Source of the DNA: a virus
Reading direction: 5' to 3' (one strand)
DNA length: 50,252 bases
Virus record (IMG/VR): IMGVR_UViG_3300036719_000885
Span: 1-50,252 of that record
The position numbers were made by a program, and so were the translations under genes. This document shows, one piece after another, positions 1-50,252 of this stretch (its first letter is position 1; every line of letters begins with the position of its first letter). Under the pieces are notes generated by a model. The model saw nothing but the letters and a program-made list of their open reading frames with translations, was not told the DNA's origin and did not search any database.

Positions 1-2
1 GG

Positions 3-2135
<2,133 letters not shown>

Positions 2136-2137
2136 TC

Positions 2138-3112
2138 ATGCCATTCGATTGGACCCAAGGCTCAGCGCCACCGCCCGTCAATATCAAACAAGCCCAGTCG
2201 ACTACGGCGCCTGGGTTCTATACCGACTACCTCAAGAAGCTTGGCAGTGCTGGCGAGGGCTTCCTTGGCACTGAGGCCCCTCAATACGCTGGGCAACAAG
2301 AACTGCAAACCACGGCCTTTGACGAGGCCAAGAATCGCATGTTTGGTGGCCAGGGATACTTGGACGCCGCCTCGAGGTTTGGTCAGGCCGGTGGTGCTAC
2401 AACCGCTCAGCAATTGCAGGGCTATGACTACACCGATCCTGTAACTGGCGAGACGACCACGATGGGCGGGGGTTATATGAACCCCTACATCAAGGACGTT
2501 GTCTCGGAGATCAACCGACTAGGTCAGCGTCAAATGAAAGAGGCTCTGCCCGGAATGGGTGGCCTTGGCGTTGGGACCGGTGGATTTGGTGGCAAGCGCG
2601 GTCTTCAGCAGGAAGGTATTGCTAAGCGTCAGGCTCTTGCGGATATTCTTGGTGCTCAGTCCGGTGCCTTATCCCAGGGCTATGACATGGCGTCCAAGCT
2701 TGCGGCGGGTGATCTTGGTCGGTATATGCAAGGCGCTCAAACCATGGGTGCCCTTGGCCAGCTTCAGTCCGGCATGAACATCGCAGAATTGCAGAATCTG
2801 GCCTCATTAGGGGCCCAGCAGCAAGCGATCGCCCAAGGCGAAGAGAACTTCCCCTTGCAGACCGCGCAGGCCGTCTCAGGCCTTATGAGGGGCTACACGA
2901 TGCCCACTGACACCTCGTCGACCTATGAAGGTCCGCTTGCCGGTCTTCAGTACAGCCCGTCGGGATTGCAGCAGGTCAGTACGCTTGCAGGTTTGTTTGC
3001 ACCAACAGGCACTGGCGGCACGGGCGCATCGGCGATCGAAGGAATTATAAAGGCCGGGACTAGCGCAGTAGACGCTATTGGTAGATTGTTTGGTAATAAA
3101 CCCGGTGGCTGA
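2138..3112 (+). CDS. Probable internal/ejection virion protein
   Basis: This 324-residue protein is rich in Gly, Gln and Ala, with a long helical middle region (about residues 125-250) containing many Q-A-L-A repeats. The last 30 residues form an amphipathic segment ending in NKPGG. No enzyme motif was seen. It sits between the Gly-Thr protein and a transglycosylase-domain protein. In short-tailed phages such a position is typical of proteins ejected with the DNA (T7 gp14/15 or P22 gp7/gp20 type). That assignment is positional inference; I recognise no specific family. Confidence 0.75.
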   Translation: MPFDWTQGSAPPPVNIKQAQSTTAPGFYTDYLKKLGSAGEGFLGTEAPQYAGQQELQTTAFDEAKNRMFGGQGYLDAASRFGQAGGATTAQQLQGYDYTDPVTGETTTMGGGYMNPYIKDVVSEINRLGQRQMKEALPGMGGLGVGTGGFGGKRGLQQEGIAKRQALADILGAQSGALSQGYDMASKLAAGDLGRYMQGAQTMGALGQLQSGMNIAELQNLASLGAQQQAIAQGEENFPLQTAQAVSGLMRGYTMPTDTSSTYEGPLAGLQYSPSGLQQVSTLAGLFAPTGTGGTGASAIEGIIKAGTSAVDAIGRLFGNKPGG

Positions 3113-3130
3113 TCTTAATCGGAGATAACG

Positions 3131-4945
3131 ATGGCTCTCGAAATGTTTCAGGGCGAGGATGCTGAAGAAACCGGCATGCTTGGCGGTGGCATTGACCCCA
3201 AGAATTTTCAGCTTCCGGTTAATCGGCAACCCGCTCCAGGCGGTTTAAGCCAAGCAAACCCCTTTGCTGATCTAACAAAGGCACGGCAGGACGCCTTAAA
3301 AGCCACGCAAGACATGATTAACGCTCTCGAGCGTCGAGTCAGTGGCGAGGGCTACGATATATCCCGCCTGCTCTTCGCTTTTGGCCAGCCAACTGCGACC
3401 GGATCGTTTGGCAGTGCTCTTGCAAACTTAGGCGCGGAAGCTTCAAGGCAGCGCAGTGAGCAGGAGAAGATGATCCCGAGCATGATGAAGATGCGCGTTG
3501 ATCTTGCTAACAGCCGTCTAAACCAGCAAGAAGGATTGGCGCTCAACGCCCTAAGGTCTGGACGTCTTCCTGGGGCTAATATTCAAGCTGCACCAGGGTC
3601 GGGGGCCGCCAGCGAGGCTGCCGTCGCGCAAGAAGGTCAAGGCGTTCCTCAGGGCGCTGCTCAAGGCACCCCTCAAGGCGCCCCGTCAAATCGTCTTAGC
3701 GGTTTCTTCGGCTTGCCTATCGACCAAGCTATAGAAGTAGCTAATTCCTTTTTGTCTCCTGAAAAGGCCAAGGAGGCCATAAACGAGTGGCTTGCGGTTA
3801 ACAAGTTCCAGCGCGAAAGCGATCGGGTCGTTGGTAACGCTATTTACACTCAGGGCGGCAATTGGATACAGAATCCCGCAACATTGGCTGAGGTCAAAGA
3901 GTTCCCGATTAGCATCGGAAACTTTAGCGGCAATGTTTCAATGACGACAGGCGATTTCATGAAGTATCGAGGTCTTCTGGACGCTAATGGACCAGTCGAG
4001 GCCGCCAAGTTCCTTACGCGCTTGATCCCAGGCCTTGGCGAGAGGATAGGGGCTATTGCGCCACCAAGACCGCTCGATTCGACAACTGTAGCGCCTGCTC
4101 AGCAGCCTGCTATGCAACCAGCTTCAGAGGCGCCTTCGCAAGCGGCTGCGGGACCAAGGTTTGAGACTGCGGGAGAAAGGGAGCAGCGCCAAAAGGCAGA
4201 GTCCAAGCAGACCGAAGAGAATATCTCGATGCTGACCGGCGAGGTTAAGGAAGCCCGTGCGCCGATTCTTACTCGTTACGACAAGGCCGACTCCCTCCAG
4301 CAAGAAGCCAAGCAAATGATGCAATTGGCCTCGGCATACCCCTATGCGGTTGGGATCTTCAACAAGCCTGGAGGTCAGTACGCCCTTGCGCAATTCATTA
4401 AGGAGGGCATCCGTGTTGGTGGCACGAACGTCACTATCGGAGGCTTTGAGGACGGCATGAGGCGGTTGGTACGAGCCAATCCTGAAATGGTCGCCAGGGT
4501 CGCGAAAGAGCGCGGAATTTCGAACGATGAAGCTCAAAGGTACTTGCAGCAGCAAGGCTTGGATGCAGCGTCATTGCTCTTGCAATCTGAGCGCAGACTA
4601 GATTCTCTGTTGAATAAAGCAGAGCGCAAGGGCGAGGGTCAGGTATCGAACTACGAGCGTGTCTTGTTTGGCCAGCTTTTGCCAAGCCTTTCCAATGATC
4701 CGATCAAGGCCTACCTTGTGAAGACCCTGGCCCTTCAAGAAATGGCCAAGTTCGACAAGCAGGTTGGGGACCTTCTGAGAAGGCGCTCCGAGGCCAAGCA
4801 GTACGACCCAAGGCAAATGTACGACTCGGATGAGTACAAGCGCATTCGTGCAAATTACGTCAATGCGCTCGATGGTTCGATGCGCGAGTTCTTCCCTGAA
4901 ATGAGGGGTAAGCTTGCTGAAGCCAGGAAAGTAGCGGGAGTCTAA
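3131..4945 (+). CDS. Large virion protein of unknown function
   Basis: This 604-residue protein has an ATG preceded by a CGGAG ribosome-binding site. It is mostly helical, with Gln/Ala-rich linkers near residues 155-185 and 320-350 and long charged helices in the C-terminal half (around KQTEENISMLTGEVKEAR and LLLQSERRLDSLLNKAERK). No catalytic motif was seen. Its stop codon abuts the ATG of the transglycosylase gene (TAAATG), so translation is probably coupled. Size and order (a small protein, a mid-sized protein, then a transglycosylase) resemble the internal core proteins of podoviruses, but this is inference. Confidence 0.75.
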   Translation: MALEMFQGEDAEETGMLGGGIDPKNFQLPVNRQPAPGGLSQANPFADLTKARQDALKATQDMINALERRVSGEGYDISRLLFAFGQPTATGSFGSALANLGAEASRQRSEQEKMIPSMMKMRVDLANSRLNQQEGLALNALRSGRLPGANIQAAPGSGAASEAAVAQEGQGVPQGAAQGTPQGAPSNRLSGFFGLPIDQAIEVANSFLSPEKAKEAINEWLAVNKFQRESDRVVGNAIYTQGGNWIQNPATLAEVKEFPISIGNFSGNVSMTTGDFMKYRGLLDANGPVEAAKFLTRLIPGLGERIGAIAPPRPLDSTTVAPAQQPAMQPASEAPSQAAAGPRFETAGEREQRQKAESKQTEENISMLTGEVKEARAPILTRYDKADSLQQEAKQMMQLASAYPYAVGIFNKPGGQYALAQFIKEGIRVGGTNVTIGGFEDGMRRLVRANPEMVARVAKERGISNDEAQRYLQQQGLDAASLLLQSERRLDSLLNKAERKGEGQVSNYERVLFGQLLPSLSNDPIKAYLVKTLALQEMAKFDKQVGDLLRRRSEAKQYDPRQMYDSDEYKRIRANYVNALDGSMREFFPEMRGKLAEARKVAGV

Positions 4946-6199
4946 ATGGTCGATCTTGAAAAGCTTAACGAGTCCCAGCGTCGCATAGCCGATAAAGTCA
5001 TCAAGGCCGCTGAGCAGGAGGGCGTTGATCCTCAACTGGCTCTTGCAGTTGCTCAAGTGGAGTCTGGATTCTCCCAGGCTCAGAAAAGCAATAAGGGTGC
5101 TATTGGCGTCATGCAGCTTATGCCTGCCACCGCTAAGGGTTTGGGCGTGAACCCAAAGAAAATGGACGACAACATCCGTGGCGGGGTCATGTACCTCAAG
5201 GAAATGCTCGACCTTACTGGCGGCGACGTCCGAAAAGCTTTGGTCGGTTATAACGGCGGACCAAGGCTTGCCAAGATGGACAACCCGCCCAACATGGATT
5301 ATGCCGACCAAGTGAATGCGATTTATCCGTTTGACGCTGTTGGCCAAGCACGAAGACTTAAGCAGCAGATTGAAGGCGGTGTCATACCGGCCGCTCAGCC
5401 AAGCCAAGAAGGCGAACCTGCCGAAAGCGAAGCGGCTCTTGAAGCAAGAAGGCTGGCCCAGCAGATCGATCAAATGCAGATCAATCAACCCGACGATCCT
5501 GCCATTGGTCGTGTCACGTCTGCCGCGGTAGGAGCGCCTGCTGGAGCCCTTTTAAGCGGCGCTGGAGCGGATCTTAGGCGTGGCTTGCAGCAAAGGCGCT
5601 TTGATGCCTTCCAAGAGGCTCAGAGGGCCGCTAGGGACCAGAATCTCGCAAAGCTAACCCAAGGCATGACCCCTGGTGAAAAGTGGGCCAGCAAGGTCAC
5701 GGGCTATGTAAAGCCCGGAGTCGGAACCGTCTCTGAGGCAGCTACCGATTATCGAAGGGCTATGCCTCAAGGCAAGATCTCGGGAAGGATGGCCAAGCTT
5801 TACGGGATTCCTGGTCCTGACGAGTCCCCCCAGCTTTCCCAGCGCCTTATTGATCGCGCTAAGAATGTTCCCGTCGTGGGAGAGGTTCGCCAAGGCTTGC
5901 CCGTTGAGCGTGTAGAGCGTCCTGGCGGCAGGATGACAGGGTTATTCAAAGGCTCGGCATTAGGAACTCTAGGCGGCGCAGGAGCGGGCTATTCGGCCTA
6001 TGACGCCTATGACCGGTACATGCAAGGCGATATGCCCGGTGCAGCTTTAAGTGCGATCGGCGCTCTTGGCGGCGTTGCAGGCTTGGTGCCCCACCCCTTA
6101 ACGCGAGGGGTTGGGCTTGCAACGACCGCGGCGGTTCCGTTTCTGACTGACCTTTACGATCGCTATAAGCCCCAACGGACAATCACGCTCCCCGAATAA
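4946..6199 (+). CDS. Virion-associated lytic transglycosylase (SLT domain)
   Basis: This 417-residue protein has an N-terminal lysozyme-like SLT domain (about residues 10-110). The catalytic glutamate is E39 in QVESGF, followed by GAIGVMQLMPATA (51-63) and GYNGG (101-105), the usual motif order of family 1 transglycosylases. Such domains cleave the glycan strand of peptidoglycan with formation of a 1,6-anhydro end. The remaining 300 residues are Ala/Gly-rich, with hydrophobic stretches near 190-205, 335-350 and 365-400. Fusion to a long tail of this kind suggests a particle protein that locally opens the wall during DNA entry, like T7 gp16, rather than a lysis enzyme. The gene overlaps the convergent glycosyltransferase gene by 17 bases. 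Confidence 0.9.
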   Translation: MVDLEKLNESQRRIADKVIKAAEQEGVDPQLALAVAQVESGFSQAQKSNKGAIGVMQLMPATAKGLGVNPKKMDDNIRGGVMYLKEMLDLTGGDVRKALVGYNGGPRLAKMDNPPNMDYADQVNAIYPFDAVGQARRLKQQIEGGVIPAAQPSQEGEPAESEAALEARRLAQQIDQMQINQPDDPAIGRVTSAAVGAPAGALLSGAGADLRRGLQQRRFDAFQEAQRAARDQNLAKLTQGMTPGEKWASKVTGYVKPGVGTVSEAATDYRRAMPQGKISGRMAKLYGIPGPDESPQLSQRLIDRAKNVPVVGEVRQGLPVERVERPGGRMTGLFKGSALGTLGGAGAGYSAYDAYDRYMQGDMPGAALSAIGALGGVAGLVPHPLTRGVGLATTAAVPFLTDLYDRYKPQRTITLPE

Positions 6200-6980
6200 A
6201 GTATCGGACCCTCTTGGTCTTTTCCTCCGGAGCGGGCGTAAGCATAAGCTCCGGGGTTCCAAGGCTCCTTGCCATTTTGAAGAACAAGCTCTCCGGGTTG
6301 TTGGAATAAGCCTCGCCTGCTATGGCAATCGTCATGAAGTCAACAATAGCTTTCGAATTGCGGTCATAAGTATTCTCTGGATTTGTTTTGTGGACCGGTC
6401 GGTGTCCTTCTATACCAACGCATGAGATCGTCGATTCTGGGCTGATTTCGGCCCATTGCTGGGCAAGTCTTGTGTCATCGGTTATGACATGAGCGTCGCC
6501 TGATTCGCCGTAAAGGTCAAACAGACTTGCGCCTTCGTTGTATCGGTCGGTCCCTCGCAAATGCACAACTACGTCATGCTTTTTGACTTTGTTTGCAATC
6601 TCAAAACTGACCCGTAGGTGCCTTGAAAGCAGTGGCATGTTCCAAGCCCTGAAGCCAATACCAGAGTGAACGATCACGTCATAAGTGCTTGGCGAAAGCT
6701 TTTCCTCCTTGATGTCGTATACCCAGTCGTCTGAGCTTTTATCGCCCAAAGCCTCCCAGATAGGTGGCCATACTGACTTGCCGGTAAGCGATATTTTTTC
6801 ATCCGTATACGGGACATCCACGAGGTGGAAGTAAGAATAAAACCGGTGGCCCCATACCTTGTCGCGCCAGTTAACCTTGAGTATGCGGTTATGCTTGAGC
6901 GCGAAATCCAGGCAGTAAGATAGGCATTGCAGGCGGTCGCCTAGCCCCTCATACCCGTTGCTGATAACGTACTTTTCCAT
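6183..6980 (-). CDS. Fucosyltransferase-like glycosyltransferase
   Basis: This 265-residue protein has the motif order of GDP-fucose-using enzymes (NodZ, FUT8 and GT11-like). It has an N-terminal GLGDRLQCLSYCLDFAL (about 12-28, compare GLGNRLQ), then VVVHLRGTDR (about 137-146, compare HIRRTD/HIRRGD), HVITDD (about 164-169) and a C-terminal Ser/Asn-rich acceptor-side segment, SNNPESLFFKMA. A basic residue in the HLRGTDR loop normally contacts the nucleotide-sugar phosphates. It is the last gene of the minus-strand early unit and overlaps its upstream neighbour by 32 bases. A likely role is modification of host surface glycan or of a phage component. The donor sugar cannot be told from sequence alone. 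Confidence 0.75.
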   Translation of the reverse strand: MEKYVISNGYEGLGDRLQCLSYCLDFALKHNRILKVNWRDKVWGHRFYSYFHLVDVPYTDEKISLTGKSVWPPIWEALGDKSSDDWVYDIKEEKLSPSTYDVIVHSGIGFRAWNMPLLSRHLRVSFEIANKVKKHDVVVHLRGTDRYNEGASLFDLYGESGDAHVITDDTRLAQQWAEISPESTISCVGIEGHRPVHKTNPENTYDRNSKAIVDFMTIAIAGEAYSNNPESLFFKMARSLGTPELMLTPAPEEKTKRVRYFIRGA

Positions 6981-7233
6981 AATGTTTTCTGCACTCCTTG
7001 CAGTGTGCTAAGTGGCCTGGGCGGCCGGATCGCTTGTAGAACTCCTTGATGGGTTTGACGGCATGGCACTTTGTGCAGCGCTTATTGCCCTCGAGGACCC
7101 AGTCCTTGCGAATGAAGAGTCGATCGGGCTCCCAGCCTGCATTGACCCTGTACTCAATGGTTGTCCGGGGTACGCCGGTCAGCAGCGACCACTCCCTCGA
7201 GGATCGGGTGAACATCCCGACGGTAATCATCAT
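6949..7233 (-). CDS. Small HTH plus zinc-finger DNA-binding protein
   Basis: This 94-residue protein starts at the first of two adjacent ATGs, which overlap the stop of the upstream 51-residue gene. Residues 8-40 (SSREWSLLTGVPRTTIEYRV) look like a helix-turn-helix of the kind found beside homing endonucleases. Residues 53-81 carry Cys53-x2-Cys56 and Cys78-x2-Cys81 with KPIKEFYKR between them, a zinc-binding motif common in small phage proteins. No HNH catalytic histidines are evident, so binding rather than cutting is likely. Confidence 0.75.
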   Translation of the reverse strand: MMITVGMFTRSSREWSLLTGVPRTTIEYRVNAGWEPDRLFIRKDWVLEGNKRCTKCHAVKPIKEFYKRSGRPGHLAHCKECRKHYGKVRYQQRV

Positions 7234-7385
7234 TTGGTTTTCTCTTTCTGTTTTTGCAGTCGAAGTTCGAGCACGACTAGGGCAAGCTTGCGCAGTGCGT
7301 AATCCACGTCGGTGTTCTTTTGCACGGCAAGCTTGGCTTCCTGGTACGCCTTCGTAATCTCGGGAAAGGGGTCGTAATCCTTCAA
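7230..7385 (-). CDS. 51-residue hypothetical protein
   Basis: The frame runs from a TTG that overlaps the previous stop (TTGA) to a TGA lying inside the ATGATG of the next gene, so it fills the gap between them exactly. The product is charged and helical (DPFPEITKAYQEAKLAVQ then a Lys/Gln-rich end). An AAGGGT lies upstream of the TTG. No function is recognised. The tight double overlap is the main support. Confidence 0.6.
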   Translation of the reverse strand: MKDYDPFPEITKAYQEAKLAVQKNTDVDYALRKLALVVLELRLQKQKEKTK

Positions 7386-7645
7386 TGCGCGACCCTTGAG
7401 ACCCGCTCTGTGATGTAGTCCTGAATAATGTGATCAAGCTCCATCGGATGATCGGGCTGAAGCTTTTCGATGCGGTCTTTTAGCTCGGTCTTCTCGATGA
7501 TCGCCATTTGCAGGGCGAAGTACATCACCTCGATCTGCCTCAGTCTCCATAGCTCCGCTTTCGCTACGTTGTCGATCAATTCTCTGCCGCTCAAACCACG
7601 CGCCCGTCGCGTTTTCTTCGCGGAATTTTGTCCATTTGTTGACAT
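7382..7645 (-). CDS. Hypothetical helical early protein
   Basis: An 87-residue protein. The ATG at 7645 is preceded by GGAGG at a 9-base spacing, which decides this start over a longer one. The sequence has basic N-terminal residues followed by a long amphipathic helix (GRELIDNVAKAELWRLRQIE) and an acidic tail. No family is recognised. It overlaps another open frame (7434-7778) for over 200 bases. Its composition is the more coding-like of the two in the shared part. Confidence 0.7.
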   Translation of the reverse strand: MSTNGQNSAKKTRRARGLSGRELIDNVAKAELWRLRQIEVMYFALQMAIIEKTELKDRIEKLQPDHPMELDHIIQDYITERVSRVAH

Positions 7646-7778
7646 AGTACGGGTCCTCCGATGGTGGGGTGAAGTTCGGTGAAACAAGTGGCTCGGTTCG
7701 CTTGGGGTCGTGGGGCTGCGGAAACTGCCTCCAGCGGTCGATCACGTTCGGCCTGGAGTCGTATATCCGCTCATCCAT
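7434..7778 (-). CDS. Hypothetical protein overlapping its neighbour
   Basis: A 114-residue frame whose ATG overlaps the stop of the upstream gene by 8 bases and follows GGGAG. The first 60 residues (MDERIYDSRPNVIDRWRQF onward) look like a genuine protein rich in Pro and aromatics. The last 50 are Arg/Asp-rich and look like an out-of-frame reading of the next gene. Either two genes overlap by 212 bases, or the N-terminal part is joined to the downstream frame by a frameshift or a sequencing error. Confidence 0.5.
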   Translation of the reverse strand: MDERIYDSRPNVIDRWRQFPQPHDPKRTEPLVSPNFTPPSEDPYYVNKWTKFREENATGAWFERQRIDRQRSESGAMETEADRGDVLRPANGDHREDRAKRPHRKASARSSDGA

Positions 7779-7932
7779 GATTGCTCTCCCAGGGCTTGCC
7801 AAAGGTCTCCATGGCTACTTTCTGAAGGGCGTCGATGAACTCGTTGACCTCGTCCCAGTCCCCGAAGAGTTGGACCGGGAAGGTCTCGGTCTCGAGGATC
7901 ACCTGCTTGCTATTAGAGTTGATCTGGATCAT
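7771..7932 (-). CDS. 53-residue hypothetical protein
   Basis: The ATG at 7932 lies inside the end of the upstream gene (20-base overlap) and follows GGTGG; a longer start would overlap far more. The peptide has a beta-like start (QVILETETFPVQLF) and a helical end (EVNEFIDALQKVAMETF). No function is recognised. It is part of the chain of overlapping small early genes. Confidence 0.6.
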   Translation of the reverse strand: MIQINSNSKQVILETETFPVQLFGDWDEVNEFIDALQKVAMETFGKPWESNHG

Positions 7933-8104
7933 GTTCCACCATAAATTTTGCGTAAGAGAAGCAAACCTCGGCAAGGTCTGCTCGACTGGCAATCGGGGTG
8001 CCATCGGGTTTGTTGTAGTTCGATATACCACCGGCAAGTAAACCCTGAAGGGCAGCAGCGGCGAACATATCGAACCGGTCAGTAGGGGGCTTCTTCGTAC
8101 TCAT
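7913..8104 (-). CDS. Small phage protein, FAAAALQGLLA family
   Basis: A 63-residue protein with the motif FDMFAAAALQGLLAGG and a C-terminal helix ADLAEVCFSYAKFMVE. Short proteins with this two-motif layout are very common in phage early regions and have no known function. It appears related in layout to the 8276-8485 gene. It overlaps both neighbours. Confidence 0.7.
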   Translation of the reverse strand: MSTKKPPTDRFDMFAAAALQGLLAGGISNYNKPDGTPIASRADLAEVCFSYAKFMVEHDPDQL

Positions 8105-8279
8105 CTAAGTTCCTCTTTGGTTGGTAGGCTCGTTTAACCTGGGATTGGTGGACGTAAACCCACTCGGGAAACGGCCACTCGTTTTCGTTAATCAATCGGA
8201 CTGCGCAGGTCCCGTCCGGGTGAAGATGTTCAAGGATGCCAAGCTTCTTGCCGACACGCACGCGCAGACCGGGGTTCAT
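8079..8279 (-). CDS. Hypothetical 66-residue protein
   Basis: The ATG overlaps the stop of the upstream gene by 4 bases (ATGA). The sequence reads as a small beta-barrel-like fold (LRVRVGKKLGILEHLHPDG, then CAVRLINENEWPFPEWVYV), ending with an acidic tail. SH3-like or KOW-like folds have this pattern, but no family is assigned. Confidence 0.65.
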   Translation of the reverse strand: MNPGLRVRVGKKLGILEHLHPDGTCAVRLINENEWPFPEWVYVHQSQVKRAYQPKRNLDEYEEAPY

Positions 8280-8485
8280 TCCACTCTTGCTTTCAGCATG
8301 GCATCTGCAATCATGTAAGCCTGCCTCGCGGTTGCATCAAAATAATTCCCCTGCGCCAGTGCTTGCATCGCCTTGGCCGCGAAGTAATCACGCAGGGACA
8401 TGCCTGATTGCACTAGGTACGTGTGTGCAACAGGAAACGCTGGCTCACAATCCGTTGGTGTCCTTGCTGTTTTGTTTTCGCTCAT
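8276..8485 (-). CDS. Small phage protein, SLRDYFAAKAMQAL family
   Basis: A 69-residue protein with GMSLRDYFAAKAMQALAQG and a C-terminal AYMIADAMLKARVE. This pairing is a widespread, uncharacterised phage family often found in early operons. It starts in an ATGA overlap with the upstream gene and shares its organisation with the 7913-8104 protein. Confidence 0.75.
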   Translation of the reverse strand: MSENKTARTPTDCEPAFPVAHTYLVQSGMSLRDYFAAKAMQALAQGNYFDATARQAYMIADAMLKARVE

Positions 8486-8676
8486 GCTTTGATCTCCTTA
8501 ACCGACACCTTTGTGTCGGGGTCCATCTCAAGCTGGGTGAGCAGGTCCCGAATGGCCTGGAGCTTGGTCCGCCCCCAGCCGATCCGATCGCCCTGTTGAT
8601 AGCCCTCCTGAACGGCACGCCAGTCATACGAGCGCGTGTCCAGGGGGGTTGGGTCATGCCGCACTTGGATTTTCAT
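8482..8676 (-). CDS. Hypothetical 64-residue protein
   Basis: AAGGAG lies 5 bases before the ATG at 8676, which decides this start over the GTG six bases upstream. The sequence contains YDWRAVQEGYQQGDRIGWG followed by a helix, TKLQAIRDLLTQLE. This matches a common small phage family of unknown function with a GxGxTxxEAIxDLxxQLE-like ending. Confidence 0.7.
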   Translation of the reverse strand: MKIQVRHDPTPLDTRSYDWRAVQEGYQQGDRIGWGRTKLQAIRDLLTQLEMDPDTKVSVKEIKA

Positions 8677-8932
8677 TTTCACTCCTTACGACGTCGATGT
8701 TGTCGCCGAATACCACGATTCGGACCCGTTCGCCATTCTCGGCAATGAAGGTGATGTCCATCGTTTGGCAGTCTGCTTTCTCAAGTAGCTCGGGCTCTGA
8801 AATGATGACCGACACAATGTTATGCACCGACATCGATGTGTGCATCGCCCGTGGTTCGCGTTTACGGGATTGGGTTGTAGTGTTGCCGAAGAAGCGGGTT
8901 ACGACGTTGTCCATTGCTTGAAACTCTTCCAT
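8654..8932 (-). CDS. Hypothetical 92-residue protein
   Basis: Starts at an ATG with AGGAGAG upstream. The N-terminal half is basic and polar. The C-terminal half has alternating strands (MDITFIAENGERVRIVVFG), suggesting a small alpha/beta fold. The 3' end overlaps the next gene by 23 bases. No function is recognised. Confidence 0.65.
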   Translation of the reverse strand: MEEFQAMDNVVTRFFGNTTTQSRKREPRAMHTSMSVHNIVSVIISEPELLEKADCQTMDITFIAENGERVRIVVFGDNIDVVRSENENPSAA

Positions 8933-8947
8933 GATGCTCTCCTGGTT

Positions 8948-8964
8948 AGGGGGCCGAAGCCCCT
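8948..8964 (-). other. Intergenic GGGGC-TTCG-GCCCC hairpin
   Basis: On the minus strand a 5-bp GC stem closes a TTCG tetraloop between two genes. There is no following T-run, so it is more likely an RNA stabiliser, processing site or partial terminator than a full intrinsic terminator. Similar hairpins recur on the plus strand. Confidence 0.6.
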
Positions 8965-8969
8965 GGTTA

Positions 8970-9236
8970 TTAAGCTGCTATTAAACGTGCTTCCATGCGG
9001 TCACGGACGGTAGCGAGACGGCCGTTGCTGTTGATGCTGTATTCGATTTGCTCAAGCTCCGGGTAAAAGCAAAGGCTTGCGTCCACTTCGTTCAGGCAAA
9101 GCCGCTTACCCTCAAACCACATAACCGTGACGGTCAGGTCTTCGATCTCGGCGATTGTGTAGACCTGGGCTTCAGCGTGCTTGTTGAGCACGATTAGTTG
9201 TCCGATGTACAAAGATTTTGGCGCGATTTTTTTCAT
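8970..9236 (-). CDS. Hypothetical 88-residue protein
   Basis: The ATG at 9236 follows CCAGGAT and lies 13 bases after the upstream stop; the in-frame extension upstream is Ser/Arg-rich shadow sequence. The product begins MKKIAPKSLYIGQ and is largely beta (AQVYTIAEIEDLTVTVMWFE), ending in a helix (ATVRDRMEARLIAA). No function is recognised. Confidence 0.7.
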   Translation of the reverse strand: MKKIAPKSLYIGQLIVLNKHAEAQVYTIAEIEDLTVTVMWFEGKRLCLNEVDASLCFYPELEQIEYSINSNGRLATVRDRMEARLIAA

Positions 9237-9249
9237 GTGAATATCCTGG

Positions 9250-9543
9250 TTAGCGGCTGGTAACTTTGACCGAGAACACGGCGGTCGTCTTGGTGAAGCG
9301 CTCGTAAGCTTCGGTACCGAAAGCCTTAACGAAGGCTGCCTTGTCAAACACCGAGCGGTCGGACTCGATGTAGGTCGCTTTGAAGAGCGAACCCTCGATC
9401 GACTTAGCGCCGCCTGCTGATGCGCTGTCCTTGATTGCATCCTTGATGGCATCGGCTTGTTTTTGCAGGTCGGCGATTTGAGCCAAGAGGGCGCCGAGTT
9501 GGTCAACGCTTGCTGCTTCGATTACTGCTGCTTCTGTTTTCAT
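9250..9543 (-). CDS. Hypothetical coiled-coil early protein
   Basis: A 97-residue protein and the first gene of the second early unit. The ATG at 9543 follows the leader hairpin and a GGAG site. Residues 12-40 form an Ala/Gln/Leu coiled coil (LGALLAQIADLQKQADAIKD). The rest reads as strands ending in AVFSVKVTSR. This layout is common in phage early proteins of unknown function. Confidence 0.75.
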   Translation of the reverse strand: MKTEAAVIEAASVDQLGALLAQIADLQKQADAIKDAIKDSASAGGAKSIEGSLFKATYIESDRSVFDKAAFVKAFGTEAYERFTKTTAVFSVKVTSR

Positions 9544-9550
9544 GTCGTTT

Positions 9551-9612
9551 CTCCGGTTTCTCACTGCACGTCGCAGTAGGTGTATTTGACTCTTTATTTA
9601 TCCACCTGTCAA
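9551..9612 (-). promoter_or_regulatory. Early promoter with hairpin leader and RBS
   Basis: On the minus strand there is a perfect -35 TTGACA (9607-9612), a 17-base spacer and a -10-like TCAAAT (9584-9589). A 5-bp hairpin with arms ACTGC and GCAGT follows (9563-9577), then GAGAAACCGGAGAAACGAC before the ATG at 9543. The same arrangement precedes three other transcription units. It should drive the 9543-6183 gene block. Confidence 0.75.
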
Positions 9613-9615
9613 ATG

Positions 9616-9640
9616 AAAAAGGGGGATAAACCCCCTAAAA
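9616..9640 (-). terminator. Intrinsic terminator of first early unit
   Basis: On the minus strand the stem AGGGGG/CCCCCT with a 5-base TTTAT loop is followed directly by a run of Ts. It lies about 30 bases after the stop of the 9670-10149 gene and just upstream of the next promoter's -35, cleanly separating the two minus-strand units. Confidence 0.85.
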
Positions 9641-9669
9641 CAGCTACCGTTCGTCAGACCGATGAATGG

Positions 9670-10149
9670 CTATGGCTTAAGCTCCTCCATGAACTCCTGG
9701 AACTTGGTGAGGGGCTTTTCCTCCTCGGTGATTATTGGCGCAACATAAACCTGCAATCGGCGATCGTCTGGCGAGTTGCCTACCTTGTGCGTGTTTACCG
9801 TAGGGTGAAAACGGCGCCTAAAGTGATTGACGATACTGTTCCTGGCCTTGTCGAAATCCAAGTGCTCAGGGATTTTGACCATGATCATTTCCCCAGGCTT
9901 GATTTCGGCGAAGACGTCAATCAATTCCCTGTAAATCATGTTACGGCCAAACCGCTCTTTGTTGATGTAATGCTCTCCTTGGTACCTAATTTCAAAATCG
10001 GCTTCCATGGCCTTAAGCGCCCTTACAAGCGCCTCAATTGGAAAGTCGTTGCTGATAAGTTCACCGTGTTCGCCGCATACCAAATAGGCCATATTCATTT
10101 GATCCAGCGTCTTCGTGATGCTTCGCACCACCTTCTCTTCCATGCTCAT
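9670..10149 (-). CDS. Hypothetical 159-residue protein
   Basis: This is the last gene of the first early unit; it starts in an ATGA overlap with the nuclease gene. It is a mixed alpha/beta protein with an N-terminal helix (EKVVRSITKTLDQMN), a strand pair (YLVCGEHGELISND) and a C-terminal half containing RNSIVNHFRRRFHPTVNTHK. No family is recognised. Its place after a nuclease and an SSB-like gene suggests a recombination or replication accessory role, by context only. Confidence 0.7.
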   Translation of the reverse strand: MSMEEKVVRSITKTLDQMNMAYLVCGEHGELISNDFPIEALVRALKAMEADFEIRYQGEHYINKERFGRNMIYRELIDVFAEIKPGEMIMVKIPEHLDFDKARNSIVNHFRRRFHPTVNTHKVGNSPDDRRLQVYVAPIITEEEKPLTKFQEFMEELKP

Positions 10150-10895
10150 ACGTTGCTCCTAATTTTCCAAAAGTTAAGCAGTGCCAGGAACATTTCCCAG
10201 CCCCTCTGGATGTCCTTGGGGTCGTGCTCCAGGACAATGACTGGGTAAGGGTCGATAACCGAAACGAACACGTTTGCGCACCGGGGCGGGTGGATCTTGA
10301 GTCCCACCGCATAGGCCGCAAGTTGCATGTAATGGTCATCAAACAGTGCCACCTTGTCGCCTGGGGCGAATTCTTTGGTTTTGATGTCGATGACCGTGTC
10401 ATGGCAGTGCAGATCAACCTTCCCGCCATAGCCATGGGTTGCAGCGAATGACGCCTCAGAGATCCACGTCCGGTCCCCAAAATGGCTCTGTATGGCGCCA
10501 ACAGCCCTGCGGACATAGGGCACGTTCATCTTCTCAAGATCGCCCTCGTAAAAGGCCTGTATCTCAGCGTGAATGGCCGTACCGCGGTCGGCTGCATCCC
10601 TGGTTTGCTTGCGGGAGTCCTCGAGCACTCGCTTGGCATAGTCCTCGAGGCTCTCGTCCTCACCCTTGGGTAGGGTAAGAGACGCTAAAAGCAACTGCTG
10701 TTGCTTCCAGGCCTCCAATCCAGGCTTTGCAGCCACTGACATAACCGTCGTGACTGAGGGCAAAAGCTTGAGCTTTTTGGCATCCCGGAGGGTCGTGTTG
10801 CGCACCTTGCCGTTACTCCCGACAATGGTGTAAGCAGGCTTACCCTCCTTGGTATACCAGTGGCCAGACTCGGCCGTCTTGGTATTGATGATCAT
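10146..10895 (-). CDS. RecB/Cas4-like PD-(D/E)XK exonuclease
   Basis: This 249-residue protein contains the ordered motifs of the RecB/Cas4 nuclease family: GTAIHAE (about 105-111), SEASF with E147, GGKVDL with D161, VIDIKTK with D170 and K172, and QLAAYA with Q191. These residues bind the catalytic metal and DNA. The start is an ATG in an ATGA overlap with the upstream gene. No helicase motif is present, so it is a stand-alone nuclease. Next to an SSB-like gene it probably resects ends for phage recombination or replication. A single-strand annealing partner was not recognised. Confidence 0.85.
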   Translation of the reverse strand: MIINTKTAESGHWYTKEGKPAYTIVGSNGKVRNTTLRDAKKLKLLPSVTTVMSVAAKPGLEAWKQQQLLLASLTLPKGEDESLEDYAKRVLEDSRKQTRDAADRGTAIHAEIQAFYEGDLEKMNVPYVRRAVGAIQSHFGDRTWISEASFAATHGYGGKVDLHCHDTVIDIKTKEFAPGDKVALFDDHYMQLAAYAVGLKIHPPRCANVFVSVIDPYPVIVLEHDPKDIQRGWEMFLALLNFWKIRSNV

Positions 10896-11185
10896 AGCTT
10901 TTTCGACAGACTGACGGCCCAAATCTCAAAGCCATTGTCTTTCAAGAAATTACGGAAATGTTCGCCGATCTTCGTAACCAGGAACTGATCGCCGCCTGGG
11001 GCCTTTAGCATGTAAGCCACAGGCTCCTCCTTTTTCCCCGCAGCCAAGTTTTGGGCCTGCTTGAACAATTCGTAAGGAATGGTCGTCTTAGACTCTTTCA
11101 TCCTCCGGTATTCGGCCCAGCGCCTTTGGGCGCCTTCCCTGATCCTAGCCTTTGACTCTTCGCTCATGGGCTTGCGCTTTTTCAT
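10892..11185 (-). CDS. Small basic protein with NUMOD-like start
   Basis: A 97-residue protein starting in an ATGA overlap. The N-terminus KPMSEESKARIREGAQRRWA resembles the DNA-binding helix motif common to NUMOD3-type and many small phage proteins. The rest (LKAPGGDQFLVTKIGEHFRN onward) is mixed alpha/beta with no catalytic signature. DNA binding is likely but untested. Confidence 0.65.
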   Translation of the reverse strand: MKKRKPMSEESKARIREGAQRRWAEYRRMKESKTTIPYELFKQAQNLAAGKKEEPVAYMLKAPGGDQFLVTKIGEHFRNFLKDNGFEIWAVSLSKKL

Positions 11186-11403
11186 GACTGCACCTCAATC
11201 CAAAAGCGCGACCAAAGGGGCGTGATCTTCGGGGTAAATCCGTTGACTACAAGCTCCTCGGCACTCGTTTCAATATTGCCGGGAAGGACGTAAACGCCCT
11301 CCTTCTTCCAGCTTGGTACGGCCATCACGTTTTCCCGGTGGTAAGTGGGCATGAGGTAGCGCTCAGCCATGCGACTGGTCGCAGGAACAATTTTGGTTTC
11401 CAT
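11182..11403 (-). CDS. Hypothetical 73-residue protein
   Basis: The ATG at 11403 follows AAAGGAAG. The protein (METKIVPATSRMAERYLMP onward) is Pro- and Trp-containing, with strand-like segments (VMAVPSWKKEGVYVLPG). No function is recognised. It lies between the SSB-like gene and the NUMOD-like gene in the same unit. Confidence 0.65.
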   Translation of the reverse strand: METKIVPATSRMAERYLMPTYHRENVMAVPSWKKEGVYVLPGNIETSAEELVVNGFTPKITPLWSRFWIEVQS

Positions 11404-11422
11404 GTATCTTCCTTTATTAAAA

Positions 11423-12055
11423 TCAGAACGGAATATCGTCGTCAGTATCAGCAAGAGACGTAGCTTGCTTGGCAGGAAGCTCATGCAGAGCGCCCCACTC
11501 GGGCGAAGCCTTGATAACGTCCTGGAGGCCTTTGCCGAAGCTGTTGAACAGGTCCATCATGTCGGGCTCGAACTGATCCATCGAGAAGATCCCGAGGGCG
11601 TTATGGCCAGCAGGCAGGACCTTGCGAAGCGCTGGTGGCAGCGGCATGACGGTTGCGACGTTCGAGTAGGTCTTGCCGTCTCGAGTCTCTTGGGTGATGT
11701 TGATCATGCCCCACTGGCCAAGCAGCGACTTGATAGCAAAGCCATTCAGTTCGGCGTCGCTAAAGGGCCTGCCCCTCCAGGACTCAAGAAAGGCCCGTAG
11801 AGCCGCTTTTTCTCCGAGGCTGGCAGTAAACCGCTTGCTGGCCATCAAAGGCCTTCCATCGTCCGTTAAAAGTGGTTTGCCGCTATCGTCCTCGCCATGG
11901 ATTTCCCAGGACAGCAGGACCTTGCGCTGGTGTTTGATCTTGCCCTGCCAAGTCGTTTCTTGCGTACCGAGATCAATGATCCGGTAGCAGCGTCCCATGT
12001 AGACGCCTGGAGGGGTGGGTGTAAAACCGGTATTAGCTTCAGCTTTGAGTAGCAT
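11423..12055 (-). CDS. Single-stranded DNA-binding protein-like
   Basis: This 210-residue protein starts at the ATG at 12055, which overlaps the upstream small gene. It has a beta-rich core with an OB-fold-like rhythm (GVYMGRCYRIIDLGTQETTW, then KHQRKVLLSWEIHG). It ends in TDDDIPF, the acidic tip typical of bacterial SSBs, which recruits host repair and replication proteins. Length is close to that of SSB-like phage proteins. The adjacent nuclease gene supports a role in recombination or replication. The tail is the strongest evidence; the OB fold is inferred. Confidence 0.75.
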   Translation of the reverse strand: MLLKAEANTGFTPTPPGVYMGRCYRIIDLGTQETTWQGKIKHQRKVLLSWEIHGEDDSGKPLLTDDGRPLMASKRFTASLGEKAALRAFLESWRGRPFSDAELNGFAIKSLLGQWGMINITQETRDGKTYSNVATVMPLPPALRKVLPAGHNALGIFSMDQFEPDMMDLFNSFGKGLQDVIKASPEWGALHELPAKQATSLADTDDDIPF

Positions 12056-12200
12056 CTCTTTCCTTTCGTAGTCCAAGTTCGTAACGCAAAATAGCCCAGT
12101 CTTCTTCATCTGCAAGACCTGCTCGGGCACGTTCGTAAGCGTCTTCCAATCGTTGCTCACGTTCTTCCATTTGCTGCTGGTACCAAAAATCGTCTTCCAT
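12039..12200 (-). CDS. 53-residue hypothetical protein, first early gene
   Basis: This is the first gene behind the divergent early promoter. The ATG follows GGAGAAACG and the leader hairpin. The product is highly charged and helical (MEDDFWYQQQMEEREQRLED onward, then DEEDWAILRYELGLRKE). Its stop overlaps the start region of the SSB-like gene by 17 bases. Being first suggests it is made early and abundantly. No function is recognised. Confidence 0.7.
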   Translation of the reverse strand: MEDDFWYQQQMEEREQRLEDAYERARAGLADEEDWAILRYELGLRKERDATQS

Positions 12201-12204
12201 CGTT

Positions 12205-12267
12205 TCTCCTTTTCTCACGGCAAAACGCCGTACCGAAGATGTTAGATATATCGAACACCCTTGTCAA
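12205..12267 (-). promoter_or_regulatory. Divergent early promoter with hairpin leader
   Basis: On the minus strand there is -35 TTGACA (12262-12267), a 17-base spacer and -10 TAACAT (12239-12244). The hairpin ACGGC-5-GCCGT (12217-12231) follows, then GAGAAAAGGAGAAACG before the ATG at 12200. It has the same design as the promoters at 9584, 17869 and 18658. A palindrome (12276-12290) lies just upstream of the -35, as expected for a regulated promoter. Confidence 0.8.
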
Positions 12268-12275
12268 GCGGTGTT

Positions 12276-12290
12276 GCAACCCTGGGTTGC
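12276..12290. promoter_or_regulatory. Operator candidate 1 (GCAACCC-T-GGGTTGC)
   Basis: A perfect 15-base palindrome with a single central base, 8 bases upstream of the leftward -35. A one-mismatch copy lies at 12525-12539 before the Cro-like gene. The paired placement suggests binding sites for that repressor. Confidence 0.65.
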
Positions 12291-12318
12291 GGTGGACGCC
12301 ATTGGACGCCAGTGGACA
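12291..12318 (+). repeat. Three 10-bp direct repeats (TGGACGCC-type)
   Basis: Consecutive 10-base units read GGTGGACGCC, ATTGGACGCC and AGTGGACACT. The shared TGGAC core recurs exactly once per helical turn, immediately next to operator candidate 1. It may be a protein-binding array. Confidence 0.55.
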
Positions 12319-12411
12319 CTAACGAGAAAGTCCGGTCCGAAAAGTCGCGCATTGTTCAGGCCAAATCCACTGCGATTATGCGCTTTTAGCCGGTCTCTCA
12401 TAGGAGAAGTC

Positions 12412-12441
12412 ATGATCCAGTTTAGAACATTGATCTCCTAA
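12412..12441 (+). other. Possible 9-codon leader peptide
   Basis: TAGGAG at 12401 is followed 6 bases later by ATG and nine codons (MIQFRTLIS), then TAA. The Shine-Dalgarno (TAGGAGA, 12401-12407) and the end of the mini-frame (TCTCCTA, 12434-12440) are complementary, so translation and folding could influence each other. It may be coincidence. Confidence 0.25.
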
Positions 12442-12453
12442 TACTCTCCCCCC

Positions 12454-12512
12454 TGTCCGCCCCCTGTCCTCCCTTATGTCCACTCCTGTGTCCGCCCCTA
12501 TGTTCGCCTTTA
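12454..12512 (+). repeat. Iteron-like array of TGTCC repeats
   Basis: Five direct copies of TGTCC (the last is TGTTC) begin at 12454, 12465, 12477, 12489 and 12501, with 11-12-base spacing and pyrimidine-rich spacers. Regular helical phasing in the intergenic region between early operons resembles initiator-binding iterons or a phased regulator site. Confidence 0.55.
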
Positions 12513-12524
12513 TTCGCAACCGTT

Positions 12525-12560
12525 GAAACCCTGGGTTGCGTAACCATCGCTGTTCGGTTA
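12525..12560 (+). promoter_or_regulatory. Operator candidate 2 and adjacent dyad
   Basis: 12525-12539 repeats operator candidate 1 with one mismatch (GAAACCC-T-GGGTTGC). It is followed by an inverted repeat GTAACC-10-GGTTAC (12540-12560). Both lie within 50 bases of the Cro-like start. A weak promoter is possible (TTGCGT, 17 bases, TACTCT at 12559), which would give a nearly leaderless transcript; this is uncertain. Confidence 0.55.
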
Positions 12561-12570
12561 CTCTAACGCC

Positions 12571-12750
12571 ATGGATACAAGAGAGATGATTAAAACGCTA
12601 GGCGGTACCAGGGCGGTTGCTCGGTACCTGGGGGTGGCTCCAAGCACGGTCCACCACTACATCAAAACGGGGAAGATCCCGCTGCATCGGTTGATGATGC
12701 TCATGCCGCGGTTACACGAGAAGGGGGTTGTATGGCCGCTGAAAATTTAG
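12571..12750 (+). CDS. Cro-like repressor (59 residues)
   Basis: The short frame MDTREMIKTLGGTRAVARYL continues GVAPSTVHHYIKTGKIPLHR, a clear helix-turn-helix of the Cro/YdaS type (residues about 11-33). It is the first plus-strand gene beside the operator-bearing divergent region. It overlaps the next gene by 19 bases. By family it should bind palindromic operators as a dimer and set the balance between the two early directions. No cI-type partner is visible in the window, so lysogeny cannot be claimed. Confidence 0.8.
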   Translation: MDTREMIKTLGGTRAVARYLGVAPSTVHHYIKTGKIPLHRLMMLMPRLHEKGVVWPLKI

Positions 12751-13007
12751 AAGCGAAGTACCAGGAGATCCTTGAGTACGCCGACATGCTGACCGAGCAC
12801 ACGCTCGAAAACATCGAAAACCTTATGGAAACAACGGACGGCAATTTCGCCGCCTTGGTCCTGCACGCTTCGGTCATGCACATGCTTTTGATGAATTGCA
12901 AGCTGGAATACGAGCGCCGCGGTTACAGGGACCTTGAGGAAATAGTCAGCTCTATTAGCGATGCAGTCCGAGGTGCTTTGACCGATTGCAAACCAACGAC
13001 ACACTAA
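12732..13007 (+). CDS. Hypothetical 91-residue helical protein
   Basis: The ATG overlaps the end of the Cro-like gene and follows AAGGGGG. The protein is acidic and all-helical (EAKYQEILEYADMLTEHTLE, then FAALVLHASVMHMLLMNCKL). No family is recognised. It is co-transcribed with the repressor and lies upstream of the replication gene. Confidence 0.7.
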   Translation: MAAENLEAKYQEILEYADMLTEHTLENIENLMETTDGNFAALVLHASVMHMLLMNCKLEYERRGYRDLEEIVSSISDAVRGALTDCKPTTH

Positions 13008-13112
13008 GTACCATTCAACGGGCATGGCTAGGGTAGCTCCCGAAAAGCCGACTCATCACCGGCCTGCCTACGCCCAATCTTGTGATGACAACCTTTGATG
13101 GAAGGTCATGAA

Positions 13113-13766
13113 ATGCACTTTTATCCCCACCATATCGGGGACTTTTTGAAGGACACCTCGTCCTTAACACCCGAAGAGTCCTACTACTACCTTCGGCTGA
13201 TCTGGTTGTATTACGACACCGAAAAGCCGCTCCCGGACGATATTCCAAGCCTTGCTTTCAAGATCGGAGCGCGAGGCAAGGAGGATTGCGTTCGGAATCT
13301 GGTTCAGATCTATTTCACATACGATTCAGATCTGAAATCACATACGCATCAGAGGATAGAAGACGAGATTCGTAAGTACCAAGGCAAGGCAGCGTCTGCA
13401 AAGCGTGCGAATCAGATCAGATGGGGATCTGAAAAGAATCTGAAATCAGATCTGAAATCAGATGCGGAACAGATCCCAACCAAGAACCAAGAACCAAGAA
13501 CCAATAAAGACAAGGGGCTTGCAGGCAAGCCTGATGAAGTTTCCGATCAGATCTGGTCCGATTTCTTGAGGGTTCGCAAGGCTCATAACGCACCGATTAC
13601 GAAAACCGCCCTGGCCAAGATCATCGTGGAATCCGTAAAAGCCAACCTGACCGTCGAGGAGGTCCTGAAGCTTTGCGTTGAAAAGAACTGGCGCGGGTTC
13701 GAAGCTGAATGGCTTAAGGACAAGAAGGGTCCGAAGCCCCTTGATCAGTTTGCAGGTGCGCTATGA
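13113..13766 (+). CDS. DUF1376 replication initiation protein
   Basis: This 217-residue protein has an N-terminal DUF1376 (YdaU-like) domain: MHFYPHHIGDFLKDTSSLTP then EESYYYLRLIWLYY and PLPDDIPSLAFKIG. Members are phage replication proteins, often followed by a helicase gene, as here. The start at 13113 follows GGAAGG; the upstream ATG at 13098 lacks a site. The middle is Lys-rich and carries tandem LKSD repeats encoded by DNA direct repeats. The C-terminal 70 residues form a second helical domain. It probably binds the origin and loads the neighbouring DnaB-like helicase. Confidence 0.8.
   Translation: MHFYPHHIGDFLKDTSSLTPEESYYYLRLIWLYYDTEKPLPDDIPSLAFKIGARGKEDCVRNLVQIYFTYDSDLKSHTHQRIEDEIRKYQGKAASAKRANQIRWGSEKNLKSDLKSDAEQIPTKNQEPRTNKDKGLAGKPDEVSDQIWSDFLRVRKAHNAPITKTALAKIIVESVKANLTVEEVLKLCVEKNWRGFEAEWLKDKKGPKPLDQFAGAL
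13326..13462 (+). repeat. ATCTGAAATCAG repeats inside replication gene
   Basis: A 12-base unit ATCTGAAATCAG occurs in perfect tandem at 13438-13449 and 13450-13461. A near copy begins at 13330 and a partial one at 13427. As in lambda, where origin iterons lie within gene O, these may be initiator-binding sites. Part of the repetition could equally reflect the LKSD peptide. Confidence 0.55.
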
Positions 13767-14059
13767 AGGGCCATGAATTCGTGATTGCTTGCCAGCTAAA
13801 CAAGGCCCCGCCCCGCGCCGTGTTTGTGGACTTCTCCGGCCCCGCCGATCCGACCCTGCCGATCCCGCTCGTGGTCGCCTCCCCGTCCGATCGCGACTAT
13901 CGTTGGGCTCGAGGCCTAAGGGTTTACGTTCAGGGAATCGATTCCGAGGCGGTTTTCAAGGCCGTGGAGGCGCTCAAGCTTTGTGGTGCAGCCCGAATCA
14001 TCGCCACTTACGAAGAAACGTCCCCGGCCCTTATTTGGGACTCGGAGGTGGACGCATGA
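13763..14059 (+). CDS. Hypothetical protein between initiator and helicase
   Basis: A 98-residue protein overlapping both neighbours by 4 bases (ATGA at each end). It reads as alpha/beta (RAVFVDFSGPADPTLPIPLV, then GLRVYVQGIDSEAVFKAVEA). No family is recognised. Its location between the replication initiator and the helicase suggests a replication accessory or loader role by context only. Confidence 0.7.
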   Translation: MKGHEFVIACQLNKAPPRAVFVDFSGPADPTLPIPLVVASPSDRDYRWARGLRVYVQGIDSEAVFKAVEALKLCGAARIIATYEETSPALIWDSEVDA

Positions 14060-14961
14060 ACCCGATGCCCGAAGTCGATTATCTGGAGTGGTACCACCAG
14101 ATGGAGGCGGCCGTTACGGTCAAGCCTGCCAAGGACGTGATCAGCGAGGCGATTCAGTTGCTGAGGTCCGATCCTCCCAAGCCAGTCCTGATGCCCTGGG
14201 CCAAGCTAAAGGACCGCTTTGCCTTCCGCGATGCCGAGGTCACGGTCTACGCCGGGAACAATGGCTCAGGCAAGTCGCTGATTACCGGCATGATCGCGCT
14301 GAACTTGATTAGCCAGGGTCGCAAGGCGTTGATTGCAAGCTTCGAGATGAAGCCGGTCACGACCCTGACCCGAATGGTTCGGCAGTTCACGAACTCCAGG
14401 TCCCCCACTGTCGAGCAGTACGAGGATTTTTCGCGCTGGGTCGGCGACAAGCTTTGGTTTTACGACAAGCAGGGCGAGGTCAACCGCAAGGCGGTCATTG
14501 GGGTTGGGCACTTTGCTGCAACGCAGTACAAGATTCAGGATTACTTCGTTGACTCGCTCATGAAGTGCGTTGCAGGCGAAGACGACTTCAATGCGCAGAA
14601 GGACTTTGTCTCGGACTGCACAAACCTCGCACGCGATACAGGGCTTCATGTTCATCTTGTCCACCATATCCGCAAGGGCCAGACCGACGAGCAGGTCCCG
14701 CAAAAGGTCGACATGAAGGGCTCCGGCTCGATTGCCGACCAAGTCGACAACGTCTGGATGGTTTGGCGCAACAAGAAAAAAGAACGCCTGCAAGAAGCTG
14801 GCCAGCCCGTCCAAATGGACGAGCCCGACGCCATGCTCTTGTGCGAGAAGCAAAGAAACGGTGAATCGGAGCCGCGGTTAAGGCTCTGGTTCCATGCTCA
14901 ATCCCAACAATTTGTGGAGGCTGCCGGTGCAAACCCCTACCGATTCAACCCCGACTTTTGA
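14056..14961 (+). CDS. DnaB-like replicative helicase (RecA fold)
   Basis: A 301-residue protein with a RecA-type ATPase. Walker A is AGNNGSGKS (about 66-74), IASFEMKP follows at 93-100, a probable Walker B region is IQDYFVDSLMK (about 160-170), then HLVHHIRK (200-207) and MKGSGSIADQVDNVWMVWR (220-238). These are the order and spacing of the DnaB/T7 gp4 C-terminal helicase domain. It is shorter than full DnaB (about 450 residues) and lacks the N-terminal primase-interacting domain. It starts in an ATGA overlap. Its likely job is to unwind phage DNA after loading by the DUF1376 protein. Confidence 0.85.
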   Translation: MNPMPEVDYLEWYHQMEAAVTVKPAKDVISEAIQLLRSDPPKPVLMPWAKLKDRFAFRDAEVTVYAGNNGSGKSLITGMIALNLISQGRKALIASFEMKPVTTLTRMVRQFTNSRSPTVEQYEDFSRWVGDKLWFYDKQGEVNRKAVIGVGHFAATQYKIQDYFVDSLMKCVAGEDDFNAQKDFVSDCTNLARDTGLHVHLVHHIRKGQTDEQVPQKVDMKGSGSIADQVDNVWMVWRNKKKERLQEAGQPVQMDEPDAMLLCEKQRNGESEPRLRLWFHAQSQQFVEAAGANPYRFNPDF

Positions 14962-15301
14962 AGTCTCGCTGCCTTGGCCGCCGACGGTTAACACCTACTG
15001 GCGCCATGCGAACAAAGGCGGTGGGACGATCATTTACGTCGCCAAGGAAGGCCAGATATACCGGACCGCGGTTCAAGGCCTCGTCGCTACCAAGCGCAAG
15101 CTGCATACCGGCCGCTTGAGGGTCGAGATCGAGGCTTGGCCACCCGACAAAAGAAAGCGCGACCTGGACAACATCCTCAAAAGCTTGCTCGACGCCCTGA
15201 CCTACGCGGGCATATGGGAAGACGACAGCCAGATCGACGACCTAAGAATCTACCGAACAACCATAGGAGGCATGGTGAAAGTGAGAATTTATGAAAACTG
15301 A
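14927..15301 (+). CDS. rusA: RusA-type Holliday junction resolvase
   Basis: A 124-residue protein in the RusA size range. LPWPPTVNTYWR near the N-terminus and RKRDLDNILKSLLDAL followed by WEDDSQIDDL carry the conserved catalytic aspartates (about D79, D81 and D100). The GTG at 14927 follows GGAGG at 6 bases; the ATG upstream at 14894 would lengthen the overlap with the helicase and lacks a site. RusA dimers cut four-way junctions symmetrically, resolving recombination intermediates before packaging. Confidence 0.9.
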   Translation: MQTPTDSTPTFEVSLPWPPTVNTYWRHANKGGGTIIYVAKEGQIYRTAVQGLVATKRKLHTGRLRVEIEAWPPDKRKRDLDNILKSLLDALTYAGIWEDDSQIDDLRIYRTTIGGMVKVRIYEN

Positions 15302-15623
15302 ACACGACCCGCACCAAGCGATCGACTACATCATCACGCACGGTCGGCGCTTTGCTGATGCGAAGGCCCAAAGGATCTACCTCGAGGAATTCCGCAAGTC
15401 GAAGAAGGCCCTGCTCATGCAGTCTTCCTTGGAGACGACCGTGAACGCCCAGGAAAGGGACGCCTACGCGCACCCGGAATACATCGAGCTTTTGCAGGGC
15501 ATCCGAAACGCGGTCGAGATCGAGGAAGAACTCCGCTGGAAGCTGATCGCCGCCCAGGCCAGGGTGGACGTATGGCGCTCAGAGCAGGCGAATTTGCGCA
15601 CCGAAGGGAAGGTGACGGTATGA
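15291..15623 (+). CDS. Hypothetical phage protein (AHPEY family)
   Basis: A 110-residue, strongly helical, charged protein with RDAYAHPEYIELLQGIRNAV and WKLIAAQARVDVWRSEQANL. This pairing of motifs is a common, uncharacterised phage family next to RusA or replication genes. The start overlaps the RusA end. Confidence 0.75.
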   Translation: MKTEHDPHQAIDYIITHGRRFADAKAQRIYLEEFRKSKKALLMQSSLETTVNAQERDAYAHPEYIELLQGIRNAVEIEEELRWKLIAAQARVDVWRSEQANLRTEGKVTV

Positions 15624-15793
15624 GCATGCAAACCGACTGGGAGGCCTTTGCAAAGCTCCAGGGGCTCAATTCCAAATCCAAGGGTCACTTTTACATGGCC
15701 TTTATTGCAGGCTGGAAGGCCGGTATGAACGACGCAAAAAAGACAGTGAAGGAGGGTGAAGAATGGAAGCTGCTGGACAACGATCAAGCATGA
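15620..15793 (+). CDS. 57-residue hypothetical protein
   Basis: Starts in an ATGA overlap (ATG 15620). The sequence WEAFAKLQGLNSKSKGHFYM then AFIAGWKAGMNDAKKT has the AFxAGWxAG helix frequent in small phage proteins. Function is unknown. Confidence 0.7.
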   Translation: MSMQTDWEAFAKLQGLNSKSKGHFYMAFIAGWKAGMNDAKKTVKEGEEWKLLDNDQA

Positions 15794-16263
15794 GCGCTAT
15801 GCAACTGGCGCTTGAGGCGCTGGAGAGTGTGACTGGGCATTTCACGCGAACGCCAAGCACTTTGAGAGACAGTGAAGTCCGTGGAGAGGCACACAAGGCC
15901 ATCACCGTACTGCGCCAAGCACTTGTCGATGCCGACGACACATCGCAAGAACGTGTCGATGAAAAGGCAAAACGTGAACAAGAGCCGGTGGCGTGGATGC
16001 ACACAACTGGAACAGGCCATAGGTACTTCCGCAAAAAGCCACAGGACAAGGTTTTCAATCCACAGCCTGTGTTCACAGCGCCACAGAAGAAGCCTTGGGT
16101 TGAGCTAACTGATGAAGAAATTTATGCAACTTACGATGAGGCCGTAAGTCTTGTAAATGCTACTTGGGACAATGGCTTTGGCACGGTTGGCTTGATGTTT
16201 CCCATCGCGTTTTACGAATTGCTTGAAGCCAAGCTAAAGGAAAAGAACCATGGACAACCATGA
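15790..16263 (+). CDS. Hypothetical EPVAW-family protein
   Basis: A 157-residue protein starting in an ATGA overlap. It is built from an N-terminal helical part (LALEALESVTGHF), a central QEPVAWMH and TAPQ/PW segment, then WVELTDEEI and a C-terminal IAFYELLEAKLKEKN. The EPVAW family is widespread in phages of Gram-negative bacteria with no known role. The gene at 19969 is a paralogue and shares stretches of identical DNA (around CAAGAGCCGGTGGCGTGGAT). Confidence 0.75.
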   Translation: MSAMQLALEALESVTGHFTRTPSTLRDSEVRGEAHKAITVLRQALVDADDTSQERVDEKAKREQEPVAWMHTTGTGHRYFRKKPQDKVFNPQPVFTAPQKKPWVELTDEEIYATYDEAVSLVNATWDNGFGTVGLMFPIAFYELLEAKLKEKNHGQP

Positions 16264-16579
16264 GGTCCTTGCGCTTGCCAAAAAGGCTGGGGTAATGATC
16301 TCGGGTCGGCCCGAGTTCGAGGAGTCGGTCAAGCAGTTTGGCAAGCTAATCATCAAGCGTGTAGCGCCAAGGCCATTAACGCCAACGCAGCTTGCATACC
16401 TCGGGGCGCTTGAGGATTGGAAGTCGCTGCAAGACTTGGCCGACGAGTTCAATTGCACTCCGCAAAACGCCCTGAAGATGATAAGGGCGCTCGAGGGAAG
16501 GGGGCTGATCAGCAAGACCTCGCTGTTCAAGCGGCGCCTGGATCGCGGAGCCTGGGCCTACTACTACCGAAAGAATTAA
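16250..16579 (+). CDS. Winged-helix DNA-binding protein
   Basis: A 109-residue protein whose C-terminal half is a winged helix: LTPTQLAYLGALEDWKSLQD, LADEFNCTPQNALKMIRALE, then GRGLISKTSLF. This MarR-like pattern suggests a regulator. The start overlaps the upstream gene by 14 bases. Confidence 0.7.
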   Translation: MDNHEVLALAKKAGVMISGRPEFEESVKQFGKLIIKRVAPRPLTPTQLAYLGALEDWKSLQDLADEFNCTPQNALKMIRALEGRGLISKTSLFKRRLDRGAWAYYYRKN

Positions 16580-16816
16580 ATGAGCGACAAGAGCATATGG
16601 ACGCGCAGGTATGAGATCGACAAGGCGCGACAGGAAAAGATGAAAGAGGTTATGGCCGAGTACGACCGGAAGGTCTACAACCCAGCAAGGAAGCAATTGG
16701 TCGAGGACTGCGAAAAGGAAGGCCATACCCAGGGAAAGTTCCACGACAACGGATGGGGCTGGACATGGTGGTGGTGCGGTAAGTGCGGAACATCATTCAA
16801 CAAGGAGAGATCATGA
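16580..16816 (+). CDS. Small Trp-rich zinc-ribbon-like protein
   Basis: A 78-residue protein with basic helices, then DNGWGWTWWWCGKCGTSFNK. CxxC plus the upstream Cys/His (DCEKEGH) could bind a metal. The start directly follows the previous stop (TAAATG). Function is unknown. Confidence 0.65.
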   Translation: MSDKSIWTRRYEIDKARQEKMKEVMAEYDRKVYNPARKQLVEDCEKEGHTQGKFHDNGWGWTWWWCGKCGTSFNKERS

Positions 16817-16896
16817 AATCAGACACGACGACACTCGTTTTAGGCGGCGCTTTATTCGGCTTGGTGTATGCGGTGCTTGCCTGGGCGATGCTATGA
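16813..16896 (+). CDS. 27-residue single-span membrane peptide
   Basis: ATG in an ATGA overlap, preceded by AAGGAG. The peptide MKSDTTTLVLGGALFGLVYA plus VLAWAML is one hydrophobic helix. The stop overlaps the next start (ATGA). The double overlap and RBS support a real microprotein; its function is unknown. Confidence 0.6.
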   Translation: MKSDTTTLVLGGALFGLVYAVLAWAML

Positions 16897-17114
16897 AGCA
16901 CATAGCAGGCATTTGCGAATGGCGAGATCCGGAAGAGGACCCGCCCCCGCTTGGCTCGAAGATGCTGCTGCTTAACCCGGCAGGCGTTGCCTGCATCGGG
17001 ACCTGGAGCCGAGTATTTATCGCTTGGGCGCCGTTGCCCAAGATTCCACCGAACGTCAAACAAAAACTGGATGAAGCATATGAGAACCTGGGCCAATACA
17101 CCCGCAATGCGTGA
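16893..17114 (+). CDS. DUF551-like small protein
   Basis: A 73-residue protein with the layout W-x-P...PP.G.kvLLLN...G.W...AWAPLPKIP (residues about 10-52), which resembles DUF551 proteins, common and uncharacterised in phages. ATGA overlap at its start. Confidence 0.65.
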   Translation: MKHIAGICEWRDPEEDPPPLGSKMLLLNPAGVACIGTWSRVFIAWAPLPKIPPNVKQKLDEAYENLGQYTRNA

Positions 17115-17526
17115 CGCCTACCGCGAATGGTACGAGAGCACCGGCATCAAGGACCAGACCCTTGCGAACTGCTGGCAGGCAGCCTGGAATGCAGCACTCA
17201 AAAAGCGCGTGCCCAGCAAGCAGCAGGACCTCTTCGGCGTGTCTTCCTTGGCCTTTGCGAGGTCGACCGATCCCGACACGAGCCATGATGCGGCCAAGTC
17301 CTTTGATCCGAATGCAATGGAGTCCAAGGTCCTCCAGGTTATCCAGTCCTACGGCCAGGATGGCTGCATCAAGGACCAGATCCTTCAGCACTTCCCTGCC
17401 GACGCCGCTCCGACCGTTACGCCGCGCATAGCGCCGCTTATGCGCAAGGGTTGGATTGAAGATACCGGAGAGCGGAGAAAAGGCCATAGCGGCCGCAATC
17501 AGCGCGTCCATAGGGCTATTCGATGA
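17107..17526 (+). CDS. Winged-helix protein of unknown role
   Basis: A 139-residue protein. The N-terminal MRDAYREWYESTG then CWQAAWNAALK is a common phage peptide. The C-terminal 80 residues form a winged helix (SKVLQVIQSYGQDGCIKDQI, then VTPRIAPLMRKGWIEDTGER and GHSGRNQRVHR), resembling MarR-type phage regulators. An in-frame ATG at 17080 with GGATGAAG upstream is an alternative start. Confidence 0.7.
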   Translation: MRDAYREWYESTGIKDQTLANCWQAAWNAALKKRVPSKQQDLFGVSSLAFARSTDPDTSHDAAKSFDPNAMESKVLQVIQSYGQDGCIKDQILQHFPADAAPTVTPRIAPLMRKGWIEDTGERRKGHSGRNQRVHRAIR

Positions 17527-17858
17527 CCAACAACGAGAAGCAGTGGCTCAACGACCTATCGGAGATCGGCTGCATTCTCTGCGCTCACCTGGGTACACCA
17601 GGGACCCCGGCCGAGATCCATCACCCTCGATCGGGCGTCGGTATGGGCAGGAAGGCCACGCACTACGAGGCTATCCCTTTGTGCCCGGAGCACCATAGGG
17701 GGAAGACGGGCGTTCACGGCCTGGGGACCAAGGGATTTCCCAAGCATTACGGGATCACGGAGCAGGACTTGCAAGCCAAGGCAGCGCTGATGGTCGGCAC
17801 TCTTCGGGCGCAACGTACCGTTCGTCGGCTGGATAAAGAAAATAAGCCAGGAGGATAA
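17523..17858 (+). CDS. Ref-like HNH nuclease
   Basis: A 111-residue protein with the Ref/DUF968-type pattern: GCILCAH, then AEIHHPRSGVGMGRKATHYE, IPLCPEHHRG and GVHGLGTKGFPKHYG. The His-His pair and the PLCPEHH motif form the metal-binding nuclease site; family members are small recombination-linked HNH nucleases such as phage P1 Ref. It starts in an ATGA overlap. The 3' end runs into the next promoter-leader. Confidence 0.8.
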   Translation: MTNNEKQWLNDLSEIGCILCAHLGTPGTPAEIHHPRSGVGMGRKATHYEAIPLCPEHHRGKTGVHGLGTKGFPKHYGITEQDLQAKAALMVGTLRAQRTVRRLDKENKPGG

Positions 17859-17915
17859 AAAACTGTGCTGTAATCCTATCCACAGCAAGTCGCTGTGAGA
17901 AACAGGAGAAAACAA
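17852..17915 (+). promoter_or_regulatory. Promoter and hairpin leader (degenerate copy)
   Basis: GGATAAAAA, then an extended -10 TG-C-TGTAAT (17869-17874) but no clear -35. The hairpin ACAGC-5-GCTGT (17882-17896) follows, then GAGAAACAGGAGAAAACAA before the ATG at 17916. Alignment to the 18658 promoter is clear across GGATAAAAA and the leader. Confidence 0.6.
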
Positions 17916-18299
17916 ATGGCAACCTTCAAAGCAAACGAAATCGTTTTTCATGCAACCTCATATTTTGTGGTCATTGGCCACGATCCAGAATTTGCGGATT
18001 ACTCAAATCCCCGTGGTGAGCGTTACGGTTTCGCTTGTTATGTACGCGCCGTTAACGAGTTTGGCGATGCCCGTGAGTTGTATGTAACCACCACTGTATT
18101 TGCAAGCGATGGTGAGGCTAAGGCTGAGAAGGTTGCGGCTGCATTAACAAATCGCGCACGCGGCGGTAAATTGCCAGTGGGTTTTGATAATTGGTCAACA
18201 GCCCGTCCCGTTTACGGATCTGAAGCTTATGAGTCTTATGGACGTTCAGACGATCTGGCAATGGAGGCTCGTGAGTTGGCCGACGAGGCCTGGGCTTAA
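17916..18299 (+). CDS. Hypothetical 127-residue protein
   Basis: First gene behind a promoter-leader, bounded downstream by a GC hairpin, so probably expressed on its own. It is a beta-rich N-terminal domain (FKANEIVFHATSYFVVIGHD, then FACYVRAVNEFGDARELYVT) followed by a helix (AKAEKVAAALTNRARGGKLP) and an acidic Tyr-containing tail. Function is unknown. Confidence 0.75.
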   Translation: MATFKANEIVFHATSYFVVIGHDPEFADYSNPRGERYGFACYVRAVNEFGDARELYVTTTVFASDGEAKAEKVAAALTNRARGGKLPVGFDNWSTARPVYGSEAYESYGRSDDLAMEARELADEAWA

Positions 18300-18306
18300 A
18301 GCTACC

Positions 18307-18320
18307 GGGGCTACGGCCCC
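18307..18320 (+). other. GGGGC-TACG-GCCCC hairpin
   Basis: A 5-bp GC stem with a UNCG-class TACG tetraloop lies directly after the gene's stop and before the next RBS. No T-run follows, so it may be an RNA 3'-end protector or weak terminator. Confidence 0.6.
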
Positions 18321-18348
18321 TCAACAAAACCAACCAGGAGCAAACAAA

Positions 18349-18633
18349 ATGAACAAACAAAACTTTATCGACCAGATTATCTTTCACGATGATGACAAGT
18401 GGGTAGTGATTGGGGTTGGCGCCCAGCGCGATGGCGGCACCTTCTGCCACTTGAAAAGCGCAACTCGTGGCCGCCAGCAAAAGAATGGCTGGATGCCCGT
18501 GCAGATATGTGACTGGGTAAGCACTGAAGTGCTCGAGGGAGCCGTTAAGCAAAATAGGGGCGCCTGGATCAAAGGCACTGAAGATGATGATGAGGCCTAC
18601 GAATACATCCCTTCAGCAGCGGAACTTAGCTAA
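18349..18633 (+). CDS. Hypothetical 94-residue protein
   Basis: The ATG follows CAGGAG. The product is polar and acidic (DQIIFHDDDKWVVIGVGAQR, then KGTEDDDEAYEYIPS at the C-terminus), with a short basic middle. Function is unknown. It is flanked by GC hairpins on both sides. Confidence 0.7.
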   Translation: MNKQNFIDQIIFHDDDKWVVIGVGAQRDGGTFCHLKSATRGRQQKNGWMPVQICDWVSTEVLEGAVKQNRGAWIKGTEDDDEAYEYIPSAAELS

Positions 18634-18640
18634 GCGAACC

Positions 18641-18654
18641 GGGGCTCCGGCCCC
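18641..18654 (+). other. GGGGC-TCCG-GCCCC hairpin
   Basis: A 5-bp GC stem closes a UNCG-class TCCG loop; TTGTTG follows and overlaps the next promoter's -35. It may act as a partial terminator separating the two units. Confidence 0.6.
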
Positions 18655-18657
18655 TTG

Positions 18658-18720
18658 TTGACAAGTGGATAAAAAGCAGTTCTAATACGCATACGGCAAT
18701 TCCGCCGTGAGAAACAGGAG
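18658..18720 (+). promoter_or_regulatory. Promoter with hairpin leader and RBS
   Basis: -35 TTGACA (18658-18663), a 17-base spacer containing GGATAAAAA, and -10 TCTAAT (18681-18686, five of six consensus). The hairpin ACGGC-6-GCCGT (18693-18708) follows, then GAGAAACAGGAGAAA and ATG at 18724. This is the best-matched of the four shared promoter-leader modules. Confidence 0.8.
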
Positions 18721-18723
18721 AAA

Positions 18724-19104
18724 ATGATGCAAACAGCAAGCCTTGTAAACAGCCTCTACAGCCGCATGACAGTCGGTGAGCCAGCGCCCTACGTTGGTAT
18801 GCCAGCAACCTTGCTTTCCTGGACCGACCGCAACCCCTGCACGGTGGTCGAGGTCAACATGGCCAAGCGCTACATCGTCGTGCAGGACGACGATTACAAG
18901 CGTGTTGATAACAATGGGTTGAGCGAAAGCCAGCGTTACGAGTACACCCAAAACCCCAACAACTGCAAGCGGATCTTCCGCAAGATGAAGAGCGGCCAGT
19001 GGGTCCAGCACTTCGTGAATCCCGAGACCAATCGCCTCGTCAAGTCGCAAGGCTGTGGCCTTCGCCTCGGTGAGCGTGAGAAGTACCACGACTTTTCATT
19101 CTGA
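18724..19104 (+). CDS. Hypothetical phage protein (GMPATLLSWTDR family)
   Basis: A 126-residue protein (or 125 if the second ATG is used). It has the motif order VGMPATLLSWTDRNPCTVVE, RYIVVQDDDYKR, GLSESQRYEY and IFRK, then a Gly/Arg-rich end. I recall similar small proteins in phages and bacteria, without known function. It heads the unit that runs to about 21490. Confidence 0.75.
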   Translation: MMQTASLVNSLYSRMTVGEPAPYVGMPATLLSWTDRNPCTVVEVNMAKRYIVVQDDDYKRVDNNGLSESQRYEYTQNPNNCKRIFRKMKSGQWVQHFVNPETNRLVKSQGCGLRLGEREKYHDFSF

Positions 19105-19109
19105 TTGCC

Positions 19110-19313
19110 ATGATGATCTACTGCGACTACATTGCCGCGCTTGTTCTGGAGTCCCTGGAAAGGGACCCGAACGGGCTCATGAAGGACCCTTCCGGTATCG
19201 AGTTGGACCTCACGCCGGAGGGTGCATACCTAAGTTCTAAGAAGATCGTCCGTGTCCAGGGTGAGAATGGCCGCAAGTACAAAATCACCGTGGAGATCGA
19301 CGATGGACGATAA
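19110..19313 (+). CDS. Hypothetical 67-residue protein
   Basis: A short alpha-then-beta protein (YIAALVLESLERDPNGLMKD, then KIVRVQGENGRKYKITVEI). Function is unknown. It overlaps the next gene by 11 bases. Confidence 0.65.
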   Translation: MMIYCDYIAALVLESLERDPNGLMKDPSGIELDLTPEGAYLSSKKIVRVQGENGRKYKITVEIDDGR

Positions 19314-19521
19314 AAGACTGCGCCTTCTAGCCTCGGAAGCAGGCCTTAAAGACACGATCGAGGACGTGGCATACATCGCCTACCTGAAGGACCTCGATCG
19401 GTTTGCAAACCTGCTGCTGAGCATGGAAAGGGACTCGGTATGCAGGATTATCGACACGGCACAGATCCCGAAAACGGAAGCTGAGCGTATTAAAAAAATG
19501 ATCAAGGAGCGCCATGTATGA
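19303..19521 (+). CDS. Hypothetical 72-residue helical protein
   Basis: The ATG at 19303 lies within the end of the previous gene. The peptide (LASEAGLKDTIEDVAYIAYL, then DLDRFANLLLSMERDSVCRI) is all-helical and resembles the MAREAGL/RFAALVAAAER small-protein family further downstream, but is diverged. Function is unknown. Confidence 0.65.
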   Translation: MDDKRLRLLASEAGLKDTIEDVAYIAYLKDLDRFANLLLSMERDSVCRIIDTAQIPKTEAERIKKMIKERHV

Positions 19522-19766
19522 GCGGCGACCACAACATGCACCAAAAGCCAAAGTCGTACCTGGAAAGCACAGGCCTGATGGACAAGATCAAGGAGGGCGA
19601 CGCTCGGACCTGGGCCTCGCTTGCAACCATTATCAACCGGCAGAAAGTGGCCCAGTGGATGATCGATCGCGGCTATACGACCGGCCGTGGCGACACGATC
19701 GAGGACCTGTTGAGAGAGTTGGACTGGCAGATTGAAGAACGTATTAAAAACGCGAGGGGAAAATAA
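19518..19766 (+). CDS. Hypothetical 82-residue protein
   Basis: ATGA overlap start. A helical, charged protein (SLATIINRQKVAQWMIDRGY, then TGRGDTIEDLLRELDWQIEE). Function is unknown. Its stop is followed immediately by the next ATG. Confidence 0.65.
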   Translation: MSGDHNMHQKPKSYLESTGLMDKIKEGDARTWASLATIINRQKVAQWMIDRGYTTGRGDTIEDLLRELDWQIEERIKNARGK

Positions 19767-19934
19767 ATGGAAGGCATGCTTGGATTTGCACTTACAGCTT
19801 GGGTAATCCTGGCTTGGTTAACGCACGTCATTGTCTCGATACAGGGCGCCAAGTGGCTGCTGCTGATTGCTGGGGCGATCGTATTCCCGGTGGGCTGCGT
19901 CCACGGCACGGGCATTTGGTTCGGGGTGTTTTGA
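19767..19934 (+). CDS. 55-residue two-span membrane protein
   Basis: ATG directly after the previous stop. Two hydrophobic helices (GFALTAWVILAWLTHVIVSI and WLLLIAGAIVFPVGCVHGTG) are joined by a short polar loop. Small proteins of this shape occur in phage accessory regions; a holin-like or superinfection role is possible but unsupported. Confidence 0.65.
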   Translation: MEGMLGFALTAWVILAWLTHVIVSIQGAKWLLLIAGAIVFPVGCVHGTGIWFGVF

Positions 19935-19972
19935 TGGACCGCAAAGACGTTATCAAACTGGAGAACACATGA
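19934..19972 (+). pseudogene. 12-codon remnant of an MDREDIIR-family gene
   Basis: The frame MDRKDVIKLENT begins like the 20573 and 20803 genes (MDREDII, MNREDII) and ends with the same sequence context before the next ATG (AACACATGA). It looks like a paralogue whose middle has been deleted. Confidence 0.5.
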
Positions 19973-20367
19973 GCGATTCATACGATGATTACGAGGCAAA
20001 AATTCAACTTGCAGAACACGCATGGGAAAAACGTGTCGTTAAAACTGAACACAACAAACAAATCGAGATTGCACAGGCTTATCAGCGAGGATGGAATGCA
20101 GCATTAGCGCAACAAGAGCCGGTGGCGTGGATTACCAATGGGGGCAAGGGGGAACTTTGGTGGCATCGCTCATCAAAGTTCGATGAAGAAGGCAACCTGA
20201 TCGGCCCCAATCCAGATGACATACCACTCTACACCACACCGCCAAAGCGTGAATGGGTTGGGCTGACGGATGATGAGATTGAAGAGATACAGAAAAGCCT
20301 TGGTATAGCAATCCATTGGTCAGATTTTCGTGCCATTGAAGCCAAGCTAAAGGAAAAAAACACATGA
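19969..20367 (+). CDS. Hypothetical EPVAW-family protein (paralogue)
   Basis: A 132-residue protein with the same plan as the 15790 gene: an N-terminal helical part ending WNAALAQQEPVAW, a Pro-rich middle (PLYTTPPKREWVGLTDDEIE) and a C-terminal FRAIEAKLKEKN. Identical DNA is shared around EPVAW and the KLKEKN end, so the two are likely recent or recombining duplicates. Function is unknown. Confidence 0.75.
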   Translation: MSDSYDDYEAKIQLAEHAWEKRVVKTEHNKQIEIAQAYQRGWNAALAQQEPVAWITNGGKGELWWHRSSKFDEEGNLIGPNPDDIPLYTTPPKREWVGLTDDEIEEIQKSLGIAIHWSDFRAIEAKLKEKNT

Positions 20368-20465
20368 ACAAACAACCCGAAGCCTTGCGACTAGCGGAAG
20401 GTGCTCGTCAGGTCAATCGGAGCATTGAACACTACAACCTCGACGCCATCCTGTCGAACTATTAG
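20364..20465 (+). CDS. 33-residue truncated hypothetical protein
   Basis: ATGA overlap start. MNKQPEALRLAEGARQVNRS matches the opening of a common phage family (MNKQPEALRLA) that is normally far longer. The frame stops at 20465 inside a perfect hairpin, so it is probably a truncated relic. Confidence 0.45.
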   Translation: MNKQPEALRLAEGARQVNRSIEHYNLDAILSNY

Positions 20466-20481
20466 GAATTGCCTAATAGTT
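20457..20481 (+). other. Perfect 10-bp inverted repeat
   Basis: AACTATTAGG-AATTG-CCTAATAGTT is a perfect 10-bp stem with a 5-base loop, covering the stop codon of the preceding frame. It marks the point where the MNKQPEALRLA frame is broken, and could be a rearrangement junction or a structured 3' end. Confidence 0.7.
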
Positions 20482-20572
20482 GCCTCAGGTTGGATTTCGC
20501 CCTCGGCATATAGCCGTTTCAGGTGCTCGTTGATGGCCGAGCTTATTGAGCAAGCCTTGAAGGAGAAGAATC
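20466..20572 (+). pseudogene. Decayed gene fragment between paralogues
   Basis: About 107 bases without an intact gene. The plus strand ends in a frame (MAELIEQALKEKNHG) that resembles the KLKEKNHG C-terminus of the EPVAW proteins. The antisense reading of 20482-20545 gives a helix-like peptide (INEHLKRLYAEGEIQPEA). It is best read as a mosaic of remnants. Confidence 0.4.
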
Positions 20573-20806
20573 ATGGATAGAGAAGACATCATCCGCATGG
20601 CGCGGGAGGCTGGATTGGCTTACGGGCCTGACGAAAAGCCATTAGGTTCTGTAACACGCTTCGCCGCCCTTGTTGCTGCTGCTGAGCGTTCTGCGTGTGC
20701 AAAGGTGTGTGAGGATATTCCTTTGCCAAAAGATTCAAAAGCATTGACGCATGGGCCAACGATTGAGAGATGCGCCGCCGCCATACGAGCAAGGGGAAAC
20801 ACATGA
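20573..20806 (+). CDS. Hypothetical protein, MDREDIIRMAREAGL family (copy 1)
   Basis: A 77-residue protein with MDREDIIRMAREAGL, RFAALVAAAERSACAKVCE and CAAAIRARG, a very common small phage family of unknown function. It is tandemly duplicated in the next gene, with about 30 bases of near-identical DNA at the start and 20 at the end. Confidence 0.8.
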   Translation: MDREDIIRMAREAGLAYGPDEKPLGSVTRFAALVAAAERSACAKVCEDIPLPKDSKALTHGPTIERCAAAIRARGNT

Positions 20807-21090
20807 ACAGAGAAGACATCATCCGCATAGCGCGGGAGGCTGGGCTGCGCGTGGGAACAAACCTTAGCGGCGTTGTTCTTGTCGGGTCGCCTGCGGAAAT
20901 AGGACTGGCACATCTGACTATTGAGGAACTTGAACGCTTCGCCGCTCTAGTTGCCGCTGCCGAGCGTGAGGCGTGTGCTGAATTGGCGGTGAAAGGGACG
21001 GACGAACCCGTGCAAACCAAGACGCTTGAGATCTTGCGCAAAGAACGTGAGCGTATTGCCGCCGCCATACGAGCAAGGGGGCGGGCATGA
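20803..21090 (+). CDS. Hypothetical protein, MNREDIIRIAREAGL family (copy 2)
   Basis: A 95-residue tandem paralogue of the 20573 gene: MNREDIIRIAREAGL, RFAALVAAAEREACAELA and IAAAIRARGRA. The middle is longer and diverged (SGVVLVGSPAEIGLAHLTIE). ATGA overlap start. Function is unknown. Confidence 0.8.
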   Translation: MNREDIIRIAREAGLRVGTNLSGVVLVGSPAEIGLAHLTIEELERFAALVAAAEREACAELAVKGTDEPVQTKTLEILRKERERIAAAIRARGRA

Positions 21091-21269
21091 TCTGCCCTTA
21101 CTGCCGAACCCCAAAGGGTCAGGGGTACAAGACTAAGATCCTCGAGACTCGAACATTCTGGAACCCTGAAAGGCATTATTACTTCGTAGAGCGCCGCCAC
21201 AAGTGCAAGCAGTGCGAAGAGGAATTCTGGACCGAAGAACGATCACCAAGGATAAAGGAGCAAACATGA
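21087..21269 (+). CDS. NrdR-like zinc-ribbon protein
   Basis: A 60-residue protein: MICPYCRTPKGQGYKTKILE, then VERRHKCKQCEEEFWTEE. The two CxxC pairs and RRHKC...F.T.E match the N-terminal zinc ribbon of NrdR, the ribonucleotide reductase repressor. The ATP-cone that follows in real NrdR is missing. A phage stand-alone zinc-ribbon DNA- or RNA-binder is the safest call. Confidence 0.7.
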   Translation: MICPYCRTPKGQGYKTKILETRTFWNPERHYYFVERRHKCKQCEEEFWTEERSPRIKEQT

Positions 21270-21490
21270 ACCAAGACCTGAGGAACCAAATCATCGATGA
21301 CCTAAAAGGCAAGGCCATCAAGGGCAAGCAGTACGCCTTCAACATCGACAAGCTAACCGCCTATGTCCAGCAGCTACTCGACGAGGAGCGGGAGCTTTGC
21401 GCAACCCTGGCTGAGCCGGTAGGCATGTTCGGCGTGTCGGACCTGATCAGGATGAGGATGTACAAGCAGCCCGAAGCGGGAGTACAATAG
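21266..21490 (+). CDS. Hypothetical 74-residue protein
   Basis: ATGA overlap start. A helical protein (MNQDLRNQIIDDLKGKAIKG, then FNIDKLTAYVQQLLDEEREL) with no recognised family. It is the last gene before a terminator and the packaging genes. Confidence 0.65.
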   Translation: MNQDLRNQIIDDLKGKAIKGKQYAFNIDKLTAYVQQLLDEERELCATLAEPVGMFGVSDLIRMRMYKQPEAGVQ

Positions 21491-21541
21491 GGGCTGTTTT
21501 CTGTGTGTCTCCTGGTTGTGGGTCCTTCCCCTCACGACGTT

Positions 21542-21567
21542 ACCCCCTTCCACAGGGGGTTTTTTTC
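21542..21567 (+). terminator. Intrinsic terminator before the late genes
   Basis: Stem ACCCCCT/AGGGGGT with loop TCCAC, followed by eight Ts. It separates the early and accessory plus-strand unit from the terminase gene. The 21491-21541 stretch before it has no gene that I can see. Confidence 0.9.
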
Positions 21568-21611
21568 GTGTATCCTAAAGGTAAGTGCTTGATTTTTGAA
21601 GGAAAATCAGA

Positions 21612-22055
21612 ATGCCAGCAGGAAGACCGACCGACTACGATCCCAAATATTGCGAACTGGTTATTGAGATGGGCCGCCAAGGTAAGAGCAAGGCCCAGAT
21701 CGCCGCGACCATAGGTGTCACTAGGGTGACTATGTGGGGCTGGGCGCAAAAGAACGAAGAATTTTTTAACGCCTTGGCCCTTTCAGAGGAACTAGCCCTG
21801 CAATGGTGGGAGGACATAGCCCAAAGCCACTTGAAGCAGACCAAGGATGGCGTGACCCTGAACACCTCGCTCTGGTCTCGCTCGATGGCCGCAAGATTCC
21901 CCAAGGACTACACCGACCGGACTAAGCACGAGATCACCGGCAAGGACGAAGGCCCCGTACAAGTGGACATGGTGATGGACGTCGCACAATCCCTGATCGA
22001 TGAATTGACCGGCATCCGCCAGAATGCTGACAGCAAGTCAAAGCAAGCGGATTGA
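21612..22055 (+). CDS. terS: Terminase small subunit
   Basis: A 147-residue protein. The N-terminus MPAGRPTDYDPKYCELVIEM leads into a helix-turn-helix (KSKAQIAATIGVTRVTMWGW, about 24-44), the DNA-binding domain of TerS; the rest is helical with an acidic, disordered tail. TerS recognises the packaging site and feeds DNA to TerL, whose gene overlaps by 32 bases. The RBS is GAAGGA. The packaging site may lie near this gene but was not located. Confidence 0.9.
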   Translation: MPAGRPTDYDPKYCELVIEMGRQGKSKAQIAATIGVTRVTMWGWAQKNEEFFNALALSEELALQWWEDIAQSHLKQTKDGVTLNTSLWSRSMAARFPKDYTDRTKHEITGKDEGPVQVDMVMDVAQSLIDELTGIRQNADSKSKQAD

Positions 22056-23457
22056 AGCCAAGCTTGCCCTGCACCAGGAGGCGCTGAAGAAGCTACCCCC
22101 GGAAGCAGCGGCAGCCTTCAGGGCCCGGATGAAATGGCTCATGAGGGCACACAAGCACCAGATCCCGCCCAAGGGTAACTGGTGGACGGTATGGCTCCTA
22201 CTTGCAGGTAGGGGCGCAGGCAAGACCAGGACAGCCGCCGAGGACGTTTGGCACACAGCCTGGACGACGCCCAACATCCGCATCTTGATCTCGGGACCGA
22301 CCTCGGCCGACATCCGCGACACGATGATCGAGGGCGAGTCAGGCCTGCTCAACTGCATGCCCGAGGAGATCCGGGTCAAGTACACCAGGAGCCTGCACGA
22401 GATCGTTCTTACGAATGGCTCCCTGATCAAAGGCATACCGGCTAGTGAACCTGAGCGCTTCCGGGGTCCGCAATGGCACCATGCTTGGTGCGACGAATTG
22501 GCAGCCTGGGAATACCTGGATGCAGCCTGGGACCAGATCATGTTCTCGGTCCGCCTGGGCGATAAGCCGCGGATCGTCGTAACCACCACGCCCAAGCCCA
22601 AGCCGCTGATCATCGACCTGCTGAACCGAGACGGCGAGGACGTCGTCGTCACTCAGGCTTCGACCTACGACAACCTTGCAAACCTTGCCGGGACGTTCAA
22701 ACAGCAGATCTTGCAGTACGAGGGCACCTCCCTGGGCCGCCAAGAGATCCACGCCGAGATCATCGACCCCGAAGAGGCTGGGATCATCAAACGCGCCTGG
22801 ATCAAGCTATGGCCGTCAGATAAGCCCTTTCCGCGCTTTGAGTTCGTGGTCCAGTCCTACGACGGCGCCTATACCGAAAAGACCATCAACGACCCCTCAG
22901 CCTGTAGCGTATGGGGAATCTTCAAGCCCAGCGAAGACAAAGGCTTTTGCGCCATGCTGATCGACTGCTGGGAAGAGCGCTTGCAATATCCTGACCTGAA
23001 GGAGAAGGTAATTGAAGACTTCGGCACGGTTTACGGCGACCCCAATGAATTCGGACAGGGCAAGAAGACTGACATGGTTCTGGTTGAAGACAAGTCCTCC
23101 GGCATCTCCCTCCTCCAGGACCTGGGGCGTGCCCACATACCCTGTCGGTCATACAATCCCGGCGGAGCGGACAAGGTCCAACGGGTCAACCTGATCGCCC
23201 CGCTGATCAAGGCCGGACGGGTGTATATTCCGGAGAGCACGAAGAACGAAGGCCACCCCCGATCTTGGGCTGAGCCCCTCGTCAATCAGCTTTGCGCCTT
23301 CCCTGAGGTCAGGCATGACGACCTCGTGGATACAACGTCCCAAGCCCTGCGCGTGCTGCGAGACATGGGATGGCTTGTCATTGATCCTCCGCCGCCGGAT
23401 AATGACGACCAATACCCCGAGGACCGGCCTCGGCGGGTCAATCCTTACGCGGTTTAG
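22024..23457 (+). CDS. terL: Terminase large subunit (ATPase-nuclease)
   Basis: A 477-residue protein. The ATPase domain has Walker A AGRGAGKT (about 61-68), Walker B HHAWCDELAAWEY with the D-E pair (about 157-158) and coupling motif TTTPKP (187-192). The RNase H-like nuclease domain shows SYDGAYT (about 274-280), VEDKSSG (about 350-356) and HDDLVD (about 424-429), the acidic metal-binding clusters. It motors DNA into the head and cuts it. It overlaps TerS and is followed by the polyvalent genes rather than directly by the portal, an unusual insertion. Confidence 0.95.
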   Translation: MLTASQSKRIEAKLALHQEALKKLPPEAAAAFRARMKWLMRAHKHQIPPKGNWWTVWLLLAGRGAGKTRTAAEDVWHTAWTTPNIRILISGPTSADIRDTMIEGESGLLNCMPEEIRVKYTRSLHEIVLTNGSLIKGIPASEPERFRGPQWHHAWCDELAAWEYLDAAWDQIMFSVRLGDKPRIVVTTTPKPKPLIIDLLNRDGEDVVVTQASTYDNLANLAGTFKQQILQYEGTSLGRQEIHAEIIDPEEAGIIKRAWIKLWPSDKPFPRFEFVVQSYDGAYTEKTINDPSACSVWGIFKPSEDKGFCAMLIDCWEERLQYPDLKEKVIEDFGTVYGDPNEFGQGKKTDMVLVEDKSSGISLLQDLGRAHIPCRSYNPGGADKVQRVNLIAPLIKAGRVYIPESTKNEGHPRSWAEPLVNQLCAFPEVRHDDLVDTTSQALRVLRDMGWLVIDPPPPDNDDQYPEDRPRRVNPYAV

Positions 23458-23465
23458 GGACCACC

Positions 23466-26400
23466 ATGCCAAACCCACGCGCCCAGAAGAATCCGACGTT
23501 CATCCCCCAGGCCCTGCAAGGCCTAGCCGACATGGGCCGCGGTGCGGTACGAGGCGCCCTGGCAGAAGGCTTGGGTACGGCAGGCGACATCACCCAGGCG
23601 CTAAGCAACATCAAGACGGCAGGCTTCATGCCAGCCATGCTTGCAAGGGGCCTACAAGGGCCTACAAGCGAAGAAATGAGCCACGCCTTACGAGGCATGA
23701 CCCCAAACCCTTTAACGCAGCCTGACCGCGCTCACACGGCCCAGATGGGCCAGACCTTCGGGTCGGTCCCTGCATCGATGGCCGGAGGGGCTGGGACCAA
23801 TGCTGCACTGCAAAAGATGGCAGGCAGGCTAAACAACATGCAGAAGGTCGAGTCCATGATGCCCAAGGCGCCCAAGCCGGTAGCCGAGGTGCTTAAGGGG
23901 CCCGAGCCCGACTTCATGCGCGTCTACTCTGGCCAGCGTATCCCGATCGAGGGCAAGTTCGACATCATGAGGGCAGATCCCCACGCCTCGATGGGCCGCG
24001 CATTTTACACGGCAGAGCTTCCCCGGTACGCCAACAAGTTCACCGGCAATCAGCCTGGAGCTAACGTCACGCCTGTCGACGTTGATCGCAACCGGATGCT
24101 GATGTTCGACAAGATGTACGACACGCCCCAGGGCCAAATGGAAGGCCTTGACTACTACGACATGCTGCGCAGGCAGGCCATGGTCAAGCCTGGGATCGGA
24201 AAGGATATGATCCGCCAAGAGATCCTCGACGCTGGCTTTGCCGGTACTCAAATGCCCAACGCAACGGGCAAGGCTTATGCAATCTACGACCCGAGCGTGG
24301 CTCAGGACATGTCTGGTCGCGGTTTCGCACGCGGCGGTCTGGTAGACGGATCGAGCAATGACGACGCAACTGGAGGTCAGGGCTGGAGGGCGGCTCCCGG
24401 CATGGCTGCTGGCGGAGTTCCCTATAAAGGTCTTAATCCCATGGCGACAGGCCTGGGCCAAATGAGACAGCAGTCCGTAGCAAGGGATGCAGCTTCGAAC
24501 CTGATGGCCCAAAACCGAGCCGCTCAGTTTGCCAACCAAGACGCGCTCCGCCTGCAACGGCAAAACCAGTTGGCAGCCGCTAAGACCGCACGCCTGAATG
24601 CCCTGGCACCCAAGCTGTCGACCTACGTCCCGCCTGCGGGATCTACGACGACCAGTCCGACGGTTACCAGCCCAACGATTACCAGCCCAGCAACCATCAC
24701 GGCAGACTCAACGACGCCGATCGTACCTACAGCTAAGCCGGACGATCCGGGTAATTACCAGGGCGGTGCTCGAGGCGGCCTCGTAAGCATGGCAGGCGGC
24801 GGTTTGGCCAAGAAGGCCGCCGAGAAGGCTTTTAGGGCTCTTCCTGGTCAGAGCTTCCAGGGCAAGACTGGCTTGAACATGGAAATGCCCAAGGACGTCG
24901 AGAAGAGAATTCTGGAGGTCACCGAGTCCGGTCTCATCCTGCCGTCCGAAGCTTTAGGCAAGCACGAAGGCAAGACACTGATGATCACCCAGGCCGATAG
25001 AACTAAAGTCGGAGAGGGCTTTCTTGGTGGTCCGGGATTCTCAGGTATTCAGCTTACCGATCCGCGTTATGCCGGTGCGACCTGGGGCGTTAAGACGCCT
25101 GGAGTGGGGCAGACCATCATAGGGTCCAATCGCCGCGTGCCTGAAGGCCAAGCGATCTGGACGACCATGCTTGGAACGCCGACGCAGCACAAGTCGAACC
25201 AGATGGTATTCGACCGCCTCTACAAGGAGTTTATGGGCGGCGTTAAGCAAGAAAAGCTCACGCCCGAACTCAAGGACACCCTGAACGCAAAGCTTGCCTC
25301 GGTGGTCGATAAGGAGGGCAAGAACCTATTCCCGGCCGACGTCGACATTACGAACCCCAGGAAGTTCCGCAAGCTTGTCGACACCTTCGACAAACGCGCA
25401 GCCGCTGCTGACGTCATGGGCGGTATCGGCGTTGGCGGTAAGAAAGGTCAGATCTTCGATTACGATCGGATCATTCAGCGCACGACAGATCCGGCGCTCT
25501 TGGAAGTGCCGACAGGTTCGCTTGGCAACCGCCTCTTCCAGCTTAGCGGCGAGATGATGGACAGGCCCGACCTTCACCCGGCCTTCCCGACCATCCTCAA
25601 AGGCGAGGATCTTGGCGTCAGCTTCATGCCTGCGCCACGAGAACTGCTAATGGAGGACTACATTAACAAGGTCCTTACCGAGAAGGGTCGTCAGCCTGGG
25701 TACATGGACTGGACTCGAGGCTATGCGCCTTCCCAGTTCCTATCCGAAGAGCTACTAACCAAGCTTCAGAAGGCTGGCTACAAGAAGGGCGGCAAGATCA
25801 AGAAGATGCAGGCAGGCGGCAAGGCCATAGTAAGCGGTCTCCAGGCCCTTGCTAAGCCTGCCAAGCAGACCATCACGTCGGCCATCGACCCCACTATGGA
25901 CATCGCAAGCAGGCTGTCCCAGCCCGATCGCGTCAACCTCCTGCCGATGCCTAGCCGGTGGTTCCTTGACCCCAAGAACAACCCGAACGTGCAAAAGCTT
26001 GTCGAGAAGGTTCTCGAGGTCAACAACATGAAGCGCTCGGACTTTTACTCGGGCGCCTTCGTGAACCCGCGTACCGGCGAGGTCATGGACAAGAAGGTCA
26101 TGCAGGACGTCGGTGTACTGATCAACCCGAATACCGGCAGGCCCATGATGAGCGCCGAGAAGGAAACAGACCTCACCATTGGCGACCGCAAGAAGGGCTC
26201 GATCACCAAGTCAAACCTCGTGCGCAAACAGCTTTACGAGACCGAAGGCGATCCAATCCTCAAGGACCTGGACTTCCTCGTGGCCATCGAGCAATCGGGC
26301 ATGGGACACAAGTACGGGCTGGCCACTGAGTACGCCACGCCTGCCGAAATGTTCAATACCATGACGGGCGACAACCCAACCCTTAGGCCGAAGAGCCAGG

Positions 26401-26564
26401 GCGATGTCTTCGGGATCGGCGACATCGTTGGGCGCATGTCCATGAAGTCGAGCAAGATGCCCCACGACGTTTACGAATCCTTACTAATCGCGCCCAAAGG
26501 CTCCGACGTCCAGGGCGTCAAGCTGAGCAAGAAGAAGGGCGGCATAGTGAAAGGGCGCAAATGA
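23466..26564 (+). CDS. Large polyvalent protein with ART-like domain
   Basis: A 1032-residue, multi-segment protein. After an Ala/Gly-rich N-terminus, residues 153-278 resemble an ADP-ribosyltransferase-type domain of the kind found in polyvalent phage proteins: VYSGQRIPIEGKFD, GRAFYTAELPRYANKF, ANVTPVDVDRN, EILDAGFAGT and AYAIYDPS. A Thr/Pro/Ser repeat (about 390-422) and two further globular regions of unknown type follow. Segments are separated by Gly-Gly motifs: FARGGLV (about 288), ARGGLVSMAGGG (about 436) and YKKGGKIKKMQAGG (about 772); the C-terminus has KKKGGIVKGRK. Like other such proteins it may travel in the capsid and act on host targets. The catalytic assignment needs structural support. 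Confidence 0.75.
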   Translation: MPNPRAQKNPTFIPQALQGLADMGRGAVRGALAEGLGTAGDITQALSNIKTAGFMPAMLARGLQGPTSEEMSHALRGMTPNPLTQPDRAHTAQMGQTFGSVPASMAGGAGTNAALQKMAGRLNNMQKVESMMPKAPKPVAEVLKGPEPDFMRVYSGQRIPIEGKFDIMRADPHASMGRAFYTAELPRYANKFTGNQPGANVTPVDVDRNRMLMFDKMYDTPQGQMEGLDYYDMLRRQAMVKPGIGKDMIRQEILDAGFAGTQMPNATGKAYAIYDPSVAQDMSGRGFARGGLVDGSSNDDATGGQGWRAAPGMAAGGVPYKGLNPMATGLGQMRQQSVARDAASNLMAQNRAAQFANQDALRLQRQNQLAAAKTARLNALAPKLSTYVPPAGSTTTSPTVTSPTITSPATITADSTTPIVPTAKPDDPGNYQGGARGGLVSMAGGGLAKKAAEKAFRALPGQSFQGKTGLNMEMPKDVEKRILEVTESGLILPSEALGKHEGKTLMITQADRTKVGEGFLGGPGFSGIQLTDPRYAGATWGVKTPGVGQTIIGSNRRVPEGQAIWTTMLGTPTQHKSNQMVFDRLYKEFMGGVKQEKLTPELKDTLNAKLASVVDKEGKNLFPADVDITNPRKFRKLVDTFDKRAAAADVMGGIGVGGKKGQIFDYDRIIQRTTDPALLEVPTGSLGNRLFQLSGEMMDRPDLHPAFPTILKGEDLGVSFMPAPRELLMEDYINKVLTEKGRQPGYMDWTRGYAPSQFLSEELLTKLQKAGYKKGGKIKKMQAGGKAIVSGLQALAKPAKQTITSAIDPTMDIASRLSQPDRVNLLPMPSRWFLDPKNNPNVQKLVEKVLEVNNMKRSDFYSGAFVNPRTGEVMDKKVMQDVGVLINPNTGRPMMSAEKETDLTIGDRKKGSITKSNLVRKQLYETEGDPILKDLDFLVAIEQSGMGHKYGLATEYATPAEMFNTMTGDNPTLRPKSQGDVFGIGDIVGRMSMKSSKMPHDVYESLLIAPKGSDVQGVKLSKKKGGIVKGRK

Positions 26565-29500
26565 AACCGATCAACCCGTTCACTGCCAACCTGCCCAAGA
26601 AGGCCGCGAAGAAGTCCAAGGGTGAACCTATTCGCATGCAGGGCGGCGGTGACGTAACCGATAAGCCTTTGCTTGCTGACGAAGCAATTGATCAAATGGC
26701 GCGTTACAACTCAAGGGATAGCGGATCGCCTTTAAGCCAATTCAACGAAGACTTAACAATCCTCCCTGAAGAGGACACTTGGAATTTATTAAAGGGTCTG
26801 GATCGCATTTACACACCAAAAATCGGCGAGTACATCGCCGATGTCCAGTCGCCAGCAGAATTGCTTGGTCGCATCAAGGATCTTGATCCTGAATATGTTG
26901 ACGCCTTGACAAGCGGTCTTTCGGAGTTGGTTAGTCAAACGCAGCCTTCAGGACCTAACAGCTTTGACTCAGTGCCTAAGTACCACGGTTCGGACCCATT
27001 AGATAAGCTTAATCGCCAAGAGATTGACGAAGCTGCGTGGCAGGTTTATGAGAACCCTGCGCTGGCCTCAACCTTTGTGAATGTGCTGCAAAACCCGCTG
27101 GCTTATACGATGACCGAATCGGCCGTTGATCAGCCAAGAGATATAAAAGCAGAGGTATGGAATGAGGAATTCCCAAAATGGAAAGAGGATTTATTAGGCG
27201 CTCCCGCTGACATTCAGCCTTTTTCGCAGCTAACAAGCAACGCGGCTGTAACAGGTGCAAACCCACTTGATTACACCCCGGGTTTAAGTGATAAAGGGCT
27301 TGGCGCAGGCTTTGCAGACCCTGGCGTCGTTGAAATGATTGACCGCTTTGATCGTAATCAAGTAGCGGCCACGCCCGAGTTAGCAGCGCTTGATCAGTCG
27401 ATCGCTTCGCAGGAAAGCAACGCTCTAAACCAAGGGCTTGCTAGGCTGATGTCTGTCGATCAAATCACCGGCGACATCGATCCAGTCCAATCGCTACGCA
27501 ACTTGCAGGCTTACGATCCTGCTTCTTTTGAAGCAACCCTTAGCACGTTGCAGGATGTTCCCAGCCTTGTACCTCAATCGGGGCTCGGCTCCCTACGGCT
27601 TGGTATGGAGCAGTTACAAGGCCTGGAGGGGGTAACGCCTGCGCAAGTCGGCGAAACCGCCAATGCTTTCGCATCCATTCTGAAGCAGCCTGAGATTGGT
27701 GGCCAAGTTCAGGACATCGCCCAGAATATTCGGAACATCACCGAAAACCAGGAGCCCGTGCAGCCCGTACAGGAAGACGAAGATCTTGGTGGCGGTTATA
27801 CGAGTCTCACGCCTCTTGTCCGGTCTAATTTCTTCGACAAGGGCCAGCAAGAGTATCGCAAGGGTGGATTGGTTCGTATGAGCAATGGTGGCGACCCCAC
27901 CCAGATGTTCAACTTCAATCCCATGGCCGCCAAGGCTGCCAAGCAAAAGCAGATGCGCGACTCCACGCCTGAGACACCACTCGGTGCGCTTAGCCGCGGC
28001 TTTGCTACGGGCTTGTTTGGTAGCACTGAAGAGCAGGTGCCTTACACCGGCAGCATCATGGAAGGTTCGCCACAGCGCCAGCAATCGCAGGCAAACCTGC
28101 GCGAGATTGGCCGCAATGTCGGCGCACTGACAGACATCGGCGGCATGGTTACGCCATTCGTTAAGCCTGCAACCCAAGCCATTACACGCGGTGCCACAGC
28201 ACTGGGCAGGACAGGCCTCGAGCAAGTCGATCGCGCCATGTTTGGCGAAGGCCCGCTTGGCAACGCTCTGAGCATGTTAGCGCCACTGAACGTCAACGCA
28301 CCTGTCAGCAAGCTTGGCTTTTACAACCCGATCGAAGAGATGGCCACCGCCTTGCAGCGCAAGCAAGGGCCAGGGCAGGCCTTCCTCAATGAGTTCACCA
28401 AGGCAGGTATCAGCAAGCAGCGCCTCGAGGATGCGGGCCTAGCTCAAAAGCTTGCTGCCGCGCCCAACGTCACGCGTGAGGAAGTTCAGGCTATGACCAA
28501 GGGCACGATGCCCGACGTCGAAGAGGTGGTCCTGAGCAGGTCTGTCATACCGCCCTACATGAAAGGGTTTGCCAACCTGCATATGCCCAACCTCGATGTC
28601 AACGATTACAGGCAGATTAATCAGTTGCGCAAGATTGCCGATGAGCGTTATAAGAAAGCTCTTGCGGAGAACGACCTCGATGCCGCCGAGTTTGCGATGA
28701 AGGCCGAAGAGGACATCAACAAGTTCAGCCGGACTCACAGCTATGGCACCAAGCCTGGGGAGCGGCTGACCGAATTTCACGATTACCAAGAACCTGGGGG
28801 CAAGAACTACCGCGAGATCCTGCTTAAAGTACCGGTTAAAAGGGTCAGCGAGGAAGAGGCGCGGGTAATCTTAAATTCTCAACCTGAAGATAAGTTAACC
28901 GATTACGACATTGAATTTGCCTCGCGTAAGGCAAATCCTGCGTTTCGATCGCCGCACTGGTCAGATCCAAACGTCATTTCTCATATCAGGATGAATGACC
29001 GTGTGGACGCTGAAGGCAAGAACGTGCTTTTCATTGAGGAGCTTCAGTCTGACTGGGCGCAAAAGGGCCGGTCTGGATTTAAGGGGCCCGAAGTCGATAA
29101 TCAATATGAAAAGCTGTCCGCAGAGATGAGCGACATACTTGATAAACAGATAGCAATGGAGGGGGGTAATGCTCCATGGTCTGATAGTGAATACGGCGCA
29201 CTGGTTGAAAAGTTGCAAGAAATTCGTGAAAAGATGATCGCTGTTAAAGATGTGCAGCGAAATGGTCCGCCGCCAGGGCCATTCGTTAAGAACACCAACG
29301 AGTGGGTTGACCTGTCCCTGAAGAACATCATCAAGCGTGCAGTCGATGAGGGCTACGACCGCGTTGCGTTCATTGACGGCCACAAGTCTTTCTTGCGCTT
29401 TCCTCAAGGTGCCGATGGCGAGTCCACCGAGGCAGGAATGCGCAAGTTCTATGACGAGATCATCCCTGGCAGGCTCAAGGCTCTGGTTGGCAAGGACAAT

Positions 29501-30736
29501 GTCCGGACTATCCCAGGCATTACGCAACAACGGCCGCTTGATGTTTCGCTACAAGGCGATCGGTACTATGTGGTCGATGCTGATACCGACATTGCGATAC
29601 CAGATCATCCTGGATTCCGAAGCCTCGAAAGGGCCGAGCAATACCTTGACGAGTTGTACAGCAAGTCAAAGTCCATGGACCAGATCGGGTTCGACATCAC
29701 CCCCGAGATCCGTGAGAAATTTAGCCAGCCCATCCCGTATAAACATGGAGGGGTGGTGAAAATGGCGGCAGGCGGTGCAAAGAAGCTCAAGCGTGCGGCC
29801 GAGGCTATCGCCAAGTTTCAAGACCCCCAGGCCACCAAGATCCAGGAGTGGCAGTGGAGGCCCCTGGCCGAGGTTAACAAGCAGCTTAATCTTGCCGAGG
29901 TTCCGGATTACATCCAGCGTGGGTACGGAGACTTTATGATTGAGCAGGGCAAGCGGGCCGCTGCCGGTAACCTCGGAGTCCGGGACCTGATTAAGGCCTA
30001 CGGTATTACGCAGTCGAGCATTGGCCGCGGCGGTCTATCCCATGACACGGCAACCAAGGCAGGCTTGAAGGTACCGAAGACCGAAGGGCTGGTAAGGCCG
30101 GAGGGCGCCTTCGCTGAATGGCTGGGCTCCAAGCAGGGGCAGAAGTTCCTCGACGACGCCGAGAAGGGCGTGGTCAACGAGAAAGCCCTGGACGACATTC
30201 GGGCCAAGTTCGCACCCTTCGGCAAAGCCAACCAGCTTACCGAGCAGCTTCGGTATGGCGTCAACAACATGTCGACCCTGGTCCCGCAAATGCAGCAGGC
30301 GCTTGTCGGATCGGCTGATGAGTACCGCGACTGGGCCGAAAGCATTAAGGGCATAGCAGGCGCTAAAAGCGGCTTTATAGGCTCGATGCTGGGTCGTGGA
30401 GACTTACCTACCCTGGACGCAAGACAGCTTAACCTGCACTCCCTGGAGAGCCCTGTAGCCCCCCAGACGATGATGCAAAGGGGTAAGGGGCTGGGCGCTC
30501 GTGAGGCGGTCGATCGCTTGGCGGCTAGGCAGTCTGCACTTGGCCTTGATATTGATCCATCGCTTGACCCGTATTACCAGCACCTAGCGCACCACGCGGT
30601 CTGGGATAAAGTAGCCGACGAGAAGACGACCCACGAAGATCTTATGAGGGCGTTGCGTGGCTACAAAGAGGGCGGAGAGCCCGATACCGACGCTATGCGT
30701 CTTGAAATGATGAGGAAATCATGGCGATCGAAATGA
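26561..30736 (+). CDS. Very large polyvalent protein
   Basis: A 1391-residue protein with an ATGA overlap start. The N-terminal 400 residues are Gln/Asp-rich and mostly helical. EYRKGGLVRMSNGGD (about 431) marks a border. Residues about 799-940 contain HWSDPNVISHIRMNDR, VLFIEELQSDWAQKGR and a final AVDEGYDRVAFIDG, which I recognise from large polyvalent or N4-like phage proteins, where the domain is uncharacterised. PYKHGGVVKMAAGG (about 1059) marks another border before a helical C-terminal region ending YKEGGEPD. The 3' end overlaps the portal gene by 16 bases. Capsid packaging with the portal is inferred from position. Confidence 0.75.
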   Translation: MKPINPFTANLPKKAAKKSKGEPIRMQGGGDVTDKPLLADEAIDQMARYNSRDSGSPLSQFNEDLTILPEEDTWNLLKGLDRIYTPKIGEYIADVQSPAELLGRIKDLDPEYVDALTSGLSELVSQTQPSGPNSFDSVPKYHGSDPLDKLNRQEIDEAAWQVYENPALASTFVNVLQNPLAYTMTESAVDQPRDIKAEVWNEEFPKWKEDLLGAPADIQPFSQLTSNAAVTGANPLDYTPGLSDKGLGAGFADPGVVEMIDRFDRNQVAATPELAALDQSIASQESNALNQGLARLMSVDQITGDIDPVQSLRNLQAYDPASFEATLSTLQDVPSLVPQSGLGSLRLGMEQLQGLEGVTPAQVGETANAFASILKQPEIGGQVQDIAQNIRNITENQEPVQPVQEDEDLGGGYTSLTPLVRSNFFDKGQQEYRKGGLVRMSNGGDPTQMFNFNPMAAKAAKQKQMRDSTPETPLGALSRGFATGLFGSTEEQVPYTGSIMEGSPQRQQSQANLREIGRNVGALTDIGGMVTPFVKPATQAITRGATALGRTGLEQVDRAMFGEGPLGNALSMLAPLNVNAPVSKLGFYNPIEEMATALQRKQGPGQAFLNEFTKAGISKQRLEDAGLAQKLAAAPNVTREEVQAMTKGTMPDVEEVVLSRSVIPPYMKGFANLHMPNLDVNDYRQINQLRKIADERYKKALAENDLDAAEFAMKAEEDINKFSRTHSYGTKPGERLTEFHDYQEPGGKNYREILLKVPVKRVSEEEARVILNSQPEDKLTDYDIEFASRKANPAFRSPHWSDPNVISHIRMNDRVDAEGKNVLFIEELQSDWAQKGRSGFKGPEVDNQYEKLSAEMSDILDKQIAMEGGNAPWSDSEYGALVEKLQEIREKMIAVKDVQRNGPPPGPFVKNTNEWVDLSLKNIIKRAVDEGYDRVAFIDGHKSFLRFPQGADGESTEAGMRKFYDEIIPGRLKALVGKDNVRTIPGITQQRPLDVSLQGDRYYVVDADTDIAIPDHPGFRSLERAEQYLDELYSKSKSMDQIGFDITPEIREKFSQPIPYKHGGVVKMAAGGAKKLKRAAEAIAKFQDPQATKIQEWQWRPLAEVNKQLNLAEVPDYIQRGYGDFMIEQGKRAAAGNLGVRDLIKAYGITQSSIGRGGLSHDTATKAGLKVPKTEGLVRPEGAFAEWLGSKQGQKFLDDAEKGVVNEKALDDIRAKFAPFGKANQLTEQLRYGVNNMSTLVPQMQQALVGSADEYRDWAESIKGIAGAKSGFIGSMLGRGDLPTLDARQLNLHSLESPVAPQTMMQRGKGLGAREAVDRLAARQSALGLDIDPSLDPYYQHLAHHAVWDKVADEKTTHEDLMRALRGYKEGGEPDTDAMRLEMMRKSWRSK

Positions 30737-33204
30737 ATCTACCCCTTGAGGAAAGCCCCGAGGGCGACGAGACGATCTACAAGCTATTTGACGAGAAGCC
30801 CGACGTCGAAGAACTCGAGGACGGGTCGGCTGTTGTCCGCATGACCGAGAACGACGGGCCCGAAGAAGATCCGCAGTTCTATGAAAACCTTGCAGCCAAG
30901 ATCGATCCAAACACCCTGGACGACCTCGCTCTGAAGTACCTCGAGCTATTCGAGAAAGACATGGAGGCTCGTAAGGAGCGCGATAAGCAGTACGAGGAAG
31001 GCTTAAAGCGGTCAGGTCTTGGTAATGAGGCTCCAGGCGGTGCAACCTTCCAGGGCGCATCCAAGGCTGTACACCCAGTAATTGCCGAAGCCTGCGTGGA
31101 TTTTGCCAGCCGGTGCATGAAAGAGATCATGCCGCCTGATGGCCCTGTAGGCACAAAAATCCTTGGCGATGTTACCGAGCAAAAGCAGGATGTTGCCGAG
31201 CGTAAGCGCGACTTCATGAACTGGCAGTGTACCGAGCAGATCGAAGAGCTTCGCGATGAACTCGAGCAGCTTGCTACTCAGCTACCACTCGGTGGCAGCC
31301 AGTACCTGAAACTTTGGTATGACGAGCAAAAGAAGCGCCCCTGCGCCGAGTTCGTGCCTATCGATAAGATCCTGCTGCCCTTCTCCGCGCCAAGCTTTTA
31401 CACCGCCCAGCGTTGTACCGAAATGCAGGACATATCCGAGGAGGAGTTCAACCGCCGGATCGCTGCAAACCTTTACCTGGACGTTACCTATACCCGCGCC
31501 AGTATGGAGCCCGAGCCAACGGCCGCGCAAAAGGCTAACGAGAAAATCGAGGGCAAGAAGTCGACCAGCGAGAACATCGACGGTGAGCGCCGCGTCTTCC
31601 ATTCCTACGTCAACCTCACGATCGATGATGACGAAAAGTCGAATGGCGACCTTGCTCCTTACATCCTGATGATCGACGAGCAGTCCCGGCAGGTGGTCGG
31701 CCTTTACCGTAACTGGGAAGAGGGCGACGAGCAGATGCAAAAGCTCGACTGGCTCATCGAGTTCAAATTTATCCCTTGGCGCGGTGCTTATGCGATCGGT
31801 TTGCCCCAGTTGATTGGAGGCTTGTCTGCGGCCCTTACAGGGGCCCTGAGAGCCCTTTTAGACTCTGCCCATATCAATAACTCACCGACCATGCTCAAGC
31901 TCAAGGGAGCCCGTATAACAGGCCAGAGCGTGCAGGTTGAGCCGACCCAGGTTGCCGAGATCGAGGGAGCCCCAGGCGTTGACGATATTAAGAAGATCGC
32001 CATGCCCTTCCCCTTCAATCCGCCGTCGCCCGTGCTCTTCGAGTTGCTGGGCTGGATTACCAACGCGGCCAAGGGCGTCGTAACAACGAGCGAAGAGAAG
32101 ATCGCTGACATATCCAACAACGCACCGGTTGGAACCACCCAGGCTTTGATCGAGCAGGGCGCCGCGGTTTACTCCAGCATTCACATGAGACTGCACAAGT
32201 CCATGCGCAAGATGCTGATGGTCCTTGGCAGGATCAATCGCTGGTGGCTCGAGGATATGCGCAAGGGCGATATGGTCGAGGACCTCGTCATTGGCCGCCA
32301 GGACTTTGACCGCAACACCGACATCGTCCCCGTCTCTGATCCGCATATCTTCAGCGAGACCCAACGCTTTGCCCAAAACCAAGCCCTGGCTGCACTCGCT
32401 AAGGACAATCCCGACTTATTTGATCGCCGGGAGGTCATGAAGCGGATCTTGAAGCAGATGAAGGTGCCCGAGATCAATCAGGTCCTGCCGGATGTCCGCG
32501 AAGTCAAGGAGATGAACCCTGCGCTCGAGAACGTGGCCATGTCCCTTGGGCAGCCGGTCGCAGCCTTCCCGAACCAGGACCATATCGCGCACTTGCAGAC
32601 GCACTTGGCCTACGCTATGGACCCTGTCTACGGCATGAACCCAATCATCGGACAGAAGTTCGTACCGGCCATGCTTGAACACGCCAAGCAGCACTTAACG
32701 CTCTGGTACCTCAAACGGATGAGCGAGTACATCAACGCCACCGAGGTCAAGGACATGGATACCCTGAAGGTCACGCCGATCTTCGAGGAGGCCCAGCAAC
32801 TCATGTCCGCGGTTGCAAGGCACGTCCATATCGACTCGGCCGAGACCTTCGAGCCGATGATGCCGATCCTCCAGCAGCTTATGCAGATCGCGCAGCAAAT
32901 GCAGCCCAAGCCACCGGTACCGCCGGAGGTCGAGGCCCTTGTTCAGACTTCGGTGGCAGAGACCCAGCGCCGAGCCCAAAAGGATCAGGGCGAACTCATG
33001 CTGAAGAAGGAAAAGCAAGATACCGACGTGGCGCAAAACGCCCAGAAGATCCAGGCCGACATCGCAATGAACGTCGAGGATAACCTTACCCGCCAGCAGA
33101 TCGAGGCGGCAAAAATTGCCGGTGAGAACGCAGCACTCACCCAAGAGCAAGAGCGCACCGCTATGGCCGCGCAAGAGGCTGCACAACGAACCTTTGGAGT
33201 TTGA
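30721..33204 (+). CDS. Portal protein
   Basis: An 827-residue protein, a size typical of P22-type portals. The acidic N-terminus is followed by the conserved body: FQGASKAVHPVIAEACVDFA, QLPLGGSQYLKLWYDE, VGLYRNW, FKFIPWRGAYAIGLPQLIGG and the crown-like helical C-terminal part, very Gln/Ala-rich from about residue 720. The dodecameric portal ring sits at one capsid vertex and is the channel for DNA and the seat for adaptor proteins. Gene order before scaffold and capsid fits. Confidence 0.9.
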   Translation: MAIEMNLPLEESPEGDETIYKLFDEKPDVEELEDGSAVVRMTENDGPEEDPQFYENLAAKIDPNTLDDLALKYLELFEKDMEARKERDKQYEEGLKRSGLGNEAPGGATFQGASKAVHPVIAEACVDFASRCMKEIMPPDGPVGTKILGDVTEQKQDVAERKRDFMNWQCTEQIEELRDELEQLATQLPLGGSQYLKLWYDEQKKRPCAEFVPIDKILLPFSAPSFYTAQRCTEMQDISEEEFNRRIAANLYLDVTYTRASMEPEPTAAQKANEKIEGKKSTSENIDGERRVFHSYVNLTIDDDEKSNGDLAPYILMIDEQSRQVVGLYRNWEEGDEQMQKLDWLIEFKFIPWRGAYAIGLPQLIGGLSAALTGALRALLDSAHINNSPTMLKLKGARITGQSVQVEPTQVAEIEGAPGVDDIKKIAMPFPFNPPSPVLFELLGWITNAAKGVVTTSEEKIADISNNAPVGTTQALIEQGAAVYSSIHMRLHKSMRKMLMVLGRINRWWLEDMRKGDMVEDLVIGRQDFDRNTDIVPVSDPHIFSETQRFAQNQALAALAKDNPDLFDRREVMKRILKQMKVPEINQVLPDVREVKEMNPALENVAMSLGQPVAAFPNQDHIAHLQTHLAYAMDPVYGMNPIIGQKFVPAMLEHAKQHLTLWYLKRMSEYINATEVKDMDTLKVTPIFEEAQQLMSAVARHVHIDSAETFEPMMPILQQLMQIAQQMQPKPPVPPEVEALVQTSVAETQRRAQKDQGELMLKKEKQDTDVAQNAQKIQADIAMNVEDNLTRQQIEAAKIAGENAALTQEQERTAMAAQEAAQRTFGV

Positions 33205-33206
33205 AA

Positions 33207-33362
33207 ATGAGCGAAGCAATCAACATGCACAAGCGTCTTGCCATGGGCGAAAAGCTGACCGGCCAAAAGCTTAAGAACGGCGGCCGTCCTATGCCCAACA
33301 AGAAAAAGGATGAGTCGCCCAACCTGCGCCCCTACGAGAAGGAAGCACTTAAGCGCAAATGA
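33207..33362 (+). CDS. 51-residue basic protein with KNGG motif
   Basis: ATG three bases after the portal stop; it ends in an ATGA overlap. The peptide (MSEAINMHKRLAMGEKLTGQ, then KLKNGGRPMPNKKKDESP) is strongly basic and contains the recurring K-x-G-G motif seen in other late proteins. Its function is unknown, perhaps a capsid-associated or scaffold partner. Confidence 0.6.
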   Translation: MSEAINMHKRLAMGEKLTGQKLKNGGRPMPNKKKDESPNLRPYEKEALKRK

Positions 33363-33541
33363 ACGACTTTTCTCAGCTTATCGGGATCATCAAGGGGTTG
33401 CAGGCTGATATTGCAACCTCCTTGGCGAACGGTAATGCCAACAGTTACGAGGTGTATCAGCGCCTCGTAGGTGAATACCGAGGGCTTGAACAAGCTCTGA
33501 AGGCTATCGACCAACTTTTAACGGAGGATCAGTATGACTAA
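33359..33541 (+). CDS. 60-residue helical protein
   Basis: ATGA overlap start. A small acidic helical protein (FSQLIGIIKGLQADIATSLA, then VYQRLVGEYRGLEQALKAID) that could form a coiled coil. Late-gene position between portal and co-chaperonin. Function is unknown. Confidence 0.65.
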   Translation: MNDFSQLIGIIKGLQADIATSLANGNANSYEVYQRLVGEYRGLEQALKAIDQLLTEDQYD

Positions 33542-33950
33542 CGCTTCGAATGAAGCGGCGATTCGGGAAGCATTTCCTGAAGTTCACCCAGGTGCAGCAC
33601 CCTTAGGCGCTCGATTGCTCGTTCAGATCAAGTCGCCCAAGAAGAAAACGACGTCTTCGGGCATCGTTTTGGTCGAAGAGACCAAAGAGGTTGAGAAGTG
33701 GAACAGCCAAGTGGCCAAGGTTATTGCTATCGGCCCCCTTGCTTTCCGTAAACGCGACTCGATGGACCCATGGCCGGAAGGCTCATGGTGCGAAATCGGC
33801 GAATTCGTCCGCGTTCCCAAGTGGGGCGGGGATCGATGGGAGGTTGCGGTACCCGGAAGCGATGAAAAGGCGCTGTTTTGCATCTTCAACGACCACGAGA
33901 TCATCGCCAAGGTCACGATGGACCCCTTGACGATGCACATTTACATCTAG
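33534..33950 (+). CDS. GroES-like co-chaperonin
   Basis: A 138-residue protein with the GroES/Cpn10 pattern: PLGARLLVQIKSPKKKTTSS-GIVLVEE near the N-terminus (strand, flexible loop, strand), then VAKVIAIGPLAF, IGEFVRVPKWGGDRWEV and CIFNDHEIIAKVT at the end, like the GroES ILRESDILAV region. It is longer than GroES (about 97) by an N-terminal and middle extension. Phage co-chaperonins such as T4 gp31 adapt host GroEL to fold the capsid protein. Its place between portal and capsid genes fits that job. Confidence 0.75.
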   Translation: MTNASNEAAIREAFPEVHPGAAPLGARLLVQIKSPKKKTTSSGIVLVEETKEVEKWNSQVAKVIAIGPLAFRKRDSMDPWPEGSWCEIGEFVRVPKWGGDRWEVAVPGSDEKALFCIFNDHEIIAKVTMDPLTMHIYI

Positions 33951-33966
33951 GTTTTGGGAGAAAACC

Positions 33967-34950
33967 GTGAATGCAAGCGACAAGCTAGAAATGCAGCTTA
34001 ACGTTCAGGAGGCAAACGATGGCTCGGCCATTGTTGAACTGCCCGATAGCGTTGAGCCCATCGATCAGACCCCTCCGGAGCCGGATATTTCGGTCCATAA
34101 CGGGTTTGTTAACAACAACGAAGACGATGACATCGACCCTTCGGACCCCGATCGCGAGGCAATTCGAGCCGCAAGGCGCGAAGAGCGCAAGCTTAAGCGG
34201 CAATTGGGTAAAGAAGAGAAGCGCCACAACTATCACCTGATCTCCTCGCTCAAAAAGCAGAATCAGGAGCTTGCCGAACGCCTTGCAAGCCTCGAAAAGC
34301 GCACCTCTGGGGCAGAAATGGCCCGAGTGGACAAGGCTATTGAGGACGCTGACGTTCGGTTGCGCTGGACGCAGATGAAATTGAAGGAAGCAGTCGAGTC
34401 AGGCGACGGTGATGGGGTGGTAAACGCCCAGGAAGCCATGTACGAGGCCAAGCGGCAGGTCGAAGCGCTGCAAAACCTCAAGCATCAGGCCTCCAGGCAG
34501 ATCGAGACCTCGGGAATTAAGCCCCCGGACCCCGATATGCAGCGCCTAGCGTCCGATTGGATGTCCAAAAACCGGTGGTACGACCCCAAGGGCCGCGATA
34601 CCGATTCCAAAGTAGCACTTCAGATCGATAAAGCCATGGCCGAAGAGGGATACGACCCATCAACCGAAGAGTATTGGGACGAGCTTGATGAACGCTTGTC
34701 AAAGTACCTTCCTCATCGTTACAATCAAGGCAAGAGCAATAGTCGTCCGAGACCACGCTCTGTTGTAACGGGTTCCGAGCGGTCCAGTTCGAGCACCTCA
34801 GGTAGTAGCAACGAGTTTTTACTCTCACCCCAGCGGGTGGCTGCGATCAAGGAGGCTGGAATGTGGGACAACAAGGAACAACGCATGAAGATGATCAAAC
34901 GCTTCATGGATTTCGACCGTGAACAACAAAGGAGTGGAAATGGACGATAG
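33967..34950 (+). CDS. Capsid scaffolding protein
   Basis: A 327-residue, highly charged protein. It starts at GTG after GGGAG. An acidic N-terminus (NEDDDIDPSDPDRE) is followed by a long coiled coil (about 60-190; KQNQELAERLASLEKRTSGA) and a Ser/Arg-rich tail ending in a basic helix (MKMIKRFMDFDREQQRS). This composition and position directly before the capsid genes are typical of internal scaffolds, which drive procapsid assembly and then leave. Confidence 0.75.
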   Translation: MNASDKLEMQLNVQEANDGSAIVELPDSVEPIDQTPPEPDISVHNGFVNNNEDDDIDPSDPDREAIRAARREERKLKRQLGKEEKRHNYHLISSLKKQNQELAERLASLEKRTSGAEMARVDKAIEDADVRLRWTQMKLKEAVESGDGDGVVNAQEAMYEAKRQVEALQNLKHQASRQIETSGIKPPDPDMQRLASDWMSKNRWYDPKGRDTDSKVALQIDKAMAEEGYDPSTEEYWDELDERLSKYLPHRYNQGKSNSRPRPRSVVTGSERSSSSTSGSSNEFLLSPQRVAAIKEAGMWDNKEQRMKMIKRFMDFDREQQRSGNGR

Positions 34951-35476
34951 GCTTAGAAAGAATTCTGACGCTGGCCGACGCACTCGGGCTTCCGAGGATC
35001 GACAGCGTGACGCACCTGAGGCAGGTTTTGCCTTTGCGGAGGAACGTCGCAAGATGTTCCGGTCGGAGTGGCTACAGGAGGCTCTCCCGACACCGCCGGA
35101 GATTCCCGGCTTCCACCTTTGTTGGCTATCGACTACCAATTCGTATGATCCGATTCACAAGCGGATGCGCCTGGGCTACGAGCCTGTTAAAGCTGATGAT
35201 CTTCCCGGCTTTGAGCATCTAAAAGTGAAAGCAGGCGAGTTTGCAGGGTTTGTAGCATGTAACGAAATGATCTTGTTCAAGCTTCCAATGGACATTTATC
35301 AGGACTACATGACGCAGGCTCACTTCGAGGCGCCCCTGGAAGAGCAGGAGAAGATCCGGGTGCAAGTCGAGCAGTTGCAAGGCGCACGCGACTCAAACGG
35401 CAGACGGCTTGGGATGGTTGAGGGCGACGGGATGAATTTTGACCAACCCACTCGACCCCCGGTATTCCAGGGTTGA
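34940..35476 (+). CDS. Hypothetical late protein
   Basis: A 178-residue protein; the ATG at 34940 follows AAAGGAG. The N-terminal 50 residues are basic and disordered. The middle (LPTPPEIPGFHLCWLSTTNS, YDPIHKRMRLGYEPVKADDL, LPMDIYQDYM) is compact and aromatic. It lies between scaffold and capsid genes and may be a head-assembly or head-completion protein; no family is named with confidence. Confidence 0.75.
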   Translation: MDDRLRKNSDAGRRTRASEDRQRDAPEAGFAFAEERRKMFRSEWLQEALPTPPEIPGFHLCWLSTTNSYDPIHKRMRLGYEPVKADDLPGFEHLKVKAGEFAGFVACNEMILFKLPMDIYQDYMTQAHFEAPLEEQEKIRVQVEQLQGARDSNGRRLGMVEGDGMNFDQPTRPPVFQG

Positions 35477-35495
35477 GACCTCAGGAGTCTTTAAC

Positions 35496-36092
35496 ATGAG
35501 TGCTACCTCTGCTGCCTTCGGCATGCGGCCTGCGTTCCACCCGTCCGGGTTGGACCGTGCGCAAGCAATTGCCAATGGCATTACGTCGGGCTACGCGACG
35601 AACATTCTTAAGGGTCAGCCTGTCAAGATCGACGTCAGCACCGGCGCTATCGTTGTTGCCGCTGCTGGTGACGCTTTTGTGGGCTGTTTCGCAGGCGTGG
35701 AATTCACCGACACCACGGGTCGTCGGCGCGTTTCCAACTACTGGCCTGCTTCCACCTCGGCCACCGAGATCGTTGCGTATTTCTACAGCGATCCCGCCAT
35801 CGTTTATGAGATCCAGACCAACGCCACCATCGCACAAACCGCGATCGGCCAGGAATACGATCTTGCATCGACGACCGCCGGAAGCACGACCACAGGTCTT
35901 TCTGCTTGCATGCTGAGCACCTCGGCTGCCGCAGCTAACGCCTCCGCCCAAATGCGCGTGATCGACATTGCGCCTTACCCCGACAATGCTTGGGGCGATA
36001 CCTATGTCATCGTGCGTGCCCAGATTGCCGAGCATCAGTTCGGTGCCATCTACACGGGTTCGGCGAAGGCCTACCCCGTAACCATCGCTTAA
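35496..36092 (+). CDS. Head decoration or capsid-associated protein
   Basis: A 198-residue protein; the ATG follows CAGGAG. It is almost entirely beta with Ala/Thr-rich strands (ILKGQPVKIDVSTGAIVVAA, YFYSDPAIVYEIQTNATIAQ) and Gly turns. Directly upstream of the major capsid gene, it is likely a decoration or cement protein. Phage decoration proteins with a similar beta-rich layout are common. The precise family is not certain. Confidence 0.75.
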   Translation: MSATSAAFGMRPAFHPSGLDRAQAIANGITSGYATNILKGQPVKIDVSTGAIVVAAAGDAFVGCFAGVEFTDTTGRRRVSNYWPASTSATEIVAYFYSDPAIVYEIQTNATIAQTAIGQEYDLASTTAGSTTTGLSACMLSTSAAAANASAQMRVIDIAPYPDNAWGDTYVIVRAQIAEHQFGAIYTGSAKAYPVTIA

Positions 36093-36105
36093 GGAGGGCT
36101 AGATC

Positions 36106-37020
36106 ATGGCAGCCCCGATGCGCAGTACCGACTTTCGGTCGATTGTCGAACCGATCCTTAACGAATCGTTCGACGGCATTTACGACCAGAGAGCCGATGA
36201 ATGGTCTACCGTTTTCCGTGAGCAAAACGGTATCCCCCGTAACTACCACGAAGAGCCGGTCCTTTATGGTTTCGGCGCAGCCCCTGAAATGCCTGACGGC
36301 ACTCCCGTCACATATCAGCAGGGCGGCGTGCTCTTCCTCAAGCGCTATGTGTACAAGGTCTATGGTTTGGCCTTCGCACTGACCAAAGTGCTCGTGGAAG
36401 ACGGCGACCATATCCGGATTGGTCAGGTCTATGCTAAGCACCTCGCACAGTCTCTCGTCGAGACCAAGGAGACCTTGGCAGCCAACGTGCTCAACCGTGC
36501 CTTTACCGCAGGCTATAACGGTGGCGACGGCGTTCCTTTGAACTCCGCCTCTCACCCAATCGTCTCGGGCACCTTCAGCAACCTGCTTACGACCGCTGCG
36601 AACCTTTCGCAAACGTCGCTCGAGCAGATGCTCATCCAGATCCGTCAGGCTGTTGACAACAACGGCAAGAAGATCCGTTTGAACCCGCTGAAGTTGGTTG
36701 TTGCTCCTGGCAACACCTTCCAGGCTGAAGTTCTGCTTAAGAGCGTTCTGCGTGCTGGTACCGCGAACAACGACATCAACCCGATCAAATCGATTGGCTT
36801 GCTGTCCGAGGGCGCTTCGGTTATCAGCCGTTTGACCTCGCCTACCGCATGGTGGGTGCAGACCGACGCACCGGAAGGCATGAAGCTGATGATGCGCCGT
36901 GCCCTTGAAAAGACCATGGAAGGTGATTTCGAAACCGACTCCATGCGTTACAAGGCCACCGAGCGTTACGACATCGGCTGGACCGACCCGCGTGCCATGT
37001 ACGGTACTCCTGGCGTCTAA
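36106..37020 (+). CDS. Major capsid protein
   Basis: A 304-residue protein. Features of HK97-fold capsid proteins include an N-terminal helical arm (RSIVEPILNESFDGIYDQRA), FLKRYVYKVYGLAFALTKVL, EDGDHIRIGQVYAKHLAQSL, KLVVAPGNTFQAEVLLKSVL and a C-terminal YDIGWTDPRAMYGTPGV. Upstream are the scaffold and decoration genes. A downstream hairpin may raise its mRNA stability, as expected for the most abundant protein. Confidence 0.9.
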   Translation: MAAPMRSTDFRSIVEPILNESFDGIYDQRADEWSTVFREQNGIPRNYHEEPVLYGFGAAPEMPDGTPVTYQQGGVLFLKRYVYKVYGLAFALTKVLVEDGDHIRIGQVYAKHLAQSLVETKETLAANVLNRAFTAGYNGGDGVPLNSASHPIVSGTFSNLLTTAANLSQTSLEQMLIQIRQAVDNNGKKIRLNPLKLVVAPGNTFQAEVLLKSVLRAGTANNDINPIKSIGLLSEGASVISRLTSPTAWWVQTDAPEGMKLMMRRALEKTMEGDFETDSMRYKATERYDIGWTDPRAMYGTPGV

Positions 37021-37026
37021 ACCGGC

Positions 37027-37057
37027 GAGGGGCTTCGGCCCCTCTCCTCATAGGAGA
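37027..37057 (+). other. TTCG hairpin and overlapping RBS hairpin
   Basis: GAGGGGC-TTCG-GCCCCTC (37027-37044) overlaps a second dyad, TCTCCT-CAT-AGGAGA (37043-37057), whose right arm is the Shine-Dalgarno of the next gene at 37063. The two stems compete for two bases. This could separate capsid from decoration expression. Confidence 0.6.
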
Positions 37058-37062
37058 GAAAA

Positions 37063-37455
37063 ATGGCGTACAACAACAATGTGACTAATGCAGCAGGCGT
37101 ACTGTCGGCGATCACCGCAACGATCGCTTATACGGACACCGCCGCGGTCACCATTGGCACGCTCCCCGCAGGCGCTCAGATCGTTGATGTCAACATCGAC
37201 GTGACGACTGCTTTCAATGCCGGTACGACCAACACGGTCACGGTAGGCAAGACGGGGTCGGCTGCGGCGTTTGTTGCTGCTACTTCGGTTGGCTCTGCTG
37301 GACGCGCTTCGGTCGCTACGACCGGCGTATACAGTGCCTGGGCTAACGTGGGTACCAGCGATATTGACTATGCAACCGTAACCTTCAGCCAGACCGGCAC
37401 AGCAGCAAGTGCAGGCGCTGCCCGTGTGACGATTGTCTACAAGTCGTTCGCATAA
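37063..37455 (+). CDS. Beta-rich head or minor virion protein
   Basis: A 130-residue protein of alternating strands (VLSAITATIAYTDTAAVTIG, ASVATTGVYSAWANVGTSDI) with Ala/Thr/Val bias, like small phage decoration or tail-knob proteins. The RBS lies in a hairpin. A structural role is inferred from composition and position. Confidence 0.7.
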   Translation: MAYNNNVTNAAGVLSAITATIAYTDTAAVTIGTLPAGAQIVDVNIDVTTAFNAGTTNTVTVGKTGSAAAFVAATSVGSAGRASVATTGVYSAWANVGTSDIDYATVTFSQTGTAASAGAARVTIVYKSFA

Positions 37456-37465
37456 GGAGCGGATC

Positions 37466-38041
37466 ATGGGTCAGTTCAAGCCGATGGTGAAAATGATGAC
37501 CACCGAGCCTTCAGTGGAGTTGAAGCTGAAGAAGGGTGGTCATGTGCAACGTAAAGCGATGGGCGGGATGCCCGACGCTATGGGTATGCCTGCGGCTGCA
37601 AAGCCTTCAGAGCGTGGTATCCCCATGGCAGCACGTCGTGGTATCGCTCCCAAGATGACCGTGCCTAAAGGCGGTATGCGCGGTCCAATGATGCGCAAGA
37701 AGGGCGGCGAGGTTGAGTCCAAGTCGATGCACAAGGCCGAAATGGCCGAGATGAAAGGCATCAAAAAGGAACTCAAGTCCCACGAGGACAAGCCTGCTTC
37801 CAAGGCGCATAAAGGCCTTAAATCGGGTGGTGTTGCAGCCTATGCAACCGGCGGCGTTATTGAGAAGTATGCGACCGGTGGCGTTATCCAAAAGTTCAAG
37901 AAGGGCGGACTTCAGGACGACGGCAAGGCAGTGAAGTACCCGAAGGTGCCTGCTACCAAACCTCCGTACATTACGAAGCTTGCCGACACCCACAAAAAGG
38001 GCGGTCGGATTGCTAAGAAGGCCTACGGCGGCGCGTGCTGA
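37466..38041 (+). CDS. Lys/Gly-rich protein with repeated GG motifs
   Basis: A 191-residue, very basic protein; the ATG follows GGAGCGG. It contains many copies of a short motif: LKKGGHVQ, MRKKGGEVE, LKSGGVAAYATGGVIEKYAT, GGVIQKFKKGG and HKKGGRIAKKAYGGAC. No globular domain is obvious. The same K-x-G-G-x-V/I motif punctuates the polyvalent proteins. It may bind DNA, be packaged in the head, or act as a scaffold-like linker. The function is unknown. Confidence 0.75.
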   Translation: MGQFKPMVKMMTTEPSVELKLKKGGHVQRKAMGGMPDAMGMPAAAKPSERGIPMAARRGIAPKMTVPKGGMRGPMMRKKGGEVESKSMHKAEMAEMKGIKKELKSHEDKPASKAHKGLKSGGVAAYATGGVIEKYATGGVIQKFKKGGLQDDGKAVKYPKVPATKPPYITKLADTHKKGGRIAKKAYGGAC

Positions 38042-38047
38042 AACGGT

Positions 38048-38063
38048 GGGGGCTAAGGCCCCC
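38048..38063 (+). other. GGGGGC-TAAG-GCCCCC hairpin
   Basis: A 6-bp GC stem with a TAAG loop just after the Lys/Gly-rich gene. No T-run follows, so it may protect or process the mRNA rather than stop transcription. Confidence 0.6.
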
Positions 38064-38083
38064 GCTTACTTTAAGGACTTGCA

Positions 38084-38386
38084 ATGAAAGTTCAATCCGT
38101 TTCAAAGACAGGAGTAGGCTCAAGCAGCGCTCTGGTCATGAATACCAACATCAGCCCTTTTAATGTCGGGTTTGGTGTCGTTGTAACTGGGACGGTCAAC
38201 TATACCGTTCAGCACACCTTCGACGATCCCGCTGTGGGATTCTCGACTTGGTTCTCGCATCCCACAGTAGCTTCGCTGGCAGCCAATGCCGATGGCAACT
38301 ATGCCTTCCCGGTAACCGGCATCAAGGTCCTGGTGAACTCGGGATCGGGTACCGCAACGCTTAATCTCATCCAAGCAGGTATCTGA
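38084..38386 (+). CDS. Small beta-rich virion protein
   Basis: A 100-residue protein of Ser/Val/Gly strands (NVGFGVVVTGTVNYTVQHTF, FPVTGIKVLVNSGSGTATLN). It resembles small phage structural or fibre-associated proteins. No specific family is recognised. Its stop overlaps the next start. Confidence 0.7.
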   Translation: MKVQSVSKTGVGSSSALVMNTNISPFNVGFGVVVTGTVNYTVQHTFDDPAVGFSTWFSHPTVASLAANADGNYAFPVTGIKVLVNSGSGTATLNLIQAGI

Positions 38387-38625
38387 TGGGCATCGTCGGC
38401 TACACCGGCGTTGCTGATCAAGCCAATACGTCCGATGGGTTTGCTCGTGGCGTAGGGGCTCAAAACGTCATTGGCGGCACGGATTGGGGCCTGGACGTTG
38501 GCGATAACGGTGTGGTCGATATGTATGGTGCGGCACCAACAACCACCTTCTACATTCTTGATGAGACAGACCCAGGTTATGTTCTTCAGGAAGACAACAG
38601 CAAGATCGTATTGGAGGCCTCGTAA
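38386..38625 (+). CDS. Small virion protein of unknown function
   Basis: A 79-residue, acidic, Gly-rich protein (GVGAQNVIGGTDWGLDVGDN, FYILDETDPGYVLQEDNSKI). It overlaps both neighbours by one base. A structural role is inferred from location only. Confidence 0.65.
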   Translation: MGIVGYTGVADQANTSDGFARGVGAQNVIGGTDWGLDVGDNGVVDMYGAAPTTTFYILDETDPGYVLQEDNSKIVLEAS

Positions 38626-39209
38626 TGGCTGATCAAAAGATTTCCGCGATGCCTACCGCCGCTACCCTGACGGGTGCGGAGCTTATCCCCATGGTCCAAA
38701 GCGGTGCGAACGTAAAAGCTACGCTTGACACCATTAGGGCTTATGACGCCTCTTACGGCGCTTTTAGCAGCAGCCTTGATCAGACTGGAAGCATTAGCGC
38801 TGGGACGGTCATGACTTTCAATTCAGTCGATGTTGCGGACGGTGTTACGGTGGTGAGCAATAGCCGTATTACCGTGCCAAAGACCGGGATTTATAACCTC
38901 CAGTTCAGTGCTCAATTCAAAAACGTCGAGAACACGCAAGAAGACGTTACGATCTGGTTCCGCGTAAACGGTTCCGACCTTGCGAATTCTGCAACCCAGG
39001 TAACGATCCCGGCGAGGAAGTCGGCTAGTATTTTTGGGTATGGGGTTGCAGCCTGGAATATTTTCCTATCGCTTACCGCGGCTCAGTATGCGGAAATCGT
39101 ATGGCTTCCAACGGTCGCAACCTTGACGATGGAGCACTTGCCTGCCAGCCTATCACCGGCTTACCCCGCGATTCCTTCCGTTATCGCTACCATGAATCAG
39201 GTGGCCTAA
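38625..39209 (+). CDS. Head or tail fibre protein with C1q/TNF-like region
   Basis: A 194-residue protein. The N-terminal KISAMPTAATLTGAELIPMV is an attachment-type motif also seen in the 40998 fibre (LRISELPSAGPITGTELVPI). The C-terminal region (RITVPKTGIYNLQFSAQFKN, VTIWFRVNGSDL, NIFLSLTAAQYAEIVW) has the jelly-roll pattern of C1q/TNF-like trimeric heads. It is probably a short fibre. Confidence 0.75.
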   Translation: MADQKISAMPTAATLTGAELIPMVQSGANVKATLDTIRAYDASYGAFSSSLDQTGSISAGTVMTFNSVDVADGVTVVSNSRITVPKTGIYNLQFSAQFKNVENTQEDVTIWFRVNGSDLANSATQVTIPARKSASIFGYGVAAWNIFLSLTAAQYAEIVWLPTVATLTMEHLPASLSPAYPAIPSVIATMNQVA

Positions 39210-39608
39210 ATGCCTGCCAAGTCTAAGGAGCAGTTCCGCCTGATGCAGGCGGTGGCCCATAACCCATCGTTCGCTAAGAAGGTCGGTATCAAGCCGAGCG
39301 TAGGGTCTGAGTACACCAAATCCAACGTCGGGGGAAAGTCCTATGCAAAACTTCCTGAACGCCTTAAAGAGGGTGGCCCGAGCCTTGCGGTTGGCCGTGG
39401 CGAGAAGCTTCCGGTCTCTCAAGGCGCGGGTCTTACCGCCAAGGGTAGAGCGAAATACAACCGAGAAACAGGATCAAACCTGAAGGCTCCACAGCCCGAA
39501 GGAGGCGCTAGAAAGCGCTCCTTTTGCGCCAGGATGCAAGGGGTAGTGGATAATGCCAAGGGACCCGCTGAACGCGCCAAAGCGTCCCTACGGCGCTGGA
39601 AATGCTAA
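39210..39608 (+). CDS. Small basic protein (KSKEQFRLMQAV, DUF6321-like end)
   Basis: A 132-residue protein. The N-terminus KSKEQFRLMQAVAHNPSFAK then VGSEYTKSN resembles small viral DNA-associated proteins. The middle holds LKEGGPSLAVG, and the C-terminus RSFCARMQGV ... RAKASLRRWKC matches the DUF6321-like ending seen in many phages. It may be a minor capsid protein. It carries one K-x-GG motif. Confidence 0.7.
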   Translation: MPAKSKEQFRLMQAVAHNPSFAKKVGIKPSVGSEYTKSNVGGKSYAKLPERLKEGGPSLAVGRGEKLPVSQGAGLTAKGRAKYNRETGSNLKAPQPEGGARKRSFCARMQGVVDNAKGPAERAKASLRRWKC

Positions 39609-39617
39609 GGGGTAAAG

Positions 39618-40667
39618 ATGACCACATCGGGCACGGTAGGCCAAACAGTCATCACGACGCAAAGCCTCATCGATCATGGGGCTCGTCGCAGCGGTAAGTT
39701 TGCCGAATCGCTGACGGTCGAGCAGGTCAACGCCTCCAGGCAAAACCTTTACTACCTGCTATCGAACCTCGCAAACCGCGGGATTCAGTTTTGGTGCGTC
39801 GAGCAGACCATCATCGGCATGAAGGCCTTGCAGTACATCTACGACCTTCCTGTCGGGACCGTGGACGTGCGCAATGTGCTCTACCGAAAGACGATGAGGC
39901 CCTCGGGCTCTTACACGTCCTCGGCTGGTGGCACGGTTGCTAATGCCTTTGATGAGAATACCGACACCATTTGCACGCAGACCTCCCCTGGCGGGAATAT
40001 TGCCATTCAATACACGGGCGATACCTACGTCACGATGGTCGGCCTCCTTCCGGGTACTTCCTCGACAGTCAACCTCATCATCGAATATTCCTCCGATGGG
40101 TCGACCTGGAGCACGCTCAAGAACCCCGGATCGACGGTCTTGGTGGACAACGAGTGGACATGGTTCACGATCGAGCCTGGGGTATCGGTTGAGTATTACC
40201 GCGTGAGGGCCGTATCAGGCACCCTGGTTATGCGCGAGGTCTACTTTGGGACCACGGTAACCGATATACCGATGGCTAGGCTTAACCAAGACGACTATAC
40301 GAACCTGCCAAACCGCAACTTCCCAAGCAATCAGCCCCTGCAATTCTGGTTTGATCGCAAGTTGGACCCCCAGGTTTACTTGTGGCCGGTTCCGAACAAT
40401 AGCTTCGTGCAAATGGTCTGCTGGCGGCAGCGTCAGATCGAGGATGTCGGGGCCTTAAAGGACTCCATTGAGGTCCCCCAGCGTTGGTTTCCGGCCATTC
40501 AGGCCATGCTTGCCCATGCGATGAGCCTCGAGCTTCCTGACGTGCAGGAAAACCGCATCCTCATGCTTGAAAAGTACGCCAAGGAGGCCTTGTACGACGT
40601 CGAGCAGGAAGAGCGCGACAAGAGCCCGATCTACTTCGCGCCGAACATTTCGATGTACACACGATAA
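39618..40667 (+). CDS. gp4-like head-tail adaptor with sugar-binding-like insert
   Basis: A 349-residue protein. The N-terminal helical part (LIDHGARRSGKFAESLTVEQ, QNLYYLLSNLANRGIQFWCV) and C-terminal half (FWFDRKLDPQVYLWPVPNNS, VPQRWFPAIQAMLAHAMSLE, LEKYAKEALYDVEQEERDKS) match P22 gp4/T7 gp11-type adaptors, which bridge portal and tail. Residues about 95-215 form a beta-sandwich-like insert (AFDENTDTICTQTS, LIIEYSSDGSTWSTL, VEYYRVRAVSG) resembling a discoidin/F5-8C fold. The insert could face outward and bind a glycan; this is inference. Confidence 0.8.
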   Translation: MTTSGTVGQTVITTQSLIDHGARRSGKFAESLTVEQVNASRQNLYYLLSNLANRGIQFWCVEQTIIGMKALQYIYDLPVGTVDVRNVLYRKTMRPSGSYTSSAGGTVANAFDENTDTICTQTSPGGNIAIQYTGDTYVTMVGLLPGTSSTVNLIIEYSSDGSTWSTLKNPGSTVLVDNEWTWFTIEPGVSVEYYRVRAVSGTLVMREVYFGTTVTDIPMARLNQDDYTNLPNRNFPSNQPLQFWFDRKLDPQVYLWPVPNNSFVQMVCWRQRQIEDVGALKDSIEVPQRWFPAIQAMLAHAMSLELPDVQENRILMLEKYAKEALYDVEQEERDKSPIYFAPNISMYTR

Positions 40668-40996
40668 TGCCAAGATTCCTGGACACTCATGGCAATACGG
40701 TGTTATCGATCGCAATATGCGGTCGGTGCAGCATGAAGAGGGCTTACGTTCAGCTTTCTTCGGACCCAAATTACCCTGGGCTAATGGTTTGCGATGAGGG
40801 GTGCAAGGATCAATTCGATCCCTATCGACTTCCTGCCCGACAAACTGAGAGAATTACGCTTCGGTGGCCGCGTCCTGATACGCCACTAACCGTGGTGGAC
40901 GACGCGCTGATCACCAACCCGTACAACACCTCGATCATCTCGCCCGAGCAGGCGAATGTCCCGGTAAACGGCAACATCGACGGCCTGGAAGACTGA
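40667..40996 (+). CDS. Small zinc-site late protein
   Basis: A 109-residue protein. CGRCSMKR with CDEGCKDQFDPYRLPARQTE gives four Cys in two pairs, a likely metal site; I recall similar proteins in other phages beside tail genes. The start overlaps the adaptor stop (TAATG). Function is unknown. Confidence 0.7.
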   Translation: MPRFLDTHGNTVLSIAICGRCSMKRAYVQLSSDPNYPGLMVCDEGCKDQFDPYRLPARQTERITLRWPRPDTPLTVVDDALITNPYNTSIISPEQANVPVNGNIDGLED

Positions 40997-40997
40997 T

Positions 40998-43412
40998 ATG
41001 CCCAACTTGCGAATCTCTGAGCTACCTTCAGCCGGTCCAATAACGGGCACGGAACTGGTCCCGATCAGCCAAAACGGCACGACGGTACAAACCACGACCG
41101 CGGCCATCTCGGGCTCTATCAGCCTAAACTACCCGTTCATTACGGTTGGCAATCAGCCCTTGCTCACCTCGAGTCGCCAGATCGGCGCTGGCTCCGGTTT
41201 AAGCATTACCGATGGGGGCGCTCAGGGCACTCTCCAGATCTCCCCGGCAGGTGCTCTATCCTCTTTGGTGGCCGCTGGTAACGGCATTCTGACTAAGTCG
41301 GGCACAACCATTACCCCGAGGTCTTTGGCAGTCTCTGGAAGCGGTTTAAGCGTATCTGACGCCGATGGCGTAGCGGCCAACCCAACTCTATCCCTTTCCG
41401 GTTTTGTCTCTCAGGTTGCGGTTATTTCCTCTGGCACCGGCCTTCTTGCACGCACCGTAGGCCCAGGCGCTGGCTTGGTAACGATTACAGGCACCGCCAA
41501 TCAAATCACGGTCGTTGATGGCGACGGCGGTCTAGGCAATCCAACGATCAGTATTACAAGCAATCCGGTCATCCCAGGAACCGCTTCCGTGCAGGTCCCA
41601 TCGGGGACGACAGCACAAAGGCCTGCTGGTATTGACGGCCAGTTTCGCTTCAACGCAGATCTTGCTCAGTTTGAGGGCTATACCTCGGGATCTTGGCAGC
41701 AGTTCTCCTTAGCAGGTGGTGTGTTGTCATTCAGTGGCGGGTCTACCGGATTAACGCCAGGGGTTGCGACAACAGGAAACGTCACCCTTGCTGGCACCCT
41801 GAACGTCGCCAGCGGCGGAACTGGAGCCAATACACTCACGGGTTATGTGAAGGGTACTGGCACCACTGCAATGACCGCCAGTGCGACGATCCCCAATACG
41901 GACGTCACTGGCTTGGGGACGATGTCCACGCAGAATGCAAGCTCGGTGGCCATTACTGGCGGCTCGATTGCAGCGACGATCTCGGGCTCCACGATTGATA
42001 ACTCAATCATCGGTGGATCGACCCCCGCTGCTGGTACGTTTACCTCGATCACGACCACGACGGGCACGATCAGTACAGCGCCTACGAACGCGACCGACAT
42101 CGTCAATAAGTCTTATGTCGATACGATCGCAGCGGCAGGTATTACCTACCACACGCCGGTTAAGTATGAAGCGCCAACCGCACTGACTGCGACCTATAAC
42201 AACGGCACAGCAGGCGTCGGAGCCACACTGACCAATGCGGGAACCCTGGCGGCTTTTGCGCCTGACGGGCCTACAGCATCCCCAGGCGATCGCATCCTGG
42301 TTTATAACCAAGCAGCCCCGGCGCAAAACGGCGTTTACACGGTCACGACGGTTGGTGATGGGTCTACTGCTTGGGTCCTTACTCGTGCGACTGACGCTGA
42401 CTCTTATGGTCTCAAGGACCCCAACGCACTAGGCGAAGGCGACGCGTTCTTCGTCACCTCGGGCCTTACCGGCGCTGGCGAGACCTACGTCTGCAATACC
42501 TCGGGCACGATTACCTTCGGCACGACGGCGATCACGTTCGTTCAGGTATCGTCCGCGCAGATCTACAGCGCAGGCACCGGACTCACACTTTCCGGTACGC
42601 AGTTCTCGATCACCAATACCGGGGTAACTGCGAACTCTTACGGCGGCGCGGCCACGGTCCCTACCTTCACGGTTAACGCTCAGGGGCAGCTAACCCTTGC
42701 GACTGACGTGCCGATTGCAATCTCTTCGGCTGCTGTTTCTGGCCTTGCTGCATCGGCTACAACGGACACGACTAACGCTTCGAACATCTCCTCAGGCACG
42801 CTCAATACGGCTCGTCTGACGGGCTCTTACACGGGCATAACGGGCATCGGGACTCTGACGACAGGAACCTGGAACGCCACGACGATTGGTATTGGTTACG
42901 GCGGCACCGGGGTTACTGGAACACCTACCAATGGCCAGTTGCTGATCGGTAATGGCTCGGGTTACACGCTTAACACGCTAACCGCCGGAACTAACGTCAG
43001 CATCAGCAATACGGCAGGCGGCATCACGATCTCAGCCACCCCTTCTTCTGGCGGTACGGTCACTTCGGTCTCTGCCGATGGTGGCACGACGGGCCTGACA
43101 TTCTCTGGGAGCCCGATTACTACGAGCGGAACCCTAACACTAGGTGGTACGCTTGGGGTCGCTAATGGCGGTACCGGAGCCGCTACTTTAACGGGTTACG
43201 TTAAAGGCAACGGCACTTCAGCCTTCACGGCCTCGGCTACGATTCCCAACACGGACATCTCGGGCTTGGGCACGATGTCGACGCAAAACGCAGGCAGTGT
43301 GGCTATTACGGGCGGGACGATTAACGGCACCACGATTGGCGGAACAACGGCTGCTGCCGGAACCTTTACGACGGTAACAGCAACCACAGGCATCTACGGA
43401 GGTGCATTCTAA
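40998..43412 (+). CDS. Tail fibre protein
   Basis: An 804-residue, Thr/Gly/Ser-rich beta-structured protein. The N-terminal LRISELPSAGPITGTELVPI is a probable attachment domain. Two related blocks (about 272-360 and 722-804) share SGGTGANTLTGYVKGTG / NGGTGAATLTGYVKGNG and IPNTDVTGLGTMSTQN / IPNTDISGLGTMSTQN. A central domain near 360-520 (NKSYVDTIAAAGITYHTPVK, QNGVYTVTTVGDGSTAWVLT) is a common fibre module. Such proteins bind the host receptor. Confidence 0.85.
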   Translation: MPNLRISELPSAGPITGTELVPISQNGTTVQTTTAAISGSISLNYPFITVGNQPLLTSSRQIGAGSGLSITDGGAQGTLQISPAGALSSLVAAGNGILTKSGTTITPRSLAVSGSGLSVSDADGVAANPTLSLSGFVSQVAVISSGTGLLARTVGPGAGLVTITGTANQITVVDGDGGLGNPTISITSNPVIPGTASVQVPSGTTAQRPAGIDGQFRFNADLAQFEGYTSGSWQQFSLAGGVLSFSGGSTGLTPGVATTGNVTLAGTLNVASGGTGANTLTGYVKGTGTTAMTASATIPNTDVTGLGTMSTQNASSVAITGGSIAATISGSTIDNSIIGGSTPAAGTFTSITTTTGTISTAPTNATDIVNKSYVDTIAAAGITYHTPVKYEAPTALTATYNNGTAGVGATLTNAGTLAAFAPDGPTASPGDRILVYNQAAPAQNGVYTVTTVGDGSTAWVLTRATDADSYGLKDPNALGEGDAFFVTSGLTGAGETYVCNTSGTITFGTTAITFVQVSSAQIYSAGTGLTLSGTQFSITNTGVTANSYGGAATVPTFTVNAQGQLTLATDVPIAISSAAVSGLAASATTDTTNASNISSGTLNTARLTGSYTGITGIGTLTTGTWNATTIGIGYGGTGVTGTPTNGQLLIGNGSGYTLNTLTAGTNVSISNTAGGITISATPSSGGTVTSVSADGGTTGLTFSGSPITTSGTLTLGGTLGVANGGTGAATLTGYVKGNGTSAFTASATIPNTDISGLGTMSTQNAGSVAITGGTINGTTIGGTTAAAGTFTTVTATTGIYGGAF

Positions 43413-43901
43413 ATGGCACAGTCAGGCTACACCCCAATCCTTATTTACGCGAGTGGCACGGCGTCGGCTGTTCCTTCGGCAGCGAACCTTACCTCTTCCG
43501 CTAATGGTGCCGAGCTTGCACTGAACTACGCTGACGGCAAGCTCTACTACAAGAACTCGTCCGGTGTTGTAACGCTTCTGGCTCAAGCCGGTGCCGGATC
43601 TATTTCCGTTAGTAATGACACGTCGACATCATCAAATGTATATCCTGCCTTCCTGGCGGCGACGTCCGGATCAATAAGCACGATTTACACTGGCAATGCC
43701 AACTTACTGTACAAGCCAAGCACCGGCGAGTTGCAGGCTCAAGCGATGGTAGCGATCAATAGTTTATTTGTTGGGGCTGCGACGGTAGCGACGAATTACA
43801 CGATCCCCAATAATTACAACGCCATGTCTCCTGGCCCTACTACGGTAGGTTCTGGCATCACGGTCACGGTGCCGTCTGGATCAACATGGACTATTGTCTA
43901 A
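43413..43901 (+). CDS. Short fibre module
   Basis: A 162-residue protein starting right at the previous stop (TAAATG). Pattern ASAVPSAANLTSSANGAELA, LNYADGKLYYKNSSGVVTLL, then LLYKPSTGELQAQAM and a beta-rich end. NYADGKLYYKNSSGVV is a repeated phage tail-fibre motif. Probably a fibre part or knob linker. Confidence 0.75.
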   Translation: MAQSGYTPILIYASGTASAVPSAANLTSSANGAELALNYADGKLYYKNSSGVVTLLAQAGAGSISVSNDTSTSSNVYPAFLAATSGSISTIYTGNANLLYKPSTGELQAQAMVAINSLFVGAATVATNYTIPNNYNAMSPGPTTVGSGITVTVPSGSTWTIV

Positions 43902-43910
43902 GGAAATAAC

Positions 43911-45626
43911 ATGTCACAACTGAAATTATCGGGTGATGCGTCTGGGACAGGTATTGTCACTATAGCCGCACCGAATACGAATAGCACTTACACCGTGACC
44001 TTACCTGCTGCGGCAGGGACCATCATAACGACAGCTTCCTCCGCCACGCCTACCACACTGGGTCCGGTGTACGGGTCGATGAGCACCGGTACTCTCACCG
44101 CCATTGGTTATCAAGCGCTGAACGCCAACACAAGCGGAACCTACAACGATGCCTTTGGCGTTAACGCCTTGTTGTCAAACACCAGCGGATTCTTCAATTC
44201 TGCGTTTGGTGTAGATGCCCTTCGTACGAATACTTCAGGCGCACGCAACGTGGCCTTGGGCAATAGCACACTGCGAACCAATAGCACTGGCACCGACAAC
44301 ACCGCAGTTGGCAGTCAGGCCATGTACTACAACACCACAGGAGCCAACAATTCCGCTTTCGGCGTGAATGCGTTAGTTAACAACACCACCGCCAACAACA
44401 GCACCGCAGTCGGTTATAACGCTCTTGCTGGCAGTAACACCCTCGGCAGCAACACAGCAGTTGGTGTGTCTGCTTTATTGGCCACCACTTCGGGCACTCA
44501 AAACGTCGCCGTCGGTGGCGCAGCACTAGCGGCTAATACGACGGGTAGCTATAACATAGCGATGGGGTTGTTTTCTGGTTACAGTAACACCACAGGCTCA
44601 AATAACGTCGCTATTGGACAAGAAGCCTTATACGCCAACACCACCGCAGATGGCAACACCGCAATAGGCTACACAGCCCTCAGACTCAACACCACCGGAT
44701 ACGATAATGTTGCCGTTGGAAGTTCTGCTTTATATGCCAACACAACCGGCAGACAAAACACCGGAATTGGCAGACTCGCACTGCGATTTAACACTACCGG
44801 TGAATTTAACACCGCCACTGGTCATGGTGCTCTCTATACTAACACCGCCGGATCTAACAACACTGCAATGGGCTATCAAGCCCTACTGTCCAACACCTCT
44901 TCTTACAACACCGCTGTTGGTTATCAAGCATTAGACGCCAACACATCGGGCAGTCAAAACACAGCCGTAGGACAAGACGCACTTGGAAGTATCACCACTA
45001 ACGGAAATTCAGCCGCTGTTGGTTACGGTGCTTTAAGGGATTCAACCGGTGGCGACAACACCGCTTTAGGTTCCTATGCAGGGTTATATAGCCCTAGTGG
45101 TGGGGCTGCCACCACATCAGGGATTGGAAATGTATTTATTGGTAGTAAAACAGTCGCCGCCGCTGCAACTGATGGTGGAAATATTGTTATTGGCGCAGAC
45201 GTAGTAGGTAAGGGAAATAGTACGGGTTTTATAAAACCCGGAGGTGGTGGTGGCGTTTACCAAGGCAACAACTCCTCTTCATGGTCAACAACGTCTGACC
45301 AGCGCTTAAAGAAAAACATTGTTGATAACACTGAGGGTCTGGACAAGATCAGCCAAATCCGTGTTCGCAACTTTGAGTACCGTCTGCCGGAAGAGGTTGA
45401 TCCATCACTCCAACCACAAGATGCAATCGATAAGCAAGGCATTCAACTCGGCGTTATTGCTCAAGAGATTCAGCAAGTCTGTCCTGATTGCGTCAAGGAA
45501 GAATCCACCGGCGTGTTATCAGTAGACTCCGACAATGTGTTTTGGCACATGGTCAACGCCATTAAAGAACTCAACACACGCCTCCAAGCAGCAGAGGCTG
45601 AAATCGCAACCCTCAAAGGAAACTAA
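43911..45626 (+). CDS. Tail fibre with S74 self-cleaving chaperone
   Basis: A 571-residue protein. Residues about 60-400 are roughly 22-residue repeats (NTSG..N.AFGV.AL / NTTG.NNTAVG..AL), likely a left-handed trimeric beta-helix. The end is a peptidase S74 intramolecular chaperone: STTSDQRLKKNI places the catalytic Ser and Lys near 462 and 467, followed by VRNFEYRLPEE, LGVIAQEIQQVCP and a coiled coil (NAIKELNTRLQAAEAEIATL). Family members trimerise the shaft and then cut themselves off. This is probably the main fibre. Confidence 0.85.
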   Translation: MSQLKLSGDASGTGIVTIAAPNTNSTYTVTLPAAAGTIITTASSATPTTLGPVYGSMSTGTLTAIGYQALNANTSGTYNDAFGVNALLSNTSGFFNSAFGVDALRTNTSGARNVALGNSTLRTNSTGTDNTAVGSQAMYYNTTGANNSAFGVNALVNNTTANNSTAVGYNALAGSNTLGSNTAVGVSALLATTSGTQNVAVGGAALAANTTGSYNIAMGLFSGYSNTTGSNNVAIGQEALYANTTADGNTAIGYTALRLNTTGYDNVAVGSSALYANTTGRQNTGIGRLALRFNTTGEFNTATGHGALYTNTAGSNNTAMGYQALLSNTSSYNTAVGYQALDANTSGSQNTAVGQDALGSITTNGNSAAVGYGALRDSTGGDNTALGSYAGLYSPSGGAATTSGIGNVFIGSKTVAAAATDGGNIVIGADVVGKGNSTGFIKPGGGGGVYQGNNSSSWSTTSDQRLKKNIVDNTEGLDKISQIRVRNFEYRLPEEVDPSLQPQDAIDKQGIQLGVIAQEIQQVCPDCVKEESTGVLSVDSDNVFWHMVNAIKELNTRLQAAEAEIATLKGN

Positions 45627-45628
45627 TC

Positions 45629-46471
45629 ATGCCCGTAACTATCAATGGTACGACCGGCATAGCTGGTCCTGACGGTTCAGCATCAACGCCAGCGGTCCAA
45701 GGCACTGACTCAAACACGGGCCTGTTTTATCCTGCTGCTGATACGGTTGCTTTATCAACGGGTGGCTCCGAGCGAATGCGTATTGATTCCTCCGGCAACG
45801 TGCTAGTGGGAAAAACATCATTAAGTGACTCAACAGCCGGTATTCAACTCCGAACTCAGGGAGTCTATGCTGTAGGCTGTACTTCTAGCGGATCAGAAGC
45901 CCTGATGTTAAATCGCAATACATCAGATGGCACGATTGCAAGTATTAAGCGTGGAAATACAGAAGTCGGTACTATTTCTGTAACAGGCTCCGCTACTGCA
46001 TACAACACAGCTTCGCCATCTACCGACGGCGCACAATTAAATTACCAAGGTATCACCTTCCGTGCCACGCAATCGGCTTCATCAGACGCTAATACGCTGG
46101 ATGATTATGAGGAGGGGACGTTTACGCCTACCGATGCAAGTGGGGCAGGGTTAACGCTAACCACGGCAAGAGGACGTTATACAAAAATAGGTAGAGAAGT
46201 TACTTGTTATATTGTGGTTACGTTTCCATCAACAGCAAGCGGAAGTGGGGTTGCTATTGGCGGTCTTCCTTTTACATCTGCAAATCCTTATGGTAGTGGT
46301 GATGCAGGATTTGGTGGTTCAATAAGTTACACAAATACAAGCTCAACTTTTAGTTCGTTTTTGGCTCAAAACAGTACAACTGCAACTTTTTATACCAATG
46401 CTGGCGGGGCTGTTGTCAATTCAACATTTTCAACGAAAGAAACTCAATTTATTTTGAGGTATTTCACTTAA
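45629..46471 (+). CDS. Tail fibre or receptor-binding protein
   Basis: A 280-residue protein. The N-terminal GTTGIAGPDGSASTPAVQGT then SNTGLFYPAADTVALSTGG and ERMRIDSSGNVLVGKTS is a recurrent fibre-shaft module. The second half (DDYEEGTFTPTDASG, GRYTKIGREVTCYIVVTFPS) is a beta-sandwich-like tip common in phage fibres. Likely a distal receptor-binding part. Confidence 0.8.
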   Translation: MPVTINGTTGIAGPDGSASTPAVQGTDSNTGLFYPAADTVALSTGGSERMRIDSSGNVLVGKTSLSDSTAGIQLRTQGVYAVGCTSSGSEALMLNRNTSDGTIASIKRGNTEVGTISVTGSATAYNTASPSTDGAQLNYQGITFRATQSASSDANTLDDYEEGTFTPTDASGAGLTLTTARGRYTKIGREVTCYIVVTFPSTASGSGVAIGGLPFTSANPYGSGDAGFGGSISYTNTSSTFSSFLAQNSTTATFYTNAGGAVVNSTFSTKETQFILRYFT

Positions 46472-46491
46472 TCACACCAGATTAGTGTGAT
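46471..46491 (+). other. Hairpin after fibre gene
   Basis: ATCACAC-7-GTGTGAT, a perfect 7-bp stem overlapping the last base of the stop codon. No strong T-run follows. It may mark an mRNA processing or attenuation point between fibre and accessory genes. Confidence 0.6.
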
Positions 46492-46513
46492 CGGACTAAC
46501 GAAAGGAACTTAC

Positions 46514-46750
46514 ATGATTACCAAAGAAACCGTAGTAGACCAAATCACTGTTGTTGAGAACGGCACAGTGCTTTACCGTGAAGCCACCCGCATCATTGAG
46601 GATGGCAACCTACTGACACAAACATACCATCGTTCATCCTTAACACCGGGGCAGGATTTATCGGGTCAGCCCAGCAAGGTTATATCAATCGCTCAAGCAG
46701 CATGGACACCTGAAGTAATCGCAGCCTATCAAGCCGCACAAGCAACATAA
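46514..46750 (+). CDS. Hypothetical 78-residue protein
   Basis: The ATG follows AAAGGAA. MITKETVVDQITVVENGTVL then YREATRIIEDGNLL, with a C-terminal SIAQAAWTPEVIAAYQAAQA. Small proteins of this layout occur between fibre genes in aquatic phages; function is unknown. Confidence 0.7.
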   Translation: MITKETVVDQITVVENGTVLYREATRIIEDGNLLTQTYHRSSLTPGQDLSGQPSKVISIAQAAWTPEVIAAYQAAQAT

Positions 46751-46760
46751 GGAGCCTACT

Positions 46761-47321
46761 GTGTCTACAGTAAAAGCAAACAACGTCCAAGTCGGGCAAT
46801 CCGGCACAGCGACTAATAATTTCACCTTGTATCAACCATCCACGCCGGATGGTACGGTGCGTCTTGCTGTAGGCAACTCCGGGGCTACAAGTGCTGACGT
46901 GTTGACGGCCAATAGCTCCGGCAACGTAGGGATTGGAACGAGTTCGCCTTCTGCTTTAGGTGGCGGGGGGCTTACACTCGGAACCACTTCTGCCGGCAAA
47001 AATCTGATTATGTATTCTTCGTCGGATGGCAACAATGGATTGGTTCAGTTTATTGACTTTAATGCAGCTAACGCATTTCAGATCAATGGAAACAGCGCCA
47101 ATATTGGTCTGTATGGCTATGGCTCTCGGCCAATGATTTTCTATACGAACGGCACCGAGCGATTTCGTATTGACAGCACGGGCGCTTGGGGATTGAGCGG
47201 CGCGAACTATGGCTCGGCTGGGCAGGCGCTTGTTTCTCAAGGATCAGGTTTGCCCCCTGTTTGGGGGTCGGCTGGAGTTTCAACCGCTAAAGCTGTCGCT
47301 TTAGCTTTAGTGTTTGGATAA
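46761..47321 (+). CDS. Short tail fibre protein
   Basis: A 186-residue protein; the GTG start follows AAGGAG. It has TVKANNVQVGQSGTATNNFT, the shaft motif SSGNVGIGTSSPSALGGG and a tip with FYTNGTERFRIDSTGAWGLS, the same module as the 45629 protein. Probably an additional or alternative fibre part. Confidence 0.75.
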   Translation: MSTVKANNVQVGQSGTATNNFTLYQPSTPDGTVRLAVGNSGATSADVLTANSSGNVGIGTSSPSALGGGGLTLGTTSAGKNLIMYSSSDGNNGLVQFIDFNAANAFQINGNSANIGLYGYGSRPMIFYTNGTERFRIDSTGAWGLSGANYGSAGQALVSQGSGLPPVWGSAGVSTAKAVALALVFG

Positions 47322-47339
47322 TTTTAGGAGTTTAAGAAA

Positions 47340-47693
47340 ATGGCTGCACCAAATATTGCCGCTGCTAATTATATTTACGGTAAGAGTGGAGTTCAGCAAG
47401 TCGGAACATCTGCCACCGCAATCGTAAGCAATAGCGCGGGGAGCGGTAAGGTTCTAAAAGTCAATTCACTTTACGTCAGTAACGTGGACGGTACTAACAA
47501 CGCCGACCTGACGGTTGATTTGTTTCGTTCTAGCGTTGCTTATCGTATTGCTTATACGGTCGTGGTTCCAGCCGACGCGGCGCTTGATATATTGAGCAAT
47601 CACATTTACCTTGAGGAAGGCGATAGCCTGCGCCTCACTGCAAGCGCATCCGGCGACCTCGAGGCAGTGTGCAGCTACGAGGAGATTTCCTAA
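47340..47693 (+). CDS. Small beta-rich tail protein
   Basis: A 117-residue protein with GKSGVQQVGTSATAIVSNSA, GSGKVLKVNSLYVSNVDGTN and a Val/Ala-rich beta core, ending LEAVCSYEEIS. Similar proteins sit among phage tail genes. The stop overlaps the next ATG (TAATG). Confidence 0.75.
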   Translation: MAAPNIAAANYIYGKSGVQQVGTSATAIVSNSAGSGKVLKVNSLYVSNVDGTNNADLTVDLFRSSVAYRIAYTVVVPADAALDILSNHIYLEEGDSLRLTASASGDLEAVCSYEEIS

Positions 47694-48610
47694 TGCAACC
47701 GGGAAACGGCAGTGTCTTAGGAAAAAAGAACGCCACCTTTCAAACCGGAGCGTCAGGGGTCTTTAAGTTAAATGAACAGCAAGTCGGAATGCTAAGTTCG
47801 ACTTGGCCAGGGTCTTCGACGCCAGTAGTTTTTTATGCGTTGTTGGTCGCCGGGGGTGGTGGCGGTGGAGTCACTTCCGCGGGGCAGGGCGGCTCTGGCG
47901 GTGCTGGTGCTGGTGGAATGTTTGAACCAACTGGCCAGATAAAGCAAAACGTACCGCTAACAGTAACCATTGGCGCTGGCGGTCCTGGCGGCAATACATC
48001 AACATTAATAACGCGTGGTTCAAATACCACCATCACTTCAAGCGATGGCACTGTCAATTTAATAGCCTACGGCGGCGGTCACGGCTTGGGGTTTTGGGCT
48101 AATATGGACAGCGACGGAAGCGGTGGTTCCGGTGGGGGTCTTTACACGGGCACAACTGGCGCTGTTTTTGGACAAGGAAACATTGGCGGGAATTCTGGGG
48201 GTCCGACTAACTACGGCGGCGGGGGCGGCGGAGGTGCGGGTGCTGCTGGTGGCAACGCTGATCCAGGAACTGGTGGTGCTGGCCGTGCGGCTCTGATCAA
48301 TGGCACAACTTACGCCGGTGGTGGCGGGGGTGGTGGGCGCAATCAAGCGGGAACCGGTGGTGCTGGCGGGGGCGGTAACGGAACTACCGGCAGTGGCACC
48401 GGACAATCAGGCAGTGCGAATACAGGTGGTGGCGGCGGTTCTGGCGCTGAGGGGGGAACTTCCGGATCTGGTGGATCTGGTATTGCGATTATCGCGTATC
48501 CAGATTCGTACCCGGCCGCGAACACTACTGGTTCACCGTCTTATTCCGTTTCAAGCGGAAGGCGCGTGTACACGTTCACCGGTAACGGAACGCTCACAAT
48601 TCCGACATAG
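47693..48610 (+). CDS. Glycine-rich tail adhesin-like protein
   Basis: A 305-residue protein. After an N-terminal attachment part (GVFKLNEQQVGMLSSTWPGS) it is about 35 percent Gly in loops such as VAGGGGGGVTSAGQ, SGGSGGGLYTG and GGGGGGAGAAGG. Polyglycine-loop proteins of this type, for example T-even gp38 adhesins, act as tail-tip receptor binders. A role here is plausible. It ends in a C-terminal beta hairpin (YSVSSGRRVYTFTGNGTLTI). Confidence 0.75.
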   Translation: MQPGNGSVLGKKNATFQTGASGVFKLNEQQVGMLSSTWPGSSTPVVFYALLVAGGGGGGVTSAGQGGSGGAGAGGMFEPTGQIKQNVPLTVTIGAGGPGGNTSTLITRGSNTTITSSDGTVNLIAYGGGHGLGFWANMDSDGSGGSGGGLYTGTTGAVFGQGNIGGNSGGPTNYGGGGGGGAGAAGGNADPGTGGAGRAALINGTTYAGGGGGGGRNQAGTGGAGGGGNGTTGSGTGQSGSANTGGGGGSGAEGGTSGSGGSGIAIIAYPDSYPAANTTGSPSYSVSSGRRVYTFTGNGTLTIPT

Positions 48611-48618
48611 GGATAAAC

Positions 48619-48981
48619 ATGGCGCACTTTGCAAAACTTGATTCATCTGGGCGCGTGATCGAAGTTCACGTCGTCCACAATAACGAGCTACTGGATGAGA
48701 ACGGTGTCGAGCAAGAAACCCGCGGCGTTGATTTTTTAAGGACATGGTCGAGCGGGCACGAGGCCTGGAAACAGACGAGCTACAACGGCAGCTTCCGCAA
48801 GCATTTCGCTGGCATTGGCTATACCTACGACGCCCAGCGCGATGCGTTTATCCCGCCAAAGCCTTTTGCTTCATGGACGCTTAACGAAAGCACGCTCAAT
48901 TGGGAGCCACCAGTCCCGTACCCGACCGATGAAAAAGGTTATCGTTGGGACGAGCCTACGCTTTCTTGGATCGCAATTTAA
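48619..48981 (+). CDS. MAHFAKLD-family tail-associated protein
   Basis: A 120-residue protein (MAHFAKLDSSGRVIEVHVVH, WKQTSYNGSFRKHFAGIGYT, IPPKPFASWTLNESTLNWEP). This motif series is a common family in marine and freshwater phages, next to fibre genes. Function is unknown, perhaps a fibre accessory. The RBS is weak. Confidence 0.8.
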   Translation: MAHFAKLDSSGRVIEVHVVHNNELLDENGVEQETRGVDFLRTWSSGHEAWKQTSYNGSFRKHFAGIGYTYDAQRDAFIPPKPFASWTLNESTLNWEPPVPYPTDEKGYRWDEPTLSWIAI

Positions 48982-48993
48982 CCGGAGTAAATC

Positions 48994-49254
48994 ATGACTG
49001 AACTTATTCAAGAAGTACCCGCTCAAGCAGAGCTTGACCGCCACTTCTCAGCAATGGGTGACTCGGTGGATCTCATCAACGCTATTGTTGCTGGTACTCG
49101 GATGCAAAACGAACCAGCGCAAGAGCGTCAAGACTGCATCAAGCGCAATGTCGAGCATCTTGAGCTTATGATTGCAAAGAAATGGTTTACGGGTCGTAAT
49201 CTAACGGCCATCAACGCAGCCATCGCCGCCGGTAAGTCCTATCAACCAACTTAA
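48994..49254 (+). CDS. Hypothetical 86-residue protein
   Basis: A helical acidic protein (HFSAMGDSVDLINAIVAGTR, IKRNVEHLELMIAKKWFTGR, LTAINAAIAAGKSYQPT). I recall similar small proteins near phage lysis or tail-end genes. Function is unknown. Confidence 0.7.
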   Translation: MTELIQEVPAQAELDRHFSAMGDSVDLINAIVAGTRMQNEPAQERQDCIKRNVEHLELMIAKKWFTGRNLTAINAAIAAGKSYQPT

Positions 49255-49263
49255 GAGGTTTGC

Positions 49264-49428
49264 ATGAAACTTCATATTCCCATCGAACTCGCGAATCAAA
49301 TCATTGGCTACCTGGGTACCCGCCCGTACCAAGAGGTCTATCAACTAATCGACGGCATGCAGGAGGCTGCAAAGCCGCCGATGACCCCCTTGCAGGAAGT
49401 GCCAACCGAGGAACAAGAGGCTGCTTAA
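49264..49428 (+). CDS. 54-residue hypothetical protein
   Basis: ATG after GAGG-TTGC; the stop is directly followed by the next ATG. The peptide (MKLHIPIELANQIIGYLGTR, then PYQEVYQLIDGMQEAAKPPM) is amphipathic with a Pro/Glu-rich tail. Not recognised as a known family; it fills the gap between two late genes. Confidence 0.65.
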   Translation: MKLHIPIELANQIIGYLGTRPYQEVYQLIDGMQEAAKPPMTPLQEVPTEEQEAA

Positions 49429-49626
49429 ATGAGCGACGACCTGGACAAGCGCTTATCGGTACATGAAGCGGTTTGCGCTCAACGCTACGAGAACATCGAG
49501 AAACGCCTCGGTGATGGAAGCAAGCGCATGCGCCACATTGAGTGGCTGCTGTACATCACGATTGCTGCCGTCTTGCTTGGTCCAGGTGTCGCGGCCATGT
49601 TCGTTAAGAAATTGCTGGGTATCTGA
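49429..49626 (+). CDS. XhlA-like single-span membrane protein
   Basis: A 65-residue protein with an N-terminal coiled coil (YENIEKRLGDGSKRMRHIEW) followed by one membrane helix (LLYITIAAVLLGPGVAAMFV) and a basic end. This resembles XhlA-type holin partners. It starts exactly after the previous stop and overlaps the next gene by one base. A lysis role is inferred. Confidence 0.65.
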   Translation: MSDDLDKRLSVHEAVCAQRYENIEKRLGDGSKRMRHIEWLLYITIAAVLLGPGVAAMFVKKLLGI

Positions 49627-50051
49627 TGGACGATAAGACCCACGAATTAGCGGTTCTTAAGGCGCAAGCCAAGATCCGGCTTGAAGAGCTTAAAGCGCAA
49701 GACTCGGCCAAAGAAGTAGCAGGAAAAGCCATTGGCGAAGATGGGCTGCTTTATATCTTCCTGATCGTGCTCGTCGGTGTCGGTGCATCGTTATTCCTTG
49801 AAGGCGAGAAGATCGCCGCTGTAATGGGCCTGCTAGGCGCTTCGTTGACAGCCTTGATCCAAATGCTTAACGGTATTGCCGGAACCGCGCCAAAGCAAGA
49901 AAAGCCCGAGTTTGAGGTTATCAAGGACCTTATCACCCGCCTGGACAAGTTGGACCGTGCCGAACCGCCTATGCAAGTGGATGTTGAGGGCAGCAAGGTA
50001 ACGGTCAAAAAGGGCGCTGACATCGTAACTGCTAAGGGTAATCATGTTTGA
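49626..50051 (+). CDS. Two-span membrane protein, possible holin
   Basis: A 141-residue protein with an N-terminal charged helix, then two hydrophobic segments (LLYIFLIVLVGVGASLFLEG and AAVMGLLGASLTALIQMLNG) and a polar C-terminal tail. Two or three membrane spans next to an XhlA-like gene suggest a holin unit. No endolysin gene is visible beside it in the window. Confidence 0.6.
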   Translation: MDDKTHELAVLKAQAKIRLEELKAQDSAKEVAGKAIGEDGLLYIFLIVLVGVGASLFLEGEKIAAVMGLLGASLTALIQMLNGIAGTAPKQEKPEFEVIKDLITRLDKLDRAEPPMQVDVEGSKVTVKKGADIVTAKGNHV

Positions 50052-50252
50052 ACTACTTGGCGGCGGCCTCCTGGGCTCCATCTTCGGCGGTTTGTTCAGG
50101 CTTGCCCCTGAAGTCCTGAAGTTTTTGGACAAGAAGAACGAGCGCCAGCACGAGTTATCCATGTTCCAACTCCAAACCGACCTCGAAAAAATGAGGGGCG
50201 AGTTCAAGATGGAGGAAAAGTATGTTGACTACAGCATTCAACAAATGGACAC
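50044..50252 (+). CDS. Membrane-associated late protein (3' partial)
   Basis: Starts at an ATG that overlaps the previous stop and runs off the window. The visible 69 codons begin MFELLGGGLLGSIFGGLFRL, a Gly-rich hydrophobic segment, then a charged helix (KFLDKKNERQHELSMFQLQT, EKMRGEFKMEEKYVDYSI). Related phage proteins are often about 270 residues long; a 3-span holin of gene-transfer-agent type is one possibility. Confidence 0.6.
   Translation, partial: MFELLGGGLLGSIFGGLFRLAPEVLKFLDKKNERQHELSMFQLQTDLEKMRGEFKMEEKYVDYSIQQMD

Follow-up and report, generated by a model that had tools for sequence, protein, structure and literature searches.

Otherwise diverse proteins injected by phages T4 and P1 carry short conserved targeting tags, as set out in parts of PMC3012670 and PMC9024508. 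The capsid targeting sequence on the T4 internal proteins and on Alt is N-terminal, 10–20 residues long and removed by the prohead protease, and the packaging signal of P1 DarB is N-terminal and spans 30 residues (passages on these proteins in PMC3012670, PMC5694885 and PMC9024508). The polyvalent proteins of phages and conjugative elements, in the sections of Iyer et al. 2017 (PMC5512222) that describe them, are large, multi-module, late and encoded with virion genes, as are two of the proteins considered here; in the main text of that paper, the terms 'glycine', 'linker', 'lysine' and 'short motif' have 0 occurrences. We analysed the whole stretch of 50,252 nucleotides of IMG/VR virus record IMGVR_UViG_3300036719_000885 (hereafter the window), whose late proteins had been proposed to share a recurrent K-x-G-G motif.

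The motif in the window

The motif is genuine, but narrower than first stated. The original prediction had the form K/R-x-GG-x-[VIL] recurring across unrelated late proteins. Its excess over shuffled sequences held: the 32 late proteins encoded on the plus strand have 7 copies, compared with a mean of 1.35 and a maximum of 6 over 1000 within-protein shuffles, and a tighter form, [KRH]GGx[VILM], occurred 9 times against 1.77. Its breadth did not hold: three proteins (starts 23466, 26561 and 37466) contain all copies of both forms, and the other 29 late proteins have 0. When GG was kept as a unit in the shuffle, the excess of the tighter form was weaker (P = 0.005, 0.09 and 0.016 for these three proteins, respectively). 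A refined motif, [F/Y/M]-[K/A/R/E]-x-G-G-x-[V/I], is present in 6 copies in the window, against 0 for the reversed motif and a shuffled mean of 0.23 (maximum 2 in 300). The copies in the three bearers are internal or C-terminal; an N-terminal leader ending in GG, of the double-glycine leader type, was not found in them. The genes concerned are:

23466..26564, plus strand: polyvalent protein 1 (1032 aa), one of the main carriers of the motif (open reading frame, motif counts, module relatives)
26561..30736, plus strand: polyvalent protein 2 (1391 aa), likewise one of the main carriers (open reading frame, relatives)
33207..33362, plus strand: 51-aa protein
36106..37020, plus strand: major capsid protein gene (PF25209 and PF10124 matches)
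37466..38041, plus strand: 191-aa Lys/Gly-rich motif-repeat protein, C-terminal end GGAC
39210..39608, plus strand: 132-aa protein with an N-terminal SKxQ-type domain (a label coined here) and a C-terminal DUF6321

Other proteins had been named as bearers. KAMGGLMKM of the Gly-Thr protein lies at residue 582 of the protein encoded at 72–2135, and thus outside 23466–39608. KLKNGGRPM in the 51-aa protein does not match the motif, its KNGG not being generally conserved; 6 of 9 distinct orthologues have some [KRH].?GG, mostly at different sites. LKEGGPSL in the 132-aa protein does not match either, and its KxGG is part of a different conserved block, ahead of SLAVGRGEKLP. This protein matches the DUF6321/SKxQ-type proteins (phrog_16759, 22033 and 25121, the last two annotated as virion structural protein), and true bearers from two other loci (L244 and L150) match the three PHROGs. 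Its N-terminal domain, found in phiKZ gp165.1 as well, opens several true bearers elsewhere, whereas the window's own protein of this type is without the motif. By eye, the bearers of loci L254 and L255 also resemble this type.

The 191-aa protein is encoded by the second gene past the major capsid gene. It had been credited with more than six copies; it contains 6 [KR].?GG sites and two YATGGVI, but only 3 copies fit the formula first given. Sites in it are:

37526..37546, plus strand: motif copy LKKGGHV
37694..37714, plus strand: motif copy RKKGGEV
37841..37912, plus strand: tandem YATGGVIEK YATGGVIQK FKKGGL, with a nine-residue period
37991..38011, plus strand: motif copy HKKGGRI, close to the C-terminus

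The family is accessory, since at least two cores in one protein were found in 12 of the 42 loci whose capsid protein is at least 67% identical (some truncated); among the other 38 capsid-selected loci, 3 have a protein with two or more cores. Behind a similar N-terminus, the motif-repeat protein has 191 residues here and between 340 and 628 at eight capsid-selected loci. This comparison took in 36 of the 42 nearest loci, 7 of them recorded as 'no mcp', and skipped those with <1500 bases past the capsid gene. In a tblastn search of 50,697 phage records, it matched 1 record, over 27 residues.

Distribution across viruses and a second tag

For an extended form, KKGGx[VI]xKMxxGG, IMG/VR gave at least 120 stretches, versus 2 for the reversed order, while a search of 84,980 prokaryote genomes gave 3 matches, 1 of them seemingly genuine. 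Among the matches listed, M/Y/L/F directly precedes KKGG in 111 of 120 copies and K directly follows V/I in 96 of 120, neither position being fixed by the search. Motif-masked clustering of 95 called bearers among these matches (30 of the 120 listed loci were dropped for having no called gene with the motif, owing to short or edge ORFs) gave 39 clusters, the largest of 37, counts to be read with the proteins being short and of low complexity and with masking taking out much of their sequence. Across a large group of uncultured phages, late proteins of unrelated kinds have one short glycine-lysine sequence in common, placed at their ends and between domains. At least one late gene of the window's type is present in 107 of the 120 pattern-selected loci among the matches listed; the spread could therefore be that of a single large lineage.

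In loci selected by their capsid gene, regardless of the motif, 1221 proteins had the refined motif 77 times and its reverse 3 times. In the 80 capsid-selected loci, the core [KR]GGx[VIL] in its simple form reached only 84 versus 21 reversed, and the full extended motif was present in 0 of the 80. Specificity is lower for the half motif, [VI]x[KR][MFYL]xxGG, at 242 versus 44 reversed.

A second, C-terminal tag, GxAx[R/K/Q]G, ends some proteins in 70 of the 120 pattern-selected loci among the matches listed, in the forms DGxAx[R/K]GKTKG-x-x-x-end or RGxGAAxKG...RGPMA. It is order-specific as well (at least 120 versus 3 reversed), and its 134 proteins fall into 76 clusters; among 2137 proteins of the window's nearer relatives, it was found in 0. 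In 79 second-tag bearers, taken without KGG selection, the 224 GG pairs are preceded by F, Y and M at 9.4, 7.6 and 4.1 times background, at the place that M/Y/L/F takes before KKGG, and V stands two residues past GG at 5.9 times background.

The cultured Planktothrix phage Pag-Yong1 / Synechococcus phage MinM2 (locus L137) has a single protein, encoded a few genes past the capsid gene, with both YAKGGAV and the end RDGCAKRGRTKGRFI. Of the 62 kb of Caulobacter phage RW, 28 kb was examined and gave only single scattered matches. In tblastn searches of the same 50,697 records, polyvalent protein 2 matched 4, and two four-bearer second-tag sets plus the C-terminal part of one more bearer gave no match; as Pag-Yong1 does carry both tags, the BLAST low-complexity filter may hide such matches. 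Searches of openly licensed PMC papers gave nothing relevant on the motif or the tag, prior publication elsewhere being possible, and no mention of 'Pag-Yong1'. As a separate observation, a C-terminal Cys is commoner in bearers (32/115 versus 80/1681 proteins; 8/57 versus 20/530 clusters).

The fixed residue order bears on whether the motif is a Lys-Gly nucleic-acid-binding repeat, whose copies would bind and neutralize packaged DNA with no specific protein partner. A median net charge of +0.124 per residue marks the bearers as basic, and lysines of internal proteins contact DNA phosphates in T4 heads, according to the part of PMC3012670 on these proteins. Charge alone, however, needs no fixed order of aromatic residue or Met, Gly-Gly and Val, and K exceeds R just before GG by 86 to 13, compared with 1722 to 629 overall in those proteins. 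We consider this explanation unlikely.

Module borders, C-termini and gene context

Polyvalent protein 1 is encoded with the large terminase on one side and polyvalent protein 2 on the other, and the portal gene lies immediately downstream of the latter. Neither protein reaches the Pfam cut-off, polyvalent protein 1 matched neither a Pfam nor a PHROG family at E 0.1 and solved structures gave no match to either by sequence at E 0.1. An AlphaFold2 model of polyvalent protein 1 (residues 110–1032) was discarded (pLDDT 34). In the model of polyvalent protein 2 (residues 425–1391, pLDDT 56.8), residues about 584–1061 may have a GNAT-like fold, a weak assignment: VIA returned mostly GNAT folds (Z up to 10.6, rated weak) plus some long-helix matches, and Foldseek none below E 0.001. 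The sites in the two proteins, all on the plus strand, are:

24324..24344, plus strand: motif copy FARGGLV, residues 287–293 of polyvalent protein 1
24768..24803, plus strand: motif copy ARGGLVSMAGGG, residues 435–446 of polyvalent protein 1
25779..25820, plus strand: motif copy YKKGGKIKKMQAGG, residues 772–785 of polyvalent protein 1, directly past module 494–768
26529..26561, plus strand: C-terminal motif copy KKKGGIVKGRK, residues 1022–1032 of polyvalent protein 1
26630..26650, plus strand: IRMQGGG, residues 24–30 of polyvalent protein 2, N-terminal (by eye)
27854..27892, plus strand: motif copy YRKGGLVRMSNGG, residues 432–444 of polyvalent protein 2
29738..29776, plus strand: motif copy YKHGGVVKMAAGG, residues 1060–1072 of polyvalent protein 2, closing the putative GNAT-like module
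30662..30676, plus strand: motif-like YKEGG, residues 1368–1372 of polyvalent protein 2, at the end of the C-terminal module, with no V/I next

To the eye, IRMQGGG looks like the second half of the motif minus one residue.

Copies had been predicted to sit at domain borders or C-termini, and this was confirmed. In polyvalent proteins, a homology block ends within 12 residues of 29 of 34 motif copies; this holds for 62 of 153 of the remaining GG pairs and for 1514 of 5400 sites placed at random (29 proteins, with one wrong-frame L137 ORF dropped and the remaining 28 reduced to 18). KxGG sites trail the ends of four different modules; past module 494–768, such a site follows 5–6 residues later in 7 of the 8 relatives compared, the remaining one being aligned only in part. 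YRKGGLVRMSNGG is the starting point of many relatives' matches to polyvalent protein 2, and in several relatives the sequence switches directly past YKHGGVVKMAAGG.

Such switches of homology directly past the motif, together with the wide length variation of the motif-repeat protein behind a similar N-terminus, would also fit a neutral linker, that is, Gly-rich joints that borders tolerate and that recombination or slippage of repeats has spread, with no binding function. That other GG pairs of the same proteins lie far less often at borders speaks against it, as do the KxGG sites kept beside modules only 39–50% identical and the retention of residues while synonymous positions are free to vary; we regard it as improbable. 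Gly wobble identity between copies is 0.436, near the expected 0.412, and on this ground the motif was rejected as a DNA element.

Towards protein ends, 62 of 99 extended copies among the matches listed end within 40 residues of the C-terminus, and the half motif occurs in the first ~16 residues in 7 of 3491 proteins (control 0). The suggestion of proteolysis at or close to Gly-Gly, by an enzyme of the phage or its host that would free polyvalent modules and trim the tails of small proteins, agrees with the copies at module borders. The parts of PMC5512222 on P1 report DdrB processed before packaging and DarA cleaved and entering the head, and at other loci a head maturation protease family was present in 4/130 near and 5/130 far neighbours of bearers. 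On the other hand, a copy lies 6 residues from the end of polyvalent protein 1 and copies are in tandem in proteins of 45–63 residues, where cutting frees nothing obvious, which makes cleavage less likely, and a Pfam scan of 27 window proteins found no peptidase domain. Cleavage seems to us a poor candidate, with little chance of being right.

The bearers fall within the head-gene module. In relatives, the polyvalent genes lie between terminase and portal, and small bearers are mostly at least two genes past the capsid gene, ahead of the tail adaptor. Up to 5 bearers of either tag occur per locus, and 57 of 158 adjoin another bearer; neighbour families did not differ in kind between genes close to bearers and genes far away (130/270 near and 130/349 far proteins scanned).

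A candidate docking tag

We propose, tentatively and with somewhat less than an even chance of being right, that the motif is a docking tag recruiting cargo to the assembling head, comparable to yet different from the T4 capsid targeting sequences. A tag for head packaging was among the readings first suggested, next to cleavage after Gly-Gly and membrane binding, and is the best supported by virus bias, the head-gene module, the unlike families and the module-end or C-terminal position; its function is predicted. Several observations weigh against it: the accessory nature of the 191-aa family, the scattered matches in phage RW, the counts of the extended motif and the simple core in capsid-selected loci, the second tag's absence from the nearer relatives, the possible origin of the spread in one lineage, the likeness of near and far neighbours, and a basic character that would suit DNA binding equally well. 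The tag would comprise an aromatic residue or Met, two mostly basic or small residues, Gly-Gly, a free residue and Val/Ile; Lys-Met and another Gly-Gly frequently come next. It would exist because a common partner present in head assembly binds it. Polyvalent proteins would have about one tag per module through fusion of modules each bringing its own, while the small proteins rich in Lys and Gly that are encoded past the capsid gene, with several tags, could serve the others as a hub or be cargo themselves. Many related phages, as opposed to the window's close relatives, carry the second C-terminal tag as well. Tagged proteins would probably enter the procapsid and exit with the DNA; the partner, this uptake into the head and ejection are steps that we infer.

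It is possible, if doubtful, that the whole amounts to a lineage-wide zip code, with aromatic-x-x-Gly-Gly-x-Val on module ends and, in many members, a second, C-terminal GxAxRG tag, read by a head-assembly partner; any gene that gained the tag would then turn into virion cargo, and polyvalent proteins would grow by the stringing together of tagged modules. If the docking tag is real, the proteins that many uncultured phages probably take along in their virions could be listed from sequence alone, tiny family-less genes included, and the tag would offer a simple handle for loading proteins into the heads of harmless laboratory phages.

Comparison with known systems

Like the polyvalent proteins described before, those of this group have several modules per polypeptide that recombine between phages and are encoded with virion genes, in relatives between terminase and portal. 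As to disparate module activities, there is one candidate GNAT-like module, by a weak fold match (Foldseek best E 0.14).

The tag resembles the T4 capsid targeting sequence and the P1 DarB signal, as far as the cited passages describe them, in being a short conserved sequence on late proteins, which in T4 and P1 enter the head, and it is likewise common to otherwise unlike proteins (the 39 clusters after masking, among the matches listed). Unlike those N-terminal signals, with which it was compared without sequence alignment, it is C-terminal, internal between modules or repeated. If the docking tag is correct, it would represent another way of doing what T4 does with capsid targeting sequences and, in the zip-code version, a C-terminal and internal cargo-loading code where those sequences are N-terminal.

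Motif frequency in the window and its relatives

The window is a 50,252-base virus record from IMG/VR, and its late block comprises the following genes:

22024, large terminase
23466 and 26561, two polyvalent proteins
30721, portal-like protein
33534-33950, GroES-like co-chaperonin (PF00166), encoded among the head genes
33991, putative scaffold-like protein
36106, capsid protein, followed by a 130-residue protein
37466, 191-residue Lys/Gly-rich protein
then the tail genes

A GroES-like co-chaperonin is also annotated in all eight phage records fetched. The late plus-strand proteins number 32 and together contain 7 copies of K/R-x-GG-x-[VIL], where shuffled sequences give 1.35 (maximum 6 in 1000), and 9 copies of [KRH]GGx[VILM], where they give 1.77. 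The two polyvalent proteins and the 191-residue protein hold all copies of both forms, and the 29 other proteins hold none (expected 0.69 and 0.94). The excess over composition expected by the original prediction is present, but that of the second form weakens when GG is kept as a unit (P 0.005, 0.09 and 0.016 for the three bearers); the window alone is suggestive, and it is the relatives that decide. Two strings previously listed as copies, KLKNGGRPM (33207) and LKEGGPSL (39210), are genuine but differ from the motif, and nothing in their orthologues alters this. A third, KAMGGLMKM, is a spacing variant that does exist, but at residue 582 of the protein at 72-2135, outside the range assigned to the motif (23466-39608). 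That protein is the first of four large ones at the left edge (72-6199), the last being a transglycosylase (SLT), and these may be ejection proteins. The SKxQ-type N-terminal domain of the 39210 family (39210-39320 in the window) is also found in phiKZ gp165.1; queried through the bearer from locus L244, it matched 104 phage records.

Across the window and its relatives (L001-L140), 33 of 872 protein clusters contain at least one [KR]GGx[VILM], and two dominate: the 191-residue family (53/54 members) and a polyvalent cluster (46/67). A DNA-pattern search of IMG/VR for the extended form KKGGx[VI]xKMxxGG matched at least 120 stretches, against 2 with the amino acid order reversed. In 84,980 prokaryote genomes the pattern had three matches: one, from the bin of an uncultured bacterium, is a typical bearer, and the other two look like chance. 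Among 3491 distinct called proteins from the nearer relatives (L001-L132) and from 120 loci selected by the extended pattern (L141-L260), a partly motif-selected set, [KR]GGx[VI]x[KR][MFYL]xxGG occurs 138 times, against 0 reversed and a shuffled mean of 0.1; in the 1751 L141-L260 proteins without the search motif, the counts are 9 and 0. The recurrence on unrelated proteins originally noticed extends to related phages, where the motif is order-specific and carried by many unlike families. After masking of the motif regions, the 95 called bearers among the matches listed form 39 clusters (largest 37, 30 singletons).

Position within polyvalent proteins

The placement at domain borders suggested earlier is borne out. 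In 18 non-redundant proteins of at least 500 residues with two or more copies each, a homology block ends within 12 residues of 29/34 internal copies, compared with 62/153 other GG pairs and 1514/5400 random positions. Relatives' matches often begin or end at motif copies, and four different modules each have a KxGG site after their end, in 7/8, 4/4, 13/16 and 5/5 relatives examined. For the three of 16 lacking it, two alignments stopped early and one did not; among the 13 sites, that of L139 is unlike the motif and that of L066 lies 22 residues farther on. In the model of the 26561 protein, the folded domain ends and confidence drops where the second copy starts, and the first copy lies in a stretch with pLDDT of about 25. 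Copies so placed might be neutral linkers, which we consider improbable, or sites of cleavage after Gly-Gly, as originally proposed, which we rate marginally lower still.

Gene context and spread

In the nearer relatives, 56 bearers lie two genes after the capsid gene and 7 three genes after; a further 20 precede it by 7-9 genes, with those of the polyvalent type located between terminase and portal. Bearers of either this motif or a second tag in L141-L260 are mostly found downstream of the capsid gene, at a distance of 2-15 genes, and ahead of the adaptor, among the matches listed. The PHROGs matched by neighbours are virion structural, head, tail, terminase and head-protease families, but at a distance of 6 or more genes the same kinds are matched (130 of 270 near and 130 of 349 far proteins scanned), which indicates a late module, not a special neighbourhood. 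The motif-repeat (191-residue) protein is accessory: of the 80 capsid-selected loci, many of them short, 15 encode a protein that has at least two cores, 12 of these 15 being among the 42 nearest. In eight loci that have it, its N-terminus is similar and its length ranges between 340 and 628 residues. Since 107/120 pattern-selected loci share at least one window-type late gene among the matches listed, the tag may be a trait of one broad lineage. OQ594354.1, OL906435.1 and PP438419.1 (H64-H66), deposited as phages of different cyanobacteria, all measure 65,014 bases and have the same matches to one protein; they may be a single genome under several names.

A second tag and a refined definition

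GxAx[RKQ]G occurs in the last 25 residues of 139/1903 L141-L260 proteins (reversed, 1), among the matches listed, and in 0/2137 proteins of L001-L132; in IMG/VR the pattern gave at least 120 matches forward and 3 reversed. It often reads DGxAx[R/K]GKTKG plus a few residues, and it also takes the form RGxGAAxKGxxARGPMA. It is carried by dozens of small late proteins that otherwise differ from one another (C-termini, L141-L260 and L346-L459). Among the L141-L260 matches listed, there are 134 distinct proteins from 70/120 loci, which fall into 76 clusters after masking of the tags; in 105 the tag is followed by exactly 7 or 8 residues, and 81 contain a KGG core. Among the matches listed for independently fetched loci, the core lies within the 60 residues before the tag in 74/126 C-terminal bearers (reversed, 5), compared with 97/1490 other proteins (reversed, 44). 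A C-terminal Cys (e.g. GGAC, GGKAC) is found in 32/115 L141-L260 bearers and 80/1681 other proteins, among the matches listed, and in the window at 38036-38038 and 39603-39605.

In 79 bearers from loci fetched by the second tag alone, 135/224 GG pairs have Phe, Tyr or Met at the third position ahead of the first Gly, and Val reaches 5.9 times background at the second position beyond the second Gly. For the refined form [FYM][KARE]xGGx[VI] the window has 6 copies, against 0.23 after shuffling and 0 in reverse. The 1221 proteins of capsid-selected loci hold 77 (reversed, 3), and the 414 proteins from eight phage records 25 (reversed, 1); the core [KR]GGx[VIL] discriminates less well, with 84 copies and 21 reversed in the capsid-selected loci. 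Gly-codon wobble identity barely exceeds the value expected from base use (0.436 against 0.412), so the motif is a feature of the protein and not a DNA element. That such a protein feature serves to bind DNA seems to us rather unlikely.

A possible docking tag

The order of the motif, its position at ends and borders, its strong bias to viruses and the many unlike proteins that bear it lead us to read it, tentatively, as a docking tag that serves in head assembly. A single partner would bind all bearers, which would enter the particle and might later be ejected. A search of open papers found no description of the motif or tag, and an earlier one may still exist; as a kind, short tags that target diverse internal proteins are already known.
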